A DNA stretch of 64,000 nucleotides, taken from Halichondria panicea. Lineage: Eukaryota > Porifera > Demospongiae > Suberitida > Halichondriidae. Positions 1 to 64,000 of the stretch are shown here, piece by piece. The stretch spans positions 5,090,169 through 5,154,168 of the forward strand of contig NC_087386.1 of the NCBI RefSeq assembly GCF_963675165.1, written 5' to 3'. The first letter of the stretch is position 1, and every line of letters starts with the position of its first letter. The translations under genes were made by a program, and so were the position numbers. A model generated the notes under the pieces. The model was not told the DNA's origin, did not search any database, and saw only the letters and a list, made by a program, of their open reading frames with translations.

Positions 1-70
1 GCCAGAGTGCAGACGTACGTTGCTTTATACTTAGCCATTATGAATGAATCCAATATTATAATTTATGCAG

Positions 71-3000
71 TTCTACTTTGCGACCCTAACGAATTAAGTA
101 TCACAGATGGGTTTATAAGATTCACTGCTGAACTACAGCCTCCTGAAGCCAACTATCTCAATGGTGGGTATCTTGTTGGTACCCAAGCTTCGTATTCCTG
201 TAACGAAGGCTTTGTCTTAAGTATTGGCAATGCAAATGAATTTTGTCGTAGAATCTTTACTTCAAATGTTTTAACGGGTGCTGAATGGAGTGTTGGAAGT
301 CGATCATGTATAAGTAAGTGAGTGATTGTTCATTGTTGCTTCTCTAATAATTATGGACTGTGTTATGTTATAATTTATCAGACAGCAAAAAAAATATCAA
401 TATAGCGCACGTGAGATGTCTGGATCAGGAATCCATGCATGCATGTCTAGGTTTAATAGTATATCGTGTGCCGCTGAACTTCAACAGTTGCACTATACAG
501 TATATTTAATCCACGAGCTATCTAACTGCAGAACTTTTGCTAGCTAGCTATAAAGCTATATGTAAGTTGCTTGGAATGTCAAGGATATTCTCCAGATATT
601 TAGTAAATTAAAGCACCAGAGTGTCCGGTGTATTGAAAAGTGTTTGATAAATAAATACGGTACAAGTTATAAATACAGATATACCACATCACAGTACTTT
701 TGACTACTTAGTTTTATATGTAACTTCTAGCAGCTTATAGTGTTTTTATTCTATACAGCTCCTAGCTGCTATGTGCCCCTTGTTAGAGTTACGTTTCCCA
801 GAATTCAGTGTGACTATTACCTACTCCATGGGCATTAATATGCGATTTGATTTCTGCTTATATGTAACTTTTTCTCTAGAACAATGTCCAGATTTCAACA
901 AAAACGGTGTGAATAATATTGCTTAACTGGACAGGGGGCTGAAAAGAGATATACTGGCGTAAGAATTTTGGGGTCGGTTGCAACATAATTTTTATAATTG
1001 CAGAGAAAATTTGGTTCCAGATGGTGGTGTTTTGACTAGGATATGCATTGAAAGTATGACATGAAATGACCGTCTAATTTGGAGTGATCCAGAACCACGT
1101 TGCGTGGGTGATGAGTAGGTACATTGCATGCTTTTCTTCTCTTATAATTAATGCTGCATTTATATACTGTGTAGAGCTATAGTCAGTGCCTGTACCTCTT
1201 GGCTTCATTACAGTACCTTTCATAGTGCTCGTAAGTTGTCAAATTAAGCTTAAAATCTATGGTGGTTTGGAAAAGCTATAGATCAAAGGATTTGTTGATG
1301 TAGATAACACCATACACCACTACACTACCGTACCCTCGCAAAAATACGCCCATCCCCTCTTTTGCCTTGTTTACTGTTGTTATTACACACATGTTTCGAG
1401 ATGGAGAGCTTTACCAGATAAAAAGCTCTTCGTATCTTGAAAATACGTCCACCTAAGACTTTTCGCTACAATATCACATGTTCATAATCTAGTGAGAAAG
1501 CAGTTTAGTGAGTAGCTAGTTTAGACTCTACTGGCTCCTTAATGCTGGACCCAAGATCAGACATAAAAGTTTCTCTATGCTGATCTGTTTACCCTCGAAT
1601 ATGTTCATGCATGCAGGATATAGTCCTAGAGCACAGCCTGAAATGTATAGCTGTTCCCCTAGCTACTGTATAATTATATGCAGTATGTAGGTCTAATATT
1701 GTTCCCCATGCAAACAGTTGTTGATTGTGGCTCATTGAGTGATCCTACTAATGGAGGAGTCATGACAACAGGGACCATCTTCCAAAGCACTGCTACCTAC
1801 AGCTGTGACACTGGCTACACACTGCTTGGAGGTCATACCAGAACTTGTCAGGCTAATGAACAGTGGAGTGGATCAGAACCTGCTTGTAATCGTGAATAAG
1901 ATTTAATACTAAGTATTGCGCTTGGCTTATGATATCCTTAATGTTGTTATGGTCCCACATACTGCCATGTCTGTTTACTCATGCATGCAGATGTGTACTG
2001 AAATGCATTGTATATTTTTGTTGATGCTATGCTGTTTACAGAATTAGTGGTAGCGATCAGCCCCAGCGGTCGTCCAATGGCTGGTCAGAGTTTCTCCCTC
2101 ACTTGTTCCCTGAGTGGAGGGGCCTCTCTACAACCCACCCTCTCCTACCAGTGGACGAGGGAGGGAGGGTCACTCATGACCAGCACAGCAACCCTCAACT
2201 TTAACATTCTATACTTGTCAGACGTTGGTCAGTACAGCTGTCAGGTCATCCTCCCCTCCAGCAAGTTTGAAGGGGAACACACTGTAGCTGCTCAGTACAC
2301 CATTGATTTCATGAGTAAGTGTCATTATAATTATATGTGTTCTATTGATTCAATTTCACATGGTCAGAGAATGTAAACAGGCTACTGTACACCATGTTGT
2401 TTTAATCCTTGTACATGTAATCTCCCAATTATAGTTAGCTATTGCATATGTCAATCACTCCACATTCCTACAGGCCTACACATTCAACTTCGTCTGGAGG
2501 GAATAACAAACTGCAGAGTGTATACACTGAAGAAGATGCTGATATGAAAACAGATGACATCACCAGCCATATAACGCAAAGCATTGAAAGCCTGTGTGCC
2601 TGTGGATTTAGCTCTTCCCTTATTTCGAATTCATTCATTGTTTGTTTCGATGACTCCCCTAGTCATGTGACCTACCGAGCTTTGCTCACTGGATCAGAGA
2701 GTGTATCTGCTATAAGACTGGCTAGGATAATAGAACAGTGGATTGAGAATGATCCAATCGTTGTGGTGCAGAGTGCAGGCCTCAGTGTGACTAACAGCTG
2801 TCCGGTTGTCATTGCTAACCACAATAGTCCGGAGTGCCCTGAGAACATCACTAATCGCATAGAGATGGCTAATCCAACTTCAACCACCTCACCCACCTCG
2901 AGTGCAGCTGTGGCTGGTGGAGTGGTTGCTGGAGTGTTAGCCATTGCTATGTTAGGAATAGTGGTGCTGTTGTTACTGAGGCACCTGAGGTATGGATCCA

Positions 3001-3315
3001 AGGACATGAGTGATGAGAAGGCAGGCAGCCAACCAGCAGAGTGAGTGTTAGCGTTGTCTGTGTTATAATTATTGTATGGCTGAAGAAGAAGTCATCTTGT
3101 ACGTCTTTAATTCCTGTAGGTCACCCCCAGTGGTGATGAGTCAGCTCCCCTCCGAGTCCCATGATTACGAGGAGCTGAGCAAACTACAGGAGGAGGCTGC
3201 TTATGAGGTGGTGGACCAGCCCCGCCCCCCTCCTCCTGCAGGAAGAAACTACCAGCTCTCAGCCTGTGCAGCTTATGCACCCACTGACTTCAATACAGAG
3301 TCAGAGAATAAGTAG
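71..3315 (+). CDS. CCP-CCP-Ig-SEA-like transmembrane receptor, 3' part
   Basis: Exons read as 71-313 (CCP/sushi), 1718-1891 (CCP), 2042-2314 (Ig), about 2474-3040 (SEA-like region plus membrane segment) and 3120-3315 (tail, stop at 3313). All have AG/GT borders and the extracellular exons are phase 1-1, the usual layout for shuffled extracellular domains. CCP cysteines and the closing W...C are visible in both modules; the Ig exon has LTC...YQW...DVGQYSC. A hydrophobic stretch with AGVLAIAMLGIVVLLLL precedes the tail. The tail holds SHDYEEL, AAYEVV and RNYQL, possible SH2-docking tyrosines, and a proline-rich PRPPPP run. The 5' end, with signal peptide, lies outside the window. Phase-1 splicing into the fourth exon gives LHIQLRLEGITNCRVYT and then needs a 1-nt shift near 2516-2540 to stay open, so the allele may be broken or the base call wrong. 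Confidence 0.7.
882..1117 (+). pseudogene. Decayed CCP (sushi) exon
   Basis: Between the two good CCP exons lies a third, eroded one. It opens with EQCPDF after a TTTCTCTAG acceptor-like site and closes with WSDPEPRCVG, the typical end of a sushi module, but the reading frame has stops and shifts between. It implies that an ancestor of this receptor had at least one more CCP module in this intron. Confidence 0.55.
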
Positions 3316-4345
3316 AGACTATAATTTAACAACACAGACTGTGATACAAATTATTGCAAATTGTTTACTCATACATGTATATAGTTTGTATAATAATTAT
3401 TATGAAGGCAAATTAAAAATCATTCAACCATGCACTCTTAAAAACTAATTTTTTTACACCACCTGTCGATTCCACTCTGTCACTATTGTAGATCCTAGCT
3501 AACTAGACCAGCTGCTGGAGAATAGTTGCCTCGATGTATTTCTCTGGTGTATGCTGGAAAGTGTTTCTGTTGACATGAGCAGACTTGAGTAAGCCGCTTC
3601 ATCTGCAGCCACAGATACTACTGTTAATAGGTACATAACTAAGTTATAGCTCTAAGTCCTTAATGGCGAGAGCTTAAGTGAGGCCTTTCAGATAGCATGT
3701 TTTAATCAAACGTTATTTTGATGTCAATGTTTCCATGCAGCACTGCTGTCTGCTGCAACCCATTGCTTGTACATGTGACTGCCCCCTCAATGACAAGACA
3801 GGGTGTCTATATAGTGCATGCTCACATCTGAATGAAAATCAAACGAGTGAGAGTGTTATGGAACTACAAGGGACGCGTACGAAAGAGCTCAGAGTATGTC
3901 TCCAAAGGGGGTAACATGTACAAAGGGATCTATACAAGGTGCTCAATTACTATAGCCAGAGAAAAACAAACAAGAACGGATTTATTGTTTGAGAGTACCT
4001 GTTCAAGAGATTATGAGGTGAGAGGGTGTAGCCTTGTATGACAATAATTATAGGTTTGAGGTGTATGGAACGCCCTTATTAGTTAATGTACAAGTGTTGG
4101 GAGTCATATAATAATTATTACAGTCATGCATGGTATAATATGTAGTGCAATATAAAGTTCCTCTAGTACACCACACACTCACTACCGTATCTCGATCCTA
4201 CAGTAATGATATACACTGCAATGAAGATCCTCTATTGTATTGTGAAGGTAACAGAAACTCACTGTTTTTGGGACAAACAGATTAACAGAAAAAACGAAAA
4301 CTGATGCATGCATTAATTAATAGAAGTCTATATGCATACACGCAA
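3316..4345. other. Intergenic, nothing recognised
   Basis: Spacer between the CCP/Ig receptor (+) and the first Ig-receptor relic (-). I see only AT-rich DNA and short non-conserved ORFs. It should hold the 3' UTR of the CCP gene at its left end. Confidence 0.5.
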
Positions 4346-4554
4346 TCAAGTTTTGTTTTTAAGTTTATTCGGTACACTATACACACTAATGTAGTCCACT
4401 CTTGTTATGTCAATTGCCTTGTACAATTGTGATTCATTCTTGGCTGGAGTTGTCCGATTTGCTCCTTGAGATGAAGATGGCAGAGAGTAGTAAGGATCCT
4501 CTACTGGTCCACCATCACTTGGATGTTCTGCTAATATTGTAGCAGCTGCTTTAC
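4346..4554 (-). pseudogene. Orphan short-tail exon of the Ig-receptor family
   Basis: An open exon after a TGCAG acceptor (start 4554) encodes the short cytoplasmic tail of the Ig family: DPYYSLPSSS, LYKAIDI and VDYISVYSVP. Here the usual ending ...PNEL-stop is replaced by PNKLKNKT-stop. The tyrosine motifs are intact. The Ig/TM exon 1.5 kb upstream (6065-6755) is frameshifted, and a second tail remnant sits beside it at 5941-5985, so this exon probably belongs to a different, collapsed copy. It could still be spliced to something not recognised. Confidence 0.6.
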
Positions 4555-5089
4555 CTGCATGTAATAAGCATTTGTAGAAAGGAAACGGAAAACTCACATT
4601 TCTTTTTATTTCTTCTTTCCATATAATTATATGCATCCAAAGCAGCAATATGCAACCATGCAAATGAACAAAAGAGCAGTTCCCAGTAAAGGAGATCCAA
4701 TGCACACAAGATAGTCAACTGTTTCTTCATCCATGATACAATTTGTAAGGGGGATGATACAGGTGCAGTTAAACATGATAACTCCGGGAGACTAGCAAGT
4801 AAATGAATGACTAACTAACTAGGTTGGCTAGAGCACTATAGACCTAGAATTGATTTTGTGGTTTTGGTGCATGCATGCATGTTCTCTTGGGAGAAAATAG
4901 ATTATGACAACAGACACATTATGGACAGAAGTCTATGCATATACATGAACGCACTAGAATCTAGTCTAGTACAAGCAGCATGAATACATGATTATGATCA
5001 CACACAATCAGGTTTAAATAAACAGCTTATGGAATAAGTCACATGCATAACTTATCAACATACAAGGCATGATTTACGTGTGTACATAG

Positions 5090-5900
5090 TACGGCTATAC
5101 ACTGCTAGAAACTGTTATTGCAATCTTAGGAGTTTGCATGATCGTGTAAAACACAATTAGCTGAGAACGTAATGTTTGCAACTGTTTGCTGGGTATATGC
5201 ATTAATAGCACTGTTTCAGTTTCAATATGCACAGGCATAACCAATCACTGCCACTTGAACATTTGGAGCTGCATGTGCGCACAGAGACTGCAGGAGGAGA
5301 CCTCCACCGACTATTCCAGTGTGTAAGTTACTATGTGTAAGTGTGAATAAATTTTTGCGAATATATCTTGAGGTATACGTACAGTAGAGAGGTCAGGTTG
5401 TTAACACTGTGCAAACTACTGTATACACAATATGTAATGGCAATTAAAACAGGTGATTAAGTACTCATTTCCATCACAGCGTCGTGATCCTTACAATAAT
5501 TATGAGTCTGCTAACACATCCAACTTTGTGACGAGCTGATTGATCGACTACACAGTAAGTGGTTTACTTGGACAGGGACATACGCGTAGCTTGCCTAACA
5601 CCCCACATAGGCACCCCTCCCTCTTTACTATAGATCACGTATAAAGACACATTATAAGCATTTTTGTCACTATTATACTGTCAGCAACTTCTCACTTAGA
5701 TAATAATTATCACCGGCACAGTTTTGTACACTGTATTTCCTCTATAAAAGAGTACATAATTAAAGTCGTGGTTTGATGAATGTTATAGGGACAAAACAGA
5801 TTATGATACAGATACAGATTATTGATACATACACAAATATCTACATAAAAGCACTAGAATCTAGTCTATAGTATAATGCTAGAGCCTAACGCTAACCCAA
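5090..5900. repeat. Diverged copy of the Ig-array spacer
   Basis: This stretch matches, with many changes, the spacers of the array at 36.8-38.0 kb. Shared pieces include the GTTTGCATGAT...AAAACACAATTAGCT block, the CAGTTTCAATATGCACAGGCATAA block and the GTTTTGTACACTGTA block. It marks the former boundary between two Ig-receptor copies. Confidence 0.5.
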
Positions 5901-5940
5901 CCCCACACGAATACATGATTATATTACACGCAATCAAAGT

Positions 5941-6755
5941 CACTTGGATGGTCGTCTAATGCTGCTTTACTTGCATGTGGATAGGTAAGCATGACGTTGT
6001 ATAGATTAAAACATGAGTAAACATGTATATGTTAACGTCTTATCCCACGTGGGCTTACTTCTGCAAGTTTCACACTGGTTCTTCTTATCTCGTCTCATCC
6101 AGGCCAATGCAAAGATGACAATAGTGATGAGTAGTGTCACAGTTAGCAGAGCAATGATGAATGATAGTGAACCAACCAACACTGAAGAGTTGGGCGGTGA
6201 TGTGGGATTTGAGGAGACATTGATATCGGTGAACTAGTTAACAAAATGTTGGCCATAACTGTAGGAGTGGAATTGTTCACAAAAGGAGGAGTTGATGTTA
6301 CTTGACAAAATGAAGAATTGTCTACTGCGCAAACTAGACTCCGTTGATAACTAAAGCTTGAACAACCATTTCCATTCAAATTTGTATTGACAGTAATATT
6401 CATATACGCTGATGGGATGAAGCAAAACTCGTCAGCTGAGATTCGACACCAGTTAAATACCACTTTCTGAGGAATTGATGCATGAATGATAATTGTTTTG
6501 AAAGAATTTGACTGTTAAGAGAATTTAATGAAATTTTGACGGGCATTACAAAATTTTCATACCTATCAGAAATATCCTTGACCACAGATTCAATGTTTCT
6601 GTACCAATTCACTGTTGCTGTTGGATTGTAGGTACTATCACGTGGAGCATAATTCTACTATACATGTTAAAGCAGCAGTTCTACCTTCGGACACATAACA
6701 GTCACTGTTATTACCGGGTACTGTCTGATACCAGTAACAGCATTGCTCTGAACGA
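5941..6755 (-). pseudogene. Broken short-tail Ig receptor (Ig + TM exon)
   Basis: Read on the minus strand from about 6755: a CC-Y-W-Y-Q start, an Ig domain with WCRISADEFCFIPSAY, a stalk with CAVDNSSFCQV, then a membrane segment related to VGSLSFIIALL. The Ig part (6400-6612) and the stalk (6143-6463) are in different frames, and the stalk and membrane segment are again out of frame near 6190. A tail-exon scrap follows at 5941-5985. No signal-peptide exon was found upstream, where a hAT-like element sits. Clearly a pseudogene of the array at 34-63 kb. Confidence 0.75.
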
Positions 6756-6862
6756 ATATTATAATTATAGTTAGAGCTATAATTATAATAAAGTTTACAT
6801 GCTGCGCAAAATTCATGCCAAAGTGCAATTTAGGAGCTCATATACAATAAATATAGTAGAGT

Positions 6863-7536
6863 ACAGGGCCGTAAGAAGATTTTTTAGGTGGGGGGCAGAA
6901 AAAAGGACTAGACTCTCTCCTTGCGACGCATGGGGTGGGTCCGGGAGGGGGAAATTTCCCCTCCCGCCCCGCTGGAGGCGAACTTTTTACATTTTGTATG
7001 TTCTCAGAGATATAAACAGGAGAAAAATACATAAATGAAATAATCTGCATGTGAGAGCTATAGCAAAATAGTTTATTCGACGTGGAAGCAAAGTCACGAG
7101 CAACTGCTTCAAAAGTCAGTTAGCAAAACTTGTGTATATAAAGTATAGAATAGACGCTGGGGATTCATCGAGCTTCATAAGAAGAAGGTCCTATACTTTC
7201 TTCAACATGGGCAGGCTGAGGTACTGAAGAGAAAAAAGAATGAATATTGTGCCATATAGCGAACTCTATAGCTATACATATAAATTTCAGCTGCATGTGG
7301 ATTAACTTACTTTAGTTACTGTACAGTGTTGTTGCAACAAACCATGCACATGCATTTAACCAATGTGGTTAGATTAAAAGGCACTAAATATAATATTAGG
7401 ACTGTGATCTGCTGGACTCTGCAGAGGAGTGCCCCACCCCATTTTACTGTCTGAAAACTAGGGGGGCTCTGCCCCCCAGGTTTTCAGAGTGGGGGGGCAG
7501 TTTCCCCCCCAGCCCCCCTGGTTCTTACGGCCCTGG
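6863..7536. mobile_element. hAT-like non-autonomous element, 674 bp
   Basis: Terminal inverted repeats CAGGGCCGTAAGAA / TTCTTACGGCCCTG are flanked by a perfect 8-bp duplication AGTAGAGT (6855-6862 and 7537-7544), the hAT signature. G-rich blocks lie just inside both ends. On the minus strand, downstream of a TCTTCAG acceptor, is a short open stretch ending SSYEAR-stop, possibly a captured last exon. No transposase is visible. Confidence 0.75.
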
Positions 7537-7639
7537 AGTAGAGTCTATAAGTATTTCCCCAAACACTTCAATTGCATACAAGTACATGTACGAACTGAGT
7601 CTCTGTTAACTTCATTGTGTATCAATCTACAAAGGTAAA

Positions 7640-7838
7640 TTAGTCAGTGTGTATCCACACTTCATGTACGTCTGTCAGCTCATCAAAAGGGAATGCCTGA
7701 ATCTGAGCAGCTTCTTTTCTGTGCTCCGGTTTGTCCTCTAACACTTTCGGTGCAGTAGGGAAGATATCCTATTGTGGGTCATCGAATACTCTCTCTTTGC
7801 TTTCCTTAATTCTTGATGATTGTTGAAGTAATAGAATG
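7640..7838 (-). pseudogene. 3' scrap of a long-tail Ig receptor
   Basis: Encodes the last ~65 residues of the long cytoplasmic tail: SKERVFDDPQ, then DIFPTAPKVLEDK, and the terminal FDELTDVHEVWIHTD. The tyrosine codon in the DDPQYDI motif has become TAG. No Ig or membrane exon is attached, so this is a truncated duplicate. Confidence 0.7.
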
Positions 7839-8088
7839 AGAGTCACCACTAATAAATCCCGGCCAACATTTATTTTTTGTAGGTGTTCATAATTGTGCCA
7901 GAGGCCAGAAAGATGTACTGCATGGGTGTAGAGTATAGGTTCACTGTGTGTGAGGGGAGACATAACTGGCTGTACAATACAGAGGGATGGGGGAGGAGAC
8001 AATACACACTAATCGATACACAAGGATGTGGTGGGGAACTCATATTTAAAAGAACCTCTTTTGTTAATTTTATCCCTGGCCACTACAG

Positions 8089-8810
8089 ATAGTTGAATCA
8101 GAGCTACCTGGACAGTCTGGGCATCAAGTACCTATATACCTGGCTGGAAGCTAGGCCCCTTGGGGAGAACGACCTATGACCTTTGGAGAGGTGGGCTGTT
8201 TCCTTAGTCACCACACGATATGGCAGCAGGTGAGAGGGCATTAGTGGACACTTGTTGATGTGTACAGAAAATATTGCTACCTGTTGCATTGTGGGCACTT
8301 GCAACTGTGTGAAACCTGTCTAATGCGGTCACCCTCTATAATAGTACAGCCAGGTTAATGTGCTCCAAAGTCTCCTGTGTGCGGACACAAACATTAGCTG
8401 TTTGAGCGAACTAGACACTTTCATGAACTGCTTTAACTGATAATGAGACAGTGATTGAAAAATAATAAATTAACTACTTGTCTTCAAAGGCGACAAAAAA
8501 CACTGTTTTCTACTCGATCCAATTGTTGCTTTGTAGAATCCTCTTAATGTTAAAGTCACGACAAAAAGTTAATCGTGTGTTTGTTATGTTAACGCACGAG
8601 ATGAATGCTATAATAGCCACTGTTGGTCTGTCCAAGGGTGACCAGTATAGACAAGTCTTACTGTACCTCTCTTGCCCCCCAGATGATGACGGAGGGTCTG
8701 GATCAAATCCTGATTCTGGAGGATGATGTCGTGTTTGATCCCTACTTCCGACATGACATCACTAGAGTGCTGGAAGAGGCCAATCGGATCACACCAAACT
8801 GGGACCTCAT
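8089..8810 (+). pseudogene. Collagen galactosyltransferase-like (GT25 family) fragment
   Basis: Two exon-like blocks. Block 1 (8089-8229, ending at a GTGAGA donor) reads YLDSLGIKYLYTWLEAR in one frame and RPMTFGEVGCFLSHHTIW in the next; the family pattern is ...LGI.YLPGW...RPLT.GE.GCFLSHY.IW. Block 2 (8683-8810) reads EGLDQILILEDDVVFDPYF, matching the catalytic-region pattern with the acidic EDD motif, and ends at NWDLM before GTGAG. The frame break inside block 1 and absence of the rest of the enzyme (normally ~600 aa) argue for a pseudogene fragment. The active family adds galactose to collagen hydroxylysine in the ER. Confidence 0.6.
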
Positions 8811-9076
8811 GTGAGATCTCTGGAGATATACAGTACTAGTCTATTATTATACGCAATGTTTGTATCTTGTTAGACAATATTCCAATCTTTGCTTACAAGT
8901 AGTTCAGTGCAACACCATGAATAAGGCACACCTTATAATCAGTTAACAGTAGTCTAGAAGTAAGAAAATTGCTGTCTAATTTCCTTGAACTATAACCATG
9001 CATAGTTGGATTGTCCAACTTACAAACAAATTAACGCTAGATTGTTGTATATATAGAGATGCATTTCATGATACAG

Positions 9077-9645
9077 GGGATGGGTCTTCAGTCTTCACTG
9101 GGCCCTGTGACCGTGGCAACCTGAACATGGTGAAACTACTTGTAAAGAGGGGAGCAGATGTTAATATTGAGGACACAGACAATCAGACACCTCTTCATTA
9201 TGGTGAGAGATGGAGTATTCCTTTACAGAGGGTGCTTGTGTGTTAATACATGTTGAAGCTAGCTGTCTGTTTGTAGATCTTTGTTTGAGTCCAATGCTCC
9301 CTCTACTGAATAGTGAGGGAAGTCAGTTTGGCTGTGTATCTATGGTAACCAGTGAGATCTTTTAAATTTGTATTTGCATTAATGATGGTGATCGAGGAAA
9401 CATACCCTATATAATTATTATAGCTATATAGAAGTTGAGCTGGTGATGAATTAGATTTTTTCGTGGTATTATTGTCTCTTTTTGATTTTCGCGATTGATT
9501 GATGGTTGGTTGATTGATTGTATTTCCTCTACAGCTGTGTCAAAATCATGTGATCATTATGCTGTCATCTCTTATCTATACTGCACTGAAGTGGAAACAT
9601 TGCAGATTGCTCAATACTGTGTGATTCCTACGTACCTCAAGATGT
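9077..9645 (+). pseudogene. ACBD6-like ankyrin fragment, copy 1
   Basis: Exon 9077-9202 encodes CDRGNLNMVKLLVKRGADVN and NQTPLHY, the ankyrin part of an acyl-CoA-binding-domain-6-like protein. Small insertions relative to the copy at 18.5 kb scramble the preceding LLHWAC. The next exon starts at 9535 after CTACAG and reads AVSKSCDHYAVISYL, then loses similarity. No acyl-CoA-binding domain is seen. Flanking intronic sequence is shared with copy 2, so both come from one segmental duplication that includes the converging kinase-ankyrin genes. Confidence 0.65.
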
Positions 9646-9878
9646 GATTGAGAATCAAGCACCTATACAAACTTTTTAATCGAACAATCTACTTAATTTT
9701 GCACAATTTTCCATTATAATTATTATTGACCAAATTTCTTACATAAAAAAAATGTCAACTGTATGGTGAAATACACGAGAAACTGTAGATAAAAAAATAC
9801 AAAATGATGTAGTGTATAAATTAAAAGCAATCTATCAGAGGCTAGCTGCCATGGTAACAGTACAGTTAAGGTACAAAG

Positions 9879-12800
9879 TCAGTGGAGTAGTTTACACACT
9901 TGTCTATGAGTGTACATGTGTCCATTCCTACTAGCCAGATCATAGGCAGTCCATCCGTCCTGTATATATAATATAGTGGGTATATATTATGTGAGCATGC
10001 AGTTAGTGATGAAGGGAAATAAGGATTTTTAACGGTGAAGACAAACACAATTACAGTGAACACACTGTTTCCATGGTGATTAACACATGCTATAGAGATG
10101 ATTACAATCATGCACTGTGACTCACATTAGTCTTGACGTGGGCATTAGCTTTAGCCTCCAACAACATTCTAACAACTCCACAGTGACCATTCTGACTGGC
10201 AACGTGCAATGCCGTCCCACCAACCTGTACAATAACCAAATAATATAAAACAGACAAGCAGTAAATCTCACCTTTTGTTGAATGTCAACTTTAGCTTTTG
10301 CAGCAATCAACATTTCCACTGCCCTCACATGACCATTCTGAGCAGCTACATACAACGCAGTGGTTCCATCCTGTACAGAGTCAAGATGGTGTGAGCATGA
10401 AGGCTAGGTGAACCATCACTCATCATGATTATTCTTTTTAAGGGCAGATGTTTGTAAGTAGAAAAATCATACATTTTGTTATGACATCATTAATTTTGCA
10501 AATTTCTAGGGGGGGCCCCCTCTCTAGCTCTATGAACACCTGCAGGGGACACCAGTGCTCTCTACACAAACATGACTAGCTCTGGTGTCTAATAATGGAA
10601 GAGATCAACAGAACATGGGAAGGCTCTGTGGCTAGTGACCTCTGAGATGTGTGTACAGCTACTTACACCATAGATAAATTTGTAGAGAGAGGGATAGGCA
10701 ACGGAAGCGACCTCGAGTTTCTATACGTGTTTCCCCGCGGTTTTGATCGAGGCTTACTTCTAACGTGGAAATTTAAATGAATAATTCATGAAAATCGTTT
10801 TTTCTGTCTGTAAAAGTCTGCACGAACAGTTTTGCTGCTATAATCATCAACTTAACCTCATGCTTATGGCCATTTGGGACACAGTACACTACTTACTTAC
10901 ACAGCCTTAGCTATATCATGGTACTATAGGTACACAAGCATTCTGTGTACTTCTAGCTACTTCATGACAATCAAGATTATATTTTCTTCTCTTCCAAATG
11001 ATACTCGCCATCAGGGGGTAAGTGCTGGAGGGGTCTTTGAGAAGCATGCATTGGATACAATAAGTAAGTTTCCCGGGTTTTCGCGGGAGTTTCAGAGCGA
11101 AACACGGATAGAATGCTTGGTCAGACCACGTATATAGACTTCATTGTAGAAGCATGACGTGTACCACTTCCGTTGCCAATCCCTCTCTCTACTTTATCTA
11201 TGCTTACACTCACCTCTTGAGGTACATCAACATTGGCCCCAGCATCGATTAGGAGCTCCATACATTTCTGGTGACCATTGAAACTGGCTACCCAAAGAGG
11301 GGTCATTCCCGACTGTACATAGGAGGAAAACAATGTAAACAGCATGTTGTGGGAAATTGTTTGTACAACAAAACCAACCTTGGTCTGAGTGTTGACTGTA
11401 GCCTTGGCTGCTAAAAGGACCCTCACTATCTCATCATGTCCATGATTACTGGCTGCATGCAGAGCTGTCTGGTTGTCCTGTTATAGACCATAAACCATAT
11501 AATTATCAAACTAAAAAAACATTTGCAATGTGAACGTTGCTAGGATTGCCAGGAAAAGAAAAGCGCGAAAAAGCGAAGAAACAAGAAATTCGGCGAGTGC
11601 ATAACTCCAATCCGTTACAACTTCATTCACATGTACTGTTTCAATTTTTTTTTCGTTTTGTGCTTTTCCTGGCCAATCCTTCAGTAATTTCTACTCAGTC
11701 CACTCATATACAGAGGTAGCCTCGTTCCCAGGCCAATTTTTTGTATGGAATGGAAGGGAGGGAAATGCGGCCTGGTGTCTACTGATAGTGCGCATGCGCT
11801 TATGCTGTAAAATATGGAGAATCCCCTTCTTTTTCCCCCTATCTACCATGCTGTGCTTCTATTGAGTTGATCAAGAAGGCTTTCACACTAGTTTGAAGCC
11901 AGAAGAGGCTCTCGTCTACTTCACGACGGTCGTATAGTCGGGATGTCTGAGCTTGGAAGGACAGGCTATAGAGCAAGTCTTTCTGCTTCTAACTGCTGCT
12001 TGAGAAGACAACCCAACCATACAACCATCGTAGAACTAGAGGTAGATGAGAGCCTACTGGCATCAAACTTCAGACTAAGTGTACCAGCTTTCTTGGCCAA
12101 CGCAAAAGAGGGCATAAGCCATAGCTTCAGTATGGAAGTAGGTATTACGGTTATTCCGAGTAAACGAACTAGTGCACGATCCCAAGCAATGGACACCAGG
12201 CCTTTTTCCCCTTCGAAAAAATCGGCCTGGGAACGAGGTTAACACAGAGGTGACGGTACACACACTCAACTATGGAATCAGCAGAGTACACAAACACCAC
12301 TATGCAGCGTGACTCACATTAGTCTTGTTGTGAACGTCAGCCTTGGCCTCCAACAACATTCTAACAACTCCACAGTGACCTTCCTTACTGGCCATGTACA
12401 ATGCAGTGGTTCCATCCTGTACAGAGTCAAGATAGTACAGATCCACTCATTACACAATATCACTCATACAATATCACATGACTATCTATACTAATGTCAG
12501 GGCAGAGGAGGTACGACACTTATTTAATTGAATATTCATTTGTGATGACGTTTGCTTAGCTGGCAGTTTACCGCGACCTTGCCACAACAAACTCTAGGCT
12601 TGTAGAACGCTTGTAACTGACTGTTTAGCTAGCTCTGTACGTTGCTGAAGGTCTCTATGGCTAGCTATAGTGTTTCTCCAGCTGAGGTCCTGGTTAGAAC
12701 TCGTCCAGATGTATATGAAAGGTGCAGTGCTCTCAACATTTGTAGCAAGCATATCTCTTAACTGAATAGGGTTCTCCGGGGTTCAGCGACGGAAACAGTT

Positions 12801-15800
12801 AGATCTAGGTCTAAACTATACTACCCTTGAGCCTTAGTCACAGAGTTATTGTGGGGAACACACCACATTGAAAACCATTGTAAAAAAGATTGGAATGCAA
12901 TTAAAAGAGAGATCACGATGCTGTTGTTACTGGCTACATGCATACAGAGCTGTCTGGTTGTCCTGTGTATATAGACCATAAACCATAATTATATGATGTA
13001 TAACAGCAACTGGAGGGTTAGTGTAAAAGCTGGAATGCAGAATGAAATGGAATATGGAACAGAACATGGAATGACAAAATTAGTAATAAAAAGAGAGCTG
13101 CTGATGGTGCTCTGTATATTTATACCTCGGTGCGCATGCGCAAGCGAGGTATACGGTAGTGTAATTGCATGTGTGTGTGTGTGTGTGTGTGTGTGTAGTC
13201 AGGCTACTACAGCTGCTCAAGGATGAATCAAGTGCAAGTAAGAGTTTCTATAGGCTTCTAGTCATGTTCTCTTGGATTTTAATTCGTGGATTTGCAAAAT
13301 TATAGCTTCGTTCCCGAGTTATGCCTAGTTTTGCTTACTTGAAATGCCATTGCAGCCTTTTCAGAAGAGCACGTAGCCAAACTTGTTTACCGAGTGTTGC
13401 TACTCTACTTAGTAGTTAGCTCTGCACTAGAACGCTAGCTATTGGTAGCTGCAAGGGTGAGAAGAGAGCTGCAAGGCTCTGCTGATGGCGGCCATTATTT
13501 TATATTTGAACTTTTGGCATCGCTCGTTTTTAACAACAATCATGGTCGATCAATACCAATGCAAAAAATATTCATTATGTGTATAGTAAGTAGCTTTATG
13601 TTATGTAGATTTGGCATCTCCACCGAGGCATCAGCACCTGCGGTGCTTTCATATTTAGTGTAGTATGACTTCTGTGCCCAAAACAAGGTGGAGTGTGAAG
13701 TGTATAGCTATAAGACACTCCAAAGCTATGCCTGCAAAGTTTTGGCCCTTAAATACAATATGGAGAAATTATTCTCAAATCGCTAGACCATTTTGAAGCT
13801 TAAACTCTGCTCTATTTGATTAAGCTATAAAGATACTTCACACTTGAAATGTTGACTTGAATATCCATTGCAAATCACATGCTCAGAAGATAGCATGTAG
13901 CTGGCTGTAATCATCACATGACACCTGTTATTGGAAAGAGGATCAAAAACTTACACACACTGTTGCACAGTGGTAGATATTGAGAAACAGTTTCATTGTT
14001 GAGAGTATAAATGTGGAATTTGCTGACTCCACAAGCCAATGTGTGTGGAAATCAATGACAAAAGGCTTGGTCAGTGTGTCTCTTCAACACGCACAAATCG
14101 TTTAATATTTCACCAAGGGCCAAAACTTTGCAGGCATGCAGATTGAAGAAAGGTATAGCTTTGGAGTGTCCTGTATAGCTATAGACTTCACACTCCACCT
14201 TACTTTGGGCATAGCATAATTACTTCGCTAAGGCTATAGACACGTATAATTATGTGTATTTGTAATGTTCAATGTTGCTCCTATAATTATACTCAGTCTC
14301 ACTTTTTTTTTACTCCTATAGTAGTTTTCTAAAATTAGCTTTGTGTCTATAAAAGGCTTCTGTAGCACTTTTACAAGTATTTAAGTCATACTACACTAAA
14401 AAAATACAGAGCACCATCAGCAGCTCTCTTTTTATTAATAATTTTGTCATTCCATCTCCGTTCCATATTCCGCATTCCAGCTTTTACACTAACCCGCAAC
14501 TGGACCAGCTAATACACTACTCAATCCACTCTAGTAAATCTCACCTTATTTTGAACGTCAACTCTAGCCTTTGCAGCAATCAACACTTCCACTGCCCTCA
14601 CATGACCATTCTGAGCAGCTACCCACAATGCAGTGGTTCCATCCTGTACAGAGAGTCAAGATAGTACAGATCCACTCATTACACAATATCACTCTTACAA
14701 TATCACATGACTATCTACACTAATGTCAGGGCAGAGGAGGTACGACACACGTGCCTCTGCAATAACGTTGAGCATGGGCGGATAATAGAGGTGTGGTTAC
14801 GCCCACGCTCAGTGGTATTGCAGAGGCAATTAGCCTAATCAAGACACGTGTGTCGTACCTCCTCTGATGTCAGGGCAGAGGAGGTACAACACTTTTGAGA
14901 TGACGCTGGCACTTTATACTGCAACCTTGCCACGACAAACTCTAGGTTTGTAGAACACTTGTAACTCTAGCTCTGTACGTTGCTCAAGGTCTCTATGGCT
15001 AGCTATAGTGTTTCTCCAGCTGAGGTCCTGGTTAGAACTCGTCCAGATGTATATGAAAGGTGCAGTGCTCTCAACATTTGTAGCAAGCATATCTCCTAAC
15101 TGAATAGGGTTCACTGGGGTTCAGCGACCGAAATAGTTAGATCTATAGGTCTAAACTATACTACCCTTGAGCCTTAGCCACAGAATAACAGAGCTATTGT
15201 GGGGAACACACTACATTGAAAATAAAAGACAGATCACGAGATGTGTGTTGTACCTCGGTACACCAACTACCAGTGCTCTCTACACAAACATGACTAGCTC
15301 TGGTGTCTAATTAATGGACCAGACATGGGGAGGCTCTGTAGCTATATGGCCTCTGAGATGTGTGAACAGCTACTTACACTCACCTCTCTGGGTACATCAA
15401 CATTGGCCCCAGCATCGATTAGGAGCTCCATACATTTCTGGTGACCATCGAAACTGGCTACCCAAAGAGGGGTCTGTCCCGACTGTACATATATATAGGA
15501 TGAAAATAATGTAAACAGCATGTTGTGGGAAATGGTTTGTACAACAAAACCAACCTTATTCTGAATGTTGACTGTAGCCTTGGCTGCTAAGAGGACCCTC
15601 ACTATCTCATCATGTCCATTGTCACTAGCCCAGTAAAGAGCACTATCCTGTAGAGACAATATCATCAACCAACGGACATATTGGCACACTAGACAGTATT
15701 CCCCTCACCTTGTCTGCCTGGTTGGGATCAGCCCCACACTCCAGTAGCTCTAGAACCACACCCACATTACCCGTCTTACAAGCATTCAGAAATGCCTGGG

Positions 15801-16874
15801 AGAAAATACACTCTCAATAAACACACCCAAAGGACGGAATGACAAAAATAGTATGTACATGTTATATACTGTTCAAGATTCTATAGCCACCCACATAGAA
15901 GTACCAGCATACAGTCGACACTAACACTATATAAGCTGACGATGCACATTTGATACCTCCACCCACTCACTCACGTACCATCCTGGGGTACTGTAGAAAC
16001 AACTTTCTGAGTGAGACAGTCATTTCGTCAACTGATGGTCTCTGTTGAGGTCGGTCATGGAGGCAGCTAACAACAAGAGGATAAAGAGCGTGTTTCTCTC
16101 CCATTTTGTCCCCATGGACAGCAGTGCTTCGACGCATGAGCTCCATCTTCCCATCATCCACGTGCTTGACAACCTCAGGAGTAAAGTAGGAGACTTCAGG
16201 GAAATCACCGATATAACAGTGTGAATGATGAGATGACCGAATAAGAAGATGTCCAGCTTGGTAGTGTAGATGGGAGGTTTTTCATGACACTCGGGAGGCA
16301 TGTAGGTTGGATTTTCTGGGATATTTGTCAGAACATGAGTCAATTTCTCCAGATCAACGTATCTGGAGACACCCAGGTCTCCGATCTTGGCAGTGAGGTC
16401 CTCAGTGAGCAGGATGTTGGGAGCAGTGAGGTCACGATGGATGAGAGGAGGGGTCAGAGAGTGGAGATAGTGAAGGCCCTTGGATGCATCATACAGGATA
16501 CGGATTCTAGTGGTGATATTCGTGTCTCGATGGGTTTTAACGAAATCAGCCAAGTCAGAATGAAGCCTCTCCATTATTAGACTGATGTCGTTCTTACCGC
16601 GGCCGTAATGGACACCAAAAAAACTAACTATGTTGGGGTGATGTAAAACACTCAGAATATGACATTCATTTCTGAACTTTGTCACAATGCTCTCCCTCTG
16701 TCCAAGGGATTGCTCTTGGAGCAATATGGGGTGTAGCTTCTTAGCAATGCAGTCTCTTCCATTTACGGTCACTCTAAAGACACAGCCATAAGCCCCTGAG
16801 CCAGCTTTGTTCTCCTCTAGATCCAATCCTTCCACCTGGACCACCAGAGCATCAAGGTCACTTCTTGTAGCCAT
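9879..16874 (-). CDS. Gene A: TKL-type protein kinase with ten ankyrin exons (frameshifted)
   Basis: Start ATG 16874. The first exon, 16874-15979, is the kinase: glycine loop GSGAYGCVF, lysine in CIAKKLH, HRDLTAPN catalytic loop, DLG (not DFG) in KIGDLGVSR, PPE near the end of the activation segment, and SVDE...L at the C-lobe end. Ankyrin exons, all phase 0: 15795-15709, 15647-15555, 15482-15384, 14643-14545, 12416-12318, 11477-11379, 11312-11214, 10370-10272, 10224-10126 and 9959-9879 (stop). Most are exactly 99 bp, one 33-residue repeat each. Compared with gene B, two extra bases in GTTATATCGGTGATT (about 16209-16220) shift the frame, so this allele would end at about 16020, losing the C-lobe end and all ankyrins. 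Without them the product is 615 aa. A predicted cytosolic signalling kinase; substrate unknown. Confidence 0.75.
10669..11202. mobile_element. 534-bp TIR element in a gene A intron
   Basis: Imperfect terminal inverted repeats of about 38 bp, starting CATAGATAAA and reaching GGCAACGGAAG, flanked by a 7-bp direct repeat CTTACAC (10662-10668, 11203-11209). The paralogous intron sites at 15.37 kb and 20.46 kb are uninterrupted, which confirms insertion. No transposase ORF. Confidence 0.7.
11539..11683. mobile_element. Small foldback element
   Basis: Inverted ends GGATTGCCAGGAAAAG and CTTTTCCTGGCCAATCC about 145 bp apart, absent from paralogous introns. Probably a miniature TIR element; no clear target duplication. 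Confidence 0.4.
11719..12239. mobile_element. CCTCG...CCAGGCC family element, 521 bp
   Basis: Ends CCTCGTTCCCAGGCCAATTT and its inverse, AAAAATCGGCCTGGGAACGAGG. It contains GTGCGCATGCGC and an internal inverted repeat whose arms both read as EG(F/L)xTSxKxEEALIY-like peptide. Related to the larger copy at 25.8-26.4 kb and to ~105-bp minimal copies at 27.9 and 46.7 kb. Confidence 0.6.
12503..12930. mobile_element. MULE-like element, right end lost
   Basis: Starts CAGAGGAGGTACGACAC right after ATGTCAGGG and shares ~400 bp with the element at 14876-15256, including TTTCTCCAGCTGAGGTCCTG. The right terminal repeat is not visible. The shared interior has short open stretches on the minus strand (...WTSSNQDLSWRNTIASHRDL) whose origin I do not recognise. 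Confidence 0.5.
13009..14507. mobile_element. Foldback element with ~110-bp arms, 1.5 kb
   Basis: Left arm begins AACTGGAGGGTTAGTGTAAA; the right arm is its inverse, ending in GTTGCGGG-like sequence near 14507. Both arms run through AAAGAGAGCTGCTGATGG to a trinucleotide-rich end. Inside are a (GT)n tract at 13170-13196, the palindrome CGGTGCGCATGCGCA near 13129, a stretch shared with the repeat at 54.03-54.38 kb, and a second inverted repeat at 13665-14219 (GTGGAGTGTGAAGT / ACTTCACACTCCACC). It sits in a gene A intron. Confidence 0.6.
14732..14866. mobile_element. MULE-like miniature element, 135 bp
   Basis: Terminal inverted repeats CAGAGGAGGTACGACACACG and inverse, with a perfect 9-bp duplication ATGTCAGGG on both sides (14723-14731, 14867-14875). 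Nine-base duplications are typical of Mutator-like transposition. The right duplication touches the start of the next element. Confidence 0.8.
14876..15256. mobile_element. MULE-like element beside the previous one
   Basis: Starts CAGAGGAGGTACAACAC and ends GTGTTGTACCTC, missing the last few terminal bases. Interior is homologous to 12503-12930, consistent with the surrounding ankyrin exons having been duplicated as a block after the element arrived. Confidence 0.6.
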
Positions 16875-17149
16875 TTTGAAGTTTTGCAGAAAAAGGGGAG
16901 TATCTCGCTTTTGTTCTTGGTCATATGACACATTTCCTACTGCGCATGCCCAGTATTTACCGCAAAACAAGGAAAAGATCGTCAATGAAATAAACTCAAT
17001 AACAGTTAACACAAAGCTCTTGTCAAGATAAAGGAAACAGTTCTCCATTAAAGAAGCGAGGCTGTCACACAGAGTAAGGCTCGAGAAGAAGTGAAATAAT
17101 CACCAGTCAGATGTTCAGAAATACCAGATAAACTCCATCAAATTCCCAG

Positions 17150-18222
17150 CTCTACGGATCATCTTGGGATTGCCGGAGGAGTGACTGACAGTGACTGTGT
17201 GTACTCTGTCCTGCCCCTCTACCATTCCCACGGCCTCGCACACGGTGGAGGGCCTATGATCTACACAGGAGCCACTCTCGTCATTAGGAAAAAGTTCTCT
17301 GCCAAACACTTTTGGACCGATAGTGCAAAGTACAACTGCACTGTGAGTTGGCTAATTGACTGGGGCTGACCCACTTACATTAATGTCTTAGATAGACAGT
17401 ACGTGTTGTTATACTTTCAGCTATTCTTGCCTTTGCTTTCACTACACAACTTGAGCTATGTATCACTGTGTACGGGTGACATCACTTCATTTATATCCAC
17501 TTACTCCCCAACTGTGCAGATGGTGTGCACGATTGGGGAGTTGAATCGCTACGTGTTGGCCCAACCCTCTCAACCCACTGACACACAACACAAAGTACGT
17601 CTAATCATAACTGCAGGGATCAGAAAAGAGCTGTGGCTGGAGTTCCAGAAACGATTTGAAGTGGATCACATTATCGAGTTTTATGGCTCTACTGAGAGCA
17701 ACTTTGGTATCATCAACATTGACAACAAGCCAGGATCTATTGGAGCTCTCTCACTGTTTGTACCGTCCCTTCAAAACGTCACTATCCTGAAGCTTCATCC
17801 TGAGACTGGCGATTACCTAAGAGATGAGAATGGTTTCTGTGTCGAGTGTGGTGTGAGCGAACCTGGTGAAACTGTTTGTGAGATTACTAAAGTCTCTCCC
17901 TTCTACGGATATCGAAACAAAGAGTACTCGGCAAAAAATTCTTAGGAATTGTTTTATAGCAGGAGATGCTTTTTTCAGAACTGGAGACATTATGCGCATT
18001 GACGAGGAAGGTTGGGTGTATTTCTGTGATGGATCTGGGGACACGTTTCGTTGGAAGGGGGAGAACGTATCCACGGCAGAGGTTGAGACTCGTATTGCTA
18101 CTGTGTTGAAGTTGACGGATGTGATGGTGTACGGTGTTGAGGTGCCTGGTAACGAAGGGTGTGCTGGAATGGCTGCCATTGTGGGGACTCTGGTCATGCA
18201 GGGGAGCACTCTGGCTGGATGA
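17150..18222 (+). pseudogene. Fatty-acid transport protein / acyl-CoA synthetase (SLC27A family) fragment
   Basis: Exon 17150-17342 reads DCVYSVLPLYHSHG, LVIRKKFSAKHFW, KYNCT; the next, from 17520, reads IGELNRYVLAQP, IEFYGSTESN and, after a 1-nt frame change near 17915, QKILRNCFIAGDAFFRTGD, DGSGDTFRWKGENVST and VYGVEVPG.EGCAGMAA. These are the family's C-terminal adenylation motifs in the right order and spacing (FATP: PLYHS, RKKFSA, EFYG.TE.N, DR.GDTFRWKGENVST). The N-terminal ATP/AMP-binding exons and the last ~70 residues are missing; the frame stops at TGA 18220-18222. It starts ~275 bp from the divergent gene A start. Likely a degenerate fragment; the family activates long-chain fatty acids to acyl-CoA at membranes. 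Confidence 0.7.
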
Positions 18223-18225
18223 GAC

Positions 18226-19269
18226 ACAGAGGAGGCACTAACTGACGACAAGAAGACAATGTTTGACTTGTGTAAGGAGGGGAATGAAAAGAAATTACTA
18301 TCTCTACTCTCTGACACCAATGTCAATCAAACTGACCAAGAGGTGAATAGACAGGTTAATAAGCAAAAATAATGGTGATACTTCATTTAAAACTCACGAA
18401 ATAATGTTGAAAATAATGTCGAACATTGCTGTCTAATCTCCTTGTAACCACGCCATGTTTGGAATGTCCAACTCAGAAATTAATGCTAATTATAGAATGT
18501 GTATTGATCTAGAGATGTTGTTAAGACACTTTATGATACAGGGGATGGGTCTTCTTCACTGGGCCTGTGACTGTGGCAACCTGAACATGGTGAAACTACC
18601 GTATAGCGGGTAATTTTCGGGGGATAAAATATTCGTGGTTCAGCAATATTGAGACATTTCGTGGGTATTTATTTTCGTGGTTGGAGCTTGCACTGCAGGT
18701 AAAGGTAGGCAAGGTTGCTTCATTCGTGGGTAAAATATTCTGGTCAGACCTCCAACCACGAAAACCACGAATATTTTGCCCCACGAAAATTACACGCTAT
18801 ACGGTACTTGTGAAGAGGGGAGCAGATGTTAATATTGAGGACACAAACAATCAGACACCTCTTCATTATGGTGAAAGATGGAGTATTCCTTTACAGAGGG
18901 TGCTTGTGTGTTAATACATGTTGAAGCTAGCTGTCTGTTTGTAGATCTTTGTTTGAGTCCAATGCTGAATAGTGAGGGAAGTCAGTTTGGCTGTGTATCT
19001 ATGGTAACCTGTGAGATCGTTTTGTATTAATGATGGTGATCGAATAAAATCACTATTCTTGTGTAATAGTCCTTAGTCCTTTGTTTGAATAGTGTAATTT
19101 TGATTTTCGTGATTGATTGATTTTTGATCGTACTTCCTCTACAGCTGTGTCATGTGATCATCATGCTGTCATCTCTTATCTACTGCAAGTGTTCAAAGCA
19201 AGAACAGACATTGCAGATTGTGATGGCAACCTACCTCAAGATGTGACTGAGAATCAAGCAACTATATAG
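18226..19269 (+). pseudogene. ACBD6-like ankyrin fragment, copy 2, split by a MITE
   Basis: Exons: to 18342 (TDDKKTMFDLCKEGNEKKLL...NVNQTDQE), 18542-18871 (GMGLLHWACDCGNLNMVKL, element, LVKRGADVNIEDTNNQTPLHY) and 19145-19269 (AVSCDHHAVISYLLQ...ADCDGNLPQDV, stop TAG 19267). Exon phases join without gaps, and the order matches the C-terminal ankyrin domain of ACBD6-type proteins (FD...GLLHWACDRG...ADIN...GQTALHYA). A TA-flanked 206-bp element interrupts the middle exon and adds 208 bp, shifting the frame. The acyl-CoA-binding domain is absent. The first exon is in the same frame as the preceding FATP fragment, separated by its TGA. Confidence 0.65.
18599..18804. mobile_element. Tc1/mariner-like MITE inside an ankyrin exon
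   Basis: TIRs CCGTATAGCGGGTAATTTTC / inverse, flanked by TA on both sides (18597-18598, 18805-18806). Removing the element and one TA restores GTGAAACTACTTGTGAAG, the sequence found in copy 1 at 9.13 kb apart from one base. Same family as 33207-33364. Confidence 0.85.
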
Positions 19270-19511
19270 ACAACTTTTTAATTGGTTTTTGCATAAATTT
19301 TGCATATTATTTTCCCTTGCACTTATATATAATTATATGACCACATTTTGTACTTGATCAAAGAGAATGTAACTGTATGGTGAAATGCATGGCAATAGTT
19401 GAGAAACAGTAGACACAAAAATTATAAGACAAAATGATGTAGTGTAAACCAATCTACGTATCTATCAGAGGCTAGCTGCCATGGTAACAGTACAGTTAAT
19501 AAGGTACAGAG

Positions 19512-22500
19512 TCAGTGTAGTAGTTCACACACTTGAGTGTGTCCATTCCTACTAGCCAGATCATAGGCAGTACTCCCAGCCTGTATAGTGGGTATGTGAG
19601 CAGTTAGTGATGAAGGGAAATAAGGAATTTTAACAGTTAAGCACAACCACTGGATTAAATGCTGCCATAGTTATGAACTATAGTATCATATATACAAGCA
19701 TGACTCACATTAGTTTTGATTTTGACGTCAGCCTTGGCCTCCAACAACATTCTAACAACTCCACAGTGACCATTCTTACTGGCCATGTGCAATGCCGTCC
19801 AACCATTCTGTACAGATCCAAATAATTTTAAGCAGACAAGCAGTAAATCTCACCTTCTTTTGAATGTCAACTTGAGCCTTTGCATCCATCCTGTACACAT
19901 CCAACTAATTACTAACAGACAATAAGTAAATCTCACCTTTGCTTGAATGTTAACTTTAGCCTTTGCAGCTATCAACAATTCCACTGCCCTCACATGACCA
20001 TTCTGAGCAGCTACAATCAACGCAGTGGATCCATCCTGTACAGAGTCAAGATAGTGTGAGCAGGTGAACCATCACTCATCACAGACCCACTCATTATACA
20101 ATATCACATGACTATCTACACTAATGTCAGAGCAGGTTTCACACAGGATTTTTAGCTGGGAGGGGGAAACATTTAATTCAAGGGTCAGGGGTCGTTCCCC
20201 AAAGTTTTTTTAACAAAATGGTTATCAGAGGTACAATTTGGATTTTTGTCTGTTTCAAACCATGACATTTTACTAGCTAGTATACTCTTTTAGATGTTTT
20301 TAAGTAGAAAAATCATACATTGTTATGACATCATTCATTTTACAAATTTAAACCTGCAGGGGACACCAACTACCAGTGCTCTCTACACAAACACGGACAA
20401 GGTCAACAGAACATGGGGAGGCTCTGTGGCTAATGGCCTCTGAGATGTGTGTACAGCTACTTACACTTACCTCATTGGGTACATCAACATTGGCCCCAGC
20501 ATCGATTAGAAGCTCCATACTTTTCTGGTGACCTTCGAAACTGGCTGCCCAAAGAGGGGTTGCTCCCGACTGTACATAGGAGGAAAACAATGTAAACAGC
20601 ATGTTGTGGGAAATGTGTTTGTACAACAAAACCAACCTTGATCTGAGTGTTGACAGTAGCCTTGGCTGCTAAGAGGACCCTCACTATCTCATCATGTCCA
20701 TTGTCACTGGCCCAGCAAAGAGCACAATCCTGTAGAGACAATATCATCAACCAACGGACATATTGGCACTGTAGAGAGTATATTCCCCTCACCTTGTCTG
20801 CCTGGTTGGGATCAGCCCCACACTCCAGTAGCTCCAGAACCACACCCACATTACCCGTCTTACAAGCATCCAGAAATGCCTGGGAGAAAATACACTATCA
20901 GTAAACACACCCAAAGGATGGAATGACAAAAATTGTACGTACATGTATCAGGGGCGATCCTAGGATTTAGTGAATGGGGGTGCTCATTGCGCGCCGCAAA
21001 ATTTAAGCCACGCCCACTGTTTTCTAGATGGTGCACAGTACTGACAGTACAGTACAGTACAGTTAGCTACAGTGCAGTGCAAGTGCCATTAGCAAATCAA
21101 GAATAATTATAACCAGAAGCTTAATTCGCCTGGGATGGCAAACTCTAGCCAACTGTTCTTAAGGTATGTCAACAATGTCAATGCAATCATGTCTAATCTC
21201 TGTGTAAATGTAGAAGTGCAAGTGATGATAAACGTTTGTTCCTTTCTTGATCTGACGACAGTCTTCCTTTTCAGGCCACTAAAAGATTGATCAGCTTACC
21301 AGGAGGTGACAGGCAGCGGGCAAAGTATGACCACCAGTTCCTTGATGTTGAGGAAAAGAGACTTTTGTAGTTTACATTGCAAACATTGATATTATTAATT
21401 TATTGTACATACATGTAGGCTTAATTATATAATTATACTATACATTCATGTACCTCATGTACCTGGATCCAAAGACCTTGTTGTGCTGCATGTTGTGGGG
21501 CAAGCTCAAGTGTTCGATACAGCAAACCACTTCCTGATGCCTAGTCTAATTTATTATTGAGCCTCTCCTCACTCTTTACTAGTTCCCATGGATATCCCAG
21601 TAACGATCGAAGAAAAGTAAGTTTTTTAGGCCAGCTAGCTAGCTAGCTGGTATAAAGTTATTGTAACTATCACTATTAAGCTGTAGATAGCTGCAGTTAA
21701 GTGTAGCTTCCTTCTAGCTAGCCAGTGATGGTTGAACTATCTACTTGAGCTTCTCTGAGTCTGGATAGGGTGCTGGAGCACCAGAGTCTGGATAGGGGTG
21801 CTGGAGCACCCTAAGCACCACCCTGTGTACGCCCCTGTGTATAATTGTCATGATTCTATAGCCACCCACACAGCATACAGTCGACATTTACACTATATAA
21901 GCTGACAATGCACATTTGATACACCCACCCACTCACTCACGTACCATCCTGGGGTGCTGTAGACACAGCTTTCTGAGTGAGACAATCACTTCGTCAACTG
22001 ATGGTCTCTGTTGAGGTCGGTCGTGGAGGCAGCTAACAACAAGAGGATAAAGAGCGTGTTTATCCCCCATTTTGTCACCATGGACAGCAGTGCTTCGACG
22101 CATGAGCTCCTCCTTTCCTCCGATAGACTTGAAATAGTTGCGAATACTATGAGGTACAATCTTGACTTTAGGGAAATCACCGATAACTGTGTGAATGATC
22201 AGATGACCGAATGAGAAGATGTCCAGCTTGGTAGTGTAGGTGGGCGGCTCCACATGACACTCGGGAGGCATGTAGCTTGGATTTCCCGGGATATTTGTCA
22301 GAACATGAGTCAATCTCTCCAGATCAACATACCTGCAAACGAACATTAGGTTTTACATTTCTGCCTTTGTTTTCCCACATTAAGTATAAGTCTCATTTTT
22401 GTCTCTAACTCATTTTCAAAAAAACCCTTTGTTGCAAAAAAACGTACCTGGAGACACCTAGGTCTCTGATCTTGGCAGTGAGGTCCTCAGTGAGCAGGAT

Positions 22501-22941
22501 GTTGGGGGCAGTGAGGTCACGGTGGATGAGGGGAAGGGTCAGAGAGTGGAGATAGTGAAGGCCCTTGAATACATCATACAGGATATGGATTCTAGTGGCG
22601 ATATTCGTGTCTCGATGGGTTTCAACGAATTTGGCCAAGTCAGAATGAAGCCTCTCCATTACTAGACTGATGTCGTTCTTATCGCGGCCGTAATGGACTC
22701 CAACAAAACCGACTATGTTGGGGTGATGCAAAACACTCAGAATATGACATTCGTTTCTAAACTTTGTACAATCCCTCTGTCCAAGGGATCGCTCTTGGAG
22801 CAATATGTTGTGGAGCTTCTTAGCAATGCAGTCTTTTCCATTCACCGTCACTCTAAAGACACAGCCATAAGCCCCTGAGCCAGCTTTGTTCTCCTCTAGA
22901 TCCAATCCTTCCACCTGGACCACCAGAGCATGCCAGAGCAT
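19512..22941 (-). CDS. Gene B: TKL-type kinase with ankyrin repeats
   Basis: Kinase exons 22941-22448 and 22332-21945 join in phase (SR|YVD): GSGAYGCVF, CIAKKLH, HRDLTAPN, IRDLGVSR (DLG, preceded by R where gene A has G), then YMPPE. Together they make 294 codons with no break. Ankyrin exons: 20879-20793, 20729-20637, 20569-20471, 20035-19937, 19807-19709 and last 19580-19512 (stop TGA). A 37-bp exon relic at 19890-19854 has lost 62 bp of a 99-bp repeat; including it gives an early stop, skipping it keeps frame (475 aa). The gene A start codon context is still present at 22967, but 4-bp and 10-bp insertions put it out of frame; ATG 22941 is the likely start. The upstream region was hit by a ~5-kb transposon cluster from 23038. 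Confidence 0.75.
20949..21837. mobile_element. CAGGGGCG-ended element, 889 bp
   Basis: Lies in the gene B intron between kinase and ankyrins. Ends CAGGGGCG / CGCCCCTG; TGTAT occurs at both borders, so a target duplication of at least 5 bp is possible but not a clean 8. The gene A intron lacks it. Inside, after a TTTCAG site, a short open stretch reads ATKRLISLPGGDRQRAKYDH and ends at a stop; origin unknown. Confidence 0.55.
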
Positions 22942-23130
22942 CAAGGTCACGTACTTCTTGTAGCCATTTTGAGGTTTTTAATACGAAAAAGAGGAGTACC
23001 TCGAGGTATCTCGTTGGTCATATGACACAGTTTCCTATACACGTGTTAGTTGGGCGGAGTCCAACCAACGCTTTGCTCATGGTTGGGTATAGTCTCGAGG
23101 CCAGACTCCTCCCGGGGGAGAGAGTCTGGC

Positions 23131-23777
23131 CAGAGGAGGGAGGACACGATTAACCTTAGCTCTAATTAGCTAATTATCACGACCTTTTAATTACATTCTT
23201 TGAACGATTCATCTTTTTTTTCTTTATAACCTCTACATATTGGACACAAGAGCTAGAGCCTTTTCTCCTACTGGAGGTACCCCTATGGCCAAGTTGTCAG
23301 GACCTGAAGGTAATAGGACCTATAAGAAGCACCTCAAGTACTCTTATCTCTAAGATCCCTGTGAGAAGCATCCCAGGCACTCTGATCTTGTCTCTGTGAG
23401 AAGCACTCTTGATCCTGGAGACAGGATCCCTATGAGGAACACCCCAGGCACTCCTGTCTCCAAGATCCCTGTGAGAAGCACCCCAGGCACTCCTGTCTCT
23501 GTGATAAAGCTGCAACATGGAATTGTTTAGTTCAGAGTGTCTCCAACATGAAGAACATCAATGACACTAACAGTCTCAGCTTCTAGCACCCCTTTATTTG
23601 TATGGTTTGCTCTGTGCCTGCAAGAATTGCCTGTCACTCATACTACAGTACTGTTCTGTGTGTCCCAATATGTAGAGGTTATAAAGAAAGAAAAGATGAA
23701 TCGTTCAAAGAATGTAATTAAAAGGTCGCGATAATTAGCTAATTAGAGCTAAGGTTAATCGTGTCCTCCCTCCTCTG
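23131..23777. mobile_element. MULE-like element with coding-like 39-bp repeats, copy 1
   Basis: Long TIRs (about 110 bp) beginning CAGAGGAGGGAGGACACG; perfect 9-bp duplication GAGTCTGGC (23122-23130, 23778-23786). The interior, on the plus strand, holds degenerate ~39-bp tandem repeats encoding KIPVRSTPGTPVS-like peptide, interrupted by stops here. It looks like a captured gene piece. Confidence 0.8.
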
Positions 23778-24187
23778 GAGTCTGGCAAACAGAGTCACTT
23801 TTCTTGGTTTTCAGACAGTCAAAAGTGGGCGTGGTGACGATACTAAAACTGGCTGGCTATTATCTCTACTCCTATACAGATTTAGTGAGATTTGAAAGAT
23901 TCTCTGTACTTGAAATAACATTTTTAGTTGATGTATACAGGAATTTAAGTTAGCCATTGCCTACTGGCATAGGTTTAAAAATGACAAAGGTCAAGTACTA
24001 TCAACCTCCTCTGTGAAGTGGAATCATGTGACAGTTTAATTGCATTCTTGCAAATCTGATTGGAGATGTCAAATTTTGACATCTGAACCAAGAAAAGTGA
24101 CTCTAAATGCCAGACCCTCTCTGGCACATGTCAGATCACGTGCAAGGGAGTGGTCTGGGGCCAGACTAGGTTGGGTATCAGTGGGAC

Positions 24188-24838
24188 CAGAGGAGGGGAG
24201 GACACGATTAACCTTAGCTCTAATTAGCTAATTATCGCGACCTTTTAATTACATTCTTTGAACGATTCATCTTTTCTTTCTTTATAACCTCTACATATTA
24301 GAACAGTACTGTAGTATGAGTGACAGGCAATTCTTGCAGGCACAGAGCAAACCATACAAATAAAGGGGTGCTAGAAGCTGAGACTGTTAGTGTCATTGAT
24401 GTTCTTCATGTTGGAGACACTCTGAACCATGTTGCTTTATCCATTCATTCCATGCAGCTTTATCACAGAGACAGGAGTGCCTGGAGTGCTTCTCACAGGG
24501 ATCTTGGAAACAGGAGTGCCTGGGGTACTCCTCATAGGGATCCTGTCTCCAGGATCAAGAGTGCTTCTCACAGAGACAAGATCAGAGTGCCTGGGATGCT
24601 TCTCACAGGGATCTTAGAGATAGGAGTACTTGAGGTGCTTCTTATAGGGGTCCTATTACCTTCAGGTCCTGACAACTTGGCCATAGGGGTACCTCCAGTA
24701 GGAGAAAAGGCTCTAGCTCTTGCGTCCAATATGTAGAGGTTATAAAGAAAGAAAAGATGAATCGTTCAAAGAATGTCATTAAAAGGTCGCGATAATTAGC
24801 TAATTAGAGCTAAGGTTAATCGTGTCCTCCCTCCTCTG
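24188..24838. mobile_element. Same MULE-like element, inverted copy 2
   Basis: Reverse orientation relative to copy 1, same ~110-bp TIRs, with its own perfect 9-bp duplication CAGTGGGAC (24179-24187, 24839-24847). Reads openly for 138 codons in one frame through the repeats, antisense to the KIPVRSTPGTPVS reading. Confidence 0.8.
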
Positions 24839-24867
24839 CAGTGGGACATGTAGCAGTTTTGTTCCCA

Positions 24868-25785
24868 CTGCAATATGGAACGCCGTTTGCGACAAAATTC
24901 AGGCAGAATCTGATAGGCGTGTGCATCCAATATAAAATCGATTTTTGAAGATCGATTTTTAATAATCGATTTTTTACAGTTGATTTTCGATTTACACGTG
25001 AACGATCTTTGACAATCGATCTGATAATCGATTTTTGAAATTCGATTTTTGATAATCGATTTTTGATAATCGATTATTGAAATTCGATTTTGAAAATCTA
25101 TGATTGATACTAGCCTCGAATCCAGGCCGATTAAAATGGATTCAAGGCTACAGTTAGGCCGCCCTTGAAACTCAGAACATGAACAATTAGTACAAACTCC
25201 TTCGCCATGGCCTGGAATCAAAGCTTGGCTTGGTTAGCTATCTCACATGATAGACTATAACGCAAAAGCGAAACATTATTGTTTTTTTGGAACCATTAAA
25301 AAGGAGGGCCATAAGTCACAATAAAAATCATTAATTTTAGAACTGTTCTGTTGGTGCTAATCTTATTTAGTTCCTTCGTGCACCCATTTTTGTATGTTTT
25401 CTCGCCAGCACTGTTTTATTTGGCCATCTTGTGTGTGCTTAGAGAAAGAGCTGAGAAAGAGTTTGGTGATTCCAGATAGAATAGAATAGTGGGTTCTTCA
25501 ATGCAAAATTTCTCTAAAGATAGTCTCACGTGATACAGCTTTAGACAGGGACCCCCCCAGCCCCCTTCAGAGCAGTTCAAAAATCGATTTTCAAAAATCG
25601 ATTTTCAAAAATCGATTATCAGATCGATTGTCAAAGATCGTTCACGTGTAAATCGAAAATCAACTGTAAAAAATCGATTATTAAAAATCGATCTTCAAAA
25701 ATCGATTTTATATTGGATGCACACACCTACATGTGTATCAGATTCTGCCTGAATTTTGTCGCAAACGGCGTTCCATACTGCAAGA
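24868..25785. mobile_element. Foldback element rich in ATCGATTTTT
   Basis: Two inverted arms of about 190 bp, each starting with sequence containing GGAACGCCGTTTGCGACAAA and continuing into arrays of AATCGATTTTT units around a CACGTGAACGATCTT core. Arms lie at 24868-25060 and 25590-25785. The centre has no recognised gene. Confidence 0.6.
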
Positions 25786-25833
25786 AATTTGCAGCCCAAT
25801 CAGATTGCTGCGTTCAAGTGGGAAACCTTACAG

Positions 25834-26431
25834 CTAGCCTCGATTCAAGGCCGATTAAAATACGGCCTGGTACCTATTGCAGGGGTGATAGTGCGCATGC
25901 GCTTCAAATTACCCAGAATATGGGTAATCGTACTACGAACGTAAACCTTAGTAAATTACACAGGAAATTAGTCCGTTTACTAAAAATATGTTCCGTAATA
26001 CTTTATCTCTATGACTGAGTTCTGTAAAGCTGTGGCTTATGCCGTCTATTGCGTTGGTCTAGAAGGCTTGAACACTAGTTTTAAGACAGAAGAGGTTCTC
26101 ATCTACGTCTAGGATGGTCCTATAGCCGGGTTGTCTTCGCAAGTAGCAGTTTGAGGCACCATACACTTCCCATAGTCTGTACAGATCCAAGGTAAGACAT
26201 CCTGACCATACAACCGTCATAGAGGTAGATGAGAGCCTCTTCTGGCTTCAGACTAGTGTGAAAGCCTTCTGGAACAACGCAATAGAGAGCTAAGCTGATG
26301 TACAAAGATAAAAAATAGATGAGAGAAAGAAAAAGGGGATTCCCCAGATTCTGGAGAATAAACTAACGCATGCGCACTATCACCCCTGCAATAGGTACCA
26401 CGTATTTTAATCTGCCTGGAATCGAGGCTAC
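25834..26431. mobile_element. CCTCG...CCAGGCC family element, large copy
   Basis: TIRs of about 65 bp from TAGCCTCGATTCAAGGCCGA through TACCTATTGCAGGGGTGATA to GTGCGCATGCG, inverse at the right end. The interior matches the element at 11719-12239, including an internal inverted repeat. Confidence 0.65.
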
Positions 26432-26804
26432 CTTACAGCTCAATTTAGCTGACAAGGCAAGCTGGGACACTGTATTTTAGCTGTATTTCTCTGGAGAATG
26501 CAGAAACAGCTCCTGCTGGATATCTAGGCTACTAGAAAAGAAGCATCTATGAATGAAGCTTGAACAGTAGTATCTTTGTATTGATTAATTAAAAGGACTT
26601 GTCTTTGTTTTAAGTTTTGTTGTGCTACCAATCTAAGATTTAGATCATTAGTTTGGACAAAACCTGTGATATGTATGCCTTCTTTGGTCTTCGAAAAGCT
26701 TCTCCAGAAGCCTTGGGGTAGTCTTATAGCTGGCTGTACCTCTTTGTGCTAGATGTCTATAAACTATTATGAAAAATTTTATTTCTGCCTGTACTAAATC
26801 TAGG

Positions 26805-27087
26805 TTAGGCCACTCCAAGTGATACTCTGGTTTCTGGTCCACCGCCCGCATCAGATTTTATTCTTGGATTTCTATATATCTCATTATTGGATTTCTATCT
26901 CATTATTTCTACTGCGCATGCGCAGAATGGTCCATGCGGTACAAAATAGTGTGATAATGATATTCATTTGCAAAATAATGAGTTCATAAGGTGAAATTGA
27001 TAATGACATAATGAGAAAAGCCGCCCGCCCGCTTGCAATTAGAAAAACTTCAGGACCAGAAACCAGAGTATCACTTGGAGTGGCCTT
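26805..27087. repeat. Inverted repeat, ~35-bp arms
   Basis: GGCCACTCCAAGTGATACTC at the left and its inverse near 27055-27087, continuing through GTTTCTGGTCC. A foldback relic inside the cluster. Confidence 0.45.
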
Positions 27088-27297
27088 ACAGTATTCTTCT
27101 ACTTTCTCTAAGAGTCTGAGGTCTTTCTTGAATTCCAAAACAACTATAGCTAGATTCAGGCTAGGCAGCTAGAATAGCCATCCATTGATTTCTTTATATC
27201 GCACCCCTGAGCCATGCGGTTGTCAGCCACAATAATTAACATTAAACAATATTCATACTCTGTCTCAAGTACCGGTGGAACAAAACTGCTACATGTA

Positions 27298-27887
27298 GTG
27301 ATACTGCGGTTTTCAGAGTTCTTGCATCTCCAATGTCTAGAGCGGAAGTCACTGGTCACGTGATATTCCCAAACATTAAGGTTGGACAACATCACGGGAG
27401 CACAAATATTGCTGAGTCAGGCAAGTTTTTTTACATGAGTTTTCATTTACAGACAAAATTATTCGTTACTAGTTATCCAGAGAAGTCTGAAATAAGAGTG
27501 TAGCTTCTCAGTATTATATAAGGAGAACTGGTTGAAGTGACTACCCCGGTCTGCCTACTCATTTTGTGTTGCTGCAAGCTGATGTCAGTGATGAGTCATA
27601 TAGACAGTAGAATCTCTCTCTCTTAGCTCCAGACATCCAGTCCTGTGTTACTAATAGTAGCTCACAAAACTATTAGAAGTGCTTACAATCTCAAGGATAG
27701 CTTCAGTGGTGATGCAAAAGGCTTGCAAAGGCTATTTCCAAGGTTGATTTTCTCCCAAATCATGTATTGGGAAAAAATCGGTTTAGAATGAAGCTAGACT
27801 TCAATCTTGTTACGTAACGGTTCACGTGACAGGTACTTCCGCTCTAGACATTGGAGATGCAAGAACTCTGAAAACCGCAGTACCCAA
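27298..27887. repeat. Inverted repeat, ~55-bp arms, 590 bp apart
   Basis: TACTGCGGTTTTCAGAGTTC...TCTAGAGCGGAAGT near 27300-27352, inverted near 27835-27885. Likely another TIR element inside the cluster; target duplication not resolved. Confidence 0.45.
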
Positions 27888-27931
27888 CCCAGAGTGCAGC
27901 GTTGGTTGGACTCCGCCCAACTATACACGTG

Positions 27932-28033
27932 GTAGGCCCTCGATCCCATGCCGAGTTTTCGCTTTTATAACGATTAGGCTAGTTGTTTGCCTAACCGTTA
28001 TAAAAGCGAAAACTCGGCCTGGGATCAAGGCTA
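27932..28033. mobile_element. ~100-bp near-palindromic MITE (CCTCGATCCC family)
   Basis: Ends GGCCCTCGATCCCATGCCGA and its inverse around TTATAACGATTAGGC / GCCTAACCGTTATAA. It folds almost end to end and is a minimal member of the family at 25.8 and 46.7 kb. Confidence 0.65.
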
Positions 28034-28041
28034 GTTTCCTA

Positions 28042-28849
28042 CTGCATATCGCATGCATTTGCTGTATCATTAATTTGCAGACAAAAAAAATCACCATATC
28101 ACATTCTGACCAAGTCTCAACTTCTGACAATGTTGCTATCGGATACGCTACTTTTTTTAGCTATTATCGATATATCAGACTAACTCTTTCATTTGTATTT
28201 TATAACAATTCAGCATTACAGCATAGGATATACACAATTAGCTAGTAGCTAGATGTAAAGTGCATCCTAAAGAATGTGTACAGAAATATTAACACACTGA
28301 CAGTATAACAATATTTCTATATTGTGTATACTAACAAGTTTGTTCCGTAAAGTTACAGCGTGTGGGATGACTATTGGTACATTGATGTTCGAACCTAATT
28401 GGTACAGGGAGACCATTAACTGAACGGCTATTGTAAACAATCTCTCTTCTTTCAACCGGTGCATGGGTTGGGAAAGTCTATTATGTCATGTAAAATTGTG
28501 ACAAGTGACACATTCTTGCAACTAATCTTCTCGTCTCTAGACTTGTAAGGCCAGATGCTGACAGTAGTTCTTCCTACTTTAGATCCCACTGTCCCAGACA
28601 CACTCTCATGGTAAATCTCTGTATAGAATATAGAATGTTTACGTGAAGTTGTGGTCAGTGAAACCGTAGGTGAAACCACACGAAATGTTAAATGTTATGC
28701 AATAGAGTGCATGAGGGTGGATGATAAACTTATTTCCTGGAACTACTGTTAATTAAGACTAGTGTATTCATAGATCTTGTGTGTATGAACCGAGGTACAG
28801 AAGTTTCTTTAGCTAGTCTGTAAGAAGTTGTCATCCCAAACAAAAATTA
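28042..28849. other. Upstream region of the receptor tyrosine kinase
   Basis: About 800 bp between the transposon cluster and the RTK start codon. No coding region or RNA gene recognised; the left end corresponds to the original upstream flank of gene B. Confidence 0.4.
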
Positions 28850-30524
28850 ATGTCCACCGTTACAGTCTATCTTTTGCTCTCACTGTCTGTGCTGTGCACT
28901 ATCAAACAAGGTATGCACTTCCATGCAGTTGTGACAAAATGCATTGGTCAATAAGTGCATCATAGTTTATATCTCCTTGTGGTCTGCAGGTCAGAGCTGT
29001 CTTGATGGGTTTCCTTCAGTTACCAACAACACCTGTACATCATCATCATCATGCCCTTTCCAGGGGTCAATTAACTCCAGGCAACTACGACTCTTCCCTT
29101 CCATGAGGATTACTTGTAATGGAATGCTAGTGGGATTGTCTGTAGCAGGAGAGACTCGAAAGAAAGGAAATAGAAATTACCCTATTCTACAGATTTGGAG
29201 ACCCACTAGCTCCACGTCCAATGACTATATCAGTGAATACCCATTCCCAATTGGATGCACTCAACTAGATCTACCTAACAATGTCTGGCAGTGTACCATC
29301 AGTCCATCCATCAACGTTGAGATGGGAGATATCATTGGGATCAATCTCCCTCGAAATCGTGATAGGAACTCAGCATTCGGAATTTACTTCACGTCCCAAA
29401 CATCTTTTACCAGCTACATACTATGCAGTACATCAGCCACAACATTCTCAGTACTACCTGGATCTACTAGTGCCAGTGCTCAACCTGTGCTTACTCTGGA
29501 CATTCGTGAACAAAGTATTATAGATTTGACGGTGTTCCATACAGTCACTGAGACTACTACTACTACTACTGAGCCGACAAGAGAGATTGCTGGACTGTTA
29601 GTTGGTGGTGTGGTTGGTGTGCTACTGTTGGTGCTAATTGTTGTAATTGTTGTCATATTTTTATTGTGGAACCGAAAGAGAAGTAGATATAACATGAACA
29701 AGGCAAGTTGTCGTGGTACCCATATTGAGAACATGGCATATGATGATGTCTGCATAAACACTGAGTCTGGTTCTGTTGTTCCACCAATGGATGATATCAA
29801 CTACCGTAAGATCAAATTCAGTTGTGCATAGCTTTGCTTTGCTTTGTGTATTGCTGGTATTTATCAAAAAAATGCACTAACAGATATTGTCACTAACAGA
29901 TATTGGCGTGGAGAGTTGTGGTGACTATGACGAGATAAATGATAATCAACCCATGGGGGATTATGAAACAACAATTAATCCAAATGATTATTGCTCCACT
30001 CCTCCTGTACCACCCCTCTTTGAACATGACATCCCCATCGCAACTATGGAATACAAAATCCCAGTGTCTACTCTGGGAAAGGTGTGTTGTGTACGGTATG
30101 ACTATTATTATCGTATAGCAGGTTATTTTCGTGTGGTTGTATTCTTCGTATTTAGTCCAAACTGTTAATGAGCAAAATAGATCCTATTCTGAGCTGTACG
30201 AATTTTAGAATGTGATACTTAAAGTGTTGGAGTAGAATTGTTGTTTATTTTGCTTTGTCAGTTTATGATGAAAGCTGTGAAATGAAAGTGTGTTAAGCAA
30301 GTGTTGTTTGCCGCAATGTAGGGGGTCAGCCCTCACCCACTGCAGGGGATCCTCCCCCCTGGAGAGTGGGGGTTGGTGGTCCCATCACAAGAGCAGAGGA
30401 GCAAGGCCTCGACTCAGAATGGTGTCTCTGGGAAAGAGCTCTATGCTGCCATCAAAACTGTGAGCTCATAATATTATTCATAGTGTGTGTGTGTGTGTGT
30501 GTGTTGTTTGCCTAGTGTGTAGTA

Positions 30525-30595
<71 letters not shown>

Positions 30596-32615
30596 CTAGT
30601 CTGTAGTACGTGTGTGTGTGGGTTAGTTTCTCCACCATTGACACTATAATGCATGAGTATAGGTGAAAGTATGAAGAAAGTAATGTGGTAAGTTCAGTTC
30701 ATTACAGATATATATCCGGTACACGTGAAATTTATACTAAGGTGTCAATCGAGGACTTCATATCTGGACATTCAATATTGACGTTGTCATCTCACCTTTA
30801 TTGACTTGCATTGCTCTCCTTTATGTGCAAGTGCAGTGCTTTCACTATATCCATTGGAGTTGAAAGTACACACAATATCATCTCAAAGCCTTACACAGAA
30901 CATGTTTTCATTACAATGGACACTGATTGTACATCTAATTCTTCCCAAATCACATATGCATGCACTTGCTTCATGCTGATTCTGCATATACTACCCGTGA
31001 TACAATTGCTTGCTTTCTGTACACCCACGCCCACATACCCACATTACCTTCACACACAGTCCCAGTACAGCTATGCGGGACCAGCTCCCAAGTTCTTTGA
31101 GGAGTGTGAGACGTACTGGGCACCGTCCTCAATGGCTAACGAACTCTACGAGCAGCTGGCAGCAAGGAAGTATCGGGAGATACTCAGAGAACAAATACAG
31201 TAATACTTTTTGTATTCAAATTAAGCTTCTTCCAGTAACAAGGCTGCTAAAGCAAGAGGCTGAAGAGGCTATAGAATTATAGGCCTGTACAGAGTGGTGC
31301 TAGCTATGGAAATGTGTGAAATCTTATTGTTTTTACAGGATAACCGAGTTTCTAGGAAGTGGAGCGTTTGGTACAGTCAACAAGGGTGTGTGGCAGAGCC
31401 CGGGGGGAGCTATAGAGGTGGCCATCAAGATCAACCAGAGCAAAGATGAGGAAGACAAAGTCAAGTTCCTCCAGGAGGCGGCCATCATGGGTCAGTTCAG
31501 ACATCCCAACGTGGTCAAGCTGTACGGAGTGGTTACTGTGGGGGAACCAGTGAGTTAGCACTATTAAAATTAGCACATTCGAATCAATTGCTGTTTGAAA
31601 GACTATCATTGATAGGTGATGATTGTTTTGGATTTGCTGTCAAATGGAGACTTGCGAAACTTTCTCATAAAGATGCAACCAGAGTAAGTGCTATCCTATA
31701 ATTGCATACAGCTGTCAATGTCTTGTACCTATGTGATAGCAGATCAGGAGAGATGGTTCCTTCAAACACTCCTAAACTATTGTTGAAGTTCTGCCAGCAA
31801 ATCTCGAGTGGAATGGACTATCTAGCCAGGAAAGCGTTTGTGCACAGAGATCTCGCAGCCAGGAACATACTGGTGTCAGAGGACAAAGTGTGCAAGGTGT
31901 GGAACTATATACATAGTGTTGAAATTAACTAACGAATTCACAGATAAGTGATTTTGGTATGTCACGTGATCTGATGGACGAGAGTTACTATGTGTCCCAA
32001 GGAGGTAAGATACCTGTCAAGTGGACAGCCCCAGAGGTGAGTGTATACCGTTGCTCAAGTTAGGGTGGGTCATGTTCTGCTTTACTGTATAGGCTCTCAA
32101 TTTCAAAAAGTATTCAGTGGCCAGTGATGTGTGGAGCTTTGGTTGTGTCATGTACGAGATATGGAGTCTGGGGCACAAACCATTTGAAGATTCTTCAAAC
32201 GTGGAGGTATATTTTACATTCAGTACAGCTTGATAATTGTTGTAAATAACGTATTATATACAGACGATCAAGATGGTAGACAAAGGAGTTCGATTGCCAC
32301 CTCCACCTGGGTGCCCTCGAGAGCTGTACAAGCTCATGATTGAGTGCTGGTGAGTGCTTCTTTGTACTTCTACTATCAGTCAAAATTAATAATACTCCAT
32401 GTTCTGCACACTGCAGGCATTCTGAGACGTCAAGACGTCCCTCGTTCCACCAGCTGGTGGAGATGCTCTCACAGGCGGACTTTGAACTGCTACTCTGGAA
32501 TAAGACTGACAGTGGAGTGGGGCCGCAGGTGACGGTGGTGGGGGCGTCATTGGAGGCAGCAAAGAACTTGTACACTGACTTGCAGAATGCATATATGAAG
32601 CAACCAAACAATTGA
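28850..32615 (+). CDS. Receptor tyrosine kinase with uncharacterised ectodomain
   Basis: Twelve exons join in phase: 28850-28910, 28990-29805, 29900-30081, 30322-30459, 31060-31199, 31339-31549, 31616-31683, 31743-31896, 31944-32036, 32093-32206, 32264-32349, 32417-32615; 753 aa. Signal peptide [18 protein letters not shown] ~175-aa cysteine-containing ectodomain ([24 protein letters not shown]) of no family I can name. Membrane segment [18 protein letters not shown], then tyrosine motifs NMAYDDV, GDYDEI and GDYETT. Juxtamembrane [14 protein letters not shown] is typical of sponge RTKs. Kinase: [35 protein letters not shown] activation-loop tyrosines, [14 protein letters not shown]. All catalytic residues are present, so it should be active at the plasma membrane. 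Ligand unknown. Confidence 0.88.
30483..30622. repeat. (GT)n / (GCGT)n microsatellite
   Basis: Alternating GTGTGT and GTGCGTGC tracts, broken by GTAGTACRCGTG, in the RTK intron between 30459 and 31060. Confidence 0.9.
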
Positions 32616-32718
32616 ATACAATTATTTCTGCTCATCATGCGTGTACAATACCCTCTACACTTAATTTTTTGATCAAATTATGTGGGCTAAAATGTTACGC
32701 ACACTATAGCCACTGCCC

Positions 32719-32960
32719 CCACGTCCAATGAAGTTACTACCCATTCCCAATCGGATGCACACAGTTAGATCTACCTATTAATGTCTGGAAGTGTACCATC
32801 AGTCCATCCATTGACATTGAGGTAGGAGATATCATTGGGATCAATCTCCCTCGGAATCGTGATAAGAACTGGTTTCCAGTATAGTCCCTAACATCTTTTA
32901 CCAGCTACATACTAGGCAGTACATCAGCCTCAACATTCTCAGTATACCTGGATCTACTAT
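32719..32960 (+). pseudogene. Fragment of a second RTK ectodomain
   Basis: About 240 bp, ~90% alike by eye to 29207-29475 of the RTK ectodomain exon (CCATTCCCAATYGGATGCAC, GGAGATATCATTGGGATCAA), with an internal deletion and a TAG. A tandem-duplication scrap just downstream of the RTK stop codon. Confidence 0.75.
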
Positions 32961-33104
32961 ATACTAGCGGCTGACAAAGAAAATCTGATCAGACAATCAG
33001 TTGACAAAGAAAATCATAAAATTCCAAGAACTGTGAATCACTTCTATAGGATTTTTCTGCTATGAAGGGCATCTATGCTCTATAGAATAGATGGGTAGTG
33101 GGTT

Positions 33105-33503
33105 CGTGTAAAGTGTATCTAGAAAGTGAAAGTACCAAGAGAATGCAGTGATGTCAAAGTCATTGTAATGAGGTCATGAATCAATGTAATGGGTGTAATG
33201 GGAGTACCGTATAGCTGGTAATTTTCGTGAGTAAAAATTTCATTTAGTCTCGTTGCCTGTGCATTTATACGTTCCAGTAAAGCCACGCCTATGTTAAAAT
33301 TTCGTGGAGGTCAGCTTGCCCACGAAAATAACTTTTTACCCCACAAAAATTACCCTCTATACGGCAATCACTGTAAGTAGCGTAATGTATGTAATCACCG
33401 TAACGAGTGGTGATTACATACATTTACGCTAATTACATGCAGTGATTACTCCCATATCACTACCTTCTCTTAGTACTTTCACTTTCTAGATACACTTTAC
33501 ACA
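33105..33503. mobile_element. TIR element, ~400 bp, holding a nested MITE
   Basis: Ends GTGTAAAGTGTATCTAGAAA and inverse, arms about 38 bp. A second palindrome with GTAATCACC/GGTGATTAC lies at 33385-33440. It contains the MITE at 33207-33364. Confidence 0.55.
33207..33364. mobile_element. Tc1/mariner-like MITE (CCGTATAG family)
   Basis: Ends CCGTATAGCTGGTAATTTTC and inverse; TA precedes it, CA follows (mutated TA). Same family as 18599-18804. Confidence 0.7.
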
Positions 33504-34079
33504 CACACACACTAAATACACATGAGCACACTACCTAGATAAGATCTACTCTCTCTTTTTATACGCCCTTGGCCTTGGGAGATCTACTAGATCTAGTGAT
33601 GATGTAATAGCCTGCAAACCACATTTAATCTTAGTGACACAGTAGCATTGTAATGTGTGTGTTGAAATGTTCTCACTGAAAGTTTTATACTGGTGCATGC
33701 AGTGTACGTTCAAAACAAGTACGTAGAGTCTACTTGTTTTAAACACTGCATGCATGTAAAATTGTTGTATCTTGGTCAAACCAGCTGGGTCATCATACAG
33801 TGTTCTCGTTTGTATAGTTACCAGTATTGTCTGTCCAGCATATGGTACTGATTCCCAGAAATCGAAGTCACAGAAAAATTAATATCACAAGTTTTCTTTC
33901 CTTTTTACCACTTTATTTTGATATCATTCAGTAGCTTATTTATTCAGCATTATTTCTATATCCTAATAGTGTTATAGGCACGAAAAGTTATCCTTGACAA
34001 AAGGAGTGTTACTATTTCTGTTACTACCGCAAACTATGAATATCCATAAAGATTGAGATAATACACACTTCTGGGAATC

Positions 34080-34478
34080 TTAGTGTAGACTGTAATATTT
34101 ACATACGCTGAAGGAATGAAGCAAAACTCGTCAGCTGAAAGTTGACACCAGTAAATTACCGCTTACGAATGATCAAAGAGTCCATTGATTGTTAAAAGTT
34201 GTTGAGTGTTAAAAGTGCACAATTTTCATACCTTCAGAGATATCCTGAACCACATATTCTGTACCACTTTATACTGTTTCTGTAAAATGTTTGTTACTAT
34301 CAAGTGGAGCAACACAACTTAGGACACCAGTTCCATCTAAATTGTGACACATGACAGTCACTGTTGTTGCCGGGTACTACGCGATATATACCAGTAACAG
34401 CATTGCTCTGAAGGAATGAGATCCAATAGCAAAGTGGGAACTATCCTGCTTTGTGCAGCTGCCATACTTATTTTTCCC
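34080..34478 (-). pseudogene. Ig-receptor relic with type B signal exon
   Basis: Minus strand: a type B signal exon remnant (ATGGCAGCTGCACAAAGCAGG), then a decayed Ig domain (CCNNNDYWCQLSADEFCF-like cysteine spacing, frame broken several times). No membrane or tail exon is joined. It lies downstream of the first complete array gene. Confidence 0.6.
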
Positions 34479-34748
34479 TTTTACAGCAATCGTTTATTTT
34501 GGCATACCGCTTTGAACTATAAGTCAACATTACAATTATGTACACACAAAACTCTAATTACCAGTGGGATCTTTTTTGTACTTGAAAGTTACAATATATC
34601 ACATGCAGTGAATTTTGGAGCACATACACAATAATTATATGCAGTTCAAAATTAACATTGCATGCATGTACCCAAATTAATGATGAATTCAAGTCTCTAT
34701 AATTTGCCCTCTACAAGGTTGATCAATTAGTCAGTGTATATCCACACT

Positions 34749-36745
34749 TCATGTACGAGCAGCTTCTTTTCTGTGCTCCAGTTTATCCTCTAACACTTTC
34801 GGTGCAGTAGGGAAGATATCGTATTGTGGGTCATCGAATACTCTCTCTTTCCCTTCCTCACTTCTCGATTGATCTAAGAGCTGTTCTTGGATTTTGATGT
34901 TTTGCTGACTGGGATCATTATAATTGAGTATACCATAAGCCGGAACAGTTGTGCTTGATTTGCGTTTAGGGATAGGTGGAGTCTGTTTCGGCTCGTTTGA
35001 AGTGATGGCGATGGTGGTACCGTTTGAAACAGCTTCCTCAAGAATATGATACTCACAGCTACCAGATGATTCATTTGCAAGTGTATTCTGTTGCTGAGAT
35101 GTCTTCACTACGCTGCCAAGATTTTCATATTGGTTGTCTTGAGATGTTTCTTCAACTGAGTTTCCCATCAATGTCAACTTGTGTGCATGTGTTCTGCTGT
35201 AGCGATGATCTTCCATGGAGTCCTCAGCTTTAATGGTGGCCTTTTGGCCTGGATTACTAACAAGGGAATGATCAAGAACATTGTATTGATTCTGAGATAA
35301 ACGGCTAGTGGAAAAGCTATCGAAAGAACATTGTGGTTGTTTTGACAGTTTATTATCACAAACATCTTCATAATATTGTGAGCTTTCAATTTGCAGTTGC
35401 TGTTTCGTATTGACAGCAGTTTTGTCTTTGTCTTGACCCACAGCCAAAATAATTTCATACGTGTGTGGTTCACCCTGATCTTCTTCTAGGTCAGTTGTTT
35501 GGAGGACATTGGTTTCTGCTTGATGCTCCAGCTCATTGTACTCATGCTCTACCATTTTATCACAGTCTGTAAGTGCTCTTTTACGATCACTGGCTGGCTC
35601 TTCAGTGGGTCGTGGGTTTTCCACATCTTCGTACTGGTGGACTTTCCTTCTTTTGAGACGCACAACTTGAGCATTATATCTATCTGAGGTATGATCCATT
35701 TCAGTTTGAGCAACACTTTGTACAACTGCAATGTATAAGAGAGATAATAATTATAATTATGCAAGATACTAAAGTTCCTAGTGACAAGGATTTTGGTCAA
35801 GATGGCCTAAGTAAATTAACAAGTTGTGGGTTCCCGCTACAAAAGGTCGTCTTACAACCACCTAGGACCACAACAATTACAACAAACAATGCTTCAATGA
35901 AGAAGCGTTACATGCATTCATCAGTGCTTCTCCTATTTCCATTCCAACCTTTTCTTCTAGTTTTCTTTCTCCAGCATATACAGATTCCAGCACAGCAGAT
36001 CAGAATGACCATCAGTATGAGTGTGAATCCCGCAGCTGGTACTGTCACTCCAAGACAGGCTACAAATCCTAAGTTTGTTAATTCTAGCTTACCACGACAT
36101 AGTTCTGGTTGAGTGGGTGTTGCTGGCGGAGTAGACACTGGTAGTGTGGTTGATGACACGGTATTTATTGAAGAGGTTGGTATTACTTGACAAGATGAAG
36201 AATTGTCTACTGCGCAAACTGGACTTTGCTGATAATTATATTCTGAATAACCAGAGCTTGTATTGACGGTAATATTCACATACGCTGATGGGATGAAGCA
36301 AAACCCGTCAGCTGAAAGTTGACACCAGTAAACACCACTGTCTGAGGAATTTATGTTATTAATAATTAGTTGATATCTGTCTTCAAAGAGTCCATTCATT
36401 GAAGTGTTAGACGAATTAAATTCATTTTTAGTTGACGTTTTAGAATTTTCATATCTATCAGTGACATTCTCGATCACAGATCCGTTGTTTCTGTACCATT
36501 TTACTGTTGCCAATGAATTGTTGCTACTATCGCGTGGAGCATATACTTCACATGTTAAGACAGCAGTTCCATTGTATGACACATGGCAGTCACTATAGTT
36601 GCGGGATACTTGCTTATACCAGTAACAGCATCGCTCTAGAATCAATTCAATGAATCAAATTTTGAACTACAATAATAATTATGTTACCTGAACAGTTCTG
36701 TCCCATTGAGGAGGGTACCAGTAGCACTAGCAGGAACAACAACAT
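34749..36745 (-). CDS. Ig receptor 1: type A signal, long tyrosine-rich tail
   Basis: Exons 36745-36688 (MLLFLLVLLVPSSMGQNCS), 36635-35949 (Ig, stalk, TM) and 35725-34749 (tail); 573 aa, all frames joined. Ig: ERCCYWYKQ, AVLTCEVYAP, ATVKWYR, SDSGVYWCQLSADGFCF; many N-glycosylation sites. TM about AAGFTLILMVILICCAGICIC followed by WRKKTRRK. Tail motifs: HQYEDV, HEYNEL, HTYEII, YYEDV, NQYNVL, NQYENL (Grb2-like YxN), CEYHIL, PAYGIL and PQYDIF. The C-terminus ends ...RKEAART because ~40 bp encoding the usual ...FDELTDV were deleted. If the last intron is retained, the protein ends 14 residues past the TM without tyrosines. Family: V-set-like Ig, role unknown. Confidence 0.85.
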
Positions 36746-36779
36746 TATATTACTCGCAGCTATAATAGTATCGGTCGAT

Positions 36780-38010
36780 CACTATGGCTCGACTTTAAGC
36801 AGTGAAGCAGTCTGTTAGTTTATTGTAAAGTCCATATAGCTAATGCAGTATACTGAAAGAAGCATTCCATATCCTGTTATATATATAACAGCATAGCTTA
36901 GTCAGAATAAACAGATTTTATTTCCTGTATAACATTAGGAAAACTTGCATCATATTGACATGCATACTCAAGGAAACTTGTGTGGTACATAGATCTACAT
37001 AGTGTGGTAGTAGAGACTGTTATTGAGTTTGCATGATTGTGCAAAACACAATTAGCTTACAAAGTACAGAATGTTTGCAAAACTGTTTGATGGGTATATG
37101 CAATTAATGGTACTGTTCAGTTTCAACATGCACAGGCATAAGCACTGTTACAGTAAACAAGTGGTGAGAACTATCCATTTCTGGTACACATACTTTAGGT
37201 GCAACAGCCACATAGTAATCTTTAACAGTCTGGCTTTTAAACTTCACTTGGTGACAGACTACACACATGCAGGGGGTGCTCTCACCACAGGGGAGCGTGT
37301 GTATTAATTGGACAGGGACAGGGACATAGCTTGCTCCCCCACACTCACGGGCACCCTCCCTCTAGATCACAAACGTATGTACAAAACAAGAGCAGCTTGG
37401 CACATTACGGTAAGCAACAAAGTCTCTACTGTTAAAATATCCATTTCTACCACAACGTTGTGATCCTTATAATAATCAGTATGCCAACTTTGTGACGTAG
37501 CTGATAACCAACTACAGATCATGTATAAAGACAGAGTTCAGAATAGTATGATAAGCAAAAGTGTTGCTGACAGCAACTTTTACTTAGTTTGCTTATTGTT
37601 TCATATTAATTATCACTGGTACAGTTTTGTACACTGTACTTCCTTATAAGGTCGCTTTGATTCATGTTCTTGCATGGATTAGACAACGGATACATTATTG
37701 ACAGAACATCGTACCCAGATTTGACACAGGGGGGTTCCATATCAGACTCACCAGGATCACTTACATGTATGATCGGTGCGATTATCATTTAGACTAGAAT
37801 GTACACTAGGACTGAAGTACTTCATTCAGGGGCTATTGATATTTCTTTTCTAGAAGCCATGACATTGTCAGATATCTCTACGTATGTACCTCGTGGTAAA
37901 CACACACAATAAGGCCTTCGGTACAAAATGATTGCTAAAGAGTATGGGAGTGTTGTAAATCTATAACTAAGTAGGAGTTCAATCGAACCACGGAACATGT
38001 ACACCTCCAA
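36780..38010 (-). repeat. Array spacer, with conserved short ORF after the short-tail gene
   Basis: Spacer between receptors 1 and 2. Near-identical DNA recurs at about 39.9-40.9, 46.1-47.5, 51.0-52.3, 53.2-54.0/57.5-57.96 and 62.9-64.0 kb, once per array unit. At 38010-37822 a minus-strand ORF reads RFTTLPYSLAIILYRRPYCV and ends KEISIAPE; it begins just after the short-tail stop and recurs in other units. Confidence 0.7.
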
Positions 38011-38021
38011 AAGTGTTTTTT

Positions 38022-39150
38022 TTAAAGTTCATTCGGTACACTATACACACTAATATAGTCCACTTTCGTTATGTCAATTGCCTCGTACGACTGTGTTTTG
38101 TTTTTGGCTGGGGTAGTAGCCAGGTTTGTTATTTGAGATGAATTTGGCAGAGAGTGGTAAGGATCCTCAACTGGTCCACCATCATTTGGATGTTCCGTCA
38201 ATATTGTAGCAGCTCCTTTATCTGCATGTGTAGACAGTGTGACATTGTATATATAGATAAGCATTGTATTAAAGCATGCAATGCAACATGTTATGTACAT
38301 TAATATTCAGGTATGTTAACATCTTATCCCGCGAGCTTACTTCTGCAAGTTTCACACTGGTTCTTCTTATCTCGTCTCGTCCAGGCCAATGCAAATATTG
38401 AAATAGTGACGAGTAGCATCACATGCAGCTAGCAGAACAATGATGAATGATAATGAACCAACCAACTCTTCAGTTGGTTGGTGATGTGGGATTTGAGGAG
38501 ACATTGATATCAGTGAACTAGTTAACAAAATGTTGGCCATAACTGTAGGAGTGGAATTGTTCACAAAAGGAGGAGTTGGTGTTACTTGACAGTATGGAGA
38601 ATTGTCTACTGCGCAAACTGGACTTTGCTGATAATTATATTCTAAACAACCAGAGCTTGTATTGAAAGTAATATTCACATACACTGATGGGATGAAGCAA
38701 AATCCGTCAGCTGAAAGTTGACACCAGTAAACACCACTGTCTGAAAAATTGACATTACGAATGATTAGTTGATATCTGTCTTCAAAGAGTCCATTCATTG
38801 AAGTGTTAGACGAATTAAATTCATTTTTAGTTGACGTTTTGGAATTTTCATTTCTATCAGTGACATTCTCGATCACAGATTCGTTGTTTCTGTACCATTT
38901 TACTGTTGCCAATGAATTGTTGCTACTATCACGTGGAGCATATACTTCACATGTTAAGACAGCAGTTCCATTGTATGACACATGGCAGTCACTATAGTTG
39001 CGCGATACTTGCTTATACCAGTAACAGCATTGCTCTAGAACCAATTCAATGAATTAAATTTTGAACTACAATAATAATTATGTTACCTGAACAGTTCTGT
39101 CCCATTGAGGAGGGTATACCAGTAGCACTAGCAAGAACAATAAAATTATT
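38022..39150 (-). pseudogene. Ig receptor 2: type A signal, short tail, broken
   Basis: Ig/TM exon 39034-38341 and tail exon 38221-38022; signal exon relic near 39147-39087. Ectodomain nearly identical to receptor 1 (CCYWYKQVSRNYSDCH). The signal exon has lost its ATG and gained a base. A 4-bp CATG insertion inside the TM segment (about 38424) shifts the frame after FIIVLLA. The tail is intact: DPYHSLPNSS, QSYEAIDI, VDYISVYSV, PNEL-stop. Confidence 0.75.
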
Positions 39151-39398
39151 TTACTCACAGCTATAATAGTATCGGTCGATCACTATGGCTCGACTTAAGC
39201 AGTGAAGCAGTCTGTTAGCTTTATCGTAAAGTCCATAATTATAGCTAATGTAGAACATACTGAAAGAACGCATTCCCTATATCCTGTTATATATTAAACA
39301 GGGTTATATAATAATTATAACGGCATAGCTTAGTCAGAATAAACAGCTTTTACTCCCTGTATAACATTAGAAAAACATGCATCACATTGACATGCATA

Positions 39399-39915
39399 CC
39401 GTATTTACTTGATTAAACGCCCTCCTTGAATAAACGCCCATCTCGTTTAAATGCCCAGGGTAAAAGCTCTGTCTTTGTCAATAAACGCCCATCTTAAATA
39501 ATCGCCCATATATGGGGTGTGGCACTGTGGGTGGAGCTGAAATAGCACATGGAACCCAGAGGAGGTACGACATCCGCGTGTCAAAGGAAACGTTTTTAGA
39601 CACACATTCCTTAGGTCAAAGTTCGGAATGTATGTGTTAAAGACATGCAGATGACGACACGCAGATGTCGTACCTCCTCTGCATGGAACCCAGTTGCAAG
39701 CATGGCAGAAGAATAATAATACTTTTTATGATGCATCGATGGCAGAGAGAGAGATACCGACACAGAGGGCACTCCTGTGACTTAAATTTAAGCTGAGAAA
39801 TAGATTTAAGCTGAGACAGCAGCCCAAGAAGAGCACAATAACTGCTGCTGTGCAAGAGTTTTGGAGTAGACATAACAATAAACGCCCTCCTGAATTAAAC
39901 GCCCCCTCTAAAGAC
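39399..39915. mobile_element. TAAACGCCC-type element in array spacer
   Basis: Left end CCGTATTTACTTGATTAAAC, GCCCTCCTTGAATAAACGCCC; right end carries AATAAACGCCCTCC and TTAAACGCCCCC in direct orientation. It replaces spacer sequence present in other units. Superfamily uncertain; the 125-bp MULE-like MITE is nested in it. Confidence 0.45.
39557..39681. mobile_element. MULE-like miniature element, 125 bp
   Basis: TIR CAGAGGAGGTACGACATC and inverse; 9-bp duplication CATGGAACC (39548-39556, 39682-39690). Same TIR family as 14732-14866. Confidence 0.8.
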
Positions 39916-40948
39916 TTCGATTGAGTTTGCATGATTGTGCAAAACACAATTAGCTTACAAAGTACAGAATGCATGTTTGCAAAACTGTTTGATGGGTATA
40001 TGCAATTAATGGTACTGTTTCAGTTTCAACATGCACAGGCATAAGCACTGTTACAGTAAACAAGTGGTGAGAACTATCCATTTCTGGTACACATACTTTA
40101 GGCGCAACGTACAGCCACATAGTAATCTTTAACAGTCTGGCTTTTAAACTTCACTTTGTGGATCCAGCTGATGACAGACTATATATACATGCAGGGGGTG
40201 CTCTCATCACAGGGGGGTATGAGGATTAATTGTACAGGGACAGGAACATAGCTTGCTCCCCCACACACTCACACGGGCACCCTCCCTCTAGCCTCTAGAT
40301 CACAGATATAAAACTAGAGCTTGGCACATTACGGTAAGCAACAAAGTCTCTACTGTTAAAATATCATTTATACCACAACGTTGTGATCCTTATAATAATC
40401 AGTATGCCAACTTTGTGACGTAGCTGATGACCGACTACAGATCATGTATAAAGACAGAGTTCCGAAAGCAAAGAATAGTACGATAAGCAAAAAGTGTCGC
40501 TATTACACTGACAGCAACTTTTACTTAGTTTTCTTATTGTTTCGTAATAATTATCACTGGTACAGTTTTGTACACTGTACATTTTCTATAAGTATAATTA
40601 AGGTTGTGTTCTTGCATGGATTATGACAACAGATACATTATTGACAAAACATCGTTCCCAAGTTTTGACACAAGGGGGTTCCATATCGGACTCACCATGA
40701 TCACTTACATGCATGATCAGTGCGATCATCATTTAGACTAGAATGTACACTAGGACTAAAGTACTTCATTCAGGTGCTATTGATATTTCTTTTCTAGAAG
40801 CCATGACATTGTCAGATATCTCTACGTATGTACCTCGTGGTAAACACACACAATAAGGCCTTCGGTACAAAATGATTGCTAAAGAGTATGGGAGTGTTGT
40901 AAATCTAACTAAGTAGGAGAGTTCCCCGAATCCCTCCAAATGTGTTTT

Positions 40949-42120
40949 TTAAAGTTCATTCGGTACACTATACACACTAATATAGTCCACTTTCGCTATG
41001 TCAATTGCCTCGTACGACTGTGTTTTGTTTTTGGCTGAGGTAGTAGTCAGGTTTGTTACTTGAGATGAATTTGGCAGAGAGTAGTAAGGATCTTCTACTG
41101 GTCCACCATCATTTGGATGTTCCGTCAATATTGTAGCAGCTCCTTTACCTGTATGTGTAGACAAGCATGACATTGTATAGAAAAGCATTGTATTAAAACA
41201 TGCAATGCAACGTGTTATACTTCAGGTATGTCCCACGAGCTTACTTCTGCAAGTTTCACACTGGTTCTTCTTATCTCGTCTCATCCAGGCCAATGCAAAT
41301 ATTGAAATAGTGATAAGTAGCGTCACAGCTAGCAGAGCAATAATAAATGATAGGGAACCAACCAACACTGAAGAGTTGGTTGGTGATGTCGGGATTCGAG
41401 GAATGGCTACAGGAGACATTGATATCAGTGAACTAGTTAACGAAATGTTGGTCATAACTGTAGGAGTGAAATCGTGGACTAAAAAAGAAGTTGGTGTTAC
41501 TTGATGACAAGATGAAGAATTGTTTACTGCGCAAACTGGACTCCATTGATAACTAAAGCTTGAACAACCATTTTTATTCAAGCTTGAATTGACAGTGATA
41601 TTCACATATGCTGATGGGATGAAGCAAAACCCGCCAGCTGAGATTTGACACCTGTAAATACCACTGTCTGAAGAATTGATGTTACCAATGGTTAGTTTAT
41701 AATTGTTTTGAAAAAGTCCATCAATTGGAGTGTTAGGAGAATTAAATGCAATTTCGGTGAACATCACAGAATTTTCATATCTATCAGAGATATCCTCGAC
41801 CACAGATTGAATGATTCTGTACCACTTCACTGTTGCGTTGTTACTATCACGTGGAGCATATACTCCACATGTTAAAGCAGCTGTTCCACCTTCTGACACA
41901 TGACAGTCACTGTTGTTGCCGGGTACTCTCTGATACCAGTAACAACATCGCTCTGAATGAATAATCCAATGGCAAAATGAAATGAGTAGCTCTATATCTA
42001 GCTTATGATAAAATAATAGCAAAACTCACCTGAGCAGTTTTGAGCAAGAGTGCATTGAAACAGAGCTAGTCCTATAAAAACTAGCAGCTGCCAAACTATC
42101 CTGCTTCGTCCAGCTGCCAT
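40949..42120 (-). CDS. Ig receptor 3: type B signal, short ITIM-like tail, intact
   Basis: Exons 42120-42030 (MAAGRSRIVWQ...QNCS), 41952-41245 (Ig, stalk, TM) and 41148-40949 (tail); 332 aa in one frame. Ig: ERCCYWYQR, AALTCGVYAP, ATVKWYR, SDSGIYRCQISAGGFCF. TM SVLVGSLSFIIALLAVTLL onward, then WMRRDKK. Tail: DPYYSLPNSS, QSYEAIDI and VDYISVYSVPNEL; VDYISV fits the ITIM consensus (I/V/L/S)xYxx(I/V/L). Start chosen because ATG opens a clean signal peptide. An inhibitory role is inferred from the motif only. Confidence 0.85.
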
Positions 42121-42509
42121 ACTCTTTTAGTAGATTTACATATACTACACGTACCTTTTACGGCAATTGCTTATCAAAATGTTGACTTATTCAATGTGGT
42201 ATGCAAAACTGAACTGTATAGAAGCCTTATACAGTCCCATTTTGAATAAGTCAACATTGGAGTGTTGATATGACACAAACAAATCACTTAAATTACATCG
42301 ATAGGGTGGTCTACCACTGACTAAAGTGCATATAGGGGCTCATACACACAATGATTTGCATTTAGCTACAAAAATAGTTATGAGAGAGGTGGGTGGTTAC
42401 AGAACATGTGTGTATTCAGAATAATGTTGTGTATTTCGAAAAAAAGTACGAGTTAAAAATTGCATGTAACAAACAGTGTAATTTCATGTTACAGACAATA
42501 CAATATGTC

Positions 42510-43674
42510 AGTGTGTATCCACACTTCATGTACGTCTGTCAGCTCATCAAAAGGGAATGTCTCAATCGGAGAAACTTCTCTTCTGTGCTTCGGTTCATCC
42601 TCTAAAACTAACAGTGCAGTAGGGAGAATATCATAATTATTGTGGGTCATCTCTTTCCCTTCCAATTCTCGATTGATATAACCAGGAGCCCATAAAGAGA
42701 AGGAGCGGCTAACTACGGGGATCACATCTCGTAATTGGTTATGACCGCATTTCCATATATGCAGGGTCACTAAGTGGTTGAATCCCTACACGTGTTTTAC
42801 GCAATGCAGGGATGCGGTTTGTAAGCACTTAGTCACTTCCATACAAGGAAGTGCGGTTTCACCGGCAATTACGAGATGTGATCCCCGAGTGTACGTTGAA
42901 GTTAGCCGCTCCTTCTCTTTATGGGCTCCTGATATAACTGAGAGCTGTTCTTAGATTTAGATTTCTTGCTGGCTGGAATTGTTATAAGAGTACACCATAA
43001 GCCCAACAGTTGTGTTTGGCTTGCGTCTAAGGATAGGTAGAGTCTGTTCTGGCTGGTTTGAAGTGGTGGGGATGGTGGTACCGTTTGAAACAGCTTCCTC
43101 AAGAACATGTGCTAACCTGTGATAACAACAAGACGGAATGGTTACTGCGCAAACTGGACTCCGCTGATAGAACATTCATCTACATGTACATTCATGCTTG
43201 TATAAGTAATATTCACATACGCCGATGGGATGAAGCAAAACCCGTCAGCTGAAAGTTGACACCAGTAATTAAATTACCACTGTCTGAAGAATTGATGATA
43301 CGAATGGTTAGTTTACAAAGAGTTCATTGATTGTAGTGCTAAAAAAATGCAATTTGGGCGAACGTATAGAATTTTCATACCTTCAGAGATATTCTCGACC
43401 ACAGATTCGATGATTCTGTACCACTTTACTGTTGCTTTTTTGAATTGTTGTGACTATCACGTGGAGCAAATACTCCACATGTTAAAACAGCAGTACCACC
43501 TTCTGACACATGACAGTCACTGTTGTTGCCAGGTACTCTCTGATACCAGTAACAGCATCGCTCTGAATGAATGATTAGCTTTAGCTTATTACATATTTCA
43601 CCTGGCAGTTCTGAGCAGAGATAATTATTATAAAGACTGCATGCCAAACTCATCCTGCTCCGTGCAGCTGCCAT
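42510..43674 (-). pseudogene. Ig receptor 4: type B signal, long tail, TM deleted
   Basis: Signal exon at 43674-43603 (MAAARSRMSLACS), a broken Ig exon with RCCYWYQRVPGNNSDC, then stalk QRSPVCAV fused directly to tail sequence AHVLEEAVSNGTTIPTTSNQ. The membrane segment and first half of the tail are absent. The tail is interrupted by a 248-bp element. The same fusion occurs in the copy at 59.6-60.5 kb, so the deletion predates the block duplication. Confidence 0.75.
42683..42930. mobile_element. hAT-like MITE, 248 bp, in receptor 4 tail
   Basis: TIR AGGAGCCCATAAAGAGAAGG and inverse, about 30 bp; 8-bp duplication GATATAAC (42675-42682, 42931-42938). The paralogue at about 59785 has the unoccupied GATTGATATAACTGAGAGC. 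Confidence 0.85.
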
Positions 43675-43966
43675 AGTTCTTATTTTTCAGTGCAAATGAT
43701 AAGTATAATCCCTTTTACACATTGTTTATTTTTGAATACCGCTTTGAAGTGTGTAAGTCAACATTGTATGATGTGGCTATGTACACACAAAAACTCTGCA
43801 GGGATCTTTTTTGCACTCGAAAGTTACAATCACATGCATGCAGTGACAGAGAAAGCTGTCTTAATCCACTATTCATGCTACACAATACATTATACACACA
43901 ATTAATGTTGCATGTAACAAACGGTGTCTCTATTTGCAACATTGTATACAAGGGTTGCATGATCAA

Positions 43967-46057
43967 TTAGTCATTGTGTATCCACACTTCATGTACGTCT
44001 GTCAGCTCATCAAAAGGAAATGTCTGAATCTGAGTAGCTTCTCTTCTGTGCTCCGCTTCATCTTCTAACACTTTCGGTGCAGTAGGGAGAATATTGTATT
44101 GTGGATCATCGAATACCCTCTCTTTGCTTTCCTCAATTATTGATTGATGTAAGGGCTGATCTTGGATTTTGATGTTTTGCTGGCTGGAATCATTGTAATT
44201 GAGTACACCATAAGCTGGAACAGTTGTGTTTGATTTGTGTTTAGGGATAGGTGGAGTCTGTTCTGGCTGGTTTGAAGTGGTGGGGATGGTGGTACCGTTT
44301 GAAACAGCTTCCTCCAGAACATGATACTCACATGTACAGCTACCAGATGATTCATTTGCAAGTGTATTCTGTCGCTGAGCTGACTTTACTACTCTGCTGC
44401 CAAGATTTTCATATTGGTTGTCTTGAGATGTTTCTTCGACAGAGTTTCCCATCAATGTCAACGTGTGTGCATGTGTTCTGCTGTAGCGATGATCTTCCAT
44501 GGAGTCCTCGCTAGTAATAGCTTTAATGGTGGCCTTTTGTCCTGGATTAGTGACAAGAGAGTGATCAAGAACGTTGTATTGATTCTGGGATGAACAGCTA
44601 GTGGAAAAGCTATCGAAAGAACTTTGTGGTTGTTTTGGCAGTTTATTATCACAAACATCTTCATAATATTGTAGGCTTTCAATTTGCAGTTGCTGTTTCG
44701 TATTGACAGCAGTTTTGTCTTTGTCTTGACTCACAGCCAAAACCATTTCATACATGTGTGGTTCACCCTGATCTCCTTCTAGGTTTATTTTTTGGAGGGC
44801 ATTGGTTTCTGCTTGATGCTCCAGCTCACTGTACTCATCATCTACCATTTTATCACCATCTGTATGTGTTCTTTCACGATCACTAACTGGCTCTTCAGTG
44901 TGTTCATCAGGTCGTGGGTTTTCCACGTCTTCGTACTGGTGGACTTTTCTTCTTTTGAGACGCACAACTTGAGCATTAGATCTATCTGAGGTATGATCCA
45001 TTTCAGTCTGAGCCACACTCTGTGCAACTGCAAATATAAAAGTGAAATACTTAAAAACAAAATGTGTATTATGCTACAGTTCCTAGTGACAGGGATTGTA
45101 GGGCTACGTTAATTTAACAAGTTGTGGGTTCCCGCTACAAAACGTCGTCTAATACAAGCACTTAAGACCACAAAAATGAGATCAACAATGTGCTTTTATA
45201 AAGGTGCTTCTCCAAATCCATTCACCTTTTCTTTTAGTTTTCTTTCTCCAGCATATACAGATTCCAGCACAGCAGATCAGAATGACCATCAGTATGAGTG
45301 TGAATCCTGCAGCTGGTACCATCACTCCAAGACAGGCTACAAATCCTAAGTTTGCTACATTTAGAGCACCACGACATAGTTCTAGTTGAGTGGTTGTTGT
45401 TGACGAAGTAAGACTAGTCATAACAGGAAATATTGACGTTACAGTTGATGATATGGTCTGTAGTGAAAGGGTTGGTGTAACTTGACAAGATGACGGATTG
45501 TTTAGTGCGCAAACTGGACTCTGCTGATATTTAACACTTGAACAACCATTTCCATTCAAGCTTGTATTGACAGTAATATTCACATACGCTGATGGGATGA
45601 AGCAATTCCCGTTAGCTGAGAGATGACACCAGTAAACACCACTGTCTGATAAATTAATGCTATGAATGATTAGTTGATATCTGTCTTGAAAGAGTCCATT
45701 GATTGGAGAGTTAGAAGAATCAAATGCAAGTCGGGCGGATATAATAGAATAAATCAATTTTCATACCTATCAGAGATATCCTCGACCACAGATTCACTTC
45801 TGTACCATTTTACTGTTGCCAGTAAAGTGTTATTACTATCATGTGGAGCGTATACTCCACATGTTAAGACAGCTGTACCATCTTCTGACACATGACAGTC
45901 ACTGTTGTTGCCAGGTACTGTCTGATACCAGTAACAGCATTGTTCTGTAACCAAAATTCAATGATTTACTTTTGTAGTCAAACCATAAAATAATGTTACC
46001 TGAACAGTTCTGTCCCATTGATGAGGGTACCAGTAGCACTAGCAGGAACAACAACAT
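43967..46057 (-). pseudogene. Ig receptor 5: type A signal, long tail, one frame break
   Basis: Exons 46057-46000, 45944-45226 and 45027-43967. Signal, TM and the full tail are intact, ending ELTDVHEVWIHND. In the Ig exon, 8 bp extra relative to receptor 10 after DISDRYE (about 45755) give an immediate TGA. Without them the gene would be in frame throughout. Tail tyrosines as in receptor 1 plus CEYHVL and PQYNIL. The last intron again reads open for a short tyrosine-free end (GEWIWRSTFIKAHC). This could be a very recent pseudogene. Confidence 0.75.
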
Positions 46058-46074
46058 TTTTTTACTTACAGCTA

Positions 46075-47465
46075 TACTAATATTATCGGCTTGGCAGTGA
46101 GGTATATAGTTATCTTTAAATGTGAGTATCTATTGGTTCCTATGGTAAAGTCTGGTTCCATAGCTAATATAGAACATACCGAAAGACATCATTCCTATCC
46201 TTTCATATAATCATAACAGCATATCTTAGTCAAAACAAACAGCTTATACTCGCTGTAACTTATTAAGAAAACATGCATCACATTGATATGCTCAACACAC
46301 TTACGTGGTACATACATAGTGAGGCTACTGCAATCTTTTATAGTAATAGAGACTGTACGTTATTCAGTTTGCATGATTGTGCAGTTTGCATGATTGTGCA
46401 AAACACAAATAGCTTCACAACGTATAAAATCTTTGCAGTACTGTTTCAGTTTCAATATGCACAGGCATAAGCACTGTTACAGTAAACTGTAATAATATCA
46501 TAGCAAACACAAGTGGTGAGAATCATCCTTACGCGCATAATTATAGGCACGTGCCACCGCCACATAGTCGTCTTTAACAGTCTGATTTTACAACTTCACT
46601 TTGTGATTCAGCTGGTGACAGACTACACATACAGGGAGTACTCTCACCACAGGGGAGTGTGTGTATTAATTGGACAGGGACAGGGACATAGCTTGCTCCC
46701 CCACACTCACGGGCACCCTCCCTTTAGATCACAAATGTATGTATAAAACTAGCCTCGATCCCAGGCCGATTTTTCTTTAATAGAACGAAGTTGAAAAATA
46801 GGTAGGCGACCTAGCGTTCAATTGGAGACGGATCGGCCTGGGGTCGAGGCTAGTATAAAACTAGAGCTTGGCACATTACGGTAAGCAACAAAGTCTTTAC
46901 TGTTAAATATCCATTTCTACCACAACGTTGTGATCCTTATAATAATCAAGTTTGTGACGTAGCTGATGACCGACTACAGATCACGTATAAAGACAGAGTT
47001 CAGAAAGCAAAAAAACAAAAAGTGTTGCTATTATACCGACAGCAACTTTTATTAATTACTTTGCTTAATTATCACCGGCACAGTTAAGTACACTGTACTT
47101 TTTCTATAAGGTTGTGTTCTTGCATGGATTATAACAATAGATATATACATTATTGACAGAACATCGTACCTAGCTTTTGACACAAGGGGGTTCTGGACTC
47201 ACCAAGATCACTTACATGTGTGATCGGTGCGATTATCATTTAGACTAGAATGTACACTAGGACTGAAGTACTTCATTTAGGTGCTATTGATATTTCTTTT
47301 CTAGAAGCCATGACAATGTCAGATATCTCTACGTATGTACCTTGTGGTAAACACACACAATAAGGCCTTCGGTACAAAATGATTGCTAAAGAGTACGGGA
47401 GTGTTGTAAATCTAACTAAGTAGGAGTTCCTTCGAACCCCAGAACCCCTCCAAATATGTTTTTTA
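46075..47465. repeat. Array spacer with 105-bp MITE
   Basis: Same spacer type as 36.8-38.0 kb, including a downstream ORF at 47420-47273 (RFTTLPYSLAIILYRRPYCV...KEISIAPK). Interrupted by the MITE at 46749-46853. Confidence 0.65.
46749..46853. mobile_element. Minimal CCTCGATCCCAGGCCG MITE, 105 bp
   Basis: Ends CTAGCCTCGATCCCAGGCCG and inverse; 7-bp direct repeat TATAAAA on both sides. Sister spacers read TATAAAACTAGAGC without it. Confidence 0.75.
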
Positions 47466-47469
47466 AAGT

Positions 47470-47832
47470 TCATTTGGTACACTATACACACTAATAATAG
47501 TCCACTTTCGTTATGTCAATTGCCTCGTACGACTGTGTTTTGTTCTTGGCTGGGGTAGTAGTAGTCAGGTTTGTTACTTGAGATGAATTTGGCAGAGAGT
47601 AGTAAGGATCCTCAACTGGTCCACCATCATTTGAACGTTCCGTCAATATTGTAGCAGCTCCTTTATCTGCATGTGTAGATAAGCATGACATTGTATATAG
47701 AAAAGCATTGTAACATGTATGATAATGTCTTATCCCACGAGGGCTTACTTTTGCAAGTGTCACACTGGTTCTTCTTATCTCGTCTCATCCAGGCCAATGC
47801 AAAGATGGCAATTATAGTGATGAGTAGTGCAT
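47470..47832 (-). pseudogene. Receptor 6 relic: TM end plus short tail
   Basis: Only the inner end of the TM exon (IIAIFALAWMRRDKK) and the tail exon remain; the Ig domain and signal exon are gone and spacer DNA abuts the TM at 47832. The tail has extra bases in VDYISV, giving VDYY-stop, so the ITIM-like core is lost. Confidence 0.75.
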
Positions 47833-47958
47833 CATAATTATTGACATGCATACTCAAAACATTCAAGGAAACTTGCGTGGTTGGTACATAGATCTACATA
47901 GTGCAGTAATAAAGACTGTTATTGAGTTTGCATGATATATTGTGCAAAACACATTTAA

Positions 47959-48843
47959 CCCTTTCCCCGTTGAAGCCGTCATATGACGGCCACTCTAGTG
48001 GTCATTTTCAAAAATTCGTTGTGCCCACTGTGTTGGAGCTATGCACACGCTGTAGGTACCAGCACATGCGCATTGAGCTGCTCTTTCACATGGTATCTTT
48101 AATATGCTGCCTCGAGGTACGCTTTGTACAGTAATGTCGAAAGAAAAGTGACCGTTTGATAATGTTTCAAGATCTTTGTAGTACAATCTCAGTGAGGTTC
48201 TAAAGTAGCTAGACAGTGAGAATATCGATGCTTATGGCCTTGTTGAGTGAGAGGACTGTGACTGGGATAGTAGCTAGATAAAAAGCTACCTCAAGCTAGA
48301 AAATATAGAGCCTGGAAGGCCTGAGGAAGAAGCTCTTGCGATGGAACAACTTCTTGGATCTGGTAAGTCTAGAGTAGCGTCTGTAGTCTTGATAGCTTCA
48401 ATATAACTGTATTTAGGCTAGTTAGTACAGCAGTGGACATCATGAGCCACCATTGAACTTGTAAACCTGTGTGTAGGTGAAGAAAACATTTCCCGGGAAA
48501 AGGGCGTCTGCTGATACGACCTCGCAGAAAACTTTCTGCAGATCCTGATTGAACCATGTCACCGTGAGAACATTGAGAACACTTATTTAGTGTCTTTAGC
48601 CACTCTGTGCCTTCATACAATATTATTTGTGTACATAGTTGTGAATGTTTGTAAACAATTGCTAATTAGTGGGGGTGGTCAGTTGCTAGGTAACGAAGAT
48701 GTTGTCAAGATATCTCTGAGGTCTGCGCTACCTGTAGGAAATAGTTACAAGTCATTTCAATGTATGGTTCATGACATACAAATTTTTAAAGAAAATTGTT
48801 ATTTATTCTGTATTTTCTTGTTTTAATTAAAACGGGGAAAGGG
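47959..48843. mobile_element. piggyBac-like element, 885 bp
   Basis: TTAA at both borders (47955-47958, 48844-48847), TIR CCCTTTCCCCGTT and inverse. CCGTCATATGACGG lies just inside the left end. A short open stretch, EPGRPEEEALAMEQLLGSG (48311 on), may be a transposase N-terminal relic. It sits in spacer DNA. Confidence 0.75.
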
Positions 48844-49136
48844 TTAACTTACAATTCAAAGTATAGCAAAACTGTTTAATGTGTATATGCAATTAATGGT
48901 ACTGTTTCAGTTTCAATATGCACAGGCATAAGCACTGTTACAGTAAACTGTACACAAAATGTTAGCAATAACAGGTGGTGAGAACAATCCATTTCTGGTA
49001 CGCGCATTAATTACACTACACTAGGACTAAAGTACTTCATTCAGGTGCTATTGATCTTTCTTTTCTAGAAGCCATGACATTGTCAGATATCTCTACGTAT
49101 GTACCTCGTGGTAAACACACTCACTTCTCGATTGAT

Positions 49137-51000
49137 CTAAGAGCTGTTCTTGGATTTTGATGTTTTGCTGACTGGGATCATTATATAATTGAGTACACCA
49201 TAAGCCGGAACAGTTGTGCTTGATTTGCGTTTAGGGATAGGTGGAGTCTGTTCCGGCTCGTTTGAAGTGATGGCGATGGTGGTACCGTTTGAAACAGCTT
49301 CCTCAAGAATATGATACTCACAGCTACCAGATGATTCATTTGCAAGTGTATTCTGTTGCTGAGCTGTCTTCACTACGCTGCCAAGATTTTCATATTGGTT
49401 GTCTTGAGATGTTTCTTCAACTGAGTTTCCCATCAATGTCAACTTGTGTGCATGTGTTCTGCTGTAGCGATGATCTTCCATGGAGTCCTCAGCTTTAATG
49501 GTGGCCTTTTGGCCTGGATTACTAACAAGGGAATGATCAAGAACATTGTATTGATTCTGAGATGAACGGCTAGTGGAAAAGCTATCGAAAGAACATTGTG
49601 GTTGTTTTGACAGTTTATTATCACAAACATCTTCATAATATTGTGAGCTTTCAATTTGCAGTTGCTGTTTCGTACTGACAGCAGTTTTGTCTTTGTCTTG
49701 ACCCACAGCCAAAATAATTTCATACGTGTGTGGTTCACCCTGATCTTCTTCTAGGTCAGTTGTTTGGAGGACATTGGTTTCTGCTTGATGCTCCAGCTCA
49801 TTGTACTCATGCTCTACCATTTTGTCACAGTCTGTAAGTGCTCTTTTACGATCACTGGCTGGCTCTTCAGTGGGTCGTGGGTTTTCCACATCTTCGTACT
49901 GGTGGACTTTCCTTCTTTTGAGACGCACAACTTGAGCATTATATCTATCTGAGGTATGATCCATTTCAGTTTGAGCAACACTTTGTACAACTGCAATGTA
50001 TAAGAGAGATAATAATTATAATTATGCAAGATACTAAAGTTCCTAGTGACAAGGATTTTGGTCAAGATGGCCTAAGTAAATTAACAAGTTGTGGGTTCCC
50101 GCTACAAAAGGTCGTCTTACAACCACCTAGGACCACAACAATTACAACAAACAATGCTTCAATGAAGAAGCGTTACATGCATTCATCAGTGCTTCTCCTA
50201 TTTCCATTCCAACCTTTTCTTCTAGTTTTCTTTCTCCAGCATATACAGATTCCAGCACAGCAGATCAGAATGACCATCAGTATGAGTGTGAAACCTGCAG
50301 CTGGTACCGTCACTCCAAGACAGGCTACAAATCCTAAGTTTGTTAATTCTAGCTTACCACGACATAGTTCTGGTTGAGTGGGTGTTGCTGGCGGAGTAGA
50401 CACTGATAGTGTGGTTGATGACATGGTATTTATTGAAGAGGTTGGTATTACTTGACAAGATGAAGAATTGTCTACTGCGCAAACTGGACTTTGCTGATAA
50501 TTATATTTGAAATAACCAGAGCTTGTATTGAAAGTAATATTCACATACACTGATGGGATGAAGCAAAACCCGTCAGCTGAAAGTTGACACCAGTAAATAC
50601 CACTGTCTGAAAAATTGACATTACGAATGATTAGTTGATATCTGTCTTCAAAGAGTCCATTCATTGAAGTGTTAGACGAATTAAATTCATTTTTAGTTGA
50701 CGTTTTGGAATTTTCATATCTATCAGTGACATTCTCGATTACAGATTCGTTGTTTCTGTACCATTTTACTGTTGCCAATGAATTGTTGCTACTATCACGT
50801 GGAGCATATACTTCACATGTTAAGACAGCAGTTCCATTGTGTGACACATGGCAGTCACTATAGTTGCCGGATACTTGCTTATACCGGTAACAGCATTGGT
50901 CTAGAATCAATTCAATGAATCAAATTTTGAAATGCAATATTAATTATGTTACCTGAACAGTTTTGTCCCATTGAGGAGGGTACCAGCAGGAACAACACAT
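49137..51000 (-). pseudogene. Ig receptor 7: type A, long tail, broken at both ends
   Basis: Exons 51000-50953, 50900-50214 and 49990-49137; nearly identical to receptor 1. The signal exon lost 10 bp, destroying the hydrophobic core and exon phase; the Ig starts QCCYRYKQ (W to R). Near 49180 a 2-bp insertion shifts the tail frame, and at about 49123 the tail is fused to 3'-flanking DNA of a short-tail gene. The middle of the tail (HEYNEL, HTYEII, NQYENL) is intact. Confidence 0.75.
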
Positions 51001-51009
51001 TATATTATT

Positions 51010-52280
51010 CGCAGCTATAATAGTATCGGTCGATCACTATGGCTCGACTTTAAGCAGTGAAGCAGTCTGTTAGTTTATTGTAAAGTCCATATTATAGCTA
51101 ATGCGGTATACTGAAAGAAGCATTCCATATCCTGTTATATAACAGCATAGCTTAGTCAGAATAAACAGATTTTATTCCCTGTATAAACATGCATCATATT
51201 GACATGCATACTCAAGGAAACTTGCGTGGTACATAGATCTACATAGTGTAGTAGTAGAGACTGTTATTGAGTTTGCATGATTGTGCAAAACACAATTAGC
51301 TTACAAAGTACAGAATGTTTGCAAAACTGTTTGATGGGTATATGCAATGGTACTGTTTCAGTTTCAACATGCACAGGCATAAGCACTGTTACAGTAAACA
51401 AGTGGTGAGAACTATCCATTTCTGGCACACATACTTTAGGTGCAACAGCCACATAGTAATCTTTAACAGTCTGGCTTTTAAACTTCACTTTGTGGATCCA
51501 GCTGGTGAAAGACTATATACATGTAGGGGGTGCTCTCATCACAGGGGAGTGTGTGTATTAATTGGACTAGGACATAGCTTGCTCCCCACACTCACGGGCA
51601 TCCTCCCTCTAGATCACTAACGTATGTATAAAACTAGAGCAGCTTGGCACATTACGGTAAGCAACAAAGTCTCTACTGTTAAAATATCCATTTCTACCAC
51701 AACGTTGTGATCCTTATAATAATCAGTATGCCAACTTTGTGACGTAGCTGATGACCGACTACAGATCACGTATAAAGACAGAGTTCAGAATAGTATGATA
51801 AGCAAAAAGTGTTGCTATTACACTGACAGCAACTTTTACTTAGTTTGCTTATTGTTTCATATTAATTATCACTGGTACAGTTTTGTATACTGTACTTCCT
51901 TATAAGGTCGTTTTGATTCATGTTCTTGCATGGATTAGACAACGGATACATTATTGACAGAACATCGTACCCAGATATTTGACACAGGGGGGTTCCATAT
52001 CAGACTCACCAGGATCACTTACATGTATGATCGGTGCGATTATCATTTAGACTAGAATGTACACTAGGACTGAAGTACTTCATTCAGGGGCTATTGATAT
52101 TTCTTTTCTAGAAGCCATGACATTGTCAGATATCTCTACGTATGTACCTCGTGGTAAACACACACAATAAGGCCTTCGGTACAAAATGATTGCTAAAGAG
52201 TATGGGAGTGTTGTAAATCTATAACTAAGTAGGGGTTAAATCGAACCACGGAACATGTACACCTCCAAAAGTGTTTTTTT
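51010..52280. repeat. Array spacer
   Basis: Spacer between receptors 7 and 8, close to the 36.8-38.0 kb spacer, including the downstream ORF segment near 52080-52230. No other gene seen. Confidence 0.65.
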
Positions 52281-53151
52281 AAGTTTATTCGGTACACTAT
52301 ACACACTAATATAGTCCACTTTCGCTATGTCAATTGCCTCGTACGACTGTGTTTTGTTTTTGGCTGAAGTAAGTAGCCAGGTTTGTTATTTGAGATGAAT
52401 TTGGCAGAGAGTAGTAAGGATCCTCTACTGGTCCATCTCGTCTTGTCCTGGCCAATGCAAATATTGAAATAGAAATGATAGTGAACCAACCAACTCTTTA
52501 GTTGGTTGGTGATGTGGGATTTGAGGAGACATTGATATCAGTAAAATGTTGGCCATAACTGTAGGAGTGGATATTCACAAAAGGAGGAGTTGGTGTTACT
52601 TGACAAAATGAAGAATTGTCTACTGCGCAAACTGGACTTTGCTGATAATTAAATTCTAAATAACCAGAGCTTGTATTGAAAGTAATATTCACATACGCTG
52701 ATGGGATGAAGCAAAACCTGTCAGCTGAAAGTTGACACCAGTAAACACCACTGTCTGAAGAATTGACATTACGAATGATTAGTTGATATCTGTCTTCAAA
52801 GAGTCCATTCATTGAAGTGTTAGACGAATTTAATTCATTTTTAGTTGACGTTTTAGAATTTTCATATCGACATTCTTGAGCACAGATTTGTTGTTTCTGT
52901 ACCATTTTACTGTTGCCAATGAATTGTTGCTACTATCACGTGGAGCATATACTTCACATGTTAAGACAGCAGTTCCATTGTGTGACACATGGCAGTCACT
53001 ATAGTTGCCGGGTACTTGCTTATACCAGTAACAGCATCGCTCTAGAATCAATTCAATGAATCAAATTTTGAACTACAACAATAATTATGTTACCTGAACA
53101 GTTCTGTCCCATTGAGGAGGGTACCAGTAGCACTAGCAAGAACAACAACAT
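52280..53151 (-). pseudogene. Ig receptor 8: type A signal, short tail, broken
   Basis: Signal exon 53151-53094 intact. The Ig exon, from 53036, loses about 7 bp in the ENVTDRYEN segment (near 52873), shifting frame. The TM coding part is mostly deleted and joined to the tail exon without an intron (about 52432-52440). Tail begins DPYYSLPNSS and is then frameshifted. Confidence 0.7.
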
Positions 53152-53169
53152 TATATTACTCGCAGCTAT

Positions 53170-54030
53170 AATATATAGTATCGGTCGATCACTATGGCTC
53201 GACTTTAAGCAGTTTCAGCAGTCTGTTAGTTTATTGTAAAGTCCATAAAAATTATAGCTAATGCAGTATACTGAAAGAAGCATTCCATATCCTGTTATAT
53301 AACAGCATAGCTTAGTCAGAATAAACAGGTTTTATTCCCTGTATAACATTAGGAAAACATGCATCATATTGACCATGCATACTCAAGGAAACTTGCATGG
53401 TACATATAGATCTACATAGTGTAGTAGTAGAGACTGTTATTGAGTTTGCATGATTGTGCAAAACACAATTAGCTTACAAAGTACAGAATGTTTGCAAAAC
53501 TGTTTGATGGGTATATGCAATTAATGGTACTGTTTCAGTTTCAACATGCACAGGCATAAGCACTGTTACAGTAAACAAGTGGTGAGAACTATCCATTTCT
53601 GGCACACATACTTTAGGTACAACAGCCACATAGTAATCTTTAACAGTCTGGCTTTTAAACTTTCACTTTGTGGATCCAGCTGGTGACAGACTATATACAT
53701 GCAGGGGGTGCTCTCATCACAGGGGAGTGTGTGTATTAATTGGACTAGGACATAGCTTGCTCCTCCACACTCACGGGCACCCTCCCTCTAGATCACAAAC
53801 GTATATATGTATAAAACTAGAGCAGCTTGGCACATTACGGTAAGCAACAAAGTCTCTACTGTTAAAATATCTATTTCTACCACAACGTTGTGATCCTTAT
53901 AATAATCAGTATGCCAACTTTGTGACGTATAGCTGATGACCGACTACAGATCACGTATAAAGACATAGTTCAGAATAGTATGATAAGCAAAAAGTGTTGC
54001 TATTACACTGACAGCAACTTTTACTTAGTT
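53170..54030. repeat. Array spacer, left part
   Basis: Spacer of receptor 8/9, interrupted at 54030 by the 3.5-kb insertion and continuing at 57530. Confidence 0.65.
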
Positions 54031-54387
54031 ATGCCTCGAGGCGTAGCCGCAGGAGGGATACGTAAAGCTGACTGTGTGTGTCTGTCTGTGTGTGTGTGTG
54101 TATTCCAGCAGTAACTGCTCAACGGTTGCAATGCGACGAAAACTAACAGCTTCTATAGGCTTCTAGCCACGTTCTCTTGGATTTTGATTCGTGGATTAGC
54201 AAACTAAAGCTTCTTTCTCGAGTTATGGCTAGTTTGACTCACATTGAAGGCTGTTGCAGTCTCTTCAGAATCTTTCATAGCATCATCTGTCCTCACAAAC
54301 TTTCTATTCAACATATGAGTTAGCCTTGCACTAAAGCGCTAGCTTTTTGTTAGCTACAATATTCAGAAAATATCTGTTAAAACAGCT

Positions 54388-55633
54388 ACAGTGCAACAAC
54401 CAAAGAGAGTAGATTTTTTTTTATATTATTTTTTTTCACATTTTGTGGCATATCTTCTGAAGTAAAAGTGATATGATCTATTTGAGTGCAGGTACTGAAA
54501 GTTCAATTATTGGCGCTTCCATTGGACCACCACCTGTTACATCATATGACATCATCACTATGAAATGGCTGTCTGAAGATGTGTACCTCCGAAAATATGT
54601 TAGGAATAGAAGTAGCTTATTTGTTTGAGTTAAGATCTGAAATTTATTGTGTATGTACCTGACTATATTGCTCATCTTTTGAGCTTCAACAGAAGTCTGG
54701 GCTGCTAGTAAGTTCTGAGAAATACTGAATTTTGTTGTTTTTTGGTGGCAAATATGTTAGGAATACAACTTTCGATTTTATGCTAGTTAAGGTCTGATTT
54801 TTGAGGAGCATGTACTACAATAGCATAGAATTCATCTGTACTAACTTACAGGAGCTAGACAAGTCTCATCTTTGCTAGAGCGGCCCTTCTTGTCAAAAAT
54901 GGTGATTTTGCTCCGTTTTGCTACTTTTGCTGACGTATGCAATGATATTCATTGATTTGTGACATCACAAATCATCCTGTTGTTATTTGCTACATCCAAA
55001 GGTCATGCGATGTCTACCTGCAAATACACAGTTGGTGTTGGTCATTCTGTGTCACAGGGGCGTGGTAATTGAGCTTACTACGTAGCCAAATCGCCCCAAA
55101 AGTCATAAAAAGTACTGTTTTTGACAAGATGGGCCGCTCTAGCAAAGAAGAGGCTAGCCTAACTCCTGTAAGTTAGTACAGATGAAAAGTACACTATTGT
55201 AGTACATGCTGCTCAAAAATCAGACCTTAACTAATATAAAATCGAAAGTTGTATTCCTAACATATTTGCCACCAAAAAACAACAAAATGCAGTATTTCTC
55301 AGAACTTACTAGTAGCCCAGACTTCCCTTGAAGCTCAAAAGATGAGCAATATACTCAGGTACATACACAACAAATTTCAGATCTTAACTCAAACAAATAA
55401 GCTACTTCTATTCCTAACATATTTTCAGAAGTACACATCTTCAGACAGCCATTTTATACTGATGATGTCATGTGATGTAACAGGTGGTGGTCCAATGGAA
55501 GCGCCAATAGTTGAACTTTCAGTACCTGCACTCAAATAGATCATATCACTTTTACTTTAGAAGATATGCCACAAAATGTAAAAAATGTGTACCAAAAAAA
55601 AAAATCTACTCTCTTTGGTTGTTGCACTATAGC
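54388..55633. mobile_element. Foldback element with ~480-bp arms
   Basis: Ends AGTGCAACAACCAAAGAGAG and inverse. Arms span about 54388-54900 and 55120-55633, so most of the element is palindromic. Each arm has a 65-codon open stretch ending GGGPMEAPIxELSVPALK; being in both arms it is probably not an independent gene. Confidence 0.75.
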
Positions 55634-55847
55634 TAGCAGTAGCCATTGATCTCTTTGGACACACCCTTTAATCATTCCTATGGATGTAATGCGCATGCGC
55701 GCTCAATCCCCACGTGTGAGAAATAATATCCAAGATCCAGATCCAGATCCTCCTGGCAGAATCATCTTTGTCTTGAAGGCCTGGTAAGCCACAAAACACT
55801 ACCATATAACAATATACTAATCAGATAACAATAATTATGCATGTACA

Positions 55848-57283
55848 CAGGTAGGGTTTCCACATGAAAATTAAAAGTCAACAAATGAGGCTCAAATTTT
55901 TGTTGCACACTACACTACATGAAAGTATAATGGTTGCACCTTCAAATCCAAAATTTCGCTACTCTTATTCTAGCAATGGTGCTCTTTATTTCACAACATT
56001 TCTCTCAAAGGTCAAAGCCAAAGGTCATTGTGATCTCTAATAAAATGTGATTTTCAAACTGTGGATGAAAGCTATGACTCTCCTTTTGCTTTGCATCCAT
56101 TCCTATACTAACTAGTAGTGTGTGGATCACCCCAAACTGGAGAAAGGATTCTCACAGGTGAGTATTTTTATGGTTAGCAGCACATAGTACCACTAGTAAG
56201 TCAAACATTGTGACGATTTACCGAATGCCGTTGAAATTGCTAGTTCCTCATGTGATTGTCAGAAAGTACCAAGCCTAAATAGTCCATGTATCAAATAACA
56301 GACAAAATGCTAATTTTTTACCAACTGGCTGGAGTGCTTTTTATTTTTATTAGTGTTTGCATCCCATAAATGTACCCCCATTGTCTCATTGAGCATGGTA
56401 GACGCTTCATATAGATGCCGCATTGTAGTAGAATGATCACAAGTGATGGTGAAGAAATACAATGATTATACACCACTATCTACATTCAGGTGCGAAGCAG
56501 AAGGTTTCGAGGTATCATCCTACAGTGTCAAGATCAATCTACCTGCTCAACAATACAACACAGTAATACAGCATAAAGTGTGTCTATTCTTCCGAAAACA
56601 AAGTCAGAACTGGATCACCTAGCTATTAAAATACTGTTGGAGCAGGAATTTAGGATTAAATTATTTCACGTTTGTGTTCCGATTTCATGGTATTTCAATT
56701 AAAAATACAAGAATGAATACTGGTACTAACTACTTTACATACAAAAAGAAGTAAAATCTTATTTTGATATTGTTTAAAGAGTGTTGTATCATTGAGCAGG
56801 TAGATCGATCTTGACACTGTATGATGATACCTCGAGACCTTCTGCTTTGCACCTGAATGTAGACAGTGGTATATGATCATTGTATTTCTTCACCATCACT
56901 TGTTATCATTCTACTACAATGTGGCATCTATATGAAGCGTCTACCATACTCAATGAGACAATGGGGGTACATTTATGGGATGCAAACATTAATAAAAATA
57001 AAAAGCACTCCAGCCTGTTGGTAAAAAATTAGCATTTTGTCTGTTAATTGATACATGGACTACTTAGGCTTAGTACTTTCTGAAAATCACATGAGGAACT
57101 AACAATTTCAACGGCATTATCGGTAAATCGTCACAATGTTTGACCTACTAGTGGTACTATGTGCTGCTACCTATAAAAATACTCACCTGTGAGAATCTTT
57201 TCTCCAGTTTGGGGTGATCCACACTCAGGCTCATTCGTTGACTTTCATTTTTCATTGTGGAAACCCTAACACAGGTCTTTTCT
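55848..57283. mobile_element. Second foldback element, ~430-bp inner arms
   Basis: Outer inverted ends GGTAGGGTTTCCACATGAAA and inverse; inner arms at about 56120-56560 and 56785-57225 (GATCACCCCAAACTGGAGAA). AGATCC...CTRGTAAGCCACA is directly repeated outside both ends (about 55740-55800, 57312-57365). Confidence 0.7.
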
Positions 57284-57969
57284 TCTTAGATATTATATAC
57301 ACTGAACTACAGATCCTGGAAGAATCAATTTTCTTCTTTCTTGAGATCCTAGTAAGCCACATAATACAACAATAGATGCATATAAATAAGTCTTTTCTTC
57401 TCAGTGACTTTATATAGATAAGCTAACTTTAATATAAAATTCATTATAGAAACTAATATAACACTCTAATACTTTTCAGCGAAAGCAAAACCATGGCGAG
57501 AGGCATTAGCACAGCGCCAGCTTGAACACTAGTTTGCTTATTGTTTCATATTAATTATCACTGGTACAGTTTTGTACACTGTACTTCCTTATATAAGGTC
57601 GTTTTGATTCATGTTCTTGCTGCATGGATTAGACAACGGATACATTATTGACAGAACATCGTACCCAGATTTGACACAGGGGGGTTCCATATCGGACTCA
57701 CCAGGATCACTTACATGTATGATCGGTGCGATTATCATTTAGACTAGAATGTACACTAGGACTGAAGTACTTCATTCAGGTGCTATTGATATTTCTTTTC
57801 TAGAAGCCATGACATTGTCAGATATCTCTACGTATGTACCTCGTGGTAAACACACACAATAAGGCCTTCGGTACAAAATGATTGCTAAAGAGCATGGGAG
57901 TGTTGTAAATCTATAACTAAGTAGGAGTTCAATCGAACCACGGAACATGTACACCTCCAAAAGTGTTTT

Positions 57970-59164
57970 TTAAAGTTCATTCGGTACACTATACACACTA
58001 ATGTAGTCCACTTTCGTTATGTCAATTGCCTCGTACGACTGTGTTTTGTTTTTGGTTGGGGTAGTAGTAGTCAGGTTTGCTCCTTGAGATGAAGATGGCA
58101 GAGAGTAGTAAGGATCCTCTACTGGTCCACCATCATTTAGATGTTCCGCTAATATTGTAGCAGCTCCTTTATCTGCATGTGTAGATAAGCATGACATTGT
58201 ATAGATAAGCTAAAACATGCAATGCAACATGTTATGTACATTAATATTCAGGTATGTTAATGTCTTATCCCGCGAGCTTATACTTCTGTAAGTTTCACAC
58301 TGGTTCTTCTTATCTCGTCTCATCCAGGCCAATGCAAAGATGACAATAGTGATGAGTAGTGTCACAGCTAGCAGAGCAATGATAAATGATAGTGAACCAA
58401 CCAACACTGAAGAGTTGGTTGGTGATGATGTCGGGATTCGAGGAATGGCTACTGGAGATATTAAACTAGTTAACGCAATGTTGGCCATAACTGTAGGAGT
58501 GGAATTGTTCACCAAAAAGGGAGGAGTTGGTGTAACTTGACAAGATGACGGGTTGTTTAGTGCGCAAACTGGACTCCGCATATAATTAACACTTGAACAA
58601 CCATTTCCATTCAAGCTTGTATTGACAGTAATATTCACATATGCTGATGGCATTAAGCAAAACCTGTCAGCTGAGAGATGACACCAGTAAACACCACTGT
58701 CTGAGGAATTGATGCTGCGAATAATTAGTTTATAATTATCTCAAAAGAGTCCATTGATTGGAGAATTAACTGCAATTGTGGCGAGCGTCATAGAATTTTC
58801 ATACTTATCAGAGATATCCTCGACCACAGATTCACTTCTGTACCATATTACTGTTGCCAGTAAAGTGTTATTACTATCACATGGAGCGTATACTACACAT
58901 GTTAAGACAGCTGTACCACCTTCTGACACATAACAGTCACTGTTGTTGCCAGGTACTCTCTGATATCAGTAACAGCATTGCTCTGCATGAATGATCCAAT
59001 GGCAAAAGTGAAATGATTAGCTCTAGCTTATTTGATTATATAGCATAATTTATCATGATAGCAAACTCACCTGAGCAGTTCTGAGCTAGATTGTATTGAA
59101 ACAGAGCTAATCCTATAAAGACTAGCAGCTGTTGCCAAACTATCCTGCTTCGTGCAGCTGTCAT
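57970..59164 (-). pseudogene. Ig receptor 9: type B signal, short tail, two nonsense codons
   Basis: Exons 59164-59071, 58982-58284 and 58172-57970; frame holds end to end, matching receptor 3. Two single-base changes stop it: TGG to TGA in CCY-W-YQR (about 58965) and CGA to TGA in GLF-R-DNY (about 58743). Tail intact: DPYYSLPSSS, QSYEAIDI, VDYISVYSVPNEL. The donor after the TM reads GTATAAG. Recent inactivation is likely. Confidence 0.8.
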
Positions 59165-59609
59165 ACTCTTTTATTCTGTGAAGTGATAAGTAGATTTACA
59201 TATACTACACGTACCTTTTACGGCAATTGCTTATCAAAATGTTGACTTATTCAATGTGGTATGCAAAACGGAACTGTATATAAGCCTTATACAGTCCCGT
59301 TTTAAGTCAACATTGGAGTGTTGATACAACACAAACAAATCACTTAAATTAAGTAGTTTATACATGGACAGGGTGGTCCACCACAGACTAAAGTGCATAT
59401 AGGGGCTCATACACAATGATTTGCAATGTTTTTTTAACTACAAAAATAGTTATGAGAGAGGTAGGTGGTTACAGAACATGTATGTATTCAGAATAATGTC
59501 GTGTATTAAATAAGTCGTGTATTTGCTACGAGTTAAAACAATTGCATATAACAAACAGCGTAATTTCAAATCTCTCTATTACAGACAATACAATGTGTCT
59601 GTAAAGATT

Positions 59610-60526
59610 GATAAATTAGTCAGTGTGTATCCACACTTCATGTACGTCTGTCAGCTCATCAAAAGGGAATGTCTCAATCGGAGAAACTTTCCTTCTGTGC
59701 TCCGGTTCATCCTCTAAAACTTTCAGTGCAGTAGGGAGAATATCATATTGTGGGTCATCTTTTTCCCTTCCTCAATTCTCGATTGATATAACTGAGAGCT
59801 GTTCTTAGATTTAGATTTCTTGCTGGCTGGAATTGTTATAAGAGTACACCATAAGCCCGAACAGTTGTGTTTGGCTTGCGTTTAGGGATATCATAGGTGG
59901 AGTCTGTTCTGGCTGGTTTGAAGTGGTGGGGATGGTGGTACCGTTTGAAACAGCTTCCTCAAGAACATGTGCTAACCTGTGATAAGAACAAGACGGAATG
60001 ATTACTGCGCAAACTGGACTCCGCTGATAGAATATATTCATGTACATGTACATTCATGCTTGTATCAAGTAATATTCACATACGCTGATGGGATGAAGCA
60101 AAACCCGTCAGCTGAAAGTTGACACCAGTAAATTACCACTGTCTGAAGAATTGATGATACTAGTTTACAAAGAGTTCATTGATTGTAGTGCTAAAAAAGT
60201 GCAATTTGGGCGAACGTATAGAATTTTCATACCTTCAGAGATATTCTCGACCACAGATTCGATGATTCTGTATCACTTTACTGTTGCTTTTTTGAATTGT
60301 TGTGACTATCACGTGGAGCAACTACTCCACATGTTAAAACAGCAGTACCACCTTCTGACACACGACAGTCACTGTTGTTGCCAGGTACTCTCTGATACCA
60401 GTAACAGCATCACTCTGAATGAATGATTAGCTTTAGCTTATTACATATTTCACCTGGCAGTTCTGAGCAGAGATAATTATTATAAAGACTGCATGCCAAA
60501 CTCATCCTGCTCCGTGCAGCTGCCAT
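59610..60526 (-). pseudogene. TM-less long-tail copy, sister of receptor 4
   Basis: Signal exon 60526-60454 (MAAARSRMSLACS), broken Ig, then QRSPVCAVIIPSC fused to AHVLEEAVSNGTTIPTTSNQ and a decayed tail end near 59620-59780. Lacks the MITE found in receptor 4. Confidence 0.75.
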
Positions 60527-60811
60527 AGTTCTCAGTGCAAATGATAAGTATAATCCCTCTTACACATTGTTTATTTTTGAATACCGCTTTGAAGTGTGTA
60601 AGTCAACATTGTATAATGTGGCTATGTACACACAAAAACTCTGCACGGATCTTTTTTGCACTCGAAAGTTACAATTACATGCATGCAGTGACAGAGAAAG
60701 CTGTCTTAATCCACTATTCATGCTACACAATACATTATACACACAATTATTGTTGCATGTAACAAACGGTGTCTCTATTTGCAACATTGTATACAAGGGT
60801 TGCATGATCAA

Positions 60812-62840
60812 TTAGTCAGTGTGTATCCACACTTCATGTACGTCTGTCAGCTCATAAAAAGGAAATGTCTGAATCTGAGTAGCTTCTCTTCTGTGCTCCG
60901 CTTCATCTTCTAACACTTTCGGTGCAGTAGGGAGAATATTGTATTGTGGGTCATCGAATACCCTCTCTTTGCTTTCCTCAATTATTGATTGATGTAAGGG
61001 CTGATCTTGGATTTTGATGTTTTGCTGGCTGGAATCATTGTAATTGAGTACACCATAAGCTGGAACAGATTTGTGTTTAGGGATAGGTGGAGTCTGTTCT
61101 GTCTGGTTTGAAGTGGTGGGGAAGGTGGTACCGCTTGAAACAGCTTCCTCCAGAACATGATACTCACAGCTATCAGATGATTCATTTGCCAGTGTATTCT
61201 GTCGCTGAGCTGACTTTACTACTCTGCTGCCAAGATTTTCATATTGGTTGCCTTGAGATGTTTCTTCGACAGAGTTTCTCATCAATGTCAACGTGTGTGC
61301 ATGTGTTCTGCTGTAGCAATGATCCTCTGTGGAGCCCTCGCTGGTAACAGCTTTAATGGTGTCAGCATTGCTAACAAGAGAGTGATCAAGAACATTGTAT
61401 TGATTCTGGGATGAACGGCTAGTGGAAAAGCTATTGAGTGGTTGTTTTGACAGTTTATTATCACAAACATCTTCATAGTATTGTGAGCTTTCAATTTGCA
61501 GCTGCTGTTTCGTATTGACAGCGGTTTTGTCTTTGTCTTGACTCACAGCCAAAACCGTTTCATACGTGTGTGGTTCGCCCTGATCTCCTTCTAGGTCAGT
61601 TGTTTGGAGGGCATTGGTTTTTTCTTGATGCTCCAGCTCATTGTACTCATGATCTAGTGTTCTTTCACGATTACTGACTGGCTCTTCAGCAGTATGTTCA
61701 TCAGGTCGTGGGTTTTCCACGTCTTCGTACTGGTGGGCTTTCCTTCTTTTGAGACCCACAACTTGAGCATTAGATCTATCTGAGGTATGATCCATTTCAG
61801 TTTGAGCCACATACTGCACAGCTGCAATGTAAGAGTGAATTATAAAAAAAGTGTATAATTATTATGCTACAGTTCCTAGTGACAGGGATTGTGTGGTGCT
61901 AAGTTAATTAATTTTAACAAGTTGTGGGTTCCCGCTACAAAAGGTAGTTTTACAAGCACCTAAGACCACAACAATGAGATCAACAATGTGCTTTTATAAA
62001 GGTGCTTCTCCAAATCCATTCACCTTTTTTTTTAGTTTTCTTTCTCCAGCATATACAGATTCCAGCACAGCAGATCAGAATGATCATCAGTATGAGTGTG
62101 AACCCTCCAGCTGGCACCGTCACTCCAAGACAGGCTGCAAATCCTAAGTTTGTTACATTTAACTCACCACGACATAGTTCTAGTTGAGTGGGTGTTGCTG
62201 ACGGAGTCATAACAGGAGATATTGGCGTTACGATTGATGACATGGTCTGTAGTGAAGGAGTTGGTGTAACTTGACAAGACGAAGAATTGTCTACTACTGC
62301 GCAAACTGGACTCCGTTGATAATTAACACTTGAACAACCATTTCCATTCAAGCTTGTATTGACAGTAATATTCACATATGCTGATGGGATGAAGCAAAAC
62401 CCGTCAGCTGAGATTTGACAAAAGTAAATACCACTGTTTGAAGAATTGATGCCATGAATAGTTAGTACATAATTGTCTCGAAAGAGTCCATTGATTGGAG
62501 AGTTAGAAGAACTAAGTGCAATTTGGGCGTACATCATAGAACTTTCATACCTATCAGAGATATCCTCGACTATAGATTCAATAATTCTGTACCACTTTAA
62601 TGTCGCCATTGAATTGTTGTTACTATCACGTGGAGCATATACTTCACATTTTAAGACAGCAGTACCACCTTCTGACACATAACAGTCACTGTTGTTGCCG
62701 GGTACTGTCTGATACCAGTAACAGCATCGCTCTGTAACCAAAACTCAATGCATTACTTTTGTAGTCTAACAATAAATGTTACCTGAACAGTTCTGTCCCA
62801 TTGATGAGGGTACAAGTAGCACTAGCAGGAACAACAACAT
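60812..62840 (-). CDS. Ig receptor 10: type A signal, long tyrosine-rich tail, intact
   Basis: Exons 62840-62783 (MLLFLLVLLVPSSMGQNCS), 62731-62024 (Ig, stalk, TM) and 61821-60812 (tail); 591 aa, phase 1 at both introns. Ig: ERCCYWYQT, AVLKCEVYAP, ATLKWYR, NSGIYFCQISADGFCF. TM within GGFTLILMIILICCAGICIC, then WRKKTKKK. Tail: HQYEDV, HEYNEL, HTYETV, YYEDV, NQYNVL, NQYENL, CEYHVL, PAYGVL, PQYNIL and terminal ELTDVHEVWIHTD. No ITAM spacing is strict; the motif density suggests an SH2 scaffold. Retention of the last intron would give a short tyrosine-free end. Best full-length reference for the long type. Confidence 0.87.
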
Positions 62841-62859
62841 TATTTTACTCACAGCTATG

Positions 62860-64000
62860 CTAATATTATCGGCTTGGCAGTGAGCCTCGGTAGTATCTTT
62901 AAATGTGAGTATCTATTGGTTCCTTTGGTAAAGTCCAGGTCCATAGCTAATATAGAACATACCGAAAGACATCATTCCTATAATCATAACAGCATATCTT
63001 AGTCAAAACAAACAGCTTATACTCACTGTAACTTATTAAGAAAACATGCATCACATTGACATACTCAACACACTTACCTGGTACATACATAGTGAGGCTA
63101 CTGCAATCTTTTATAGTAATGGAGACTGTGTTATTTAGTTTGCATGATTGTGCAAAACACAAATAGCTTCACAACGTATAAAATGTTTGCAGTACTGTTT
63201 CAGTTTCACTATGCACAGGCATGCATAAGCACTGTTACAGTAAACTGTACACAAAATGTTAGTAATAACAGGTGGTGAGAACTATCTATTTCTGCAAGGT
63301 ACACACATAATTTAGAACTGGCAACATGGTCATCTTTAATAGTTTGGTTAAAACTCCAGTCTTTGTGATCCAGCTGATGACAGACTACACAGGGGGTGCT
63401 CTCATTACAGGGGAGCATGTGAATTAATTGGTAAGACAGGGATATAGCTTGCTCCCCTCCCCCCCACACACACAGGCACCCTCCCTCTGGATTACAAACG
63501 TATTGGAGCTTGGCATAATTGTTACGGTAAGCAACGAAGTCTCTACTGTTAAAATGCATTTCTACCACAGCGTCGTGATCCTTACAATCAGTATGCTAGC
63601 ACCTTCACTTTGTGAGACGTAGCTGATCCTACTACATGCAAAGTAAGGGAGGTTTCTACTTGGCCATGCATGCAGGGACATACGCGTAGTTTGCCCAGTG
63701 CCTTGCTTCCACACTGACACCCTCCCTCTACTAGATCATGTATAAAGACAGAATTTAACAAGCATGAGCAAGCAGAGAACATCGTAATAAGCTGTCACTA
63801 TTATGCTGTCAAATTTTTTACTTAGTTTTTGCATTTGTTGCGGAATATCATCACCATAGTTTTGTACACTGTAATTCCTCTATATAGGAGTATAATTACT
63901 TCACACTTTACAGAACACATGCATTCAATGTATATCCCAGAACATCAGCTAATTCAGTGAACAATACGTTATGTGAAAGGAGAGAGTTTTCTGAAATGTA
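62860..64000. repeat. Array spacer, right edge of window
   Basis: Diverged spacer, close to 46.1-47.1 kb and to 5.1-5.9 kb. The array may continue to the right. No gene seen. Confidence 0.55.

Follow-up and report, generated by a model that had tools for sequence, protein, structure and literature searches.

A candidate paired-receptor-like cluster of single-Ig genes in the sponge Halichondria panicea

Vertebrate immune cells weigh activating against inhibitory signals by means of receptors that have near-common outer domains but different signalling tails. According to the accessible part of one account, such paired receptors arise from a small gene cluster on one chromosome and combine strongly conserved ectodomains with differing signalling back ends, the inhibitory member having an ITIM and the activating member a short tail and an Arg or Lys in its transmembrane domain; the two give opposite signals and overlap in expression on immune cells, and PILR also carries a single Ig domain (PMC3533184). 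Teleost NILT genes, as described in extracts of PMC3022915, are clustered and encode type I membrane proteins with one or two V-type Ig domains (Ig identity 77-96%) on phase-1 Ig exons, with ITIM- or ITAM-bearing members among them. ITIM/ITAM motifs have been reported for Hydractinia Alr, and the accessible sections of a 2025 review describe no conservation among the allorecognition candidates known from sponges, cnidarians and ascidians, and a convergence of the latter two groups' systems upon ITAM/ITIM signalling (PMC12065747). The open-access literature that we searched, covering part of the whole, yields no described sponge locus like the one below, in agreement with the initial annotation.

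Judged from its sequence, the cluster described here is a real sponge paired-receptor-like locus, and we consider it probable that its products, related type I membrane receptors each bearing a single V-type Ig domain, function in the manner of a paired-receptor set. The window, that is, the whole analysed stretch of 64,000 nucleotides from Halichondria panicea, contains at 34080..62840 eleven Ig-bearing units or relics and one relic lacking Ig. All of them lie on the minus strand, and a 72-nt Ig motif (family D8) occurs 11 times within 34,092-62,436. The row of about eleven related single-Ig receptors or relics on one strand that had been proposed is thus borne out, with the tail-only relic F in addition. 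The units are as follows:

62840-62783 (signal exon) and 62731-62024 (Ig, stalk and transmembrane exon), minus strand: unit A, long, intact, 591 aa, spliced model with GT-AG phase-1 introns
60812..61821, minus strand: unit A long-tail exon, 9 YxxPhi motifs, PPIP
59616..60415, minus strand: unit B, long-type relic with degenerate Ig and tail end
57970..59164, minus strand: unit C, short, Ig exon interrupted by two stops
52236..53151, minus strand: unit D, short tail with long-type front, frameshifted
49096..51001, minus strand: unit E, long, with frame breaks in the signal exon and close to the tail end
47491..47887, minus strand: unit F, isolated relic of a short-type transmembrane part and tail, lacking Ig
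43967..46057, minus strand: unit G, long, frameshift in Ig, matching RefSeq LOC135342654 isoform X3
42570..43563, minus strand: unit H, long-type relic
42120-42030 (signal exon) and 41952-41245 (Ig, stalk and transmembrane exon), minus strand: unit I, short, intact, 332 aa, spliced model
40949..41148, minus strand: unit I short-tail exon, DPYYSLP and YEAI-x6-YISV (VDYISV)
38022..39145, minus strand: unit J, short tail with long-type front, no longer with a start codon and with a disrupted frame, long/short switch point visible in the stalk
36745-36688 (signal exon) and 36635-35949 (Ig, stalk and transmembrane exon), minus strand: unit K, long, intact, 573 aa, spliced model
34749..35725, minus strand: unit K long-tail exon, 9 YxxPhi motifs, TPPIPKRKS
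34061..34431, minus strand: unit L, Ig relic
4361..7828, minus strand: unit M, beyond the interval, with broken Ig (6748-6296), short-type transmembrane part (6206-6054) and short tail (4558-4361); a long-tail fragment (7828-7703) precedes it

The array is not limited to the borders first given to it, as unit M lies within the window at 7828-4361 and more units lie on either side; the whole cluster spans ~122 kb (C10:5038448-5160482) and extends beyond both window ends. Searches of the 131-Mb assembly with Ig, short-tail, long-tail and divergent-tail queries revealed no second locus at E <= 0.001, and the arrangement is that of a small gene cluster on one chromosome, as outlined for paired receptors (PMC3533184). 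Splice modelling yields five intact genes, namely the long-tailed A, K and Z and the short-tailed I and X, with Z and X outside the window. Stops, frameshifts or a lost start break C, D, E, G and J, while B, H and L are relics, so that intact and broken copies are intermingled in a single locus. P0001 is 100% identical to unit G over query residues 65-417. In the intact models, one exon encodes Ig, stalk and transmembrane part and another the entire tail, with phase-1 introns that are GT-AG in unit A.

Pairwise identities and a label test were computed over 11 units (Z, X, A, C, D, E, G, I, J, K, Q), omitting relics B, H, L, M, R, S and Y and the tail-only units. Ig-region DNA identity amounts to 86.0% for long-long (15 pairs), 84.8% for short-short (10) and 85.9% for long-short comparisons (30), and 198 of the 462 long/short relabellings reach the observed value, indicating no type signal, whereas the transmembrane part is 90.4% identical for long-long, 91.3% for short-short and 49.7% for long-short comparisons, with 1/462 relabellings, a complete separation; the 5' region is intermediate (27/462). 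Since the Ig region is equally alike across and within types while the transmembrane part is split by type, one ectodomain family is common to two unrelated back ends, and this structural hallmark of paired receptors is demonstrated at the sequence level. Strongly conserved ectodomains thus go with differing signalling back ends, the latter as judged by back-end sequence (PMC3533184). The near-identity first ascribed to the ectodomains holds within each of two clades (95-97% and 85-94% Ig-region DNA identity over the 11 units), but not across them (79-83%).

The individual units display the same mosaic. X, C and I have the Ig part in common with long units, but neither the signal exon nor the transmembrane part, and sliding identity places a changeover of J and D (the latter gapped) within the stalk: ahead of it both are long-type, with 90-100% identity to K, and beyond it short-type, with 79-98% to I or X. 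Tails of 20 non-reference sequences were typed, P0017 being left untyped; among the 19 typed, P0010, P0012, P0013 and P0015 are nearest to a reference ectodomain of the other type, as is P0020 in a near tie. One ectodomain family is mounted on two unrelated transmembrane/tail modules, and ectodomains have probably been exchanged between these, by gene conversion or by unequal crossover of the tandem copies. Conversion in a tandem array can also keep Ig exons alike without functional pairing, which counts against the paired reading, as does the small number of intact genes. Further points against it, detailed below, are the frequency of the ITIM consensus in shuffled short tails, the long tail free of strict ITIM or ITAM, the uncharged transmembrane spans, the Ig-region dN/dS, the retention of proline as well as tyrosine in divergent tails, two of which are near-duplicates, and the state of the first SH2 match on C3.

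The Ig domain is a V-type member of the Ig superfamily by V-set profile and Ig fold, with Pfam V-set matches in A (E 9.7e-6, just over the cut-off), I (1.6e-8) and K (3.6e-8); Pfam scans of these three units detected one Ig and no sushi domain. Predicted structures were of modest confidence with a mixture of V- and I-type domains as best matches, and a profile search of solved structures gave weak matches only (NCAM2, MXRA8, otk, a B-cell receptor alpha chain); assignment to one particular Ig family was therefore dropped. A profile search for relatives, which detects only those sharing short exact words, returned 27 matches at E <= 1, most of them without names and none named Alr or a vertebrate protein. 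A distant match at C6:3057551-3058030, the open frame of a different-looking single-Ig membrane protein, was set aside.

The ectodomains diverge strongly among the available sequences, which may stem from other individuals or species. When 20 homologous ectodomain cores were compared with the reference units, three (P0009, P0022, P0026) were 98-99% identical, four 88-97% and 13 at most 82%, some of these percentages being rough because of overlapping alignment pieces. P0034, on a contig of 293,495 bases, is at most 38-39% identical to the reference units and was taken as a probable relative from another species or haplotype. The 13 divergent cores raise the possibility, which we hold only tentatively, of an alloreceptor complex, whose ectodomains would bind to one another or to a self ligand that is polymorphic, and which would decide fusion or rejection on tissue contact. 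This idea is modelled on the Hydractinia Alr genes, which control fusion or rejection and have a highly polymorphic extracellular domain, and on Botryllus fester/FcoR, for which such a role is proposed; it is compatible with pairing. It is further favoured by the single clustered locus with many broken copies, resembling the Alr complex as portrayed in the accessible text of PMC11067881, and by a contig of 1,155,512 bases on which a tail identical to that of unit Q (P0002) is accompanied by P0003, P0024, P0027, P0028, P0029 and P0033, 70-93% identical to the nearest unit. However, the short homologous contigs may come from other individuals or even species, P0030 is 99.4% identical to unit Q, and ectodomain variation could equally serve microbe recognition.

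Substitution patterns bear on the alloreceptor idea in both directions. Variability is maximal at residues 63-73, where pN is 0.277 and pS 0.000 inside the Z/A/I/X clade; but pN/pS in this patch is 0.97 over all pairs, pN (0.359) is below pS (0.487) between clades, and overall dN/dS stays below 1 (Ig region 0.66 in seven units, long tails 0.51 and short tails 0.66 in five units each). The patch is suggestive only of local diversifying selection, at few sites. Strong positive selection across the whole Ig domain was rejected with the dN/dS of 0.66, 20-codon windows reaching 1.02 and 1.19 at 61-90.

Both tail kinds proposed at the outset are present. The short tail (~65 aa) contains VDYISV, which does fit the ITIM consensus as claimed; the implied inhibitory polarity is possible rather than certain, since the consensus also arises in 1235 of 5000 shuffled short tails and the same stretch shows near-ITAM spacing (YEAI-x6-YISV). 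The long tail measures 323-352 aa (K, A, G), close to the expected 320-350; instead of ten YxxL/I/V motifs there are eight in K and nine in A. Nine YxxPhi motifs occur in both A and K versus 2.5 in shuffled tails, and none of 5000 shuffles reaches nine. Motif scans found no strict ITIM in the long tail and no strict ITAM in either tail. One YENL in the long tail is a possible Grb2-type site, and we take PPIP to be an SH3-type site. In the divergent long tails U, U2 and U3 (U2 and U3 being near-duplicates), tyrosines of K are kept in 16/37 aligned cells and other residues in 174/756; proline is kept in 18/39 cells, so tyrosine is not the sole kept residue. A transmembrane stretch lies upstream of each of these three tails, and no Ig exon was found nearby.

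No D, E, K, R or H lies within the transmembrane span of K (long) or I (short), the two examined, and neither has the Arg or Lys given for a short-tailed activating member in the accessible part of PMC3533184. These units thus do not follow the KIR/LILR scheme of an ITIM receptor versus an adaptor-coupled receptor; of the paired-receptor logic first suggested, the shared ectodomain with two alternative back ends stands and the KIR/LILR adaptor scheme does not.

The tails also bear on a rather unlikely alternative, two receptor classes with a common ligand that would both signal positively in adhesion or cell-type recognition, without antagonism and with tails as docking platforms differing in size. 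The long tail without strict ITIM or ITAM is consistent with it, as are the ITAM-like spacing of the short tail and the divergent plus-strand copies, which read YEAI-x6-YMQM and fit no ITIM consensus. Against it, of the 12 short tails on the minus strand nine retain VDYISV, one being truncated and two reading VNYNSM, and an SHP-like exon order is present in the genome: SH2, SH2 and phosphatase exons follow in order on C3, the first SH2 match being partial with an internal stop. SH2, SH2 and tyrosine-kinase exons likewise lie in order on C9.

That the array is mostly decaying and has little present function, its Ig exons being kept alike as a neutral side effect of conversion and unequal crossing over wherever homology persists, is improbable: only 3/12 interval units (A, I, K) are intact by splice model and the breaks that disrupt the frames in G, J and D recur in P0026, P0022 and P0032 on a contig of 147,124 bases, perhaps from the same individual, yet the tails have the dN/dS values given above, tyrosine motifs are retained across diverged tails, three long and two short genes have complete splice sites and frames, and RefSeq lists isoform X3 for one locus.

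We return to the paired-receptor-like set, in favour of which we count, besides the shared ectodomain and the mosaic copies, the five intact genes, the nine YxxPhi motifs of the long tail, the kept tyrosines of the divergent tails and the exon orders on C3 and C9. A cell bearing both kinds would sense a single set of ligands and have two outputs for it. Src-type kinases may phosphorylate both tails; the short tail could dock a tandem-SH2 protein, which would be an SHP-like phosphatase if the site is VDYISV and a Syk-like kinase if it is YEAI-x6-YISV. The long tail could act as a many-site SH2 docking platform with the PPIP SH3-type site. The balance of outputs would then determine how a cell responds on meeting non-self, whether microbial or allogeneic. 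A role in immunity or allorecognition is possible. More speculatively, and with clear reservations, we envisage a self/non-self complex in which a pool of polymorphic V-type ectodomains, kept shared through exchange between copies, would feed two self-sufficient, adaptor-free tyrosine-motif tails of opposite sign. If true, this would place paired Ig-receptor logic in Porifera, with a long tail as a multi-site output unlike the vertebrate pairs compared here. A locus of this kind in a sponge, combining V-type ectodomains held in common with tyrosine-motif tails, would carry the ITAM/ITIM convergence to a third early branch, and provides a single mappable locus for testing sponge allorecognition or microbe recognition.

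Among known systems, the sponge Ig-superfamily adhesion molecules and TIR-Ig receptors likewise have Ig domains in membrane proteins, but none described in the accessible parts of PMC11999971 and PMC8242945 has alternative short and long tyrosine-motif tails in a tandem array. Botryllus FcoR is also an Ig-superfamily family, with ITIM, hemITAM or core Y-x-x-I/L/V in its tails; as far as that source describes, it combines a V-type Ig with sushi and two C2 Ig domains (PMC12065747), in contrast to the one Ig of units A, I and K. The Alr genes of Hydractinia, another early-branching animal, similarly form a cluster, encode single-pass Ig-superfamily proteins and include many presumed pseudogenes, although Alr proteins have low overall identity in the text available (PMC11067881) and the sponge Ig regions are 79-97% identical at the DNA level. 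Teleost NILT shares the V-type Ig, type I membrane topology, clustering and phase 1, but separate exons are described there for Ig, connecting peptide and transmembrane part (extracts of PMC3022915), which the sponge genes unite in one. The vertebrate paired Ig receptors (KIR, LILR, PILR) resemble the locus in their gene cluster and in joining a near-common ectodomain to signalling back ends of two kinds. They differ in that sponge K and I are without a charged transmembrane residue for an adaptor and that both sponge tail kinds bear their own tyrosine motifs; two self-sufficient tails would represent another solution to pairing than adaptor coupling.

Exon-piece searches and spliced models resolved thirteen receptor units or relics in the window, of which A to L lie within the interval 34080..62840. 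From high to low coordinate, these are:

A, minus strand, long multi-tyrosine tail, intact
B, minus strand, relic
C, minus strand, short tail, broken
D, minus strand, short tail, broken
E, minus strand, long tail, broken
F, minus strand, tail-only relic
G, minus strand, long tail, broken
H, minus strand, relic
I, minus strand, short tail, intact
J, minus strand, short tail, broken
K, minus strand, long tail, intact
L, minus strand, relic
M, minus strand, broken, outside the interval

Each gene has three coding exons, encoding the signal peptide, a V-type Ig domain with stalk and transmembrane segment, and the entire tail; the introns of intact units are in phase 1 with GT-AG borders. K and I exceeded the Pfam V-set cut-off and A lay just above it. 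Protein searching returned the RefSeq entry 'uncharacterized protein LOC135342654 isoform X3 [Halichondria panicea]'. In the 131-Mb assembly (39 contigs), where the window spans C10:5090169-5154168, all matches to Ig, short-tail, long-tail and divergent long-tail queries (27, 11, 11 and 5, respectively) were confined to the minus strand of C10:5038448-5160482. Beyond the upper end of the window, local scans of 184 kb revealed another two intact genes, the long-tailed Z of 596 aa and the short-tailed X of 334 aa; the scans also added broken or divergent units on either side. The order long, relic-long, short recurs as Z-Y-X, A-B-C and G-H-I, and therefore points to duplication of three-unit blocks. 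Between C and D lie two pairs of inverted, near-identical open frames (window 54478-54756 (-) / 55261-55539 (+) and 56318-56479 (-) / 56863-57024 (+)), possibly a fold-back mobile element.

Eleven units were aligned in three parts, namely the 5' region, the Ig region (alignment columns 278-760) and the transmembrane region. Mean Ig identity was 86.0% for long-long (15), 84.8% for short-short (10) and 85.9% for long-short (30) pairs; the corresponding values were 90.4%, 91.3% and 49.7% in the transmembrane part, and 75.8%, 66.6% and 61.7% in the 5' region. In a label test over all 462 ways of naming five units 'short', which treats the units as exchangeable despite their common descent, the Ig region was unremarkable (198 relabellings matched or beat the true grouping), the 5' region was intermediate (27 reached the true value), and in the transmembrane part the true grouping was unique (1/462). 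J and D carry a long-type front (90-100% identical to K per 100-column window) and become short-type behind a switch in the stalk, and X, C and I have the Ig part in common with long units, with a signal exon and back end of their own. From these identities and mosaic units it follows that one ectodomain family is common to two unrelated signalling modules, with exchange between them more than once, in a single cluster where mosaic copies stand beside intact and broken ones.

The long tail of K contains 13 tyrosines and nine YxxPhi motifs, eight of them YxxL/I/V, and that of A contains 14 tyrosines and nine YxxPhi; shuffled long tails gave 2.5, and nine was reached in none of 5000. A motif scan with the ITIM and ITAM consensus forms detected no strict instance of either in these two long tails. 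Short tails carry YYSL, YEAI and YISV. VDYISV, kept in 9 of the 12 minus-strand short tails, matches the ITIM consensus, as did 1235 (I) and 1077 (X) of 5000 shuffled tails, and YEAI-x6-YISV has ITAM spacing, but with V replacing the final L/I. Neither K nor I has a charged residue within the transmembrane span. Divergent short-type transmembrane and tail copies, with YEAI-x6-YVQM or YMQM, were found at window coordinates:

63888-64569, plus strand, mostly past the window end
71417-72306, plus strand, past the window end

A profile scan across the 184 kb holding them found no Ig on the plus strand. Three further long multi-tyrosine tails (U, U2, U3), each with a transmembrane stretch upstream, occupy C10:5038448-5080771, in window coordinates:

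-48336..-49748, divergent long tail
about -9100..-10506, divergent long tail
-50165..-51720, divergent long tail

No Ig exon was found near these three, which may be membrane adaptors without Ig or remnants. U and the K tail share 21% identity. Over the three divergent tails, K tyrosines are retained in 16/37 aligned cells versus 174/756 for all remaining residues, and proline likewise in 18/39, the cells lacking independence since U2 and U3 share 97.5% DNA identity over 1.8 kb.

Three protein searches yielded 33 database sequences (P0001-P0007, P0009-P0034), assigned to one contig where contig sizes were equal, on the assumption that equal size means the same contig. On a 147,124-base contig, P0004, P0005, P0009, P0022, P0026 and P0032 match units Z, A, X, J, G and D, respectively, at 100% identity. 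A 1,155,512-base contig, which we read as putatively another haplotype, holds P0002, identical to unit Q, and P0003, P0024, P0027, P0028, P0029 and P0033, 70-93% identical to their nearest units. Sequences on contigs of 860-9,911 bases are mostly more divergent, except P0030 (99.4% to Q), and are possibly from another species. Among 25 sequences, many partial, variability peaks in a predicted strand at residues 63-73 (mean entropy 1.61 bits, versus 0.25-1.00 in other segments, 0.38 in the FG loop and 0.68 in the BC loop). dN/dS was 0.66 for the Ig region (the seven units whose Ig frame can be read), and 0.51 and 0.66 for long and short tails (five units each). At residues 63-73 pN/pS was 0.97, with pN 0.277 and pS 0.000 within the Z/A/I/X clade, and 0.359 and 0.487 between clades. 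These values are suggestive, but not proof, of local diversifying selection.

Candidate signalling partners, seen as successions of domain hits in putative genes, are consecutive SH2, SH2 and phosphatase exons on C3 (8406287 to 8404573; the first SH2 partial, with a stop inside) and, on C9 (5259157 to 5255365), two SH2 exons followed by two for a tyrosine kinase. Elsewhere, PF00102 has 176 matches genome-wide, those listed being mostly on C4, where a very large tyrosine phosphatase exon expansion with interspersed Ig exons spans about 0.04-2.6 Mb, and I-set Ig exons, many scoring identically, form regular arrays at C1:6.38-6.44 Mb and C5:1.99-2.08 Mb. Left of the array are protein kinase domains and ankyrin repeats (window 16020-17099 (-) and 22405-22977 (-); 20484-20894 (-)), and the open frame at 28935-29831 (+), for which Pfam gave no family above cut-off, encodes a single-pass membrane protein with YDDV and YRKI in a short tail.

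We consider paired-receptor logic probably the best explanation for the function of the cluster, and allorecognition as its purpose possible but less likely than not; the two are compatible, as an alloreceptor could be paired. Vertebrate paired receptors have a charged-transmembrane partner, and because this is absent from the sponge cluster, the latter falls outside their scheme; nor are the sponge receptors FcoR, since their domain content differs from that of the Botryllus proteins. The nearest known kinds are vertebrate paired receptors, teleost NILTs, Hydractinia Alr and Botryllus FcoR.
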